Part shown: one piece after another, positions 1 to 64,000 of the stretch | Position numbering within the stretch: the stretch's first letter is position 1 | How the letters are laid out: the number at the start of each line of letters is the position of its first letter | Assembly (NCBI GenBank): GCA_963971425.1 | Contig: OZ020514.1 | Span: 13,583,218-13,647,217 of the forward strand | Reading direction: 5' to 3' | Origin: Bryoerythrophyllum caledonicum | Lineage: Eukaryota > Streptophyta > Bryopsida > Pottiales > Pottiaceae | DNA length: 64,000 nucleotides | Translations under genes and position numbers: made by a program | The notes under the pieces: generated by a model | What the model was told of the DNA's origin: nothing | Seen by the model: only the letters and a program-made list of their open reading frames with translations | The model's database searches: none

Positions 1-27
1 TGGCTTTTTTATACAAAATATAGGCAT

Positions 28-2091
28 TCAAAAACAATTGATCTTAAATATGAAAAAATATTTTATGCCACCATTTGTGATCCCTTCTTTGCAAAGAATA
101 ATAACCCCACAATTGCTCATGGACATCAACACCTTCATATGTTCTTGATAATGCAACAAAACCGGGGACGCGGGGATTTGAATATAACCCCCTAAATGCC
201 ACCGAGATATAAACAAAGATTTTGAAGTATCAATTGAACTACATGCGGTCGAAAGCAATGACACGGGTTTATTATCATACCATGTAACGGCGCACATCCG
301 CCCGCTTGCGTGCACCCGGTACCAAAGTTGTCCCCGAGATCCCTTGGGCGAGTTAGTGAGCGCTTGAGGCCACCCGATTCGGTGTTTCCTACAAGTTCCC
401 GTGGCAAATATGCCACGCTCCAACAAAGACCAAAATAAAGCCGGTGAGGTAAAAAAATTGTCACATGTGACAATGTGGCCCTTACCTTCCAAACCGGACA
501 TGAGATTTAGCACCACTCTCCCGCCGACGTTGCCCTCCTCTTGAGAATCGCTCGCCCCGCAATAAAATTCGATCTTTTGCACATACTTAGACTCACAGTT
601 AGCCAAACACCACATTTTAAAACCATATTGTGTAGGTTTTGCTTTCATATATTGGCGAATGGAAGCATACTTACCAGTATACTTGATCATCATTTCGTCT
701 ACGCATACATTTTACTCAGGGTTGTAATACAAAGAACATAAATTATTATGTTCAGTCACTAACCATTCCGTTTTTGCTAACTTCTTGTAATTAGGGCTAG
801 ATTTATCGGTAGTAACATTTTTATTATCAACTAAGTGCAAACATCTCAAAATGTCCTCAAATCTATTTCTACTCATGCACTTAGTAATAATTAATTGATT
901 TGGTTAGAAAAACTCATCAAAAGATTTTGACCAATGTAATCTAACATTAGGTAATTTTTTAGTAGCCATTAGCATAAGTATACCAAAAAAAGTTAGTAGC
1001 TCTTTTACCGTCAACGGGACCCACCGGGCTCCTCCACGGGTCTTGCCTTCCTCATTGCTTGATGCGGCGTATAAATTAGACATTCTAACAATTCTCACCA
1101 ACATGGAGTTAGGCCAAAACAACATAAAAAAGTCTAGGGGATTTTGGCATTGGGTCAAGGGGTCAACCAAACCTTGGTTGCCCCCTAACCAATGAACGGG
1201 GGGAATTTGATTACTAGGTGAATTCCACATCTCAGGGGCAAAACGTTCATGGACCGGTAAATTACAAAATTCGGTAAAAGTCAAATCACATCCTAAACCT
1301 AATTCATTTGTTGCATTAGAGTTGTTTATAAACCACTTCTTGGAATTTGGGGTCAATTCCAAACTCTCTAATTTATCCATGTCATGTGAAATTTGAGATT
1401 CCGATTGTCCGGGGTAATATGTACAATCGGAAGGGTCGTTCTTGGATGGACTTGGGGTTCTAAGTCTAGAACCCCAAAGTTGAACCTCACTTACCCTACC
1501 ATACACACCGTTTTCATCTACAAATTTTACCACGGCCTCAGGTACACAAAATGTCCCCCATGGTCCAAACAACAATACTTTTAGCATATCAATGGCAAGC
1601 ATTGGCTCATAGAATTCATCTACAACCGTGCCCAAAAACAAATCAAGGTACTGAGCATCACTATCTAATGGAATTTGCAAATCAATCAACTCACACTTGG
1701 GGACAATCACACATCTCCCGAGGCAACCAAGATCAAACAAGGGCATATGCAAAGGGGTAGTTTTGTCACTTCTTAGTGTAATATTTCTAGTAGGCAATGA
1801 AGAATTGGCCCATAATAACTCAAAATCACTTTGAGATTGAGCATCTAAATTACAAACATCTATATCTTCTAAAGCCTCCAACAATAAATCCACGTGTTCT
1901 TCATCTCCATGCTCAACCTACAAAAGCCCACCAAAACCAGCATTAGGATTCTCCAGGAGAGAATCCACTGCGGTTGCACTTGTAGTTTGACCAAGGGAGT
2001 GGAGAGACTTCCCTGAAGTGCCCATTTTCTTCCTCTTTAAAGTCCCTGGCTGCAAACTGCTAGTGTCTTCCCTGGCTGGTACCGGACTCAT
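28..2091 (-). pseudogene. piggyBac-type transposase, three in-frame stops
   Basis: One continuous minus-strand frame of about 690 codons from the ATG at 2091 to a TGA at 28-30. The middle has the N-terminal part of the piggyBac DDE domain (ELLTFFGILMLMATKKLP, then an MSRNRF motif). The catalytic core follows with all three expected aspartates: VCVDEMMIKY, TCDNFFTS and WYDNKPVSLLST. This fold cuts and pastes DNA at TTAA sites. The frame is interrupted by TAG at 1918-1920, TAA at 904-906 and TAA at 712-714, but there is no frameshift, which is unusual for an old transposon. The C-terminal cysteine-rich region normally found after the third aspartate is not evident, so the gene may be truncated. 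TTAA-flanked ends were not located; one end probably lies outside the window. Family assignment is firm; activity is unlikely unless the stops are read through. Confidence 0.85.
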
Positions 2092-4132
2092 TACAGTAAT
2101 AGATTGTTCCAAGACAATCTACCCGGAGCTGCCGACCTCCAGCCTCTGGCGGACGGAATGCCCTGTGCCGGTAGGGATGACTAACCTCTAGTCGAAGGCA
2201 TGACCCGATGGTTTTGAGCTGCCGATGTGCTCCTGCTGGTCGAAGATGGAGCGACACTGCCTACCCTCCTCCTCCCGCCCGGTGCCACGATTCCTACCGC
2301 CTTCATCCATCTTCCACAAAACACACAACCACGCAGTTAGTAGAGAACATCAATTGTTGTAATCAGGACTCCAATCGACCACCATGATCCTGAGGTTGAC
2401 TTCGATCGACCACTCATAGCCCGTCCTCGCTCTCCTTCAGAGCTACAACCTTCCGAATGTGACCTCGTGAACATTCGATATCTCTATTTACTTCAAATCC
2501 TCAGGAGTTTCATGATCACGTACTACCAACATCAGTTTTGCACTTCCTCTTCGACTTGTTGCTCGAGTCTTAGTCGAAGATCGTTCGAGTTTCAGAGAAA
2601 GTCAGGAAGTAAGGGAAAGGCACCTGCCTTCGAAGATCAGATCGAGGTTTGTCGGTCAACCTTGGCCTCGCTCCCTAGCTCTTTATTCATCAAACAAATG
2701 AACAAGACGACAAACAAGACCACTATCTGCAAGTACAAACTTCAGGTCGAACAAGACGGCGGCGGGGCTGAAGCCTGATGATGCCTCCTCGTGCTTGACT
2801 TGCGCTGCGTTTCATCGACCTGGACCGCTCGAAGTATCAGAGAGTGGCCGGTGTGCCCGGAGCCGACGTGCACCAGCTTGCCGCAGGTGTGCAGGTGCTT
2901 TTGAGCAAAGGCTTACAGCAATTGGCTAAACCACCGAGAGGGTACTACCACTACGAGTACTCCAGGTGACCATTTTAGAATCGCTCTCCCCTCTGTTACA
3001 AAGAATTCGACGATTTGACTGGACTGGACCGGTCTGGACAAACTGAGCAAGCGCTGGGATATGCAAACTGGAAACGGTGAGGGATTTAAAAATACCGTGG
3101 TTGCCAGATGCTGATCACGACGAGGAAGCCCGGAATTGGTTTCCTTCGCAGCGCCACGGTTCCCTCTGTCCAATTCGAAAGTCGATGTTCCGCTCACCGT
3201 GGTTGCCAATACCACCTGTGAGGCCATCGGCATGACGCCTTCGATGTCGGTTGACCCGCGCGGTGCTAATCCCTGTCCAACCGGCCCACTATCAAAGTGC
3301 AAAGATTCACAAATTTGCGAATCACCAAGAAACCCTAATTCTACCGATTGAGAAACAGGAAATTGAAACCCACCTCGATTGTCGTTGCTCGTGCCCGACC
3401 CTGTGGAGCGCCTCTGAGGCCTCATCGGGCCACCACGTCTCCCTGATAAACCGGCTTAGAGAGTCGCTGAAACCTTGTGCGTCCCCTTCTGCGCGTCTCT
3501 CTGTCCACCGGAGTAAGGATGCAACGTTCCTGCGAAAAAGGCAACGATAGTTCCTGGGACCAGGATTTGCCGGCAGAACGACACCAGGCGGTAGCGGTCG
3601 TGATAGCAGTAATTCCTCATTCAATAGCTTCAAACACTCGTTCACGATGGATTGAGGTTGCAATTGATTGTGTGTAAGCCAATTTCTGAGTTCTTCACAA
3701 AAAGCACTCCCCTACCGCTCGCGACGTTCTTCAACCCAAGTCGATACCATCCTGAGCCTTTGTCCAACGGAACCAACAACAGTCGTTGCTAACGTCTCTA
3801 GAAGCGGACACACTAAAAATACTCTCGCTTTTCTGACAGACGATGATCGTCTCTGACCCGGCTTCTACAAAGCGAGCTCCGCAATTGCGTTCGCAACGAT
3901 GCAAGACAACATCGGGTAGCTCCGAAACTGTCTCACTTCTCTTCCGAATCAAACGGTATTGGAATCTCTCGCTCACCTCAACTCAATTATCGAAGGCAAT
4001 CATTGGAGTCGATTCGTTGAAGAAGCCCGACCACTTTGATCCCTCTCGTGTCCAATTCCGCTCGTCGATGACGGAGCTACAGTGCCCTGAAGTTCAGAAA
4101 AGAGCCCCTCGGGCTCTCCTGGGCGTTTAAGG
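2092..4132. other. GC-richer stretch without recognisable gene
   Basis: Base composition is richer in G+C than the AT-rich repeat that follows. Two overlapping minus-strand frames (3322-3663 and 2913-3425) and one plus-strand frame (3843-4130) are open, but they overlap in different frames and show no motif I recognise. The string CCGTGGTTGCC occurs twice (near 3100 and 3200). It could be captured host DNA inside the piggyBac or fold-back element. No function is assigned. Confidence 0.3.
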
Positions 4133-6470
4133 ATTAAGTCCTATCACTCTAGACTTAAGTTTTATCACTTAAACTTAAGTTCTATTCCACTGTAGACTTA
4201 AGTTGAATCACTTGGACTTAAGTCCTGTCATTTATACTTAAGTCCTTCCTCACTCTAGACTTAAGTTTTCTTATTTACACATGCACTAGACTCCCGTTTT
4301 ATGTCTTAATACTTGAGTTTCCACACCTGAACTTAAGTATTTCATCAATTACTTATGCATTCCTCACATTAATGCATTAAGTTTCTTACTCCAAATTAAT
4401 TTCTAAATACCTTACATACACTTAGAATTATTACATTAATATTCACAATGTCACTTTGACATAGTTAGGATCTTCCCTAACTTTATCTCTTGAAGTTTTA
4501 ACATTATTAAGTATTCATATTTCACTCATATGTAATACATTAAATTTAATTCATCAACACACACACACAATTTCATGTCACATAATTAATTAGGATAGTA
4601 TCCTAATTTTTACAATGAAGATCTAAATAAATAATTAATGCATTTATACATAGGAATTTATTCACAACTAATACCTCATGCATACAATTGCATTCACAAA
4701 ACACAATATCAAATTTATTCAATGAAGTTCAAATATTATTGTAATTATACATATGATTCAAGTCACACACAAGACTCTACACATGCAAATTCAATAATAA
4801 TTACACATTAATAATTTCACACATAACATAATACTCTTACAACATAAGATATTTCTTCAACTACTAGCTTTTTCACCTAAGCTAGGGCTCACTCCAATTT
4901 TCCTCCAAGGAATTTCTATAGTAATGGCCAAGAATGCTAAAAATTCAAGCTAGTCATTCTACTCAAACCCAAGAGGCACACCTCTTGAAAAAACGATTTT
5001 TCCTATAATTAACCATTGAGATTAATTCCACTAAATCCTCACAACTATTTATATCTAGATATGAAAGGACACACCCTTCCCAAAGGGTGCAAGTTCAACC
5101 CTTTTTCCATTAATCCTTCTATCTTAGATATGAAGAGGTACTTTTCAATTAATTAAGTACTTAATGTAAACTTAATTATTAATTATTTAATTTTTCATAT
5201 ATCTACAACCCTTTTTACACTTAATTTTATGAAAAAAGCCATTTTTAGGATTTAAGCTTTACAGTTCCGGTGGTGGGGGTTTCCTCCGCTTCCGGATCTC
5301 TTGGATTCATGGCAATTCCTAAGAGCTATTAAGGATCTTGGGTACCCCTTATTTGTCTTATTTGTTATTTCTGTTTTCTATGGATTAAACCTATCACTCT
5401 AACATTCTAATACTAATTTTATTTTATTTTTGCCGGATTTTTAGGTTAACTTCCGGAACCTTGAGGGAACGGATTCCCACAGTGTGCCTTTTCATGAGTA
5501 GATATGAATGGATGTTAGGATCAAGTGAAATTAGTTTTAGAAATTGTAGAAAAAACCGTTTTTCCAAGAGGTGTGCCTCTTGGCTTTGAGTAGAATGACT
5601 AGCTTGAATTTTTAGCATTCTTTGCCATTACCATAGACATTCCTTGGAGGAAGATTGGAGTGAATCCTAGCTTAGGTGAAAAAGCTAGTAATGAAGAAAT
5701 CTCTTATGTTGTAAGAGTATTATGTTATGTGTGAAATTATTAATATATAATTATTATTGAATTTGCATATGTAAACTCTTGTGTGTGACTTAAATAATAT
5801 GTATAATTGCAATAATATTAGTGCTTCATAGAATAAATTTGACATTGTGTTTTGTACATGAAATTATATGCATGAGGTATTAATAGTGAATAAATTCCTA
5901 TCCATAAATGCATTAATTATTTAGATCTTCATCGTAGAAATTAGGAAATCATCCTAATTAATTATCTGACATGAAATTGTATGTATCAATGAATTAAATT
6001 TAATGTATTGCATATGAGTATAATATGAATACTCATTATTAAAACTTCAAGAGATAAAGTTAGGGAAGATCCTAACTATGTCAAAGTGACATTGTGAATA
6101 TTAATGTAATAATTCTAAGTGTATGTAAGGCATTTAGAAATTAATTTGGAATAAGAAACTTAATGCATTAATGTGAGAAATGCATAAGTAGTTAATGTTA
6201 GACTTAAGTTTGAATGTGGAAACTTAAGTATTAAGACATAAGACGGGAGTTTTATGCATGTGTAAATAAGTAAACTTAAGTCTAAAGTGGAATAGAACTT
6301 AAGTTTAAATGATAAAACTTAAGTCTACAGTGAGGGAAAACTTAAGTTTGGATGATAGAATTTAAGTTTGAGTTAGAAAACTTAAGTCATACAAATATAA
6401 GAGTGAAGATACTCTTTTTGCATTCAAGTGTTAAGGACTAATAGATAGTTAGACTTAAGTCGGGACTTAG
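4133..6470. repeat. Large inverted repeat (fold-back structure)
   Basis: The left arm, about 4133-5030, is repeated in reverse complement at about 5520-6470, with a loop of roughly 0.5 kb. The match includes long near-identical blocks, for example the segment around 4420-4500 against 6035-6125. The outer part of each arm is an array of CTTAAGT-containing units at short intervals (4130-4340 and 6200-6480). The right arm runs towards the primer-binding site at 6982, so it may be part of the 5' LTR of the Ty3 element, with the left arm a truncated LTR in opposite orientation. A fold-back transposon is the alternative. No coding capacity is seen. Confidence 0.8.
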
Positions 6471-6981
6471 AGTAGGATTATTTAGGGATTTAATCTAACT
6501 TGTATGTTGTTTGAACCTAATACTTGTGATGAATGCGTGAGCGGATTGGACGCATGTGAAAAATGAAGCGAATTGTGTGAGGTAAATTTGTAAATTTAAA
6601 TGGAATTAATTAAGGAGCAAACAATGAGTGCAATGGATAGTATCCATGAGTCGAAGATGGCAAAAACTAAGAAACTAACCAACATGCACATTCATAGATA
6701 AATCAAGAGCAAGGCTCTTTAGAAGAGCAAGGCTCTACCTAAGCATATAAATCCTTGGGATTAATACCTTAAGAGTGGAATGCTAAGTGTGAGGCATTTT
6801 AAGGCTTAATTCCCTAAAAACAAGTGCATAAACTTAAGTAATTCAATAAAAGATAACTTTTGATCTACAATTAAAAACAAACTACTTAATATTAGACGCT
6901 AGACCATCCCGGGACGAGGAACTTGGATCAAGAGTGATTCTTGGATTTTTTGGAGAGTGGATTTTTTGGACTACATTTTTT

Positions 6982-6999
6982 TGGCGACCATGCTGGGGA
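6982..6999 (+). promoter_or_regulatory. Retrotransposon primer-binding site (tRNA-Arg-like)
   Basis: TGGCGACCATGCTGGGGA resembles the complement of the 3' end of plant tRNA-Arg(ACG), which I recall as TGGCGACTCCGCTGGGGA, with a few differences. It starts with the TGG that pairs with CCA and lies just upstream of the retrotransposon reading frames, as expected for minus-strand priming. tRNA-Arg priming is known in the Tat/Ogre group of plant Ty3 elements. The upstream LTR should end a few bases before it, near 6975 (CTACA). Confidence 0.6.
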
Positions 7000-7135
7000 T
7001 GGTACCGTCAAGTGTTAAGTTGTTTTTAGTTAAAGAAAGTTGTTATTATTTGAGTTGAATACTTAAGTATTACTGTGAATTAAAGTGTAGAAATGAACAA
7101 GAAGGTTCATCATAAAAAATACTAAAATTAAAGGT

Positions 7136-8254
7136 TTGATCCAAAGTGAATTGGACATTCCTAGTGTGAGATTCCATGGGAGACAAGGTTATGAGAACAT
7201 GTCTTTCCTATGGGAAATAAATGAAGAAAGTCTAAGTGATTTCTTCAAGGGACCATATTTATTTAGCGCCCTATATCGTGTTTATAGAAGTGCGTATTAT
7301 GGTCAAGGTTTTCAATTTTATGGAGCGCACCCAAAAATTGATAAAAATTTAAGGAAAAATTTGAACAACTACCGATAGAAATTAAACAAATAATTCTAAA
7401 TAAAATGTGGAATAAAGGAGAAGAATTTAATGAAGTAATTGTCAAGAAATAGACATTATATTTAAAATACCAACTACAATATCTTTTTGCTCAATATGGT
7501 AGATTAAAACTTCAATCCCAACCCTTAATTTCTAAAGGTATTGGAGCTTGGAACGGATATAAGTTTGATAAAGAAACTTATATCTTTTTCTATAGTAAAC
7601 TTAATTTCCAATCTAAGTTGTTATTTTCAGATTTCTTGTCTAAAGACGTAGAACTTCCCGTGACTTTTGATTTATTATGTCTTTAAACAATGAGTCCCGA
7701 GAATGAAACACCTAAGGACTTAAGAACTAGGTTGAAATGATTGTTAATAATTTACGGAAAAAAAAAATATAATGAATTAAAATTATTTAACCTTTTGGGG
7801 AAGGAGATAGAAAGAATTAAGGAAAATAATAAAAATTCAAAAAAGAAGATTGATATCATTAATGGTCTTTTACAAAAATTTAAATATCCGAGAGAATTAA
7901 TTATTGAACTTTTACAATTAATGATAAAAGTAGAAAACTTTACCCTAACAACTTGGTATCATTACCAGATTCTTTATGGATCAACCAGGGGAGAGTCCTC
8001 TGAGTAAAAGATCTAGACTAATAAGACACATAATATCCAAAGTTCAACGTTATAAAGCTCTTGCAGCAAATGATCGGAAAGAGTTTAAAATACTTGAGGA
8101 CGGGATAGATGGATTACTTGGAGAGTTAAGTCATTGGGTGACTGCTGATCAGATGGGAGAACTATTGACTATATTAAGTTATCCTAGGCATATCCATGAA
8201 GATGTTAAGGGAATGAATTTGACGGAGGAAGCTATTAATCTTTGTTTAAATTAA
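7136..8254 (+). pseudogene. Retrotransposon leader ORF upstream of gag
   Basis: AT-rich, lysine-rich coding-like sequence in more than one frame: 7136-7378, then a second frame from about 7355 to 8007 broken by TAG near 7450, TAA near 7684 and TGA near 7738, then 7976-8254. The protein is rich in K, N and I with no motif I know. Its place between the primer-binding site and gag is like the extra first ORF of Ogre/Tat elements. The break between 7378 and the next frame may be a frameshift. Function unknown. Confidence 0.45.
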
Positions 8255-8582
8255 GAACAAAAATTAAAGTTAAAAATAACTAAATATATGAGTAGCCAAC
8301 ATTTAAAATATTTAATTATTCCATAGAGGAAATAATTAAAGAATGGTGATCTTAAGTATTTTAAAATTCATAAGAACTTAAATTGGAAAAATTGGGTTGA
8401 TATAAGCATAATACTTAAGAAAAAGTTAGGTTGAAGTACAACAATGAGTTGCTGAGAACGAAAAGAAAGGGCCAATTGATATCCTAGCAAGGATAAAATA
8501 AATATGAAGGAGTTTTACTAAAGAAATAAATAAATTAAAAAAATATATATATATAAAAAATAAAGATTAAGACAAAAACTCT

Positions 8583-10870
8583 ATGGGGATTACTAATGTC
8601 AGGAAAAGACAAAGAGAAAAACTAGATGATAAAACAGAAAAGGCCTTAGAAAAGGCATTGAGACAAACTAAAAGGGAGAAAACATATAAGACACTGCCCG
8701 ATGCTCCAAATTCTCCACAGTCAGAATCAAAGATAGCACACTTTATCCTACAAGAGTTGGTACTCGCAGCCTTAAAAATTCATAAGAAGGAATATGTAGG
8801 AAAAAGAAAAGATAAAAAAATATACCACTCACTCTTGTTGTTCTAATAGCCTAAAAGAAGTAAATTATGAGACCCAAAGCGAGAAATCTTGATCTAATTC
8901 CTTAGAAAAAGAAGAATCCTCAGAAGAGGAAGAAGTAGATGAAAAACTTGTTAATGAAGATATACTTAACATTAACGCTCAACAACTTGATGAGGTAGAG
9001 CAATTATTTAGAACCCCCATCCCACATTCCTTAACAATTGATCGTACCTACAAAGTAGGTAACTCCTCAAACCAAATAAACTTAAAGACTCCCTATCCAA
9101 GTTCTTTTGCACAAAAAATTGAGCCAAAATTAGAAATACCAATATTTACCCACAATGAAGCAAAAGAATCTATTGACCATTTTCTTAATGTCAAACCATC
9201 GGAAAATGAGGAAGAAAAACATAAGTTTTGTAAGGAATTGTTAGAAGCATTTAGCCAAATTCTTAGACCTACTACCTTAAACTTTGACATACAAGAAGAG
9301 ATTCACCAATCTAGTGTGGAGGAAGAGGAAGTTAAGTATAATCATGTAAAAGACGAAGAGTTTGACGTAAGTGGGCAAAGTGAGCCTAAAGGAGGTGAAA
9401 GTAAACTTAACAGTGATAGTGAAAAATGATAGCACTCAGAACCACCATCACGAGTAGAGAGTCCAGCTGGACATTCCTCAGGTACTTATGGGAGGACCTC
9501 TCCTTCTAACACTTCTTCTATTAATTCTACCTCTAGCAGGTCCTCATTATCCTCACCACCTTCAACCCCTCCTACTCCTAACAACCCTTTGATTGATCCC
9601 ATTGCTATAGCGCATCATAGGATGCTTAATATAGCTCCATTTCCCATATTCTATGGAGATTTAGGAGAAGATTCAGATTCCTACTTGGAAAGATTTCAAG
9701 TAGTAGCAATAGCTAACAATTTAGCAGTGGATAAGTATATCACTAGTTCTCCTGGTAATCTACTAGGGAAGCTCAGAAGTGGTATGCAGCATTAAATCCT
9801 CGACCAACAGACTGGAATGCTTTAAAAGATGCATTTTTGGCCAGGTTTAGACGCCAGTCTTATCATAATACCTTGCAAGATCAATTACAAAGTTTTTAGA
9901 TGTATCCTACTGAATCTATAGCAGGTTACTATACTAGACCTAAGAATTTGTTACACAGATGGAGAGATAATGAGATGCCTCAGTCATGGATTATAAATAC
10001 ATTCACTAGAGGATTATTAGATCCTTAGTGTATCTATCAAGTCAAACTTTCTAATCCCGCAAACTTAACTGCAGCATATGAGGCTGCGAGAAATTGGGAA
10101 GCTGCTATGGAGAGATCTAACATGTTGTACCAAAATAGGAGAATTACACAACCAAATCTTCAATATATGCCTATACCTTACCCAATTGGAATGGATAGAA
10201 GTGGAAGAGACTACTATCCTAAAACAATAACCCAACAACCTCAATTAATGTTACCAAGACCAATCTGAGACTAAATGAAGCAGTTAGCTTTAATGCCTGC
10301 TAACAATGAAGAAACTGAAATCCAAGCTTTACAAAAATAATTCAGGGAATTGTCAGTTCAAATTAATGAGGGAAGGAATAAGAGACCTAAGGCTACAAAC
10401 CAAAGAACTAATCTTTAGTAACTGTAAAGGACATGGAAATTTAAGTATTGAGTGTAGATATCCTATTTGGGGAATCTCTAAAGTAAAATGTGTTTATTGT
10501 GGTACAATGGGCCATGACATAACTACTTGTAGAAATATAAAAGAAGTTAAGGCCTTGGTGCAAGAACAACCTGCAGAAGTAATAATAATAATCAAAAAGT
10601 CCCTTATAGGATTACTTCTAAACAACCATTTACCAAACCTGGTGACAATAGACGTCCCAGTGGGACCAATGGATACAGTCGACATGCGGTTTGGAGAGGA
10701 CCATCTAATCAAGATAGGAATAAGGGAGTTGTGTGTTTTAGATGTGGAGAGTCGGGTCATTACTCAAGGGAATGTTCAAATCCACGTCAGCAAGTGGGAT
10801 ATAACCCAGTTTGTGGAAGATGTGGACAACCAGGTCATATTTCCACTTACTATTCTACTATTATAACAAA
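8583..10870 (+). pseudogene. Retrotransposon gag (capsid and zinc knuckles)
   Basis: An acidic serine-rich N-terminal region (about 8880-9580) leads into a capsid-like region: AIAHHRMLNIAPFPIFYGD, then DWNALKDAFLARF, the usual signature of plant retrotransposon gag. After a frameshift come CCHC zinc knuckles: CVYCGTMGHDITTC (about 10489-10530) and CFRCGESGHYSREC (about 10734-10775). A third (CGRCGQPGHI) has lost its last cysteine. In-frame stops include TGA-TAG at 9427-9432 and TAG or TAA within the capsid and linker. Gag would form the cytoplasmic particle and bind the RNA through the knuckles. The second knuckle is already in the pol frame, so gag and pol share a frame there. Confidence 0.75.
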
Positions 10871-13800
10871 ATTTCCTAATGTAAGAAAGCAAGTTCACAT
10901 TCAAGAGGTAGAATCCTCTAATGCTAGAGATGTAAATTATCTGGCTGTTGATACACCCCAAGATGTTTTTATAACCAGATCACAAGCTAGAAAAGCTAAG
11001 GAACAAGAGCCAATTAGTAGTTCGGAAAGTGATTACAGTAAAGTTAAACTTAACCCTGTACTTAGTAGACAAATGCCCACTTTACTTAAAAAACCTGAGC
11101 CACCTAAACCCAATCACGAAATAATAGATATGATAAAAAGTGATTCCCAGTCCAACTTTAGGCCAGAGCCTATACAACCAAAAGATGTAACTCCACCTAA
11201 GGATAAGCCAAGTATTTCAACGAAGCCGTTGGATCAACCTACTTTTTATAGACCTTCAAAGACCATTGATAAAGAACCATCATTGACATTGAAAAAAAGA
11301 AAGCATAATAGAATTATGAGATTAGCTGTTGGGATGAATCCTTATGACATCCTTACAAATGTAGATAGATTGCAACCTCAGATTTCCTTAAGACAGTTAC
11401 TTGCTTTGTCATCCTCTTGTAAAAATGAATTAACATTCTCTTCAATACAGAAAAGAGCCAAAATAATTGAGGACACCAATGTTAAAAAAGCTAAACCAAA
11501 AACAAACGAAGAGACAAGCAAACTTCAACCTGAGATTGTAAGTGTCCATGATATCTCTTTTGATCCAGGAGCACCCACAGTTGTTGTCATTATAGATGGA
11601 ACTTTAGTTGATGGAGTCCAAATTCATAGTGGGAGTAGTGTTAATCTTATGAATGTTAACACTATGGAAGAGTTAGGTGTAACTAACATAGTACCTATTC
11701 TTATTATCTTAAGAATGGCAGACCAAAGCCGAGTGAAACCATTAGATTAATTGTTGCAATTAAATACCATAATTGGTGGGATTGACTATAAAGTTGATTA
11801 TATTGTTTTTAAAGTAACTGAGTCTATATCGACTTACCCTATTCTCCTTGGCAGACCTTGGTTATCCTTAGCTAAAGCTACAGATGATTGGGGTAAAGGG
11901 ACGTTAACAATAGGGGAGGGTAAAAGTAAAATAGTGCTACCTATGTTTTTAGTGGAATACCACGGAGAAACTCAGAATGAGGATTCAGATTGGGCCACTG
12001 AGGCAGACTCTGAATCTGAACCTGGTAACACTAATAAAGTCTAAGATATGCCTACTATTAAAAATTTAAGTCCTGGAGAATACTTTGTTCCTCCTAGTCA
12101 GATGGATGACTCAAATGCAGCCATAGAGGCATGGCAAAATGCCCCAATATATAATGTGACAATTGAAAAAGAGTTAGGTATGGAACTTCGTTATGTAAGT
12201 GATTCAGAAGAATTACTGGGTGAAAAGAAGACACCTAGTGTCAGACCCTTAATAAAAAATATTGTAGAAATAAACTTAGGGACTAAAGAAGATCCTAAGC
12301 CAATAAAAATATATGACGGATTACAACCTCAAGAATATGATGAGTGGTCGGAATTTCTTAAGAAGGAGAAAGATGCCTTTGCTTGGACATACAAAGACTT
12401 AAAAGGCATACCTCCAGCTATTTGTCAACATCGTATTATCCTAGAAGCAGATGCTAAACTTGTTAGGCAAAGACAATACATGATGAACCCAAAGTATTCC
12501 TTAATGGTCAAAGAGGAAATTGATAAATTACTGGAGTGTAATGTCATTTATCCAGTACCATTTAGCGAGTGGGTGTCACCTTTTGTCATAGTACCTAAGA
12601 AAAATGGTAAGATTCGCATTTGTCAAGACTTTAGGCAATTGACGAAAGCCACTACGAAAGATTTCTTTCCCTTACCATTTTCTGATACAGTTCTAGATGG
12701 TGTAGCTCGTTATGAGTGCTATTCTTTCCTAGATGGATTTTCGGGCTATAACCAAGTTTAAATAGCTCCAGAAGATAGACCATCAATCACCTTCACCACA
12801 AATTGGGGAACCTTTGCATATAATGTTATGCCCTTTGGACTGTGCAACGCACCAGCAACTTTCCAAAAAGTTATGACACAAGCCTTTACAAAATACCTTA
12901 GAAAATTTATGGAGATATTTTTAGATGACTTTTGTGTATTTGGATCTAAGGAAGATCATCCAAAGGCATTAAAACAATGTTTTGACAGTTGTCGAGAGTA
13001 TGGAATATCCATAAATGGTGCTAAGTCTGAGTTTGCCACTCTATGTGGTAAGTTATTAGGTCATGTTGTCTCAAAAGAAGGAATCGCAATTGATCCTGAC
13101 AAAGTAACAGTTATACTTACAATGGAGATCCCTGAACACTTAACTACAGTTAAAGGATTTCTTGGTGCCACTGGGTATTATAGAAGATTTATATATAGAT
13201 TTGCATTTATAGCTGCACCTTTGAATGTTTTAACTAAACAAATCCTTATACCTAGAGTTTGGTCAGATGATTGTACTAAGGCTTTTAATAAGTTAAAACG
13301 CTGATTTAGCAAAGCACCAATCTTAATGCCTCCGGATTGGGACAAATCTTTTGAAGTTTATGTTGATGCTTCCAATGTGGCAATTAGAAGTGTCTTGAGT
13401 CAGAAAAATAGTAAAGGTCATGATAGACCCATATATTTTGCCAGTCGCCAATTAAGTGCTGCTGAGAGAAACTACTCTGTCACTAAACGTGAAGGTTAGG
13501 GAATGATCTTTTCTGTTAAAAAATTTAGACATTACTTATTGGGATATAAGTTCACTTTCCACATTGATCAAGATGCATTAAAATACATGATCAATAAACC
13601 TCAATTAAGTGGACGGATTGCAAGATGGGTTCTACTTTTACAAGAATTTGACTTTACCATTAATGTGACTCCTGGGAAGATCCATCAAAATGCAGATTTC
13701 TTATCTAGACTTAGTGAGACAATCAATCCGAAATCTATTGATGACAGCTTTCCAGATGCACATATCTTTGAAGTTAAAGATGGTATAGAAATACTTGACA

Positions 13801-15061
13801 TAATTCCTCAAGAATATGCAGATATTATCTATTATTTGACTAAAGGAATTTTTCATATTGACTACACTACTAAAGATAAAATAAGGTTAGTACACCAATC
13901 TTTACCTTACACTATGATCAGTGGAATTCTTTATAAAAGAGGAAAAGATGATATACTTAGAAGATGTGTAAATCCTAGTGAAGTTTCTATGGTTTTACAA
14001 GGTTGTCACACCGATGCTTGTGGTGGACATTTTGCGGGGTGGGCTACGGCTCAAAAAGCGTTAAGAACAGACTATTGGTGGCCCACGCTTTTTGCAGATG
14101 CCACTACCTACGTTAAGAAATGTGACCCTTGCCAAAGAATTGGTAAACCTAGAGCTACTAAGGCTATGCGTTTGACACCAATTTTAGCCCAAATCCCTTT
14201 TGAGAAATGGGGAATAGACTTTTTAGGCCCCATTAAGCCACCTAGTCGGGTAGGACAAAACCGTTACATCCTAGTTGCCACAGAGTATGTAACTAAGTGG
14301 GTTGAAGCCCTAGCAACTAAGACAAATGATGCAGATACTGTAGTAAAGTTTATTTATGAAAATATTATTGTTAGATTTGGTTGCCCCAAGGAGATTGTAA
14401 GTGATAGAGGGACTCACTTTATTAATGATACTATTGCAAAAATGTTACAACGATATTTTATTAAGCATCGTAAGTCATCTCCCTATCACCCCAGAGCTAA
14501 TGGGCAAACCGAGAAGTCTAATGGCATTCTTTGTAAAATAATAACAAAATCATTAGAAGAAAATGCATCAAATTGGGATTCTGAGTTAACTAATGCTTTG
14601 TGGGCCTATCGTTGTACCATTAAAACTACAACTAAGGCTACTCCATTTTCATTGGTCTATGGCTTGGAAGCCATGTTAACAATTGAAGTGGAACTACCAT
14701 CATTAAGGGTTGCTATTTCTGAAAGATTGGGAGATTCGGCTTCCTTAAGGGAACGTCAAGATAATTTAGAGCGACTTCATGAGATTCGAGCACAAGCTTA
14801 CATGAATATGGAAGCAATTCAAAAGCAAAGGAAAACTTACTATGATACTAAGCTACAACCAAAAATATTAAAAGATAATGATCTAGTCTTACTCTATGAT
14901 AGTAGATTCCAGAAATTTCCAGGGAAATTTAAAATGAGGTGGTTTGGTCCATATTGGATACTTAAGTCTTATTCTAATGGATCTCTTGAGTTACAAGATT
15001 TTGCAGGGAATATCCATGCAACAAGATACAACGGTTACAGATTGAAAAAATATGTAACTTG
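10731..15061 (+). pseudogene. Retrotransposon pol: protease, RT, RNase H, integrase
   Basis: One frame of 4.3 kb with no frameshift but five stops: TAA 11748, TAA 12042, TAA 12759, TGA 13302, TAG 13497. The protease region has IHSGSSVNLM where the family has DSG or DGG, so the catalytic aspartate is replaced by histidine. Reverse transcriptase has VSPFVIVPKKNGKIRICQDF, SFLDGFSGYNQ and the FLDD active site (the usual YMDD box). RNase H continues through FRHYLLGYKF. Integrase keeps the HHCC zinc site (CHTDACGGH ... CDPC) and the D, D, E residues (WGIDFLGP, IVSDRGTHF, RANGQTEKSNG). A single RNase H copy and no chromodomain suggest a lineage outside the chromoviruses. Defective as it stands because of the protease change and the stops. 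Confidence 0.9.
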
Positions 15062-15078
15062 AGGGCAAGTTAAGCATT

Positions 15079-15088
15079 AAAAAGGGGG
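15079..15088 (+). promoter_or_regulatory. Polypurine tract
   Basis: AAAAAGGGGG lies 18 bases after the pol stop codon, the expected position for the plus-strand primer of an LTR retrotransposon. The 3' LTR should begin just after it, but the downstream sequence (CAAGACC...TGTGACC) does not visibly match the 5' side. Confidence 0.55.
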
Positions 15089-17039
15089 CAAGACCTTCAA
15101 GATGTGACCTTTTATGTGGTCTGGAATGACCCTAAACTACCCAGGTGAAGGTAAGAAATAATGGCAAAGTTTTGAAGTCTAAGTGAGGGTGATTTTATAA
15201 CTTTGCATTAAAAATTTCTTACTTGATGGGATAGGTCACAAGTTGCTAATAAAGTTACTTGTGTGGTAAATAAAAATAAAAATAAAAAAAATAATAAATA
15301 ATAAATAAAAATAAATAAGTTTACATAATAGTGCCTATTGAAGTTAGTGAAAAATAAAGCAACAAATTGGGAAAGTACCCTCAATAAGTTAATTTTTAAA
15401 GTGATTAAATGACTCTACATTTCTTGGATGAAAGTGGAAAAATATCTAAAAGATTCATAAGCATTATGAGTTTGAATAAGTTAAACACTTATGACTTCAT
15501 AATAAAAACTTTTTTTGGATTTTAGAAGATTTTTGAGAGATCACTAAAATAACCATTTGTTTATGTTAAAAAATAAAAACTAAAATAAAAAGAAATTTTT
15601 GAGTAGAATTCTCAAATTTACAAGTGGTAAAACTTTTTAGACATGATGGCATGAGTATGTATTTAAGAAAAAAATTAATGAGTAAGATTGACAAAATAAA
15701 TGCAAGATAAAAAAGAGTTAAGTCTCGACCAACTTTAGTTTTAACCAAAAACCGTGAGTGTAAGCTCATTGATGCTGAGATTATGCACTTTAGGGAAATC
15801 AGAAAATTGTGGAAAAAATTAATGGTTGAAAGGAGACAAACTCTGTTGGAGCTACTTTGCACATGGATGCCAGGCAAGGAGCCAAAGGCATGATCATGGA
15901 AAAATTACAAGAAAACGAAGATTTGATCTTGACATTGATGAATGGTGTCAAAATCAGAGATATTGACACGTTCCGTTGATCTGGTACATTACACTCGTTG
16001 AATTAATCATCATGCAGACTCGTCAAGAACGAGTAAAAGGAGTTCTCTTTCTGCTTGTCGATGTCCGCCATAGCTGCGAAGTTGAGAGAGCATGGGGGAA
16101 ACTGAGAGTGTAGAAAACCAGGTGTTGTGAAAGAGTAGGGAAACTTGACTATGTAATTCAGAACAAAACTCGCGAGATAGTGTGTGAACGTCCTGCGTCG
16201 AGACAAGCAACTGAGGTATGTGCTTCAAACATTTTGTGATGGCTGGAAGTTGATTTCCACACCAACCTTGTAAGTTGATTTCTGCACAAACTAACGGAAG
16301 TGTGTGTGACAGAACAGAAGAAACTGCGGTTGGGAGCCAAGACCAAACCCTGTTGAGGTAAACAATGTTGACTCACTCGTAGGAAGTAAAATAGTGAATG
16401 CCGCGGAAATTGAACAACAAAGACTGTTAGTAAGTTCATCTTGTGTGTAACCGTTAAGAAGTTTAAACTGAAAAATTCAGTCGAACTAAGAAACGTTATG
16501 ACAGTTAAGAAAAAATCTTTGGAATTGTAAAGTAGTTATGGATCAGAGGCATCAAATGGAAATTGTCATGAATAAACACAGTCATAAGAAGGTGAAGTCT
16601 CTGAGTTGAGCAAACAAACGTATACTCCAATACGATGGGGAGTATTTGCTGTAATCTCTCTGTCGAGTATGAGTTAACATGAATCCTAACAATTTTTCTA
16701 AGAAAACAAAAAAATCAGACTTAAATCTAAAGACATTTAAGCTGTTGTGTGTGTGGGAATGGTGTTAGCAGATTGAATTGTCAGAAGGGAGTGTAATCAG
16801 GAAAGGAGAAAGAGTCTGTAAAAGTCTGAGTCTTTTTAGTAAGATTAGCGCTTAAGTGAACTTAATGTATTTCAGTCTGCATGTGTAAAAAGATAAAGTG
16901 TGGGACCCAAAACTTACATTTTTGTGATTAAATTGATAGAATACAGTTGTCAGTAAATTCTGCCGAGTAAACAGTGAGGAAATAACGAAAACAGAAGAAG
17001 AGTGACGAAGAAGACAAATATGGAAGGAACCTTCTTACA
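15089..17039. other. AT-rich stretch, no gene seen
   Basis: Contains an A/T-rich run of AAATAAA units near 15270-15320 and no open frame with recognisable content. It separates pol from the next ORF and could be an untranslated or remnant LTR region. Confidence 0.4.
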
Positions 17040-19138
17040 ATGGAGATACCAAGTTGGAGTATTGATGAGGCTTGCACCAGAGCAGACACACAAGACAAGA
17101 TGACGGCAGCCAAGAGTAGGAAAACCGACTTCCTGTTGGTCTCATCAGAAATGCACTATTTGGCAGAGAAGGCAATGACAGCTAATTGCCAGAATTTGGA
17201 GAGCGCAGAATTGTGGCCATTTATCATGCAGAGATGGCCTAAACCGAATCTTCAACAAGCACGAGCGTTCATCATCACCAGTGACAGAGGGACCCTTGAT
17301 GAATTCGTCATTGAAGACCAGGTGGTGGCGTTCGACCTCACGACCATCAAAAGCCACTTTCCTGGAGTGAGTGACAACGAACCAACACTTGTGAATATTC
17401 CCCTCCTGGACCGTGAGACTCTGCTGAAGATCTTTGATGCGCCAGAGAGCGCGAAGGTTGACAAGAAAGATACAAAGAAAGGTTATATAGTGACTAAGGC
17501 CAAGTCAAGGTGGAAGGACTGGCTTCAGTTCGTGAATCAACGATTGTTGATGTCACTATCAGGCCCAAACGTTATCTCATTCAAAGGGCTTGCAATAGCT
17601 TACAGGGCTTGGCATGGTGATAGATTCAATTGGAGCAAGATCCTTTACGTGCACATCAAGTTGGAGATGGCGAACAAGACCACCTGCCACACGATGTCCT
17701 GCTTCTTCACCACCTATCTTTCTGAGTTTTGTCCTGAATTACGGAAGCAAGCTTCATCTAAGCGGATGGAGGAGAAGAAGAAGACAGCACCAACTATCAA
17801 GAAACGATCGAGACGAGGTGAGAAAGTACAATAGGAATCAGAGGATGAAGCAGAGACAGGGGCGCTGGATATGCATAGTAGGCTTGCCCCGGAGGCTCCA
17901 ACTATCCAAATGGGAGAGACACCCGAACCTCAGCCGTAGAGCGAAGAGCAGCGGACTCCCACCTCGGACGTGCAAAAGACTACCAAGAAGAAGGCCAGAC
18001 GAGAAGCACCGAGCGATGCTGTACCTGCACCTCAAAATCTAGCCGCTGTTTTGGAGTAGACAGAAGGAACCAAGAGCAGGCAGGCCGATAAGGAGAAAGT
18101 GGAGGTTGTCATCGACTTGGAAGATGGAGAGGATACGACTTCTAAGGCGAAAGAAGTGGTTTCTACGAAAACCGCAGACCCAGCCACAAGGACAACAAGT
18201 GGTTGTCCATAGTATAGAAAATACTTATCAGCAGGTACTTTTTGCTCCACCTCCATTCGACTTCAAGGTGCCACCAGGTGTGAAGATATCCTTACCAGTG
18301 ATGGGATCCTTCCTCAAGCAGTGGTATATGGGCAATTATGACCTTATGTTTGATGAAGCTACGGAGAAGCCTTTTGCTATGTGGACTGCGATGGAGTGGT
18401 TGCTTGAAGATTTTGGTGTGTTGCCCAAGCAATGGCGACCATGGGATGTAGTGTATCTCTTGCTTACTCAAAGTTGGCCGGTATCTGTCCCAGCGGCAGT
18501 AGCTCTCGATGCACATCTATGTCCGCTACAGGGGCAATTGCGTTATAAGTGAGCGGTATGGGCGAAGCTAGACACAGTGCCATACAACTAGCCTATTATT
18601 CCGGGAGCACTCGACACCCCAGAGGAGTGTGAATTCTTACCGAACCTTTTTTGAAGCTCACTGTCACCATACAGATCCAGTTTGTTTTAGAGCTGTAGTG
18701 TTCTGCAATATGCTGTCGTATATGTGCTCATTCTATAGAATCGTGGTGAATGTTAATCGTTACAACAAGAAGAAGGTGGAGTTTTTGATGTGGATAAAAT
18801 TCCAACAACATCCGGCGATGTGGATTCGAATGTTTGAGTGCATGATCATTACTCGGTTTCTGTCACCATCCAGTTCAGCGTTCGCATTGGAGTTCGAGCC
18901 AAAGAGGTACAAGGATATCTCATTTTGGTTGAATTTTCAACGGACCCGTAAGACTAATCTGTTACAAGACAAAGATGTGTGCCGCAACTTGGAAGAAGCG
19001 GACAGACAGAGTCTTCTGAGTGAACTGGGGACTGACAGGGTTGTCTACATAGACAGACAGGGGCCCAAAGACAGTGGACGGATGGACGGTCGAACAGTTG
19101 GACAGGACGGACAGCACCCTTACCGAACACATGCCTAG
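17040..19138 (+). pseudogene. Possible pol-distal accessory ORF of the retrotransposon
   Basis: A plus-strand coding region in three successive frames (17040-18205, 18106-18600, 18629-19138), so at least two frameshifts. In the first frame TAG codons interrupt at about 17832, 17938 and 18057, but the protein continues sensibly. It has a globular N-terminal half (WPFIMQRWPKPNLQQARAF, later LAIAYRAWHGDRFNWSKIL), a lysine-rich basic patch near residue 245, an acidic linker and a hydrophobic, tryptophan-containing C-terminal part. Some plant Ty3 elements carry an extra sense ORF between pol and the 3' LTR, and position and strand fit that idea. I do not recognise the family. An independent host or transposon gene remains possible. 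Confidence 0.4.
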
Positions 19139-19280
19139 AATATTCCAGAGAATATGCCCCAAATCTATAGGAATATTTTCAAATATTTTCAAATATGCCC
19201 GAATATTCTAGAATATTTTCTATCCGACGGACAACAGCCTCTATGAGACACACAACCGGACGGACGGACACTACCGGACG
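19020..19280. repeat. GGACGGA-rich and GAATATT-rich low-complexity segment
   Basis: Repeated GGACGGAC/GGACAGAC words flank a short block of GAATATTC-type words (19136-19220). It lies at the end of the accessory ORF, whose last about 30 codons read through it and are probably not real coding sequence. Confidence 0.5.
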
Positions 19281-20309
19281 GATAGACGCCGGAACAATCC
19301 TGGAGACTGAAGATGAAGTCAAGCATAAGTGTCTGCGACATGACAAGCAAAGGAACGATGGTTAGACTTGTTTGCAGTGGAGTACAGAAATTGATTGTGC
19401 TCATGAACAAATTTTATTTGTTTAGTCAGGATTGGCTAGCTAAGTAGAGCTGCGATTTTGAGACCTAAGATTATCCTGAATTATTGAGAAAGACTATGAT
19501 TTCCGGATGTTGTGACTTTAACTTTCGACGTTAAGAATGGTTTATCAAGTTCACATGAGTGTGAATTTAAAACTTAACAAAGAAGTATAGACAACTTTGC
19601 AATATACCAGCTAAGACATAGTGACTTAGAATTGTAAGACTGTCGCATGCTTCTCATGCACAAACATGTGACGGATAGATACAAATCATAAGGATTTTAA
19701 TTAAGATTATGGAACCTCAAAGTGGATTGAACTTCAAAAAGCACCTCAAGATAGAAGAAATTTGAAGAAAGACCTCGGGCATAGCCTAAAAATTTTGAGA
19801 TGTTCCTATCATATGTACTACGCTGATTTCAAAACACACATGCTGTGAAGAAAGAGGTTGAAGATTAAAAGACCGAAACTAGGTGTTCCAACTGTGAGAA
19901 ATTGTAAAAAATTTGTAGAATGCTAAAAGTGCAGCAAAGTACATGAAGTTTTTAAAAAATAAAAAAAAAAAATTGCTTCAACTGCAAACCTATATCTACA
20001 CCTGCACCTGCATATGTACTACACTATGATGGCGTGGTGGGGCGGGTGTCGAATGGATGAGTAGAGGCCCGGCACTAGCACCCGGAGGTTGCCACGGCAG
20101 CTATCACTCGCGACTATCGATCACCAGACCACCAAGGCGGAGCTGAAGGAGTGTGTTCCAAGAAGCCATTATATACTGGCGTGTCAAGGGCGCACCAAAC
20201 GATATGGAACAATGTGTACAAGGACTCACGCACCTCTATCCGTGGAAGGAACTCCGTTCGCTGCCTGCCAGTATGACATCAAGATGGAGAACATTTTGTT
20301 CGGCGAGGG
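19281..20309. other. Gene-poor stretch
   Basis: AT-rich sequence with no frame I can support, except that the last 200 bases become GC-richer and lead into the eIF4A-like fragment. An oligo-A run lies near 19960. Confidence 0.3.
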
Positions 20310-20418
20310 TGATGACCACTTGGAAGGAGGTTCACGAGACCTTTAATGTGGTGGGACTCCATGGGGACCTTTTACGAGGAATTTACGTTTGTGGTTTCAA
20401 GAAGCTGTCGGCACTTCA
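20310..20418 (+). pseudogene. eIF4A (DEAD-box) N-terminal fragment
   Basis: The frame reads TTWKEVHETFNVVGLHGD then LLRGIYVCGFKKLSALQ. This matches the start of the eIF4A helicase core, including the Q-motif that contacts ATP adenine (family form: LLRGIYAYGFEKPSAIQ). The match stops abruptly about eight bases before the terminus of the two-gene element at 20427; none of the following helicase motifs (GTGKT, DEAD) occurs here. It is a truncated copy, either of a host gene interrupted by the element or of a captured fragment. Substitutions (K for E, L for P) suggest relaxed constraint. Confidence 0.7.
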
Positions 20419-20426
20419 ACACCTCG

Positions 20427-20451
20427 AACACCATATTCATTATATTGGGAG
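20427..20451 (+). repeat. Terminal repeat of the two-gene element, copy 1
   Basis: 25 bases beginning AACACCATATTC and ending TTGGGAG. They are identical to both ends of the 163-bp insertion at 41867-42029 and similar to the start of copy 2 at 40254. This identifies the left boundary of copy 1. Confidence 0.75.
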
Positions 20452-20740
20452 CTTTCCAGGGATTTAGGAGGTACACACTCTTGAGTAATCCAAATATTTT
20501 ACCGTAGTGATGAAGCAAAACATGATTAGAATAGAAGTACAATACCATTTTTGTAAGATAATATGAAGATGTATGGGCAAACAGTACCCAAATTGGAGAA
20601 TCAAATGAAATAATATCTTTAATTGCAGACTTTATTTATAATATGATAGAAGTAATCTATATACAAAACATGCATCATTTTTTCCATGCAGAAAACGGCT
20701 TCTACTACGACCCAAAACATACACATTAATTCTTAGTCAA

Positions 20741-21497
20741 TGCACATTTTGGTATAGCCAAGCTGAATGTGCATTTGTACCACTTAGATCTAAAATCTAC
20801 TTGTTCTTCTCCACGTCACGAGAATTAGATTTCCTCAGCTCATCTCTACCCCTCTGAAGTTCATCTTTGCGGCTGTAACCGGTATATGGTATTTGACTAG
20901 CACGTATATGTTCTTGCAGTCGTTAGCGTTGCATTCGTTGATTCCAAGTAACAATTGGCACAAGAAGCGAGTGGTGACGGCGAGAGTGACGCTTTGAGTT
21001 TTGGTTTAATCCATGCTTTGGGGAAGCACTTTGACGTTGTATAGTCGGTCGAAGCACCTAGCAAAAGAGACCACAAAAATTAGCTTAAACCGAAGTTGAA
21101 TACGTAGCCACACATGTCAAAAAAATACAAACACCTTGACGTGGAATCCATTCAAATAATTATGTCCAATTTAGGTGTTTGTGAAACATGCAAAATCAAA
21201 ACAGTGTTGATTAAGAGGAGAAAATACAACACATACTAAACAATAACAAATAATAGGACCAACCTTTGTAGTAGAATGCGTTTTCCCACTTAGAGATTGG
21301 AGCTTGTTCTCATCATTTCCGACCATTGCAATAGGTCGACACGTAGTAGGAATTGTGGGCAATTTCTCTGATGGCGCCGTCGTAGATGGTTGAATTACAC
21401 CAGCAAGTGTTTGAAGAGCGTGATCCTATGACGTAGAGACAAAGGGAGTTAAAATGCAACTTGTGCATATTTAGCTCAATTTGAGCTGAATGTGCAC
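20741..21497. repeat. Two palindromes in the 3' part of copy 1
   Basis: A degenerate palindrome at 20741-20773 (right half AGCTGAATGTGCA intact, left half decayed) and a good one at 21463-21497 (GTGCATATTTAGCT ... AGCTGAATGTGCAC). Both are of the copy 1 arm type and lie in non-coding parts of the HAD gene region. Confidence 0.7.
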
Positions 21498-22980
21498 ATC
21501 GCCAAAAAAATACCTAGGACAAATACAGAGAAGGGGAGGGGGGGAATACCATGCAACGCAGGGGAAGAGACAATGATTCCTCACATCCGCGAACAAGCAC
21601 TTGGTCACCTTTCCCACAAATCCTATCAACACCGGGGGACCCCAAAATTCGACGAGGTTGAAGAATAGAACGGGAGGCAACCTTTCAAATGCAAAATTTT
21701 GGTGGGGGGCTGTTTACTTCATCTTCTTCAATTGGAGCCATCGAAGAGTCCATCAAATAATCAGCTGCTCCGCGGGAGTACAAATCATTTTGTTTTCGTG
21801 GAATTCGATATCCACAATCTTCTGACTTCAAAACTCAATCCATTGTGGCAATACAATAGTTTACTTGAGAAATTGGTAAACGGCTCTTTTCCAAACATGG
21901 AAGCAATGAGAAAACAAAAACTTACAAATCCAACAATAACAAACGAAAAATTTCAAACAAAAATCAAAGAACTGGCAACTGCCACTTGAATTACAAGAAT
22001 ATGTACAGTATAACACATCAACACAATTATGTTTGATACCAGAGAACTACTAATTTGTGAGCCCATCAGATATCGTAATCGCGTGCGTTAATTCCATGTA
22101 TTCTAAGTTGTATGGATCCGAGCAAATTGTTGGACAACCAAAGAGATTCTCTTGCCGAAAAGATTGCAGCACTAACTCTGCACTACTGTGGAGCTTCAAG
22201 AGCCACGGAAGCAAGACGTTGAGGAGAAACTTATCGTTCCATCCATCTCCTTTGTAAGACCAAGTATCCGCAAGAAGCACATTCTCCGGATCATTAAAGA
22301 CGTGCTTGTACGGGCTATCATCTATGATGATGATATTCTCCTTCGTAAAGGATCCACCTTTTTCAGTAAAAAGGTCTTTCGACAACGTCTTCAGAAATAC
22401 ATCCTAATCCGAGTTCTTAACCTTTAGATATTGAGGTACATTATGGATTACAGCAGTTACGACTCTCCTACAATGCTCTTGCCTAAATATGACTTTTGGT
22501 GAGGCCGCTTTCCGGAAGAGGTAATTGACGATGCTACTAGTGGTGTTCAATTTCATTGAACTCTAGACCGATATCGATGCAAACTTGGAAACAACTTCCA
22601 AAAATGCCTTGCAGCCAAAACGAACATATACTAGCTCTGGGCCGACCTTGGCTGGAACTTTTTACGGAGTGTGGTAGAGAACATGCATTGAAGGCTTGCG
22701 TAGCAGACCTCAAGCGGAATTCCTCACACACACAATATACCGTTCAAGTCAAGCACAATGTTTAACCATGGTTTGACGACTCTAGGGGTTGAACGAGAAA
22801 CACGGACTACGGCGCTATGAACGCTCTCCAGTGGCTCGACCACCTGGAATTCAGATGGGAAAGAGTGGAGGTACATGTTACTAAACATTAAACAATATAT
22901 AACACTAGAGCACCAAATATTATACGAAGAAGGAAGCACTGCAAAAGACAACACAATCTTTTGGCCATGAAGTGGTGAGA
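20820..22980 (-). pseudogene. HAD/NIF-type phosphatase-like gene, copy 1
   Basis: The N-terminal HAD motif is IVLDLNGILC (near 22750). The frame then shifts to KVPAKVGPELVYVRFGC (about 22660) and continues to IIIIDDSPYKHVFNDPENVL and LLNVLLPWLLKLH (22385-22230). This is the plant DLNG branch of the NLI-interacting-factor/FCP1-like HAD fold, in which the second aspartate of DxD is asparagine. TAG stands where copy 2 has the tryptophan of IWSSM, and another TAG lies before the DVFLKTL motif. Further exons probably follow at 21.2-21.4 and 20.82-21.06, where a charged tail ends RKSNSRDVEKNK. The same gene stands in the same place in copy 2. Whether the protein serves mobility or is a captured host gene is unknown. 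Confidence 0.65.
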
Positions 22981-23181
22981 TTAAAGTTATACCTGTGAGT
23001 TGATGGCCAAAGTAGCATCAATGGGCTTTGCACCAACCATAGGAGGATGCTCAGAAGAGCCAGCATTATCTTTGATGAAATCGAATTCGAGGCTTAGGGC
23101 ATCTGAAATTCAACAAATTTGATTATAGATTATGAACAAACATGCCCAAAAAATGTAACGACAGTTGGTACTAAATAGGAT

Positions 23182-23408
23182 TAATATTCAGCTCGACTCA
23201 AACTGATTGTGTTAGTGTATGAGTACTCAACAATAGGATGCACACAAGAGAGAGGACTACTTGAATCTCAAAGAGTAATGCATATTCAGCTCAACTTGAG
23301 CTGATTGTGCTAGTGAACGTTTACTGCACAACATGATGCACACAGAGGGAGAACATCAAGTAGTACAGAAAGTAATGCATATTCAGCTCGACTCAAGCTG
23401 AATATGCA
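23182..23408. repeat. Tandem array of palindrome plus spacer, about 97-bp period
   Basis: Palindromes start at 23182 (decayed), 23280 and 23376, the best reading TGCATATTCAGCT ... AGCTGAATATGCA. The spacers of about 65 bases resemble each other as direct repeats (both start TAGTG, contain GATGCACACA, and end AGTAATGCATATTC). It lies between the two genes of copy 1. Confidence 0.75.
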
Positions 23409-23714
23409 ATTGCCGTAACAATGACTTTAGGAGAAGGACCAAACATAACAAAACAAAGAGAGATATACTACTACATATCTGTAGTAGATTTACTTCAACT
23501 TAAGTGAAGTCTATAAAGGAAAAATAAAAGGATCAAGACGTGAACAACATACAACGAAGGGAAGTGATGAAGGAGATTTGAAATGGAAACAACATCGAAT
23601 TTACTGTGCCAAAGTTAAAACGGACAATAAACATCCAAGATTATTTACAAACATAAGTTAATGTACGAAAGTAATTGAGGAAACAAAATTAACAAAAAAA
23701 GAAATCTCGATATA

Positions 23715-25778
23715 CTAGTCCTCATCGAGAATTCCACCTGAAGAGTGTTCTGGAGATGCTCGAGTGTTGCTCGGTGTGTTGACTTCATTAGCAACTTCTG
23801 TCTCTTCCTCCAGGATCACATTTATTGGCTTCACACTGGGATCGGCGGAAACCATGGGCTCGGCTCCAACATAGGCTATCGCTTGTGGCGGAGAACGAAG
23901 AGAAGACGGATTCGGATCCGATGTCAGCAAAGACTATTGGACATACGCCTCTCCAAACAAGGGGACCGTCTCTATAATAGTAGGGCCTTGAGATGATGGT
24001 CTTGCAGCTGCCTCAGGACTTGCACCTAAAATATGCTCTATCGGCTTGGATTGCGGTAGCAACATCTGTTCAAACCTTGCAAACATAGATGCGATCATCG
24101 CTTGCGTGTTCCGCTCCATGGCGGCTCTCTGCGCTGCTAGGAGCTCATCTTGGCGCTCTTCCTACCGTCTTGACAACTCTTGATTGAGCCTCTCTTGCTT
24201 CTCGACCTTCTTTAAGAGCATCTCGACCTTCAATGCCGTATCGGCTTGTGCAGTGGGAGGGGACGTAGATAGCGCGGGCGAGTTAACCATCACATGAGTT
24301 CGTTGGCGCTTGTGTCGGGGCGTTGGTGCAGAAGCCATCACTTCAACGTCATCGTCAGTATTTCCATCTGAGGAATCAGCCCTACTTTGCAAGCGATGGT
24401 TGGATGGACCAGCACCATCTGCAATCACACTGCACCGCCGAAGAGCAAGGTCTTCATAATCATTGGAACAAAATGCACCAGTATTTGTGCCTTCATTAAA
24501 GCGAGCAGAAGCAAAGTCTGATGGCTCAGCTACCGCAACATCTAAGCTCGTAACATCCACAGAAGGCTGCTCATCATCATCTTCCTCATCATCATCGTCG
24601 TCATCAACTCGTCTCTTGTCCTTATCCTTACCACGAGGGGGCTTAACAGGATATTTTGTCTCGTCAACTGGATAACCGTCGGCAACGAAATCTGCTTTGC
24701 ATAGAGACAAAGCCAACTTTGCCTTGCTTTTGTACCAATCACTCTCAGAAGTCTCGCAGATGCAGGCACACCCTAGAGATTCGATCTGCAAGGTACACCA
24801 GAGACACTGGCAATCAATTAAACTAACTCAAGCGACATATAATTGCATTCTATGAAACTACACTACTTGCAAATTCAGCTCGACTCGAGCTGAATATGCA
24901 AGTGCTTATCGATCATTAGTCTCGGGTTGCATATTCAGCTTGACTCGAGCTGAATATGCAACTCGGAACGAATGATCGATACGCACTTGCATATTCAGCT
25001 CAAGTTGAGCTGAATATGCAAACAAGAGAGCTCCGGAGAAATTCTTACCATAGATGCAATAAGAAACTTTGAGCCTCCAAAGGCAAAGAAGACTAAGTAC
25101 CCGGGTTTGCACCATTGTTTGAGTACTTGATAGTAGAACTCCATCGTGAACTCAGTAGTGTTCACATGATACTCCAACTCTTGTACTTGCGGACCTTGGT
25201 GTTTGCAACATGAAGCGAATAGACATACTCCTTTGTAACTTAGTTAGGGCGAGCTAACTGCTTACGGACTAGCCAAAGAAGTTCCACAGAATCTTTCGAC
25301 AACTTGTTGCCTATTGGCAGATCATCGAGCCGCTCATACTTACCAGGAATGTATGCGGAACTATATGTCACGTATTTGTCCGCAAACAGTAACTTCTCGG
25401 TTAGGGAGAAGACTTGCCTCTCCTCTGTCTTGGTCCGACAAACCCATAGCCAGACATCTGGGTCTGTCAGTCCAGGGCTGCCTCCAGTCTGCAATGCCTC
25501 CATGAAGTCCTTGAAGAATGGGTTAGCCACCGTTGATGATGGCTTCAAATCTTGCCCGGGAGCTAATCTGAAATCGATCAATCGAAGCCGAGGCTTTTCG
25601 CCGCTGGGATCCCATGTATTTTCGGGCCACACACCCAACGCATCATTGATGATGTTATACTTCCGGATGTTTGCAGACCCGGACGCTTCTTCAAAGTGTT
25701 GGCGCTTGTCTAAGAACAACTTAAACCAAGCTTTCGAGTACGGCGATAGCTCCTCTGCAGACTTATTCTTGCTCCAAA
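23715..25778 (-). pseudogene. Long gene of unknown function, copy 1, C-terminal part
   Basis: Continues the exon cut by the CACTA element at 25779. The frame to 25240 contains WSKNKSAEELSPYSKAWFKL and LIDFRLAPGQDLKP. After TAA at 25240-25242 and a frameshift it continues to about 25050 (EFTMEFYYQVLKQWCKPG), ends at a GT donor, passes an intron with three palindromes, and resumes at 24788. The last part (24788-23715) has an acidic, K/R-rich linker and a coiled-coil-like tail (MERNTQAMIASMFARFEQ). TAG codons at 24162-24164 and about 23931 interrupt at positions where glutamine would fit. The protein is homologous to copy 2 at 44978-43067. I do not recognise a known domain; the gene is a candidate for the mobility protein because it is conserved in both copies. 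Confidence 0.6.
24867..25021. repeat. Three palindromes at exactly 60-bp spacing, spacers inverted
   Basis: Palindromes start at 24867, 24927 and 24987, each about 35 bp (TTGCATATTCAGCT ... AGCTGAATATGCAA). The two 25-base spacers are reverse complements of each other at 20 of 25 positions (shared block AATGATCGATA). The whole 155 bp is therefore a palindrome of palindromes centred on the middle unit. It lies in an intron of the long gene; copy 2 has three units in the matching intron. Confidence 0.85.
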
Positions 25779-25808
25779 CACTACTAGGAAAACAGTGGAA
25801 ATATGACT

Positions 25809-26600
25809 GGGTTTTATGACTACCAAATGTCATATGACTGGTTGATGACTACTACCAATTTTAGTCCTCAAGCCAGTCATAACGGACAAGTCAGATTCTG
25901 TAGTCAGATCTGCGAGCACGCGCTCCCACAGGCGCGTTCCCCAAAGATTTTTGGGACCTCGATTCTGGGCAGCCTGATAAATGTGACTACTGTTAGTCAT
26001 ATGTATGTGGCTAAGATTAGTCAGAACCATCTACGTATATTTAGTCAGCGTATTCAACTCCATGACTATTAATAGTCATATATGTATACATGTATACGAC
26101 TAAGGATAGTCAGCACCATCTGACTACATTTAGTCAGCTTTGTCAAGTACATGACTAAAATGCTGGAATGTAATGATGTCATAATATGACCACCAGTAGT
26201 TGGATGGAATGGTTGTGATGACTAGAATTAGTCATTCTTTCGGTTTAGATATTGGTGAAGGTTTGTCAATCATTCACATCCGCTAGTTTGTGTTTGAGAT
26301 GTGATGACTGTGTATTCTAGTCTTGGATGATTGGACCTAGTCACATGTAACAACAAGCGACTGGTACCCAACTGATTCTCCGCGGATTTTAATTAAGAAA
26401 CTCCACTAGGAATAGTCATCAACTTGGTACATTTTACTGCAGTTTCTGGTCCCGGTTAGTTATCATTCCCATATACCTTATTGCATTGTATGACTACTTG
26501 TAGTCAGAAGTTCACATACATTTAAGTATCCGCCCAATGATATGACTGAATAAAAGCTTTATTTTCGGTCAAAATGCTAAATAGTCGTTGCTTTCAAAAA
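25809..26600. promoter_or_regulatory. CACTA 1 subterminal TGACTA/TAGTCA repeats
   Basis: Many copies of TGACTA and TAGTCA occur, several as palindromic pairs with a short centre, for example near 26062, 26097 and 26217. A similar density appears at the other end (about 31400-31660) and scattered inside. CACTA elements carry such short subterminal repeats as binding sites for their second protein (TNPA in En/Spm), so these are probable transposition-protein sites. Confidence 0.7.
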
Positions 26601-26610
26601 TGCAAAAAAT

Positions 26611-27258
26611 CTAACTATGAATGGTCGTTGCTTTCAAAAATGTGACTACAGCAAATCTGGCCCCCTCGTAGTTAATCACCTTCTCAATACCAACCAACTG
26701 TTCTTTTTCACCGTCTGCAACACCCATGATTTCCACAACGTCCCCTTTGCTAAATTCAGAATGCGCTGAGGCTTCATCCTTCTGTCCACTTGTCTGCAAT
26801 TCCACGATCACTTGAAAATAATGGAATAAGGACTCCCACGAAAACTAATCATGCAGTTTAGAAAAGAACCAAGTGGGTAGTGTGACGACTTTCCTTACCT
26901 TTGATGTGCTCTTGTCCACCTGAGCCCCCACTTTGACTTCCTTGCTATCTTTTGCCACGACAATAGGGTTCCTTGATTTCTTTTGTTTGCCACCCTTTCC
27001 CCGTGTCTTCTTCTCCTCAACAATGGAGGATCCCTTCTCTGTCCTCACCTGATCCTGCAAATCAAGGGACTCCTCTCTCCTCTTGTAAACGCCGGCGGTA
27101 CCCTTCTTTGTCTGGGCTATTTCCGGCTCACCCCCGCTGATTTCGAGCTTCTGTACCTCGGTAATCCTCTTCCTCTTCTCACCAGCTAGACGATGCTTCG
27201 GCGGCGATGGCAAGGTGGTGTCCGCCTTGACTTCCTTGCCTTTGCTGACTTCTATCAT
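26611..27258 (-). pseudogene. Second gene of CACTA 1 (basic protein, spliced)
   Basis: Two minus-strand segments: 27258-26900, a lysine/glutamate-rich basic region (for example EEKKTRGKGGKQKK), and 26811-26611 (FSKGDVVEIMGVADGEKEQL, then EGARFAVVTFLK). A GTAAGG donor follows STSK and a TTTTCAAG acceptor precedes the second segment, so they probably splice. The second segment resembles a small beta-barrel of the KOW/Tudor kind, without certainty. The gene points away from the transposase, so the two may share the 27.3-28.5 kb region as a divergent promoter. It could be a TNPA-like DNA-binding partner; the family is not recognised. Confidence 0.45.
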
Positions 27259-27589
27259 CTACACATCGTCGCATTCTTCAGACTCCTGTTTACCTTAGAA
27301 TCAACTACTACAGTCACTAATGAAGGCACGTAGGATAAAGGGGGAATTTCTGACTAATTCTAGTCAGCTATGTAAAACAGGTGACTAACTTCAGTCATAA
27401 AATCCATAAGCCTCGTCTTCTCCGCACTCGGTGGACGAGGCTCGTCCTCTCCACACTGGGTGGACGAGGCTCCTGCAGCAATAGCAACAAGGCAGTTTTG
27501 TTAAATGGAGATTTCATCATTACATCAGATTACATCAGATCTAGTGTTTTCACACCAGCTTGCAACAAATCAGACTATATCCACAACTA

Positions 27590-28160
27590 ACCTAGACGGT
27601 TTCTCACTCTAATACTCTAGATTTGAGTAGGGTTTAGTAGATCAAGCTAGATCTACATCAGATCTAGTGTAATTAGGCCAGATCTACAATACCCACAACC
27701 CAATTTCACCACAAATGCTCTTCAAACATCAAGATCTATTCACACCTTCAAACCCTAACACAAACACACAATAGATAGTAGAAAAGTCTTGCTTTACTTC
27801 CTCAAACGTCCACAAAGTCCACATCCACACACACTCTAACCCTAGATCCACATAACACATCAATCATTCACTAGCTCTCTAACTCCAACCTACACACTCC
27901 AAGTTGCAATACCTCAAGAGAGAGAGAAAAAGAGAGAAGAGAAGAGAAGAGAGCCTCCAAGTCCTAGAGGGCGGCTCTCTACCCCCTCCAAACCCTAATA
28001 TGCCCTAATGGATGAAAGGTGTCCGGATAGATGACATCCATGTCCGGACAGTTTCATCCAAAATCTGGACAGTTCATCCAAAGTCCCGACTTGACAGTTT
28101 CATTCACTGTCAGTCCGGACAGTCTCATCCACTGTCCAGATTCATCCACTGGTTAATTTT
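27590..28160. other. Leader-like region with GA-rich tract and TGTCCGGACA words
   Basis: Contains AAACCCTAA words, a GA-rich microsatellite (about 27915-27955) and a cluster of TGTCCGGACA-like palindromic words (28020-28140). No supported gene. It lies between the two divergent genes of CACTA 1 and may hold their promoters, or may be captured host leader DNA. Confidence 0.4.
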
Positions 28161-28510
28161 TACCAATAAAACTACTTAGTAACTCAAAAAATTACTACCT
28201 AGAGCTTACAATAAGCCTAAATCTCCGGTTAACAAGTTTCATCCGGTACTTTCTCCACTTTGTTGTCTTCTTCCATCTACACGTCCTCTATTCCCTCAGG
28301 CTCATGTTCTCCCTCCTGAAAATTGAAAACAACAATCGTCAGTCATGGCAACTAAACAAAGTGAACAGGGAACTTTTTGACTAATTCGAGTTTGAAATGT
28401 TAAGTACATAACTAGCTTTAGTCATACGTTCAGTGACTCATGACTAACTTCATCTACCTTCGTTTTGTCACCCCCGCTGTCACTTCTAGATTCCTTATCC
28501 ACGTTCTCTG

Positions 28511-30120
28511 ATGAACTTTCTAATGCTGGTCCTCCTCATCCCTGGAAAAGAAAGCGTCACATCGGAAAATATAGATGTGTACTTGGCCCCACTTATTGAA
28601 GAGCTGCAGCAACTCTGGCATGGTGTGAATGCTGTTGATGTCTCTGATGACAGTCAAAACAAGAATTTCATCCTCAAAGCGATATTGATGAGGTGCATTC
28701 ACGATTATCCTGCATATGGTCTTGTCTCTGGGCAGGTGACAAAGGGTTGTAGAGGATGTATTGAATGTGGCCCGAATGTTAGTACTCGTTGATCAGCCGC
28801 ACTAGGGAAAAATGTATATTTGGGACATCGGAGATATCTAGAAAGGAATCACCCGTATCGACGACTCCGAAGAGCATTTGATGGTACGGAGGAAATTAGA
28901 GCTCCTCCTTGCTCTCTAACTAGTTGAGATATTGTGCGCCACGCTAAAGCGAGGAAAAATGGCTAAATACACCTAATGAGATCAGAGAAGGGGGGGAGAA
29001 TGATCGAGTGCATGAAACTGGAGTGAAGAGGTTGTCAGCCCCGTACAGTCTTCCATATTGGCAAGTTAGTCTATCATATCAAATGAAGACCTTACTATTT
29101 GTTCCCCTGCTCTTGTGTTATTATGTGACTACAGAAGTAACGTATTTGAGTATATGTTTATGATTCTGCACTCAGCACATGACTAGGTAGTGACTGAGGA
29201 AGGATAACATGACTAGTTTTAGTAATGCAAACCAAATGTACAACTAGGTATTGACTGAGCAAGGCTGATATGACTATTTTTAGTCATGCAATCCGAATGT
29301 ACGACTACATGCCGTAGTCAGAGTGTTTGTAAATGTTCTAACACTCATCTTTTGCACATTCGGCAATGTCTCATGATCCGCCATGTGCTAGATCCAAAAC
29401 ACTGCGAAAAAAATTTGTGGGAAAACATCATGAAGACAATATGGGGATTGAAAGATACACTAAAGTCCGACTCGACCTTCAGGAGGCTAAGATACGTCTC
29501 AAACTCCACCCTCAACATGCTGGAAACGATACCATCATACTACCAGTTGCTCCTTACGTGCTGTCAAAGGTGGAGAAGGAAAAATTCATCAAAACTATCT
29601 GCAACGTAAAGACTCCCAGCAATTACGTGGGGCAGTTGTCCAAGAGGATAACCGTTGACAGAGACCTTTGTGGTCTTAAGTCACATGACTACAACATAAT
29701 GATGCAACAGATTCTTCCTTTATGTGTGCAAACACTTCTACCAAAGGAAGTTTGGGCAGCAATAATTCGGATGAGTGTTCCAGCGTTTTATGTGTGAAGT
29801 CTGTGGATCCTTCAACAATGGAAGACTTGATGGAAGAAACAACAGTCACTATGTGTATGATGGAGAAGGTCTTCCCACCGTCGTTTTTTGATGTCATGTC
29901 ACATCTGTCGATTCACTTAGTGCAACAATCAGACATTTGTGGTCCGGTCCACACGCGTTGGATGTACCCTGTGGAACGGTATCTGAAAACGTTGAAGGGC
30001 TACGTACGGCAACGAGCACAACCGGAGGGGTCGATGGCAAGAGGGTACGTCATGGAGGAGGCGCTTGGATTTTGTACTGAGTACATGCAAAATTGTACTA
30101 TGACATCACGTCGTGTGTAG
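28511..30120 (+). pseudogene. TNP2-type CACTA transposase, broken
   Basis: Motifs of the En/Spm TNP2 family occur in order: LLIPGKES and NIDVYLAPLIEELQQLW (28520-28620), DYPAYGLVSG, VYLGHRRYL, then (after a shift) CEKNLWENIMKTIWG, LSKVEKEKFIKTIC, GLKSHDYNIMMQQILP, and the DUF4218-type region FPPSFFDVMSHLSIHLVQQ and WMYPVERYLKTLKGYVR. The N-terminal part before LLIPG is missing, several stops occur (TGA after STR, TGA after LTS), and at least two frameshifts are needed. The transposase cuts at the CACTA ends. This copy cannot be active. Confidence 0.9.
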
Positions 30121-31660
30121 GACGACAAAGAGGAGCCCAATATGAATGACGAAGTGTTGTAAGGGAAGGGAGACGACGCATATTGTCGATGGAACTGCAA
30201 CAATGGATTCATGAGTTCGTGCTTAACAACGCCGAAATCCTTCAAGATTACAGAGAGTATGTACCCAAGCAATATAATTCTTACATGGTAATATATGATT
30301 AAAAAGCACTACGTGTGGTCATCATTTTAGATTTAAGGACTAGCTAATAGCAATAGACAGACGAAACAGCCAAGAAATAAAGGAAACGACTAAGTATAGT
30401 CAATTAACAGATGACTAACAGAGGTGATGAGGTTCTATTCTAACAATTTAGGAAAAATAGCGTACTCGAGGTGATGTGTATACTGCAGGCGGTATGCGAG
30501 TGAAATGAGTCGACGCAAAGAGGCCAGATCAAAATTAGACCAAGTAGGAAACATACTATGATATGTAGTAGCATTGGTCTCAATAATCGTATTGACTACA
30601 CTCAGTCAATGATTCTACATGCACGACTAATACAAGTTACTCGTACGACATTACTGTCCATAGTGTCTAAGAGTAGTTTTTGAAGTGCAACAACAGGCTC
30701 AATCCACGTTGCTAATTCTTCATTGCCAACGTATACAATTGGAGTTGCCTTATAATTATCTTCAACGTCACTCATTGATTAAAGAACATGCATGTGCACT
30801 ACCTCAAATTAAAATTCAAGATTAGTCATCAAAGCAAATCTAAAACAATTATTGAGAAAAAATTCAGCATGGACGTGAAATGGGCACAAATTGAAAAAAA
30901 ATAAAAAACTGGTAAAAACTAGGGAGAGGTAGAGTAAACAAAAGTGCAAAGAATACATGAGGGGAAGAAGCGTTGTAGTCAAAACAAAATTATCATTTTC
31001 AAAAAGAGAAAAACAAAACATCACCGCAAAGTATATAAATGACAAGTACTTGAACAAGGAGCAAAGAGAACTGCAGTGATTGTAGACGGTGAAAAGGGTA
31101 ACTGGAAAAAATATCCACGACATCTGAATTGATAAAATGATATGAAAACGTAGGAAGAAAAATAGTTATGGAATGAATAAATATTAAAAAAAGGCACAGG
31201 CTAGTTTGTTTTTGAAAAGAAATTTAAAAAATACAATATAGAAAAGATTAAAACCTTAAAGGAACGAAATAAATTCCAAAAAAGAGTGTAAACTGAAGAA
31301 AGAAAAGTCTAATTGAAAGAATAGATCAAACATAAACAAAAGTATATAAATTTGAATTAAAACCAAAAAGGCTCCACTCTACAACCCTCTCACAATTGGC
31401 TGCCCAAAAGCATAGTCAAATAACAACTATATACAGACATATTGTTGCCCAAAACGGTAGTCACATAACGACTAAATCTAGTCCTATGGCTGCCCAAGCA
31501 AAAAATAACAGGAAGAATACGTTCCCTATGGAGTTCCTATTGAGGTCCCGAGAAAATATGACTAGAATCATAGTCATGTGATGACTACAGCCATTTTAGT
31601 CATCAAAGTGGTCACTGATGACTGCATTCCAACCAAAAGGAGCTTGTAGTCATATGGCCG
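30121..31660. other. 3' part of CACTA 1 without further gene
   Basis: AT-rich with scattered TGACTA/TAGTCA words, dense again from 31400. No supported reading frame. Confidence 0.5.
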
Positions 31661-31691
31661 TAGTCATATTTCCACTGTTTTCCTAGTAGTG

Positions 31692-32796
31692 AAAGTTGTC
31701 GTGCCTCAGTAAAGAATGCCTCACCGGGTTGATCGACAAGCACCCTCATGGTTGCGGATGAGACGTGATATTCACGCTTAAAATGCTTCCAGTTTCCAAG
31801 AACAAAATTTTTGTTTGCATCAAAAAATGCAAGACTAGGCTTTAGTGTCTGCAACTCCCTACGGACGACGTTCTTCCTCTTGGGCCGCTCGATCCAATCC
31901 AAAGCCGTGTAGTTACCATCCAATACGCTGTTTGGTGTCTTGATGACCACCTTCGGGTACTGCAGTCGCCGTTTTGGTCCGTTGTGGTTCAAAATGTGGT
32001 TCAACAACTTCACATGATTTGCATCAGTGTGGCTACCGAGCCACTTGAAGAACTCTCGATTCATACCACAATCCTTCGTTGGCGTCAACTTCAGGTTGTC
32101 TTTGAATTTGCAAAGGAGGTTGGTGTCAACGTCAATCAAGTCCCTTTGAGCACTTGCGGCCATCACATCTCGCCAAAGATTGAAAGTAGAATCAGGCGAC
32201 GTGATAATCTTGACCTCATTTGAGAGAGCGAGCTGAAGAACCTGACTAGATTTGCTAGCATACTGTTGGTTCTTCGCAACATCAATGCAGGCAAACCGAC
32301 GTTGAATGGCCTCAATGAACTCCTGCAGGAGGCGCAACGATTGTTTTAGTAAAAGTGAACAATTGGAGACAATGGTGTGCATATTCAGCTCCAGTCGAGG
32401 TGAATATGCATTCGCAAGGGTTTGCATATTCAGCTTGAGTCGAGCTGAATATGCAATCGCAATCAGGATTGCTTACCTTATACGCCTTGTCGTTGGCTCT
32501 TGGAGCTCCACGGCCATCCGGCGTATTCTTCTTTTGTGGTGGTGTTGGGCGACCTAGATTGGTCCATGATGATTGTGCGGACAGGATGTTGGTTGACCAC
32601 GTTGGCTTGAAGACGGACAAGTGATTGACTCGGTTGTAGAATGCCGAGATCTTACACAGCTTCTCTTTGTTATCGGACCATACGTCAAAGCACTTCCACA
32701 CGCGAAAGTGCCTCACTGTGGTCTCATCAATAGATTCATCTGCTATCATCGCTTCGGCGTTATGCAAAGCGTCTGCTTGATGGATTTATCGGGCAT
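31692..32796 (-). pseudogene. Long gene of unknown function, copy 1, middle part
   Basis: Exon 32327-31692 is fully open: FIEAIQRRFACIDVAKNQ, KIITSPDSTFNLWRDVM, REFFKWLGSHTD, LDWIERPKRKNVVRRELQ. The exon before it (32767-32476) has RHFRVWKCFDVWSDNKEKL and FKPTWSTNIL and ends with a GTAAGC donor. The intron between (about 32328-32475) holds two palindromes. The matching exons of copy 2 are 46446-45905 and about 45690-45342. Upstream the coding sequence meets CACTA 2 at 32796/36334; a deletion plus frameshift near 32770 has removed a segment still present in copy 2. Function unknown. Confidence 0.65.
32378..32456. repeat. Pair of palindromes in the middle intron of copy 1
   Basis: Units at 32378-32410 and 32422-32456, copy 1 arm type (TTGCATATTCAGCT ... 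AGCTGAATATGCAA), 12 bases apart. Copy 2 has exactly two palindromes in the homologous intron (45764 and 45859) with different arms. Confidence 0.85.
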
Positions 32797-33943
32797 CACT
32801 ACGGGAAATCGAGGCATCAATGACTAGCGATTTTAGTCATTGTTGAGTCATAGATGAGCTGTATTACTAGGGAATGACTAATTTTTTTTTTGTTCGGGCA
32901 TAGTAATAGTTTTGAGTAATAGATTTCTGTAGTCATTCTTTTTGCCACGTGGACTTCCCATCCATCTTCCTATGTGGCCCATCATCCTCGAACATTGATG
33001 AGTTGGCTATTGACGTGGATTTGAGTGTGACATGGAATTTATGGTGGATGATGATGTGGATTTTTGTGTGACGTGGAATTGAACGTGGCAGTTGACGTGG
33101 ATAATGACGTGGACAATGATGTGGACAATGATAGTTTTTTTGTGAATTGCCTAGTTATTGTTTAGTCATTGTGTAGTTTATGTTGAGTCATTATGTAGTG
33201 TTAGTTTAGTAATTTCTTAGCTAATGTGGTAGTAATAAATTGCCTATAATAAGATTGCAAGCACTAATTCTACTTCTATCCTAGTCATTATTCGGTTGCT
33301 GTGAGGTTTGTGTGTACTTATTCTGTAGCTATTTATGTATACTGCCTAGTCATTGTTTAGTCATCACGTAGTGTTATTTAGTAATTTCTCAGTTATTAAA
33401 CTGTTATGCTTGGTCATAATTTCAGAGATCTAATAGTTATTTTATTGAGAGTATATGGTTACCACAATTATGCAAATAACCCCTGTACAATTAGTTAACA
33501 CTTTTATAATACCATAAATAAAACCAAAGATGTCTTGATCATGAAATACTTTGAAATAAACAAAATGGTGACTAGAGCAATGACTACAAAAGCCCTCCAA
33601 ATACAAAACCCACTAAAATCTTCTACCGCTTCTTTACCGTAGGCCGTTGAAAATTGTTTTGGTGTTGAGGAATTAGTTCCAACAGTGGCCATTGCATAGC
33701 CCTCATCATTACTTCTTGCATTGTACTCACCATAGTGTCCATCAAGGAATTGGACGGTAATGCACCCCTAACTCCAGCCCCATCACCACGCCATTCAAAG
33801 GATTTATCCTCATCCTCTGCCATCGATAAATTACCAATCCATTAATGATGTTTAACTAACTAATTACTAAGATATGACTATCCGATCACCACACAGTAAC
33901 TAGACAATCACCATGCAATCACAATACAATTACAACACAAGCA

Positions 33944-34034
33944 CTGCACAATCACTACATAATCAATTTACAATCACTACACAATCACTACACAATCACT
34001 ACACAATCACTACACAATCACTACACAATCACTA
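33944..34034. repeat. 11-bp tandem repeat ACAATCACTAC
   Basis: Seven or so consecutive units, exact towards the 3' end of the block, preceded by decayed units from about 33890. Lies inside CACTA 2. Confidence 0.85.
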
Positions 34035-34925
34035 GGGCAAACAGATACGGTTCTTCAAGAGCAGTTTGGCTATTCATAAACTAGGTAGAGTTTCTGGCAA
34101 CTCACCTTCCATCTTCAAAAATTCCATCACCAAGAACCAAATTATTTCTACCAAATCACAATCGCTATTTTCCCCTCAATATCAATGCAACAAAGATGCG
34201 CATGAGATACAAACTTACTTGTTAACTAATTCAAAGCTGATCTTCCACTGCGGTTCAACTCCTTGCCTGCCGCCAGCTCCTACAGCGGCTTCTCCCAAGC
34301 CGCCGCAAAAGCTCTCACCGCGCCCTCACCTCCGCCTCCCCTCCCGCTCGTCCGTAATGCACCTCCGAAACCCACTTCTTCCAAATTCACCGCCTCGAGA
34401 ATTTGAGAGAGAACTATCTCAAATCCTATCTCATAACCGCCTTTGATTGTCCCCAAACTCAGGTGCTTCGGAAGCCAACAGATCGTTCCATTACCAACCC
34501 ACACAACCCTCACAGACCTTGCTTGAATCAAGGCAAACACGCACATACACGACCTCACCAAACCCACGCCCTCAGAGAAGCTTCGCCACCAACAACCACA
34601 TGCATACAACAGCGGACGCGAAGAGACAGAAAACTAGTGAAGGCCACAACGTCCACAGTTGATGCGATGGCAGATCCTGCAGGCAAGAGAAGCAACAACA
34701 TCAAGCAAGAGAAGCGACAACACCTTCCTCGTCACCGGCTGCACACTGCCGCCGTGAGCTTCATGGCCGAGCGGCGTTGGACCAACGCAAGGCCCCCTCG
34801 TAAACGCATACTCTAGAAGCGTGTTGGGAAATGCCACGAGCGTGATGGCTGAGTAGTGCATACCACAGCCTCCAGGAGCATTTGAGAAGAAGAAAACGCT
34901 GGTGGACAAGGTGGCGACTAAGTAG

Positions 34926-35541
34926 TGGTAGTCATTTTAATGTCAAAAAATCAGCCTAACAAAATTGCTCATAACTTTTGCATCACGACGAATTAGAAGA
35001 TTTACCGTATACCAATGGAATCTCTTTGAAAAAACACATAGGCTGGTCACCTCACTTGATAGAATTGATGCAAAATTGATAAAGATATGCCTCCTCAAAC
35101 TTTCAACCAAAACTCAAGAAATCTGCCCAAAAATATTCGCTGTAACTTTTTATTTAAGACGAATTTGAAGATGGGTAAGGTGTCAATGGAAGTGTCTTTT
35201 CAAATCAGTTAGATAGGCACCAAAAACTCTCAAATTGGACAAAAATTGCCCCCGAAATCATCATTTGAAAATCCAACCTTCAAAAAAACAGCCCAACATG
35301 GAAGGTTTGCTTTTGACATGTGGCGAGATTTGGGTGACTTGCAATGAAATGTGGCATATGATATTGTTACATAACCAACACTAAATGTCAATATGTTAAA
35401 ATGTAATAAGGGCAAAAGCTACATAAGTTGACAATTAGTGTTTAAATTGACATTTAATTTTGTTACATTAGTAGGGTAATTGATATTTAGAGTTTAAGTT
35501 TGTAAATAGTGTTGCGAACACTAATGAACATCATTAGTGTA
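34926..35541. mobile_element. Possible nested insertion flanked by a 15-bp direct repeat
   Basis: GTGGCGACTAAGTAG occurs just before 34926 and again at 35542-35556. The 616 bp between have no coding content and end in CATCATTAGTGTA. A target duplication of 8-11 bp inside the 15-bp repeat would fit a MULE or hAT-type insertion; clear terminal inverted repeats were not found, so a local duplication is the alternative. Confidence 0.4.
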
Positions 35542-35556
35542 GTGGCGACTAAGTAG

Positions 35557-36110
35557 ACATCCATCTACGTCAGCAACTTTCTAAAAAGTATCCTCAAGTT
35601 ATTTTTTAGTTATAAAATATATTACTGCACCAAGTAATATTTTAGTGACGCAGTGATTTGTGCCAAATGTATTACTAAGGAATTACTAGAATACAATCCA
35701 ATTCATCACCTATTTGCCACATCAGCAATGTCCAACAAAGTAGACATCCATCTACGTCAGCAACTTTCTAAAAAGTATCCTTGAGTTATTTTATAGTTAT
35801 AAAATATATCTCTATACCAAGTAATATTTTAGTGATGTAGTGATTTGTGCTGAATGTATTACTAAGGAATTACTGGAATACAATCCAAGTCATCACCTAT
35901 TTGCCACATCAGCAATGTCCAATAGAAGTAAACATCCATCTACTTCAGCAATTTTCTAAAAATACCCATGAGCTATTTTTGAGTTCTAACATATACTACT
36001 GTAGCTAGTTATTTTCTAGTGAGAGAGTAATTCTTTTCAAACGTATCACTAATGAATCACTAAGGCACAACCCTAGTCAGTCACCTTCTTGCCACGTCAA
36101 CACTACCGGA
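35557..36110. repeat. About 187-bp tandem repeat, three copies
   Basis: Units start at ACATCCATCTAC at 35557, 35744 and 35932 (periods 187 and 188). The third copy is more diverged. Lies in the subterminal region of CACTA 2. Confidence 0.9.
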
Positions 36111-36333
36111 TGAAGCATGGATGAAAACACTGCGATGAGGATATGAACGATGTCGGTTGTCACATGGTTTTCATCACCTCTCTGCCCGCGAAAACTTAAA
36201 TTACTGTAAAATGACTAGGGCAGCTAACTAGCTAGATCCGGGCAGCGTCTACAGATCCTGAGTAATTTTGTAGTAATTGTTTTCAGGCTAGTCATTTGTG
36301 CTATAGTCATTCATAGGCCGATTTCCCGTAGTA

Positions 36334-38170
36334 CATGTGGATGAGGTAATTCATAACCGGTCCATGCCCTTCTTCTCAAAGGCCCCAATTGTCCAATCCT
36401 CTGGTGCTGATGATAACTGCCGCACGTCCAGCTCCTTCTTCATGTCAGGGTCGTAGACGAAGCAGTCCAGGCAATCTGTCCAAAACTTTTCGTTCACCTC
36501 CGATGCATTCCCGTAGTCAATGGCTTCTCCGAGACGCAACTCGTGCGGCTGAACGGTGATTGCAAAGACGATGCTGGCCTCACCATCTAGCTTACCAACT
36601 TCTTGGTTTTTTGCACAAGATTTTAGTGCTCTTTGAGTTGAAGCCTCCAGAGCGAGTGATCGACGCTGCCTCTTTAATGGCGTTGGGTTTGCAGATAACG
36701 ACTTCCTCGGATTTGCCTTGCCAGTTCTAGCCGCTGCAGTCCTCTATCTAGTGTTACCGCCTTGGCTAACGTTGCCACTCTCGGTCCGACGAGAGACCTC
36801 TACCGGAGTCATCTCGGATGAGGTCTGCGAGTTTTCAAGAACCTTCATCGCCATTGCATGGAGGAGACTTGTCAACTTCGATGACAAAGCTTTAGCGCAA
36901 AGAGGCCCACCAATGTTGCTCTTCCAATAATCTTCGTCCTGTTGTTTGAGGATGTCTTTCTTTATTGACTCAAACAATGAGTTCTCAATACTGTCGAGAA
37001 AGGGATCAAGGCTGAAGACTTGAGTCATGCAGTCGATGAGAACCGTGTACTGAAGACTGCTTTCAGTTGTCGTCTCATTTTTAACCACGGGGAACTTCTT
37101 GTGGTGGTCAAACTCGATTATCTTCTCATCCGGTGAAACGTGCAAGAACATAGCCATGCCTCGAAATTTGTGAGTCAACACCAGGCTGTTAGAGTGACCG
37201 ATATGTTCGAACCCCCACGCCTCATGCCTCTTTGGATCTCGAAGCTTGTAGTAGTTGAGTAACTCGTGCTCCTCTCCGTCGTCGGACTCGATCACAATAC
37301 TTATTGGTTTATAGTATTCCTCCAGGACCTCTTGGTCCTTCATTGGATTTTTACAATGGAATCCGTAAGTGAAGTCAAATTTTACTATGCGTACTTAATG
37401 CATCACAGTATTTTCTCAAGTTTGCATATTCAGCTTGAGTCAAGCTAAATATGCAATACAACGATTAATTGCACAAGTGTGGTTCCGTCAAAAAGTTTCA
37501 AGTCTTGTATTACAACTTACGTGTGTTTGTAGTCTTTTATCATTTCTTGTGCACATTTAGCTTGACTTGAGCTAAATGTGCACACAAAGCCTGTTTTACT
37601 GTGCACACTTAGCTCGTATCAAGCTGAATGTGCAGATTAATATTATATAACGCCCATGAACTAATGAACTGAACGTGCATATTCAGCTCGAGTCCAGCTG
37701 AATGTGCACAGAAAGCTCATTAGACTGAGTAAATTCAACTCGAGTCCAGCTAAATATGCACACATAGCTGAAATGAAGATGCACATCCAACTCGACTCTA
37801 GCTGAATGTGCACATTATGATCAATCATTCACGCACATACTAATGAGCCGGAAGAGCATATTCAGCTCGAGTCAAGCTGAATGTGCACACAAAGCTCATC
37901 ATACGCTACACATTCAGCTCGAGTCGAGCTGAGTATGCACATCATTCAAAACTGAACGTGCACATTCAGCTCTACCCGAGCTGAATATGCACTAATTATA
38001 TGAATGAGAAATTACAAAATTCATTCAAATTGCAAGTTCCGTAGGAGTCTACCTACCTCATTTCCATTTTTTGCAGCCTCTTAAATCTTCAAACAAACGG
38101 CTTGAGGTATGTCACACAAAGGAGCTGCTTCAGTGACAAAATGTCCCCTCTTTGAATCATAATCCAATCA
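36334..38170 (-). pseudogene. Long gene of unknown function, copy 1, N-terminal part
   Basis: Exon 37343-36340 reads ISIVIESDDGEEHELLNYYK, GFEHIGHSNSLVLTHKF, a glutamine-rich helical stretch, then after TAG at 36744-36746 a basic region (GKANPRKSLSANPTPLKRQR) and IDYGNASEVNEKFWTDCLDC up to WTIGAFEKKGMDRL. An upstream exon, about 38170-38057 (HFVTEAAPLCDIPQAVC, TAA, EAAKNGNE), ends at a GTAGGTAG donor. Intron 1 between them holds nine palindromes. The exon 37343-36340 matches copy 2 at 47359-46380. The basic patch could be a nuclear localisation signal. No recognised domain. Confidence 0.6.
37422..37992. repeat. Nine palindromes in intron 1 of copy 1
   Basis: Units start at 37422, 37549, 37601, 37675, 37729 (decayed), 37780, 37856, 37907 and 37958. 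Steps after the first are about 51-54 or 74-76 bp. Arms are GTGCACATTTAGCT or GTGCATATTCAGCT with matching right halves. Spacers alternate in orientation: AAAGCTCATTAG-like after some units, its complement CTAATGAGC-like before others. Copy 2 has a similar cluster in its intron 1. Confidence 0.85.
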
Positions 38171-38411
38171 CTATTAGAAACTGAAAACTAAGATGAGTCG
38201 CCGAAACTCTACAACTTGAAAACCTACCAACTCCCAACTTACAAAAAATTACAACATCACAAGGATTTCATCCCAAGGTGAACCCGTCTATTGTCTGCGC
38301 GCAAATGAGCGTTGTCTTGCAACCAAAGAAAGAAGTCTTCATCCTCGCCTCCAAGGCTTCAATACTGAACTTTCTCCAGCAACTCTAACTCTGAATGCAA
38401 CTTCTTCCTGG

Positions 38412-38945
38412 AGTCAAGCATTCGACCATATGTCGGCCCAGACCTCTTCACTGTAGTCTGCACAACACGGAAGGATCAGCACGTTCAGCATCTCTCTCAC
38501 CTGTGGAAGGGGTTCCGCAACATAAAATCAAGTTGAGTACAGAAAGACGAGGGAAGTCACGCGCAAGATCATGTACCCAAGCTTCAAGCCACTGAGGCCC
38601 TTCAATGCCATCCAAGGCAATGCCAACAACAATGCCACTGATGAGCGCCTCCTTCAAAGTACAATCGTCCAGCAGGTGGCTGCTACTCGTATTCACCACA
38701 ACCGCATCTGTCCAGAACTACTGGTCATCAGAGACCATAATTGAATCCACACCTGAAATAATTAGCATAACCTAATCCAGTTTGCTTGATGAGGCTCACT
38801 AAGCACAAACCTGGTTTGATGTGCTGGAGACTGTCAGCATTGATGTGCTGCAAAGTGTCGTTAGTAAGCGCACAATGCACCGTGATTATGTCACTGGCAA
38901 CATGCATCTCCTTCAAGCTGTTCAATTTCCTGGCTCCCGTTGAAA
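38412..38945 (-). pseudogene. AN: ANGUSTIFOLIA (CtBP-like) gene fragment, three exons
   Basis: Minus-strand exons in order: ASDIITVHCALTNDTLQHIN to LQHIKPG (38945-38812, followed by a GT donor); VNTSSSHLLDDCTLKEALIS to ALDGIEGPQWLEAWV (about 38670-38520); DYSEEVWADIW (about 38462-38420). These match consecutive parts of plant ANGUSTIFOLIA, a CtBP/D-2-hydroxyacid dehydrogenase-fold protein that controls cell shape; EGPQW-EAWV is a hallmark of that plant family. Only the distal part of the dehydrogenase-like domain is present. It lies 240 bp upstream of the first exon of the copy 1 long gene and on the same strand, so capture by the element or insertion of the element near AN are both possible. 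Confidence 0.75.
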
Positions 38946-39316
38946 AAGCCCTCCTATGTTGACCCTCTTTCCCCTGCAACCACCAGAAAACATTGTTATG
39001 GCTCAGAAGCTCGCCTTACCTCGTTACAACAGTACATCATTACCATACTGTAGAGAAATCCGCAAAGTGGCTTTGGAATCGACTAAGCTTTGATGCTGAT
39101 TCTTGATCCCATATGGTAAGATTACATAAAAAAAACCGAAGGCCCTGTCTACAGTGGCTTTGATGTCTCTCGAGGAGTAAAATTTGCCTAGCATTTGCAA
39201 CTCAGCCAAACTCTAGGTTCTTGTCATGTCACTCCTAACCTTTTAAGTTTATCTCCAATACACAATCACCAAGCACTGTAGATATCCGCAGAGTAAAGAG
39301 GAGAACGCAGGGGTGT

Positions 39317-39453
39317 ACATGGAGGTCACCACCCTCAAGGGCCTTCTGGACGCAAATGTAGTCCCGTCTAGAGATAACAGACAGGTTCTAAAGTTCGATG
39401 AGAAGGCCACGTACCGAGAATACCAGACTGTGACCAGGCAGTGACTCCCCGTA
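39317..39453 (+). other. Exon-like open segment, unidentified
   Basis: Reads MEVTTLKGLLDANVVPSRDN followed by QVLKFDEKATYREYQTVTRQ and a TGA. Composition is protein-like and GC-richer than the surroundings. No domain recognised; it may be an exon of a host gene caught between the two element copies. Confidence 0.3.
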
Positions 39454-40890
39454 AGGTAAGATTACACACTCTTCAACGCACTATGATGATCCTCGAATAG
39501 GAAAATGTGCCTTGCATTTGCCTAGATAGCACCAATATTCTCATTGTCAGTTTTCTGTGTAGGTTAAAAATGATTCACGTTGCATCTGCGCCGCAAGTTC
39601 CAAGGCTTCAACACAAAAATGCTCATAACCTACACTCAGAAAACTCACATGCAAATCCAACATCACCAATCGCAACCAACGACACCAAAATCCTAAAAAA
39701 CTTCTCTGAAGCCGAAACCCTAAACCTGAACCTCCATAATGCAATCAACTCCGACCCTTCCTCCTGTGCTTTTCAACCTCAAAACAACCAAAATTTTAAA
39801 ACCACGGCACCAAAATTCTAAAATCAAAAACCTCAAACCAGCTCGAAAATTCTAAAATTTTCTTGAAAATCCAACCTCAAACCAGCTGGATCCCACGAAA
39901 CCTCAAACCTCAAACAGCCACGAAACCTCGGATCGACTTCACACGATCTTATCTTTAGTTGATAACCAGCGATCCCACGAAACCAGCGATCCCACAAAAC
40001 CTCAAACTTCAAATTCACAAGCCTCTCGACACATGCTTACCTCATGATGGCGTGCGGCGATGGATCTGTGGCTATGCGGTGATGCGCCTGCGCTTCGGCG
40101 TCGCATGCAACAAGATGAAAAGGGACTCCCTTCGTCTCCCTCCAGCCTCTTGCCCTCCGCCGTTCGCACTGTTCCCTCGCATGTTCCCACGTTTGTTGCT
40201 TTCCTTTTCCTGCTTCGCTGTTCGCATCGCTTCCTTCTTTGTTCTCATGATTCAACACCATATTCGTTACATTGGAAAATTTCCATGATTATGAAGATAT
40301 ATGGTCATTGAAATATCAATAAATTTAGACATTTGAAGGTGCAACGCATAAAGACAATGTATCAAGAATACTATATTTCATTCCATGAATGGACCAAAAT
40401 AGCCGAATGTCCAAAAAAGTGGTAACGGTAAAGGAAGCATATACCATTAATCCAAGCATTATTCAAAACTTCGTAAAAAAAAGTCACACACAACATTCAT
40501 TTACCTCAAGGCAAAACACAATCGCCCTATCACTAATCAAACAATCTAGGGAGTTCCTCCATAAGCCTCTATACGCGTCTTCAAAAAAGCCCTCTGACGT
40601 TGCACAGTCCATGTTGCGCCATTCTCTTGCATTAATGGACTCTCAAGAAGACGCTGCAAACCCCGCCTTCGCACCTCGTCCGTGTTTGATTTGGGCAGCG
40701 AGTGACGGCGGGTGGGAGCGGTAGGAGAGCACTTGATTCTAGCAGCATTTCTTGAGAGAATACGGGGGCGGAGACATTTACCAGATGGTTCTTGCAGAAT
40801 AGGCGCCACAAACAATCCAAACAAATACACTTTAGTTCGAATACACCTACACGGCACACATGAAAACTGTATCATCAAGATCCATCCTAG

Positions 40891-40921
40891 TGCACTTTAG
40901 GTCGAATAGAGCTAAAATGCA
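40891..40921. repeat. Decayed palindrome near the 3' end of copy 2
   Basis: TGCACTTTAGGTCGA ... AGAGCTAAAATGCA, with the copy 2 arm type and several mismatches. Position corresponds to the unit at 20741 in copy 1. Confidence 0.6.
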
Positions 40922-41049
40922 GAAGGGAAAATTCACAGAGAAAATTTAACATCCAATGAACAAAAACAAGCTCAAATGAAGCAAAACTACAAGAGTGCAA
41001 TGTAGCTCAACAACAAACAAAGACTGCCTAGGCAAAAACGACTCAATAG

Positions 41050-42370
41050 TGCAATAACTTGGAGGTCAGCATAACAAACACCGTGAGCGAGCGTTGATAA
41101 GTAGCATCCGTTAAACCGTCATAGAGAATACGCTTTGCCGGAGTACAATTATCCGGATTTAGACGCGGAGACCCTAGAATTGAACAAGGCCACTGCGGCG
41201 AAGGTGAGTTGTTCCTTTCATGAATTGGCTCCCGCGTAATAGGGCTTTCAACAACTCCGTCGTCCACTGCCATGGTCGAATAATCCATGGTTGACAGCGC
41301 GGTTGCAGTAGAGTGCAACAAAAGCCCTTTACTCCGAAGGAAAAGGGCGAACTCCTATAGGCCCAACAAGGAATCCACGGACGCCCGACAATCACAGCCC
41401 TGTAGAAATTTCAACAAAAGTGACACTCACATACCTCAGAACAATAGATGAAAACTCCAATCTTTAAAAAGAGGACGACATTCCATCAGCAGTAGGTATC
41501 CAATCCGCACAATAAACACAGTGGAGAAACATCTCCATTTGTATTATCAAAAAATATATATATACAAAACATGGTCCAACAAAACATGTTCAACACGGTA
41601 CTGCGCTAGGCCACCCGGGAACAGATGAAGGTCAGAAAGATATGGCAGCAATTCCTCCAGCAGTACAGAATCATCTCTCGCGCCATCATGGTTGTGCGAC
41701 CATGACGGAAGTAGAAGGACGTTCTCTGGCAAATTGAGCACATGCTTAATTGGGCTATCGTCAATGACAAGCGTATTTGCCGAAGTATACTCACGACCCA
41801 ACCTATTGAAGAGATGATTTGATATCGTCTTCAAGAAGATGTCCTTTTGAGTGCCAAATTCCTTCAAACACCATATTCATTATATTGGGAGATTTCCATG
41901 ATTTTGATCTAGTGCACATTCAGCTCTACTCGAGTTGAATGTGCATAGTGGGTACATTTTAGAGCTCAAGAGCAACATACGTATTGAATTGGGAGGCTCA
42001 CAATCTCCCAATATAATGAATATGGTGTTTTCATGTAGATTGTTCTGCTACCAACTCTACGCTCGGGAACCCTATCGCAACTCTCATGACCAAAGATCCT
42101 GAGAGGGTACGAAGAACTATGCTGGAAAAGATAATTACAAATCTGACGCGTTGTGGATTCCATCATCGAACTCCAGATTGTGATGGTGGCAATCTTAGAC
42201 AACTTCGTGAGGAACTGAGCACAACCAGGGCGAACTCGGACTAGTTTAGGGCCTACTTCGGCCGGCTGCGAAGCCGAGTGAATGGAGCTGTCAGAGTCCC
42301 TCGATCCCCTGGCCTGCCACGAGGGCTCACACGTGCATAGAACCCCATTGAGGTCCAGCACAACATTCAA
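41050..42370 (-). pseudogene. HAD/NIF-type phosphatase-like gene, copy 2
   Basis: The first exon begins MNVVLDLNGVLC (HAD motif I with D-x-N instead of D-x-D), then PKLVRVRPGCAQFLTKL and ATITIWSSMMESTTRQI (HAD motif II region). After the 163-bp insertion the frame resumes EFGTQKDIFLKTISNHLF, TLVIDDSPIKHVLNLPENVL and LLEELLPYLSDLHLFPGG, the typical end of the plant DLNG-type NIF domain. More exons probably follow at 41395-41045. The core region is open apart from the insertion, so this copy is better preserved than copy 1. Loss of the second aspartate suggests altered or absent phosphatase activity, but the same change is normal in this plant subfamily. Role in the element unknown. Confidence 0.7.
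41867..42029. mobile_element. 163-bp deletion derivative (MITE-like) of the two-gene element
   Basis: 28-bp perfect terminal inverted repeats beginning AACACCATATTC, identical over 25 bases to the copy 1 terminus. Flanked by TTCA on both sides (41863-41866, 42030-42033). Between the ends it holds one palindrome of copy 1 type (41912-41946) and little else. Removing it with one TTCA rejoins the HAD reading frame without a break, which supports a true 4-bp target duplication. Confidence 0.9.
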
Positions 42371-42943
42371 CCACCTACCCTCGAAATCTTATAGGACTCT
42401 AGGTATTTCTTCTAGATTATTGGCACCACTTATTGATGCCTCGCAGACCTGGTTAAGAAACGCCAGGAGAACGAACAATATTACTAAAGATTCATTAACA
42501 ACGACAAGTCAACATAATGTAGAACGAAAGAGAGCAAACGGGGGGGAAGCAACATGGGGAAGCGCAAAGTATATATAGTGTTAGAAAAGCACCTCGAGAA
42601 CTTCATCGTCTTGGAGCAATTCGTCTCGGACCCCCATCGATACCAACGAAACCCGAATGGTGTCAAGGGATTCCGAGTGCCCCAGAACGATTTGGGGCAC
42701 GGTTCCGGGACAAGAAGAGGGGGCTCTGGGACATGAAAATCATGATTGATCTCGTCTACGAGCACGGCCGAAGCTTGGACAACATCTTCTATGACTGGGA
42801 CTACAGTTTGGACGACCTCGTCTATGACAAATTGAGCGATCGTGTCATCACCAAAACTTAGGTTTGAAAAAATTCAACAACTTCAACCTTTCAGCAGATG
42901 CGCACATAGGACACTGATACAAGTCAGAGTCGTCAGATGTCAA

Positions 42944-42972
42944 GCAGTTTAGCTCGAGTCGAGCTGAAGTGC
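42944..42972. repeat. Palindrome between the two genes of copy 2
   Basis: GCAGTTTAGCTCGAG ... CGAGCTGAAGTGC, copy 2 arm type with one mismatch. It occupies the inter-gene position that holds three units in copy 1. Confidence 0.75.
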
Positions 42973-44058
42973 TCGTTGAGCTCTATAATATTACCAAAAA
43001 TTACTGAAGTACAAAATTGGACATTTACAAAATGTTTTGCCTCTATACACTCGCAACTACATTACACTAACATGACGATGAGCTGGGGACATCAACGACA
43101 GATACGTCCCAAGCGGGCGACTTCAGAGAGAAAGACGGGCGGGTTGGCTGGGACGAGGGATCAGGCAGCGATTGAGCCCCCATGGAGACGGGGGAGGAAC
43201 CCGCCGGAGACGGCATCAGCGAACCGCGAGGCAGGCTCCCAATCCCTTCTTCAGCTGAGTAGGGAGGTAGGGGGATTGTAGTATTCACTACGGGTGGTGT
43301 CGTGGCGACAGGAGGCAAAGTAGCCGTCATGAATCTCTGCATCATGAGCATCATGTAGTTATGCCTCTGGTCTTGGTCCCTCTTCATCTCCTCGTCATGC
43401 CTCCGCTGCAGATCCCTGAGCTCCTCGTCTCGCTCCGCGAGCCGCTACTCCATCAACCTCATCCGGGTGGCCTCCTCTTCGAGCTTCTTCTCGAGGGCAA
43501 TAAACCTGGTGGCGTCCTAAGCATTGCTCGCCGTTGCCAACGGAGAGCGGCCAGCCGCGCTAGCAACTTTCCTCCTCTTGGCCGCGGGCCAAGCGGATGA
43601 TCCACCCAAGGTGAATGAGGCTTCTCGGAGATATCAAGCGATTCCAACTCCAGGAAATCGAGCCGCTGCCACGAGGTACCCATTGTCTCTCCCGCTTCAG
43701 ATTGAAAGCCACTATGAAGCTTCGGCCCTGGCGGTATCGAAATCGTCATAGGAATCGGCATCAGATGTGGCCGTACTGAAGCTCGGGCACACACCCAGGG
43801 GGCTCAGGACCACATCCTCTTCCTCTTCCTCATTGACGAGATCAATAACCGCTTTCCCCTTCCCCTTGGCAACGGCCTCTCCAAGCTCGGGGAAGATCTT
43901 CGCGTTGACGTGATATGCATCAAGTTGCAACATTGAAATTGGTCCGATCCAACGTCAACGCGACCTCCATGGCGTCGTCGAGATCATGTTCATCGGTGTT
44001 GTGGGATATGCAGAATGCCTCCAGATCCAACATGTGCACACTAATGGATTGAATAGGT

Positions 44059-44305
44059 TACATTTTAGGTCAAATCGAGCTAAAGTCAATACAAAGGAAC
44101 ACTCATACAAAAACGCAGCTATTAAAACTTGAAAGGATACAACTTGATTGATGACTACTAGAAAACCATATAAATATAAGCCGACACTTTAGCTCGACTC
44201 GAGCTAAAGTGCCACGCTACAAAAGCATAAGAGACGACCTCTCAGAAACAATACATGCACAGTCAGAGAGGGTATCAACAGTTTAGCTCGAGTCGAGCTA
44301 AACTG
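44059..44305. repeat. Three palindromes in a late intron of copy 2
   Basis: Units at 44059-44088 (decayed), 44185-44211 (CACTTTAGCTCGA ... TCGAGCTAAAGTG, perfect) and 44279-44305 (CAGTTTAGCTCGA ... TCGAGCTAAACTG, perfect). The two perfect units differ at one arm base and compensate on the other arm. The homologous intron in copy 1 also has three units (24867-25021). Confidence 0.85.
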
Positions 44306-45763
44306 CAGAGATACTTACCACACTCGCAGTCAGTAATTTCGTCCCGCCAAACAGCTGGACAATTGAATCCCCCCTCTTGTAGAATAGCTCCAGGACCTTG
44401 ATGAAGAACTCCATCCTCAGCTCGTTCATGTTCATGGAGTACGCCAGCTCATTGTACTTGCATAGCTTGGTGTGCAACACATGCTCCGGAGCTGTGTAGG
44501 TCTTCTTCACGGCCGGGATCTGCGTAAGCTCCTTCATCAAGAGAAAGAGGAGGCGAACCGGGTCTAGAGCGTTGTTGGTCTTTGGGGCATATCCCCCTAA
44601 GCGCTCATTCTCGGAGGGAAGATACTTCAACTGCAGCACGTTGTACGCATGACACAACGACAGGCCCTTAGCAAACACTGTCACTTGAAGGTGTGACTGC
44701 TCGTCGCCGCAAATAAAGAGCCACGCTGGAAGACCTGTGAGGGGAGGCTGCCCTTTCGATGCAAACATCGTCATGAACTCGTCAAAGAAGGGCCTCTCCA
44801 ATGACGATGTTGCCTTCTCTAAGAAACCAGGGATATTCCGGAAGTCGATGATGCCGAGCTTCACGTTGCAGCCCATGTTATGCCACAAATCTGAGGGCCA
44901 TCCTCCAAGCGAGTTGGTTGCCGCCTTGTATGGACGAAATTGCAAGGCACCCTGAGGTGGAACGAACCGCGACCGCACATCGAGGAAGACTCCGAAGAAC
45001 TCTTTCGCTTACGGAGAGAGATCCTCACATTTGCAGTTGCGAAACTACGTCTGCCATGAATCCTTGTAGTACGAATCCGGTGGACCCCAATCCAAGAGGG
45101 CACGCTTTGAGGCCTTGCTGACGTTGTATTCCTTCTTGAACTTCCGCCAGTTGGCCCGACTGTACGCTCCAGTGCTATTAAAGAGGGCAAGCTCCGGCCT
45201 GATGAATTGAAGCTCCATTCGAGCGACCTCCTTCCTCTTCCTTCAATCGACCCAGTCCCGGGCAATGTAGCAATCCTCCAGCACAGATTGCGGCTGCTTC
45301 ACAACCACCTTAGGATAAGGTAGTTTCCACGATGGTCCTGATCAATTGAGTATATGCTTACACATTGTTGCGTGATCAACCTCGGTCATGTTGCCGAAGA
45401 ACTTGAAGAACTCGCGCGTCAAAACCCCATCTTTCTCAGGCACCGAGGACTTGGCATCCTTAAACTTTGACAAGGGCGACGTTGTTGAATCGACATTGAT
45501 GAGGTCGCCTTGCGCCGCCGAAGAGATGACATCCGACCAGAGCTTGAAGGTCTCATCAGACGAGGTGATAATCTTCACCTTGTTCGTAATCGAGAGCTCC
45601 TTTGCCTTTCCGGCTTTCTTGAGCGCTGCGTGGCTCTTCGCAACGTCAATCATTGCAAAGCGCTCACGAACCGCGTTTAGAAATGGCTGTGCAGAACATT
45701 GGCAAGGTTGATTTAGTTTACAATCACAGTAGAAAATATACGTGACGAGCAGGTCCGGAAAAT

Positions 45764-45887
45764 GCAGGTTAGCTCGAGTCGAGCTAACTTGCAACCGGAG
45801 AGTATACACTATAAGCAATTGAATCTGTATACACTACTATACTAAAAGTGTGCAAACACACAAGTTAGCTCCAGTCAAGCTAACGTG
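45764..45887. repeat. Two palindromes in the middle intron of copy 2
   Basis: Units at 45764-45792 (GCAGGTTAGCT ... AGCTAACTTGC) and 45859-45887 (CAAGTTAGCT ... AGCTAACGTG). Each has one arm mismatch. The homologous copy 1 intron holds two units with ATATTCAGCT arms. Confidence 0.85.
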
Positions 45888-47425
45888 CAGGACCTTGATT
45901 TAGTATTATTACCTCAAACTTGTTGTCATTCGCAATCTCCACTACAGTTCTTCGACCAGACTTGTGAGACCCGCGAATGCCCGCGGCGGAGTGCTTCGGC
46001 ATTGGTCTCCCAGCTTGGATCCACAAAGCACGAGAGCCGAGGATATTCGTCGCCCACGTCGGCTTGAATTGGACCAAGTGAATTATGCGATTATAATATG
46101 TGGAAATCTTCCTCAGCTTCTCCGGGTCCTCCATCCAGACAATGTAACACTGCCATGTTCGAAAGTGCCTTCTCATAACCTCCGGGATGTTGCCGTTAGT
46201 CATCGACTTTGATGTTGCAACGTTGTGCTGGCCGTTGATTACATAGAAGTCACAGTCGCTGAGCTCCTCAATCGTCGTTGGCATATGATCGAGCTTGGGC
46301 ATGACGCAGTGAGTCTGCTTCTGCGTCTTGTCTGGCATTTCGAGGTAATAATGCTTCAACTCCTCCATACCCCGAGGTTTGAATGCACGGATCGTCCACT
46401 CCGGCGGTGCATTATGCAGCCTCATCACGTCAAGATCGATCTTCATCTCTCTGTCTCCTTGGAAGAAGCAGCTCTAACACTCTATCCAGAATTTCTGGTA
46501 AATCTGTTGGACGTTGGTGTAGTCGATTACCTCTACGAACCCAAGCGCCTGAGGGAGCTCTGACAGTGCAGAGGCCATCGAATTGGCCAATTCCTCCTCT
46601 GAAACAAGCTTCGTCTTCTTCCTGGAAGAGGTCTCCGATTTCTTGGCAGCTGAGCGCTTCTTGACGGGGGAAGCGGACAGTGTGTTGCGCAGGGTGCTTC
46701 GACTTGTTCTTGCACCTGGGGTTCAAACCGGTACCAACGCTTGACTCATATTTTGGCTACCGGTCACGGCCCCTGAAACTACCGAAATTTCTATTGGGCG
46801 CCTCCCCGCGATTAATTTTGCCTTCAAGAGCAGCAAAGGTACTCATTCTGGATAGAATGACGCGGAGTTTATTCGCTACAGCCTTCGCTTTCAGCGGCTG
46901 ACCACTACTAGTCTCTCATTTCTTTTGTGAGATTTCGTAGTCGACCTGAGCCACTATATCATTAAATTGTGACCCCCTAAGAGAACTGACTAAATTGTGG
47001 ATACAGAATGGAGACAAAGTATTGTTCACTACAATAGTAAACAAATAAGGATTGACAGACTCAGTGGTTGTCTCACACGACAACTTCACTAGATCGTTAT
47101 TTATTGGACTACATCAGTAATTTTGGTCTTAAAGTCGGTGTGTTGGGGTTCACTGATATCACCAGCGAAGGTCTGACCAAACACTAGATTATCTGTGTAG
47201 GGGGCCCACAGCAACGTCCACTTCATTGTCATCGATGGGTCTTTGAGCTCCCAACAATCCAAGTGATTGTTGTTGTCTCCATTGGCATCATCAATGTCGA
47301 CGGGCTTTGGCTGGAAGAAGTGCTGCAGCTAAGTCACCAGCCTGTCTCTCTCAGATCTGCACACATACAAAATCGAGCACAAATATTTGATTGCTAAATT
47401 GATCATCCAGTAAGGACGGAGAGGT

Positions 47426-48084
47426 TACACTTTAGCTCGACTCGAGCTAAAGTGTATCCGAATGCAAAGTATTTCAGTAACACTCTGCAACATAATATAG
47501 TCATTTGTAATATTTTCCTAAAGCCATTCAATCAATTCATGACATCTTCTTGTTCAACTCCCGAAATTGTGAAAAAGCTTACGAACCGATCCAATCACTC
47601 ACGAAGCTCACTATATGAGGTTCTCAAGTGGTTGGAGCGGGACTTAAGCTCATGCACAATTGCTGAGAGGTGAACGAGAAGTGGACATGAGTTGGGTCAT
47701 CGATATCATCAGTAACCTTTACTTTTGGAATGTTTTTAGGTCCGAAAGTAGTGGAGTTTGAGTTGTGGTTTATGTCATTTGTTTTACACTTTAGCTCGAT
47801 TCGAGGTAAAGTGTGTTGGATTTGATGATTAGATAGATAATTTATTTTGATAGGTAGAGTTATCGAGTTGTGAATATTATCAAATGCATCTATGCCCGCA
47901 CTTTAGCTCGAGTCGAGCTAAAGTGCCAACAAAGATGCATTGGTCCTATACAGTTTAGCTCTTGTCGAGCAAAAGTATACTGGTCTAATGCATCTTTGTC
48001 CGCACTTTAGCTCAAGTTGAGCTAAAGTGTAGCCAACAGTGTGCTATTCCCGCTCCACTTTAGCTCGACTCGAGCTAAAATGTG
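47426..48084. repeat. Six palindromes in intron 1 of copy 2
   Basis: Units at 47426-47456, 47786-47814, 47898-47926, 47947-47979, 48002-48029 and 48056-48084, arms CACTTTAGCT ... AGCTAAAGTG. The last four are about 50-55 bp apart. The spacer after 47926 contains CAAAGATGCATTGG and the next spacer contains the near complement CTAATGCATCTTTG; the spacer before 47898 has the same inverted form. So spacers alternate in orientation as in copy 1. Confidence 0.85.
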
Positions 48085-48254
48085 TTGACTGAATAGCTTA
48101 TGTACTACAGTTTTTGCAGGTTTGTGTTTTGTATAATGATATTCAAGGCATAGGGTATAGGGCTCCTGGGTTAGAGTATGGTACTTACCTTTCAGCCATT
48201 GATTATGAACTCTAATCCTAGACAAATTCTGCTGGAACTAGACGTCCTGCAAGA

Positions 48255-48560
48255 TCAATAACAAACAATCAATCAACCAACCAACCAATCAATCAAACAA
48301 CCAATCACTCTATCCCAAAATCAAAATACAACATGTAGACAGAATATACAACCACACAGAAGCAATCAGAAAGCAGAACCACAGAAAAACCTAATCATTC
48401 AGCAGTACGTTGAACATTCAAAACAATGAACGTTTCAACACATTCAACAATGAATACATTCAACATTCAACACATTGAACGTTTCAACACATTCAACAAT
48501 GAATACATTCAACATTCAACACATCAAAATCAACACATTGAACACAAAGCAGCACATTCA
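48255..48560. repeat. Simple repeats (CAAT/CAAC) and a 60-bp duplication
   Basis: Runs of AATC and AACC tetranucleotides (48255-48305), then two copies of a roughly 60-bp unit built from ACATTCAAC words (about 48420-48530). No gene. Confidence 0.75.
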
Positions 48561-49600
48561 AAGCAGCACATTGAAACTAATTTTCTTTTTTAAAAACGAA
48601 CTAGCATCAACACTAGGATAGAATATAACACCAATTCCACAAAAATACAATCAATACACGGACTCACAGCAAACACCACCAAATATCATAATTTCAGCTA
48701 ACAGAAAACCAGAAAATACGAAACATCAAACATAATTCACCAAACCAGAACAACCATGAAACAATTGTACAAGAACGCGATCTGCACACATACCTTTAAG
48801 TGTCGAAAGTCTTCTTCAGCTTCTTGTTCCTCCTCCTCGTTTTAAATTCTATATCAATTTTAAGTTTAGAAAGCATAAGTTTGTTTCGCTCCTTACTAAT
48901 TGCAAACCGTGTAAAAAGTAATGCCATAAAATATACAGTCATTGAAATATCACTCCCCATGCAATAAAAACGAGAATCATGTGAGTGGTCAAGGTGATAA
49001 AGTGATTGTTGAAACAATTTTATATTTTTTCATAAATCAAATGTAAACAGATTACAAAAAATCTCAATATTTTTATACACATAAAGTTTGAGGCCATGTT
49101 ATTTTAGATGTTTGGATTTATAAATAATGATTCTCACATAGAGTTTCAAAAATGATGATAGTTTCATCATAACCCAAAAATGTGAGGTGATATTGAATGT
49201 ATATAAATAGTTGAATTCATATGATATCTATAAACTATTCTATACACCACATTTAATACACAATAGTGCTAATGTTCATTGCCATGCATGTGTATGTCCT
49301 TGCACCATTATCTACCCACCAAGATTACCTCGTATCCATTCCAAGAAATACCTATTCACAAACCAAAATAAACACAAAGCTCCATAGTATTCTATATATT
49401 TGGCCTATGTCCATTTATGATTTTTATATGCACCTTTGGGATATGGAATTCTATGTTCTCATCTCTCCCAAATTTATATATTGGTCGACCTCAATTGTCC
49501 GATCAATCAGGGCCGTTTGATCGGACGGTCCGCCTTAGGCTCACAACTGGACGGCCTACAACACATCATGCCGGCCGATGACATGCATCTGCCCTTCGCG
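48561..49600. other. AT-rich stretch without supported gene
   Basis: Short frames occur on both strands but none has a recognisable motif. The last 120 bases become GC-rich and look like a promoter region for the gene that follows. Confidence 0.4.
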
Positions 49601-49606
49601 GCTGGC

Positions 49607-49614
49607 ATAAATAG
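49607..49614 (+). promoter_or_regulatory. TATA-like box
   Basis: ATAAATAG in a GC-rich surround, about 190 bases before the ATG at 49802. Spacing and context fit a core promoter for the zinc-finger-like gene; no transcript evidence. Confidence 0.35.
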
Positions 49615-49801
49615 CGGGCGGCCCACCACTCATCCCAGCTTTACTGGGTGAGCTACAAGCTATGGCCAAGAGCTGTATCAATTGCACCTCGTGAAGTCGC
49701 CACTCTAAACTTCCACATGCACCCTAACCGATTAATCAACATTTTATACATGTTTATTTGTTTAGTATCTTGTCAATTCAGTTAATTCTCAAGTAGGCAA
49801 C

Positions 49802-52618
49802 ATGCCTAGACGTCCGAATGCTCCTAAGGGGAAAGCTCCCGAGAATAATTGGGAAGAAACGGTCGATCCTGATTGTGTAGCTGAAGAAGGATGGCACGAT
49901 GAAGAACAAACACCTTGGAAGTGCACCACCTGCAAAAAATATGTGAAAATGAACCACCTATTGAAATTGTGGCCTTGAGCACTATAAGAAACCCGTGTTT
50001 TTTATAACACGGCGAAAAACATGCATGATGTTCAAAAGTAACATGTTGTTGCGTCAATGTTGATGTCACCTAAAATCCGTCTAGATGAACAGGCCAAAAA
50101 CGTCGAAAAATTTGTCGTAACATGGTTGTCAACCTCTTGACATCCAACTGAACGTGGCCTGAAATGTGTGGGAAAGGGCTACACGTGGAGGGGGGCCCAT
50201 GTTCACATCAGCTTTGTTTTCCTTTGGGCAGCGCCACGCGGGATTTTTTTCATCCAACTCCATTTTGAGCGGGCAGTGACGTGGAATTTTAAAATTTGTT
50301 GACTTAGACCCGAAGAATTATGACATGGAATTTGTTGACTTAGACCCGAAGAATTATGACGTGGACAACCCACGTCAGCCGACGTCATGCTTTTAGAGCA
50401 TTTTTCGACCACACAAGGCTGTTAGTTTTGACGTTCGTTTTGACATGCTCGTGTTGCTCATGACATCAATCCTGATGTTGGCGCGTTCTGCCTATATGTT
50501 GTCATTGACCTTTTTCATGCTCGAGATCATGTTCACTTGAACATCTAGCATGTTCTTTTGGACGTGTTTCTAAACATGTTTTTTAAAATGATCAAAACCC
50601 TAATGTGTGTGATTTGGCGCTTGCTGGGGCAATTGATGAACAAGCATGGGCATTCGTGAAGGATTTAGAGTACCTAAAAATTGTTCTCCAGACTACATCA
50701 TGAATGTACGACGACCTAGGTCACAGCTTCGGCGCTCTAGAGGATCTACACAGTTGGAGTTCGGTGCTGTGTGGATGGGAGAGCTGCGGTTTGCAGCTTG
50801 GCGCGACCTACGCCACGAGGAGGAATTCGGCGCGAAGATGATTGCGAGGTGGAGCGCTGCACAAGTTTGTGTTAGAACCACGTACCTGCAGTTTGATGTG
50901 AAGACTTCACGACGTGCTTCACGAGTTCTAAGTAAGTGGAGGACGTACTGGCCTTGCTACTGCAGCGCCTCTCCGCGGTGGCCAATACTGAACTTGGCTA
51001 TGGCTAGGGTTTCCTAGCCATGGCTGAGGTCAGCTATGGCTGGGATTAGCCGACTATGGCCAAAGCTCCCCTGCCATCGTTCTTCTTCCCTTTGAGCTCT
51101 CCCCTTGCCGTCTTCATCTGCCGTAGATCACCTTCCTTGCTCCCAGCTAGCTCTGTCGTCACCGCTCCATGGCTCCCGCCATAGCTGCCGCCATAGCCAC
51201 CGCCATAGCCGCCGTTGCTTTGCTCCATCACCTTCAAGTTGCTTCTTTCTACTCCTTGTTGTTCTCCTAATCTCCCTCCTCTTAGCATTGAAGTGAGCTT
51301 CGTCGCTCCCCACGTCCTACTTCTATCACCTAAGTTCAATTTTCTCTCACCCACACTCTCAAAAGTAAAGTTTAGATGCTGTGGAGGTTGCTTTTGTGTA
51401 AGCCGCCCTTCGGCTCTTCCTTCCTTGTGACATATTTCATCCACTACATATGAAAGCTATCCATTTCCTCAATTTTTGGCTTTTGGGCAGTGGGTTGCAG
51501 TCATTCCACAGTAAAATTAAATGCAACTGTGGCTGACGTGGGCATCCTGTGTTTTCTATGACGTCACAGTCTGACGTGGTCACATTTCTTTTGACGTCAT
51601 AAAAAACGTGCATGTCTACGGTGACATCAACGCGTTTTGCCTTTAACAGGAACACGTTTGATGCAACGTCAAACTAAATTCGAGGTACTGTAGCAATTTT
51701 TCGACTAACGTGTGACATCACAGAAAACACAACACGTAACAGCCTTGATGACACCAAAAACATGGTTTTCTGATAGTGGAGCCCAAGCAAGAATATCATG
51801 GCCGTGGCGAGAAGGTCTAGCCAGCAAGTTGCCTAAGTTCTCAATTCACGCATCTCTATCATGAAGTCACAATTGTGGTTGGTGTACGCAATGCAAGGCT
51901 GGAGATAATGTTATATTCAAACATGGCTATAGTTTGGGCTGAAACTTTATTGCACAAGGATGTGAATTGGCGCATCGTGGCCAGTTGTAACGTCAACCTC
52001 TTAGATCGTAGCCAACATTTTATTTACACAACTTGTAATCAACCAAGTATTGTTGGCCTTGTTGGTCAAAGCGACATTGTGGCAGGAACTTCGATGGAAT
52101 ACAACCACAGCGAGCACATGCAGAAGAGTTTCACGCCCATAACTTTAGAGACTGTTTTTATGGAAACGATTAAAATACATCCCCCTTTACATTTGAAAAT
52201 ACAAGCAAAGGCAATTATAGGAGCGGTCAATACAATGCGGGAAGCTACACCCCTCCTACTTTTACAGATGCACATACGAGAAATACGTATGAGACATACC
52301 AGAATCCTCGGAGGGAAGAGCCGCCACAAATCATACCAAATAATGTTCCTGCAACCTTCCATGAATATGAAAGAAGCATGCATGGAAACTATCATACCCC
52401 ACCACCGTCCTGTCGAAGTTCTCGTGACCAAAAAGAGGATGATTTTGAGAAGCAAATGCGTAAAGCCACCATCCAAAGCCAAGAAGAATACATCCGCAAA
52501 CTTGAAGACGATTCCTACTTCATGGAAATGCAATATAATTCAATGCGTGACATGTATTCGGGTGGGCCGTGGTGCAGGGCTAAGTCGTAGATACGATAGC
52601 GACTCTAGTGAAGATTGA
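49802..52618 (+). pseudogene. Broken gene with CxxC zinc-finger start, possibly hAT-like
   Basis: The first part, 49802-49979, begins MPRRPNAPKGKAPENNWEET and has WKCTTCKKYVKMNHLL, a CxxC start of a zinc finger like those at the N-terminus of hAT transposases, but no following H/C pair before a TGA. CACTA 3 is inserted at 49980. After it, 52150-52590 codes for a hydrophilic region (GSYTPPTFTDAHTRNTYETY, EPPQIIPNNVPATFHEYE) and a charged helical end (EDDFEKQMRKATIQSQEEYI). An assembly gap follows, so the main catalytic part, if any, is missing. The hAT assignment is weak; it rests on the finger and the low-complexity linker. Confidence 0.35.
49980..51778. mobile_element. CACTA transposon 3, non-autonomous
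   Basis: Ends CACTATAAGAAACCCGTG (49980) and CACTATCAGAAAACCATG (complement, ending 51778) match at 20 of 23 bases. The 3-bp duplication GAG is at 49977-49979 and 51779-51781. Length 1799 bp. Contains a 37-bp direct duplication with GTTGACTTAGACCCG (50298 and 50334), GACGTGG words, and GC-rich segments with TAGCCATGGCT words. A minus-strand frame (51444-51046) encodes a GGYGG-repeat segment but is not convincing. No transposase. Confidence 0.85.
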
Positions 52619-52649
52619 GTATGCATTAGCATACTTCAGGTATAGTCTA

Positions 52650-52849
52650 NNNNNNNNNNNNNNNNNNNNNNNNNNNNNNNNNNNNNNNNNNNNNNNNNNN
52701 NNNNNNNNNNNNNNNNNNNNNNNNNNNNNNNNNNNNNNNNNNNNNNNNNNNNNNNNNNNNNNNNNNNNNNNNNNNNNNNNNNNNNNNNNNNNNNNNNNNN
52801 NNNNNNNNNNNNNNNNNNNNNNNNNNNNNNNNNNNNNNNNNNNNNNNNN
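52650..52849. other. Assembly gap (200 N)
   Basis: Exactly 200 N, a typical placeholder length, so the true distance is unknown. Frames spanning it are artefacts. Confidence 1.
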
Positions 52850-52929
52850 GTCGTGGTCCAAGCTTCATCAATTCCCTCCCATACGCACGCGCTCCCATCT
52901 AAGGCACGCGCGTTCTCTTCTAGGTGCGC

Positions 52930-53350
52930 GCATGGAGCCTTTAAGCCACTTACGGCCTTCAATTGAAGCACTTTGGAAGCTTTAATTGAGCAACTTGGAG
53001 CCCATTTGGAGGCCCCAACTAAGCCATTTGGAGGCCCCAACTAGAGGATTTGGGGCCCAATTGAGCAACTTGAGCCCTCCAAGTAGAGCACTTGGGGCTC
53101 GAGATGAGTGACTTGGGGCCCCCGGGTTCATCACTTGGGGCCTCCATTGAGCCATTTGGAACCTCCAAATAAAGCGCTAGGGGCCCCTGTAGAGCAACTT
53201 GGGGCCCCTAGGTAGAACACTTGAGGCTCTGGTTGAGTCACTTGAGGCCCTTAAATACAACGCTTGGGGCCCTAAATACAACGCTTGTAGCCCTAGTTGA
53301 ACAACTTGAGGCCCCCAAGTAGATCACTCGGGACCCCAATTGAGTTACTT
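52930..53350. repeat. Degenerate minisatellite, CACTTGGGGCCC units
   Basis: Some 15 units of about 26-30 bases containing (A)CTTGGGGCCC and (A)GTAGAGCA-like words. No open frame is maintained. Confidence 0.75.
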
Positions 53351-53399
53351 GGCACAAATGTTGAGCTCTAGTTGACCCATGTCAAGCCCCAATTGATCC

Positions 53400-54633
53400 C
53401 TAGGTAGGGCATATTCAAGAATTAACTTGACTAATATTGTACTTATTTATACTATACAATTTACTTTTGCTTGTGTTGTAGTTATTGTCTTGTTTATTCA
53501 AGGTTGTATGTGCATTTGCTTTATAACTTAAGTAGGTTCATATAAGTTGAAATGTTTATATGCAAATATATATAGAGGTGTTTTTTTACTTGAGTAATAT
53601 TGAGCTCATTTATAGTGTAGAATTTATTTCTCCTTTTTGTTTTGATTATTGTCTTGTTTACTCAAGGTTGTAAGTGTTTTTACTTCAAAACTTAATGAGG
53701 TTGAAATAAGCTAAAATATATATCTGCAAATATAAATAGAGGTTTTTTCATACATATTTTTATTAAAACATATAGATTTTTGTCTTTTTGTTCCTTCAGT
53801 TCCAAGTTATAATTCATTCAATTTTCTTTGATATATCATTTAGAATGGCAAGTTCTATTTTATAGGTTCATAAAAGACAACAAACACAGATCCCACAAGT
53901 AGTACAAGCAACATTTTTAAAGACTCATAATACTATTGAGATAACATACAACAATGATGGAGGAAAAGAATGCAAAAGACATGGTCTTGAACAAAAATAT
54001 GCTTTTGTGAATACTTTAAAGATGTATTTTTAAATAAACCTATAAATACTTATTTGGATATTTTAAATGAACAACAATATTATACTTCTTATTGTCATAA
54101 AGACTCCAAACCCAATCCAATGTCCTACATGTTATAAGAGGAATATAAAATTTGAAAAACATGCAAAGTGGATTGGAAATTTTTTATTATCCAAGAATTT
54201 AAAATCCAAACTTTAGAAGACTGTCATAATATTTATTAACGTCTTATCATTTATTTGAGAAAATTATTTAGATTCTTTATCATTAAAAAACAAATCCAAG
54301 CAATCTTCATTTATGATTCTAAAATACAAATTTCAAGAAATGGAGTTCATGAAAAAAAAATATAGAAAAATTTGGTATAGAACAAAGTAGGCATGTCATG
54401 ATTTGTTTATCACATATTCCATATGAGGTTAAAAAAATACAAATGGTGCAATACCTTTTAGAATTCATTCAAGTTATTAATGAAATTTGCAAAAAATCTA
54501 TACGGTGAATTATTTATTTCCAGTAATAAATGAAACTTTAAATGGTTTTTATATTTTTCATGCATGTCAAAGACATTTGTAAGTGCAATCAAATGGTTGA
54601 ACTCCAAAATATTAATCACTAAAGATGACTCAA
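53400..54633. other. AT-rich stretch without gene
   Basis: Contains an imperfect direct repeat around 53430-53560 and 53600-53730 (TTACT, TTGTCTTGTTTA, CAAGGTTGTA words). No supported frame; probably the remains of an older insertion. Confidence 0.4.
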
Positions 54634-54642
54634 ACTTTTGCG

Positions 54643-55010
54643 ACCCAGGGCGAATTGACCCCCTCATCCCCCCTCGCGGGATGAAGGAGCCAGCTCCCCT
54701 GACCGACCTTCATTCGGCGCATTTGGCCCAGGCCGATCCCCACCCAGACCCAGCCAGCCCCGCCCCGCCCCGTCCCGCCAGTACAGTACCCGCGCGGTAC
54801 TGCGTACCTGCACCACAGCGCCGTGGCTCTCCTCGTACCCCCGCGCTCATCACTGCTCGCCGCCCCCCATCACCGCGCGCCGCCCCCCAAGGCCGCGTGT
54901 GCGCCTGTCTACGCTTGTCCCTGTCTGCGCACCTGTTCTGCGCTACACCTCTCTGCGCCTCTTGTTCGTCGGTTTCATGTCAACTACTGCGGTTCAGCAC
55001 CATCAAAGAG
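54643..55010 (+). repeat. MULE left terminal inverted repeat
   Basis: GC-rich, starting ACCCAGGGCGAATTGACC. It pairs with 60600-60918 in reverse complement; similarity is strongest in the first 70 bases and around the GTACAGTACCCGCG words, weaker after 54900. Confidence 0.85.
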
Positions 55011-55377
55011 TTGATTCCTATGATTATACCATATTTAAATTTTTTTAATTACTTTGATATTGCAACATTGATTGATTAGGGTTTAGAAGTACTGACATAT
55101 TTACATTTATTTTTCCTCGTAATGGTGTTGGAATGGGAGATTAGAAGTGTTTTAGGTGCGCTTGATGGAGGCATGCAATGTAAGTGACTTGATTTTGCAA
55201 TATATTATAATATTGGGTATTGGGATTTTATAAGAGTAGTGATTTTTGATTTTTTAACTACCAATTTAGGTAGTCGTAAATGCTTTCAAATTGTTCGACA
55301 ATGCATGATGTGACATGTTGTGCATAAATTTTGTTGTGAGTAGTGATGGATTCCAAGTTAATGACATTTTTTTAAGT

Positions 55378-55683
55378 CGTGTCGGGTATTGCGAGTTTGT
55401 CACAGCCAATAGCTGTGACATATTTAGTGTCATTTTCTACGTCGTGACGGGTATTGCAATGTTGCCACAGAGTTTACTTATGACATTTTATGTGTTCTTT
55501 TTTGCACGTGAGGGGTATTGCATATTTTTTCCCCCCTGTTTAGAAATGTTAGGTGTTCAATAAGTTATGATATTGTTGCAACATATTAGGTGCTTTCTTT
55601 TTGGGGTCTTAACAAATATTGTTTCATTTTTCCATCACATCGTGTTGTACCTGGTGTGTTTTAAAATCATGACCGGTATTGGT
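55378..55683 (+). repeat. MULE left subterminal array, GACGGGTATTGC units
   Basis: Units at about 55378 (GTCGGGTATTGC), 55444 (GACGGGTATTGC), 55509 (GAGGGGTATTGC) and 55670 (GACCGGTATTGG), the first three at about 65-bp steps. Inverted counterparts lie at 59974-60292. Probable transposase-binding sites. Confidence 0.75.
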
Positions 55684-55806
55684 ATGTTAGGATAATCTCT
55701 TTAATTTTTCTTGACTTTGTGATTAGGTCTTGTGTGGCTTAGAGAGGTTTGAAGGTGTAAGATTCTTATTTCGTTCTTGCTTGTGTGTAGTTTTTCATTC
55801 CGCGGG

Positions 55807-56825
55807 ATGGAGTTATCCGCCTTACCGCTTGCCGTTCTCAATCGGGACTACAATGAAGTCCCGCATGCGGAGAAGCCATGGCATTGCGAGGTTGAGAGTT
55901 GTTTCTTGGGTCCGTGGAAGAATCGGCGGCACTTGAGTATTCATCTTCGTCATCACCATCACATGGAGCTCACGACCCAAACACTTGGTCGTCCACGGAA
56001 GGTTGAACGACTTCGCAACATCAACTCTCCCCGTATGAATGCAAGAGTTTTAACGAAGCCGTTCAAGAGACAACGGAAGGAGTTTTGGAAAAAACTCCAA
56101 GCGTGGACGAAGGCGGCAGAGGCGTTGTGGATACAAGTGGAGATGGCAGCCACCGTTAACCGTACTACGTCGGAGAAACCTTTTATCGTCATAACAATGG
56201 GGAAGAAGTATGCCACTCACCTTGGGGCAAAGAAGGAAGGAGTTGGAGAATTGGATGTGGCATGCCTTGACGCACTACCACGCCATCCCGATTTTGCCAA
56301 CGCCGTTATGGAGTTGAAGTTAGGCCGTGACGCGGACGACTTGGACATTGCGCAATTGGAGGATCTTCACCGCATTTTCAATCAAAAGAAGGATTGGAAG
56401 AAGAATTTGAAGCTTCGAGCTAAGTGTGTGGAAGACTTGGTACGTTGGCACCGTCAACAATCTATTCAAGCCATGTAAGTTCAATTACTTTCATTTCTTA
56501 TGAAGTTTGTAAACTTGTAATGTTAGTGAATCGTTTTGATTATTCTATTTTTTAAGTATAAATATGTTATTCACATAATTTATTATTGCAATGTAGACAC
56601 AAAGAAGGGAAGACAAAATTCATTGAACACTACTTGGAGGCCGAGAAGAATGTCTTCCACGTGAAGAACATTCTTTTTATGGACTGCATTGAAACAGCAT
56701 GCTCCGTCTATGCGGATAAGCGCGGCTTGGATGTCGAGGAGGAATATAATGAAGAAGATGAAGATGAAGAAGAACAAGGTGAAGAAGAAGAAGAAGAAGG
56801 AGGAGAGGATCAAGAAGAAGAGTAG
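55807..56825 (+). CDS. MULE accessory protein, C2H2-like finger and acidic tail
   Basis: Two exons, 55807-56474 and 56597-56825, with a GTAAGT donor and TGTAG acceptor, give an uninterrupted 298-residue protein. It has a zinc-finger-like segment near residue 21 (WHCEVESCFLGPWKNRRHLS followed by IHLRHHHH), an AT-hook-like GRPRK near residue 61, a basic helical middle (TKPFKRQRKEFWKKL), a conserved-looking region (EKPFIVITMGKKYATHLG) and a C-terminal tail of about 40 residues, mostly Glu and Asp. Finger plus AT-hook suggest DNA binding; the acidic tail could be an activation or chaperone-like segment. It is convergent to the transposase, as mudrB is to mudrA in MuDR, but I see no sequence likeness to MURB. 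It could be a captured host gene. The best-preserved gene in the window. Confidence 0.75.
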
Positions 56826-57203
56826 ACCAATAAGAGTTCATGCTTTGTATTGCTTGGTTTTTTTTTTATGAGTGTCTTCTTCTTTGTGTGTTGAATACGG
56901 TTTTGGATAGTGTTTCCATTTTTATGAAGGATTTGATGTGAACCATGATGTGATATAAATGGATGTAAGATTTATACTCATTGTTCATGTTCAATATTAC
57001 TGAGTATAATGTCAATACCATTTGTGAAATTTTGTATGTTTCATTTTTGATATATAAATGGTATATATAATATCAATGTTAACGACTCTATAATAATATA
57101 AAAAGTACCAAGGCATACATCCTTATTAACCTTGTAAAAAAACCTCAAATTATGGAAAAACCATTGAGGTAAACAAATAAATAATATACTAACTATACAA
57201 TAT

Positions 57204-59724
57204 CTACTCTATTAGAGTATTGGTCTTTCTCCTCTTCCGGGTGCCCGCTATTCGTTCCCTCCAATCTTTCTTCCTAGCCACCGAATTACCATCTTTTGTA
57301 TATAAAATTTCAAAAGTTGCTTGAGGATGCGAAATATCGTTCTCCTATAATGTACGGATTCGGCGGATGTCACTTACAACGGTAGACATCATGAACTGCA
57401 AGTGCTTCATAAGGAGTTCACCTCCAGAAGTGGCTTCAGAAATTGACTTCTCCATCAAATCTCTAACCATACGTAGAGTACATTCGTTGGATGATTTCGA
57501 ATTTTGTACTTCCCAAGACCCGATGATCTCATTCGGTATAGTGTCATTGAAATCCAAAACATCAGAATCATCCTCTTCCGGTACAAGGCCATCCCCCTCC
57601 ACGTCATTCGTTCCCGGTACGACATTCTCTTCCACCACGTCTTTGTCATCACCGTCTTCACTTTCAACATCTTCAAAAGGATGACTTGGGACATTGTGAG
57701 TGAACATAGCTTCAAGCCCACCTCGAACCGAACCATAAAAAGTTCCTAAATATTATAACAAAGTTTTCCACGATAAATCAGTAGACACTTTGAGAACAAG
57801 AAGTTGATGTTTACAAAAGTTACCCCGTATGCTCCATGAACAACACGCATATGAAGTAAATGGGTCATGAATGTCATACCAACGGTTGTGAAAAGATTGT
57901 GATTTCACTTTCCATATCAAATCACCTTCCTTCGGGGGTAGAATGTCGTGGAGGGGAATTGTCTTGCCTCGTGCAATTCCTCTCTCCACAATCCCTTCCA
58001 CGGATTTGTTGGGAATGTAACCGTTCACCTTTTGCCTTTGCATATACATGTAGTGATTGACAACCGGATTTGTCAACCGCCATACAAGAAAATCAATTCT
58101 TCTCCCCCGTCTATCTCGATTATCAACCAACATCCACCGTTTAAGAGCTCCATGATAGCCTTCAATACTTGATTGAGTATCTTGGTTTGAATGATGATGC
58201 CGGCGGTGACCAATGAGGTATAAGTCTGTAACAATATAAAAGAAACACATGTTATCTATAAATTGTTATTGTAGTACATTATAAAATAAAATGTAGTATT
58301 TACAATTTAAAAATGTAGTACATGCGGAAATATCAAGATCCAAGAAGAGGTCAAGTACCTTGATGTTTGTAGTCAGTTTCGAAGTACTTTTCGAATTTCT
58401 CGACATATAAATATTGGAAGAGAGTTTCACTAATCTTCTTTGCACGTTCCAAAAAATCCGATTCTTCTTCTTTGTACTCGATCCTTAAGTACAAAAAATA
58501 ATGAAAAGCCTTGTATACAAGATCCCGTAAGTTTTCCACGTTTGGAACCTTAAGGAGGATATGATTCTTCCAATTTTTGATAATGTGGAATGCACATAAG
58601 TAAATGGGGACATCATCTTCCGGCCAAGCACGCTTGATAGCGTTTCGAATTTCCACAGCATCGTCAGTCATGAAGCATGAAGGTAAGAAGTGGGGCATAT
58701 CTCTCTCGATATGCCGCCGCAAAGGTTCTAACCACATGGTTAAATCCTCTTCTGTAGATCGACTTGAAAGCACCAAAACAACAGGAATTCCGTTATTCCA
58801 ATCATCAAACACAAGTAGAGACCAAAGGAGATAGTTAGGGATATTTGTACCATGTGTTGCATCCATAGAGATTGCTCTCCTATGTCCAAATTTCATCATC
58901 ATCTTCTTTTGCCAATCGGTTTGGATACCCAAGATGAAAGGTAAATCCGTCACATCATCTTGTTCATGCCACATGAAAACATTTTCGGGACATGCTTCGG
59001 TCCACATCTTCACGCTAGAGAAATCCGAAGGATCTCTACGCCAAATTCCCATCTTCTGACGTCCCTCCAAGTATGCTATATCTTTGAGTTTGATGAAGTC
59101 ATCTCGATTGTAAGGCACACATAATTTCCTTCGGTCATTCCAATTCCGCCGATGCTCTTCAAATATTTGAAGAGATGTGAATCCTGCACTCAATTTCCTT
59201 TGAATCCAAGCCTTCATTTCGCCACTCATTCGCGGTTGATATGCGGTTTTTCTTCCAACCAACTCTGGATCGCTAGGACCATGAGCTGGAGCCCCATCTT
59301 CTCGTGTGTGATCCACATGATAGTATGCTACTTCGGCAACATCTGGATACAACTGTAAGTGCTTGATTGAAAACTCAGCAATGCATCCACGTTTATGAGA
59401 CTTACAAATTCGTGGATCGTTCCTATGATCCTCCGGACCATACGCACATTCGTACCACACATGCTCGATAAATGAAGTAGTGTATGGCTTCTTCTTCGCT
59501 TCTCCTTTCTTTTGCTCTTTCACATTCCAACCAACCGATGAACCGTCGTCACAAGTCTGGCCTTCAATGAAATCTCAAATCCTGTCATAAGGGATGTATG
59601 AATGCACGATTGCACTTGCATTGCCCCATCCTTGTTTGCTCGCATGCTCCCATGTAATGTCATGGAATGAAATTGGTCCAGGCGGAGGATTCTGGACGTT
59701 GATAGTCTTCCTTGATTTCGGCAT
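57204..59724 (-). pseudogene. MULE (Mutator-like) transposase with SWIM finger
   Basis: Starts MPKSRKTINVQNPPPGPISF. The N-terminal region has a C/H cluster (WYECAYGPEDHRND ... CKSHKRGC). The catalytic residues are in SMDATHGTN (D), CFMTDDAVEIRNAI (D), the LCAFHIIKNW motif, and after an intron (about 58354-58222) SSIEGYHGALKRW (E). The SWIM zinc finger is CCSWSIRGNFCKH. The C-terminal part is acidic and ends RKRRKTNTLIE. The frame has TGA near 59577, TAA at 57753-57755 and TAG at 57345-57347, with no frameshift; after TAA it continues YLGTFYGSVRGGLE, a typical MULE segment. It would act in the nucleus on the terminal repeats. Activity depends on whether these stops are real. Confidence 0.88.
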
Positions 59725-59973
59725 GTTGACTCTGTAAGAAAAACTTAGAATATAAGAAAGACAAATTGAGCAATGGAAATGAAAGTGGCGGATAGGTCAA
59801 TTTACGTACATAAATAGTCATTAATTTTGAATACGGAAGAAATGAAAAGAATTTTATTTGAATTATGAGAAATTTGTGTAATTATAAGGTTAGGGAAGAC
59901 CAAATATACATAGGAATACATTTCACGGACATGAGAACTAAAAAAAATTCCTTAGTTACTATGTTTTTCAAAA

Positions 59974-60292
59974 GTAATACCCGTCACGCTACAAGAATAT
60001 GAAACAAATCGTCCCTGGTTTCTTATGACAATATCTGTCACAAAGGAAAAAGGTCTCAATAAATGTACTTGAGTGAGCATTTAAAAGGCAATACCCGTCA
60101 CACGCAGTAAAAGTTCCCTAAAACGTCCCTGGGAGCCTTTGCATCCAAACGCAATACCCGTCACCGCGTAGTAAAAGTTCCATAAAACGTCCCTGGGAGC
60201 CTTTGCATCCAAACGCAATACACGTCACCGCGTAATAAAAGTTCCATAAAACGTCCCTGGGAGCCTTTGCATCCTAACGCAATACCTGTCAC
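59974..60292 (-). repeat. MULE right subterminal array, 64-bp units
   Basis: GCAATACCCGTCAC units at 59974, 60088, 60151, 60215 and 60279. The last three are exactly 64 bp apart and share the whole unit, including ACGTCCCTGGGAGCC. Inverted relative to 55378-55683. Confidence 0.88.
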
Positions 60293-60599
60293 GCACAAAC
60301 CCAAATTTAAGAAATGTGTCACTGTCTACTTCTTCTTCTACACCTTCTTCAAAAATTGTATGTAGCATAAATTTGTGCCATAAAAATCCTAAATCGCACC
60401 CAATGCAATGATTGAAATATGTGTTATATCCTAAACATTAATAACTCACTCATTGCATAAACTAATGTATCATTCAAGAAACTTGACAATACAAAACTCA
60501 AACCCTAGTTCTCAATGACAACATACCTAAGCACAAAAGATGAGCTCAAAAGATTAATTTCTACGGAATAGAAACCATCAAAGAAAAAATGTATTCAAA

Positions 60600-60918
60600 A
60601 TTAGAGTCAAATGGGCACCCCACAGAACAAGTGCGCAGGTGTGTAGACAGAGAGGCGGTGATGAGGGGCGGCGAGTGGTGATGGAGGGCGGGGACACTGT
60701 GAAGCTGGGGCGGAGGGAGGAAGTCCCACGCGGGTACTGTACCTGCCGCGGGTACTGTACTTGCGGGGTTGGGGCGGGTTGGGATGGGGTCTGGGCGGGC
60801 AGGGGATTGTGCGGGTCGGGATGGGGTTTGGGTAGGCTGTGCTTGGGATGAAGCTCCGTCAGGGGAGCTGGCCCCTTCATCCCACGAGGGGGAACGAGGG
60901 GGTCAGTTTGCCCTGGGC
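60600..60918 (-). repeat. MULE right terminal inverted repeat
   Basis: Reverse complement of the left terminal repeat, ending GTTTGCCCTGGGC at 60918, followed directly by the target duplication ACTTTTGCG. Confidence 0.88.
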
Positions 60919-61383
60919 ACTTTTGCGCCCATATGCCCATACGTCCACACTCCGACGTTGTCGTTTGGACCCCGACGCCTAGACCTCCGCACCTTGACGC
61001 TAATGTTCGTGCCTTGATGCCCACACATCCCCACCTCGACGCTGACGTTCGCGCCTAAACCTTCCGTTTCCGCCACGCCTCACGGTTTGCGCCCTGGTTC
61101 CAACATATACCGACACATCACATTCCAACATGTCATTTAGAGTAAAATATTCTTACCTAGAAAATATTATAAGGCCTACAAAATCCTAAACGGTCTAAGT
61201 TGTTTGGACCATCTCCCTGTCTGGTCCGCTCACTCGTCCGCTTGTTCTGTTTGATGACCTTGACCCGTCCGTAACAACAACTCTAAATGTGCCATCAATG
61301 TATTTAGACATCAAAACTTTATTGCAACACTGAAAGCAACCTCAATAACAAGTATTGACTACCATCCACCAACATGTAAAGTA

Positions 61384-62750
61384 ATGCAAACCAAGCTCAT
61401 CGAGCCAACAAGGAAGCATGTCTAGATCCAAATTGAAGAGAGAACTAAGCATTGTGTTAGCATGTACGGGGCAACTATTTGCTTAGATGGATGGAAGAAT
61501 GTTGTTCATCAACTACTGATGAATGTCGTGCTTATGTGTCCCGTTGGATATATATTCTTTGGTTACTTCAATACAATTTGGAACAAGAAAGACAAAGGAT
61601 ACATAGCTAAGAAATTTGAAGGAATACATTGAAGCTGTAGGACCACATAATGTGGTACAAATTTGCAATGGCAATGAGAATGCCATGTTGGAAGCAATGG
61701 ACAAGGTGGTAGAGGATTATCCATACAATTATAAGCACGATTGTGCAACACATATCATTGACCTCCACTTTGAAGATTGGGGCAAGAAACCAACCTTCAA
61801 GTAATTGATTCTCATGGCCAAACTTATATGCATTTGTATAAAGAATTGTCACATGACCTTGGCTTGTTTCACTAGTTTAGCCTAAAATTGTCTCTTATTT
61901 TGCCTGTAGAGACAAGATTTGGCTGCCAATCTTTGATGTTTAGTCAACCGGATAAGGTGAAAGCGGCACTACTACAAGTAATAGTCCATGAGAAATGGGA
62001 GGAATACGTAAATAGTTTATTCAACCGCCAATACGGGCTTTATTCTCATGCATTGGCATGTTTAGTCAAGAATACTATTCTTAACAAGACGTTTTGGATG
62101 CGTTGTGAGAACATTGTGCATCTCGTGGAGCCAGCTATTGTGACTTTGAATAGACAAACTCTGGCAATAGAGAGGGCGTGGTTGGCAATGAAATATCAAA
62201 GGAAGCATGTGTTAGGTCTATGGAATGCACCATTTTCACCTGACCCTATTGTAGCATCCTGCTTTGAGAGGCAATTTTAAAGGATATGGAAAATGATGAT
62301 GACTAATCTTCACTACGCAAGTGCATTCTTCAACTCATATTTGACAAACTGCGAAGATCTTCAAAGGAATGGAAGAGCAAAGCGTGCACGCAATACAATG
62401 CTAATGCATTTAAGTAGGCCGCTCAGAATGAACCACAACGTTGTGATGGACGAACTAACGCACTTTGAGGAGTGTACCGGTCCTTATGGCCCTCTAGAGG
62501 CCCCAACCATTCGAGAAACATGCATGCTACCTCATCGATGGCGGCAAAGGATTGAGGGCGATGCGTTGCCTATGATAGCCAAGCGCATTCTTTTGTTAAA
62601 ATGCCCGGCATCATTGTATGAGCAAAATTGGAGCATGTATTTGTTCATTTACAACAAGCTTTGCAATCAATTGGGTGTAAAGAAGGTCAAAGACTTGGGG
62701 TACATTTATACCAAAAGTAGGCTCTTTTAAGAGTGACGTGGAGTAGATCA
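61384..62750 (+). pseudogene. hAT-type transposase, degenerate
   Basis: The first frame, 61384-61615, has YGATICLDGWKN (first catalytic Asp, family SDGW). After a frameshift at about 61615 it continues with AVGPHNVVQICNGNENAM, where the family has a V-T-D-N box, so the second aspartate is lost. Then CATHIIDLHFEDWGKK (family CAAHCIDLMLEDIG). A further shift leads to 61888-62280 (PVETRFGCQSLMF, family TRF), then after TAA at 62278 to 62730 (ENWSM-like YEQNWSMYLFIYNKL and KDLGYIYTKSRL), the dimerisation domain start. It cannot be active. Flanking duplications were not found. Confidence 0.82.
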
Positions 62751-63117
62751 AGTTGTATGGTGCGCAAATCCCCCTAAATAAAAGTGCCCCCCCAAACGCA
62801 CGCCCTACCTAGTCACTCACATCCCTCCATATCAGCTTTATTTGTCGGAATATTTGGTGAGATGTGAGACCTGTGGCATCCTAGGTGGACAAGGTAACTC
62901 CATTTGAATCATTCAGACAAATAACCATAAGTTGTCCCATAACGGACCTCCCTTGAACCTTAACGGACAGACATGCAAAACAACATGCACTATAAACGAG
63001 GAGGTCCTATTAACAACCCTGCATATTTGCCAGCATGTTTAGAAGGCATGATGCAAGAGCAACAAAATGATATTGTTTTGCACCTATGAGAGTTTTCACC
63101 TTTGTACATTCTTTATA

Positions 63118-63345
63118 GAATTCTATCTTATAGGTTCATCTTTTCTAAGTCTAAGAATTTGGAGGAGCTTAGAAAGGCTTTTAAAAAAACTTTGGGTGCA
63201 ATAGAGGAGTCACAAAGGTAGTTCACTATAAGTAAGAAGAAGCTTAAGGCATTGCAACAATACAAAATGGAGCCTTATGCACCGCCATTAATTCTACAAG
63301 CATTTGAACTAGGTCAGCTCTCGAAGAAACCAAAGTATGAAGACT
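63118..63345 (+). pseudogene. Short coding remnant, unidentified
   Basis: The frame reads FIFSKSKNLEELRKAFKKTL, one TAG, then KKKLKALQQYKMEPYAPPLI to KKPKYED and TAA. Charged and helical, likely the C-terminus of a transposon protein. No family recognised. Confidence 0.35.
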
Positions 63346-63609
63346 AAATTTTGTTTGTAGGGTCATCCCTTCGTTCTAGCAAGATCTTTAAATATGAAAG
63401 CTTGCTTGTTGTATTTGATGTTGTAATTTTTGGAATCCGTATATTTTATTCTACCATATTACTTTCTTGGTTCTTGTGTGTATCTATCTCTTCTTCTTAT
63501 TGTACTAGAGTTGGTACCCGACGTCCCGACGCGAAGAGCGAGGGTGGGGTGTTAAATTTACGTTTGTATGTTTTGTATTTCAAAACCTATAAGCTCAAAT
63601 CGAATCTAA

Positions 63610-63692
63610 ATGGAAAAGTACTTATATTTTTGGAGTGCATGTAAACGATACCCTGGAAGTTTAAATCCACTCCAAAAATAAAGTACTTTTGC
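63610..63692. repeat. Short hairpin with AAAAGTACTT arms
   Basis: AAAAGTACTTATATTTTTGG (about 63615) pairs with CCAAAAATAAAGTACTTTT (about 63673), leaving a loop of some 35 bases with GTTTAAATCC. Possibly a MITE end or transcript terminator hairpin. Confidence 0.6.
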
Positions 63693-63741
63693 TTTACATT
63701 TGCATTTTGATCAACCCTTTGTGCACATTAGTATCACTTGT

Positions 63742-63935
63742 CTAATATAGGAGGAGAAAATCCTTCACATCAAGAGGTCAAAATCAAGAGTCATTAGGTT
63801 ACTACCTAATATAGGAGGAGAAAACCCTTCACATCAAGAGGTAAAAATCAAGAGATATTAAGTTACTACCTAATATCAAGAGTCAAGAAGAGTGCATCAT
63901 GGTGCCTCACCCTTCACATCAAGAGGTCAAAATCA
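63742..63935. repeat. 64-bp tandem repeat, three copies
   Basis: Units begin CTAATATAGGAGGAG at 63742 and 63806 and, altered, CTAATATCAAGAG at 63870; each has CTTCACATCAAGAGGT. Exact 64-bp steps. Confidence 0.85.
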
Positions 63936-64000
63936 AGAAAGAGGGGTCACGTGACTGGGAGCGGCGGACGGACAAACCGACGCCTATTATATAGGTAGAT

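Follow-up and report, generated by a model that had tools for sequence, protein, structure and literature searches.

Lineage-specific intronic palindromes in a moss transposon family, candidate targets of a long protein encoded by the element itself

The window, a stretch of 64,000 nucleotides from the moss Bryoerythrophyllum caledonicum (contig OZ020514.1), contained two broken copies of an element that, judged by their sequence, are most probably decayed DNA transposons. Copy 1 (20427..38000, minus strand; TCAGCT dialect of the palindrome arms described below) was recognized by homologous exons and a shared end at 20426 (27/29), and its boundary at 38000 is approximate, since its right end was not found. 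Copy 2 (40254..48199, minus strand; TTAGCT dialect) has the shared end at 40253 (24/29). Searches for the right ends of both copies, with the end sequence or with this sequence plus the expected duplication as query, gave no result. A reading of the copies as gene duplicates was rejected, because both copies and a miniature insert share the terminal sequence. Protein identity between the copies was 33-57% in the longer conserved pieces. A transposase domain was found neither in ten scanned ORFs of the copies nor in the proteins P0002, P0003, and P0009, the 5' ends being incomplete.

On its left, copy 1 starts with the terminal sequence on the 3' side of the gene (20427..20454, plus strand; end comparison), followed by a decayed palindrome (20741..20774; by eye), a palindrome in a late intron (21465..21495), three palindromes between the coiled-coil exon and the FCP1-like exons (23182..23407; centres 23197, 23295, and 23392), and three in intron 3 (24869..25019; centres 24884, 24944, and 25004). 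The exon 3 region is interrupted by a nested CACTA-type element (25779..31691; 3-bp TTT duplication, ends by eye) with a DUF4218 domain inside, and the exon 2 region by a second nested element with CACTA-like ends (32797..36333; 3-bp ATG duplication, by eye); a core scan retrieved no family palindromes within either. Two palindromes lie in intron 2 (32379..32454; centres 32394 and 32439). Upstream of the remaining part of exon 2 (36351..37394, minus strand), which has an in-frame stop, nine palindromes, partly in 52-bp tandem units, occupy 37424..37990 (centres 37439-37975). By analogy, this stretch would correspond to intron 1; exon 1 of copy 1 was not found.

Copy 2 repeats this arrangement, with one palindrome near its 3' side (40891..40921), FCP1/NIF-like phosphatase exons (41625..42388, minus strand) split by the insert, one palindrome between the coiled-coil exon and the FCP1-like exons (42943..42973), three in intron 3 (44059..44307; centres 44074, 44198, and 44292), exon 3 encoding a helical region and a methyltransferase-like domain with in-frame stops (44307..45690, minus strand), two in intron 2 (45763..45889; centres 45778 and 45874), part of exon 2 with the ParB-like stretch INGQHNVATSK (45912..46722, minus strand), and six in intron 1 (47426..48084; centres 47441, 47800, 47912, 47964, 48016, and 48069). 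Exon 1, read by eye as ATGGCTGAAAG and followed by GTAAGT, lies at 48189-48199 (minus strand). The insert of 163 bp (41867..42029) has perfect inverted ends of 29 bp, a 4-bp TTCA duplication (by eye), and a palindrome centred at 41929. Inverted ends together with a target-site duplication were seen for this insert only, copies 1 and 2 showing one end each. It shares its end sequence with both copies and is a miniature element that kept one palindrome; this palindrome has copy-1-type arms, and the insert lies within copy 2. A 4-bp duplication would presumably fit Sola1.

A scan of the window for the core AGCTCGANTCGAGCT, allowing at most two mismatches, returned 32 matches compared with 0.08 expected (100 dinucleotide shuffles), only one of which (45211) was non-palindromic and located in coding sequence. 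When 13 or more of 15 arm pairs were required, 21 palindromes remained, all between 21480 and 48016, and none occurred in three shuffles; a chance origin was thereby ruled out. With weaker sites, down to 9 of 15 pairs, copy 1 has 18 recognizable palindromes, copy 2 has 13, and the insert has one. The palindromes measured 31-33 bp and were confined within the window to these three elements. The earlier note had counted 33, with 19 in copy 1; the total stands, since the 19th copy-1 site, which is not among the 18 recognizable ones, probably is the decayed palindrome at 20741-20774. Its statement that the palindromes never occur in coding exons agrees with their absence, by eye, from all exons recognized by homology in the window and with none of 16 being coding in two related loci (L001 and L002). 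A phage or bacterial source was considered as well. Five viral contigs contained the 15-bp core, and these matches were taken as chance, because none extended to 12 of 15 arm pairs; further viral-contig scans gave no match or no relative.

The half-sites read TGCAYATTCAGCTCGA in copy 1 and RCACTTTAGCTCGA in copy 2. At position -8, 30 of 36 copy-1 halves have C, whereas 25 of 26 copy-2 halves have T, confirming the copy-specific dialects that had been noted, and the outer CA lies 1 bp closer to the centre in copy 2, on both sides. Compensation between arms had also been proposed earlier; over and above the copy consensus, the arms within a site clearly matched each other in copy 2 (8 of 2000 shuffles) but not clearly in copy 1 (141 of 2000); in L002, matching within sites was likewise better than between sites (57 of 2000). 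Furthermore, core variants read from peptides fit a change on both halves (AGATCGA..TCGATCT and AGCGCGA..TCGCGCT), and the core thus seems to have changed symmetrically in some clades.

L001 and L002 are loci of moss origin that had been misfiled in a metagenome-assembled genome of a cyanobacterium; their long-gene exons are open, and each locus carries eight palindromes. Their long gene gave dN/dS values of 0.12-0.26 over three exons, with dS about 0.8-1.1, and is under purifying selection. The palindromes are constrained too. Indeed, four orthologous sites were identical at 72 of 72 core positions, compared with 53% identity of the introns outside palindromes, and stretches within 15 bp of a palindrome were 79% identical versus this 53% (Fisher 6e-10).

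The association of the sites with the long gene extends to database proteins, as the read-through peptides of 41 other proteins placed a site behind the same splice junction. Among proteins fetched after the rule had been fixed, of which 18 of 79 were usable (those with a recognized junction whose tail was 10 residues or longer), the motif was present in 15 of 18 tails versus 0.28 expected. This is a cleaner test than that for codon-degenerate palindromes, which was weak (35 of 47 tails versus 12.8 in shuffles; outside the tails, 782 windows in 115 proteins were compatible as well). One of the peptide motif listings behind the core variants used rows with gap signs and may therefore miss motifs; both of these tail tests, the dialect tree below, and the search for the catalytic motif were based on clean rows.

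The earlier note had proposed comparing arm type with the tree of the linked long gene, and the two agree: the -8 base changed twice on a tree of 45 rows, compared with a shuffled mean of about 15, and none of 500 shuffles was as low. This tree comprised 41 of 115 proteins with a tail labelled by eye, L001, L002, and copies 1 and 2, so that 41 of 45 labels were read from peptides, with a first-codon serine taken as TCA and a first-codon leucine as TTA; in twelve rows, less than half of the columns are filled, and eight branches were flagged as long. Proteins without a tail or with imperfect or unclear motif tails (e.g. P0048, P0058, P0059, P0075, and P0111) were left unlabelled, and P0019 and P0026, being the loci of L002 and L001, were left out. 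In addition, the C-type elements known as DNA (n = 3) formed one side of a branch (100/100), also without copy 2, in trees that carry long-branch warnings for copies 1 and 2.

The long protein was compared with known families and folds. In two structural comparisons of the model, all 50 matches listed were methyltransferases, which establishes a predicted methyltransferase fold, and six ParB-family chains weakly matched residues 288-429, which hints at a ParB-like region. Where DPP(Y/W) would be expected, D(F/L)R was found in all 21 proteins, among 194, that were matched by a pattern defined on the flanking residues, independently of the motif itself, and also in L001, L002, and both copies; DPP(Y/W/F) occurred in none of the 194. 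Judged by the model, this site probably corresponds to motif IV, and the protein would thus possess a methyltransferase fold lacking its catalytic motif. Searches of Pfam, NCBIfam, PHROGs, and PDB sequences (all three family libraries for P0003 and P0009, Pfam alone for P0002, and PDB for alignment A1) yielded Pfam NIF (PF03031) as the sole match above a curated cut-off, namely in P0002 and P0003, with nothing in P0009. The exon-2 model had no useful counterpart in the viral fold library. Unlike VANC proteins, which have a Pfam domain, the moss protein showed no VANC-type Pfam domain in P0002, P0003, and P0009. With its modelled folds, binding of the palindromes by the long protein is plausible.

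It is somewhat more probable than its opposite that the element's own long protein binds the palindromes and that these co-evolve with it, most likely serving anti-silencing. Each palindrome would consist of two half-sites, ..(A/T)T(C/T)AGCTCGA, around a C:G centre, to be bound by a dimer of the long protein, which would combine a PH-like domain, a ParB-like region, the methyltransferase fold without catalytic motif, a coiled-coil-like region, and an FCP1-like phosphatase. Many occupied intron sites would mark the element as its own; the bound protein would most likely keep host silencing off the element, rather than control transposition or transcription, and other elements would be spared, because every lineage has its own spelling. 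A more specific version, which is tentative and rather unlikely, is that moss transposons acquired a ParB-type protein fused to a catalytically dead methyltransferase, which acts as ParB does on parS, loading at the intron palindromes, spreading, and shielding the element, whereby the FCP1-like tail would act on RNA polymerase II and lineages would escape through spelling changes on both halves.

A quite unlikely alternative is that the palindromes are cis sites for mobilization by the transposase, so that the dialects would track the transposase and not the long protein. In some plant transposons, the subterminal repeats serve as transposase sites, and the insert kept its site about 48-78 bp from one end; however, most sites lie deep within the element, in introns, and the first recognizable one is 1.0 kb (copy 1; 0.3 kb for the decayed one) or 0.64 kb (copy 2) from the known end. 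It is improbable that they act instead as RNA hairpins in the pre-mRNA near 5' splice sites, steering splicing or nuclear retention, as could be thought from the seemingly intronic location of all recognizable sites and from the first centre lying 27-45 nt into introns 2 and 3 in all four elements (by eye). Among 80 sense-strand mismatches (pairs 1-13, 48 palindromes), G-U-type and A-C-type mismatches numbered 20 each, a comparison of limited power, whereas a selected stem should favour G-U; the absence of this excess led us to reject an RNA stem. Also, no site was seen by eye in two L002 introns that adjoin the FCP1-like exons, and the gene-less miniature element bears one.

Even less probable is that no trans-acting reader exists and that local duplication, quasi-palindrome templated repair, and gene conversion maintain the symmetry. 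The tandem units of copy 1, the better arm matching within than between sites in copy 2 and L002, and the centre base, flipped at three of the four orthologous sites as strand switching would do, speak in its favour, but it does not account for near-perfect conservation despite high neutral divergence, nor for sites persisting behind a single splice junction across dozens of elements. Moreover, orthologous L001 and L002 sites share outer arms and even asymmetries, which argues against gene conversion within elements as the main cause; of the two origins that the earlier note had offered for the dialects, co-evolution with a binding protein is consistent with the dialect following the long gene, whereas gene conversion is disfavoured. 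Least probable of all are host transcription-factor or chromatin-factor sites retained as intronic enhancers, as constraint and intronic location would fit, whereas one host factor would not be expected to face two dialects adjacent in one window, lineage dialects tracking an element gene, and apparently symmetric core changes.

Binding by the long protein has parallels in known systems. In the text of PMC5735166 considered here, VANC motifs lie outside coding sequence, introns among their locations, and differ between subgroups in C/T type. Like the moss family, whose non-coding DNA carries a motif specific to the family that comes in subgroup types, Arabidopsis VANDAL/VANC combines a transposon-specific short motif, mainly non-coding and also intronic, with types of its own per subgroup, and protein and motif diverge together (PMC5735166, PMC10398659). 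The VANC21 motifs are 9 bp long and of single orientation, in contrast with the longer palindromes in moss, and the string 'palindrom' is absent from the main text of PMC5735166. Algal transposons encode proteins with ParB-like and methyltransferase parts, e.g. the accessory protein of Sola1-1_Ec32 of Ectocarpus (ParB-like plus DNA methyltransferase), proposed to bind and modify their own transposon (PMC12477816, citing Iyer 2011 and Petroll 2025). Going by this published description, they unite ParB-like and amino-methyltransferase-type folds in one long transposon protein, the latter fold being predicted and the former weakly indicated for the moss protein; the moss proteins differ in D(F/L)R for DPP(Y/W), an added FCP1-like domain, and candidate sites, binding sites being unnamed in the relevant text of PMC12477816. 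Bacterial ParB, KorB, and Noc with parS-like operators, as far as described in the source text, share palindromic sites and a ParB-like N-domain fold (weak in moss), whereas the moss case concerns a eukaryotic transposon with many intronic sites and no partition partner seen. That the copy-2 arms look like the KorB operator is probably chance. Organelle and bacterial genomes also have dispersed palindromic elements in non-coding DNA, from which the moss palindromes differ by their link to a single transposon gene, their orthologous positions, and a spelling that is specific to each lineage.

Among open-licence papers, none on this moss family was found, and PMC12477816 was the sole relevant one found on ParB-methyltransferase transposon proteins. 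Candidate sites that are conserved and lineage-specific make a selfish, sequence-specific self-recognition system testable in moss, possibly as a second, independent case alongside Arabidopsis VANC. Protein relatives were found in Ceratodon and Physcomitrium, the latter being a laboratory moss with easy gene targeting; the family is present in Physcomitrium and amplified in Ceratodon, including its sex chromosomes.

Many constrained palindromes are restricted to the non-coding parts of a moss transposon gene, and their dialects, i.e. the copy-specific spelling of the arms (C type, TCAGCT, or T type, TTAGCT, at base -8), follow that gene. The 15-bp palindrome core was matched 32 times in the window (at most two mismatches) versus 0.08 expected. 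Requiring 13 or more of the 15 arm pairs left 21 palindromes, all within 21480-48016; three shuffles gave none. The 33 near-palindromes of the earlier note (19 in copy 1, 13 in copy 2, one in the insert) were recovered when weaker ones were included, as 18 in copy 1 (20427 to about 38000, minus strand), 13 in copy 2 (40254-48199, minus strand), and one in the miniature insert within copy 2 (41867-42029), the decayed palindrome at 20741-20774 probably being the 19th of copy 1.

Both copies encode the same long protein, with 33-57% identity across the longer conserved pieces, a divergence too great for a recent duplication. A 29-bp sequence forms the perfect inverted ends of the insert and occurs again at 20426 (27/29) in copy 1 and 40253 (24/29) in copy 2, each time on the gene's 3' side. 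As the base preceding AACACC differs among these three occurrences, the element probably starts at AACACC, which sets the insert length at 163 bp. This common end leads to the conclusion that both copies are transposons, the insert being a miniature relative. The right ends of both copies were looked for in the window and not found. The insert, bordered by a 4-bp TTCA repeat (read by eye), interrupts the phosphatase exons of copy 2; its palindrome has copy-1-type arms. Judging from several in-frame stops, copy 2 is dead, and so is copy 1, where one in-frame stop is joined by two nested elements that lie in exon regions and have CACTA-like ends (by eye; one containing DUF4218).

Independent DNA came from a prokaryote genome scan, which matched two contigs (L001, CADCWO010000269.1; L002, CADCWO010000243.1) in a public metagenome-assembled genome (MAG) labelled Synechococcales cyanobacterium (AVDCRST_MAG81). 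These were taken as moss contamination, because they carry the intron-bearing moss gene; deposited cyanobacterial MAGs thus contain contaminating moss transposon DNA. Similarly, protein P0026, named from an uncultured Leptolyngbya (AVDCRST_MAG94), matched the L001-derived query at 99% identity. The exons examined in both loci were open and are under purifying selection (dN/dS: exon 2, 0.14; exon 3, 0.12; exon 4, 0.26; dS 0.8-1.1). Each locus contained eight palindromes, and although 66% (L001) and 75% (L002) of the sequence was coding (author-assigned spans), none of the 16 was coding, in line with the claim that coding exons are avoided. In four orthologous sites, 72/72 positions up to 9 bp from the centre and 109/120 up to 15 bp were identical; over all sequence lying no more than 15 bp from a palindrome, whether paired or unpaired, identity was 79%, versus 53% for the introns outside palindromes (Fisher 6e-10). 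The centre base was swapped between C and G in three of the four sites, with identical neighbours, pointing to a centre that may take either orientation. These flips look as if the whole palindrome had been turned over as a unit. Of the 48 palindromes of the window, L001, and L002, 42 had C or G at the centre (sense strand, C 23 and G 19).

The dialects differ beyond base -8, as the outer CA lies one base closer to the centre in both halves of copy 2 sites. When right arms were re-dealt inside each element (15 positions, 2000 shuffles), the observed pairing was reached 141 times for copy 1, 8 for copy 2, 126 for L001, and 57 for L002. Hence, the arms of a single site tend to match more closely than the consensus requires, an effect strong in copy 2 only; the compensation between arms claimed before is clear there but not in copy 1. 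Two explanations would fit, templated repair and selection for symmetry.

Only four elements were known as DNA. The C type is common to copy 1, L001, and L002, which lie together on one side of a branch (100/100; DNA-level data) that persists with copy 2 omitted, copies 1 and 2 being long branches. Copy 2 groups with P0009 and the Ceratodon proteins. Many database ORFs read past the exon 2 splice junction into the intron, making the palindrome visible as a peptide of TTAGCT type (SLARFELN, FSSTRAK) or TCAGCT type (FSSSRADY, QLESS-stop); SDRVDLM is compatible with TCAGATCGAGTCGATCTGA and SARLALN with TCAGCGCGACTCGCGCTGA. On a 45-row tree (41 read-through proteins out of 115 proteins, L001, L002, and the two copies), arm type tracked the linked gene, the -8 type requiring two changes versus a shuffled mean of about 15 (0/500 as low) and five core types four changes, the minimum possible, versus 13.2 (0/200), with labels assigned by the author from peptides and near-copies inflating the clustering. 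As a check, 79 further proteins yielded 18 usable tails, of which 15 contained the motif, versus 0.28 in shuffles; of the other three, that of P0162 (FSSTRPK) is close to the motif.

A dimer of the element's own protein may read the palindromes. This reading would serve anti-silencing, the favoured role, a role in transposition being ranked second. The closest studied case is VANC, an Arabidopsis VANDAL transposon protein, which is reported to remove silencing via element-specific motifs that lie in introns and other non-coding DNA and fall into C and T subgroup types (PMC5735166). The moss family resembles it in having family-specific motifs in non-coding DNA and in their subgroup types. Action of the palindromes at the RNA level, which the seemingly all-intronic place of the recognisable sites would fit, is an alternative weakened by equal numbers of G-U-type and A-C-type mismatches (20 and 20). 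Of co-evolution with a binding protein and gene conversion, both proposed in the earlier note, the former is retained, and homogenisation within an element is disfavoured because L001/L002 orthologues largely share outer arms and asymmetries. Half-site CpG was eroded in copy 1 (C 24/36, G 27/36), stood at C 25/26 and G 20/26 in copy 2, and was intact in L001/L002 (32/32, 31/32). This erosion fits methylation-driven decay of dead copies; the pattern is no proof that live ones are protected. In the elements, CpG observed/expected was 0.79-0.94, and two flanking stretches gave 0.56-0.79.

When copy 2 served as query, 16 proteins were matched, 15 from Ceratodon purpureus (1291-1587 amino acids). 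A precomputed FCP1/NIF-like phosphatase domain was present in nine of the 16 and confirmed in P0002 and P0003. The family is highly similar and amplified in this moss (P0001-P0016). Of the 15, 11 are encoded on 110-112 Mb contigs and carry U or V gene names, and one cluster has 139 members, which, with the high similarity, suggests recent activity. Second and third searches (about 8000 candidates scored in each) gave at least 108 proteins, Physcomitrium patens among them, and at least 144; these two mosses were the sole organisms named among the matches listed, besides MAG contaminants.

Elsewhere, the window contained piggyBac-type transposase pieces (PF13843; 28-1917, minus strand), a Ty3-type retrotransposon remnant (RVT_1, RNase H, integrase; 12045-15062, plus strand), and a MULE transposase domain (PF10551; 57345-59574, minus strand). 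Just past copy 1 (38300-38900, minus strand), fragments seen by eye presumably resemble a plant ANGUSTIFOLIA/CtBP-type protein. Lastly, two separate tandem arrays of 64-bp period were found at 60084-60292 and 63742-63876.
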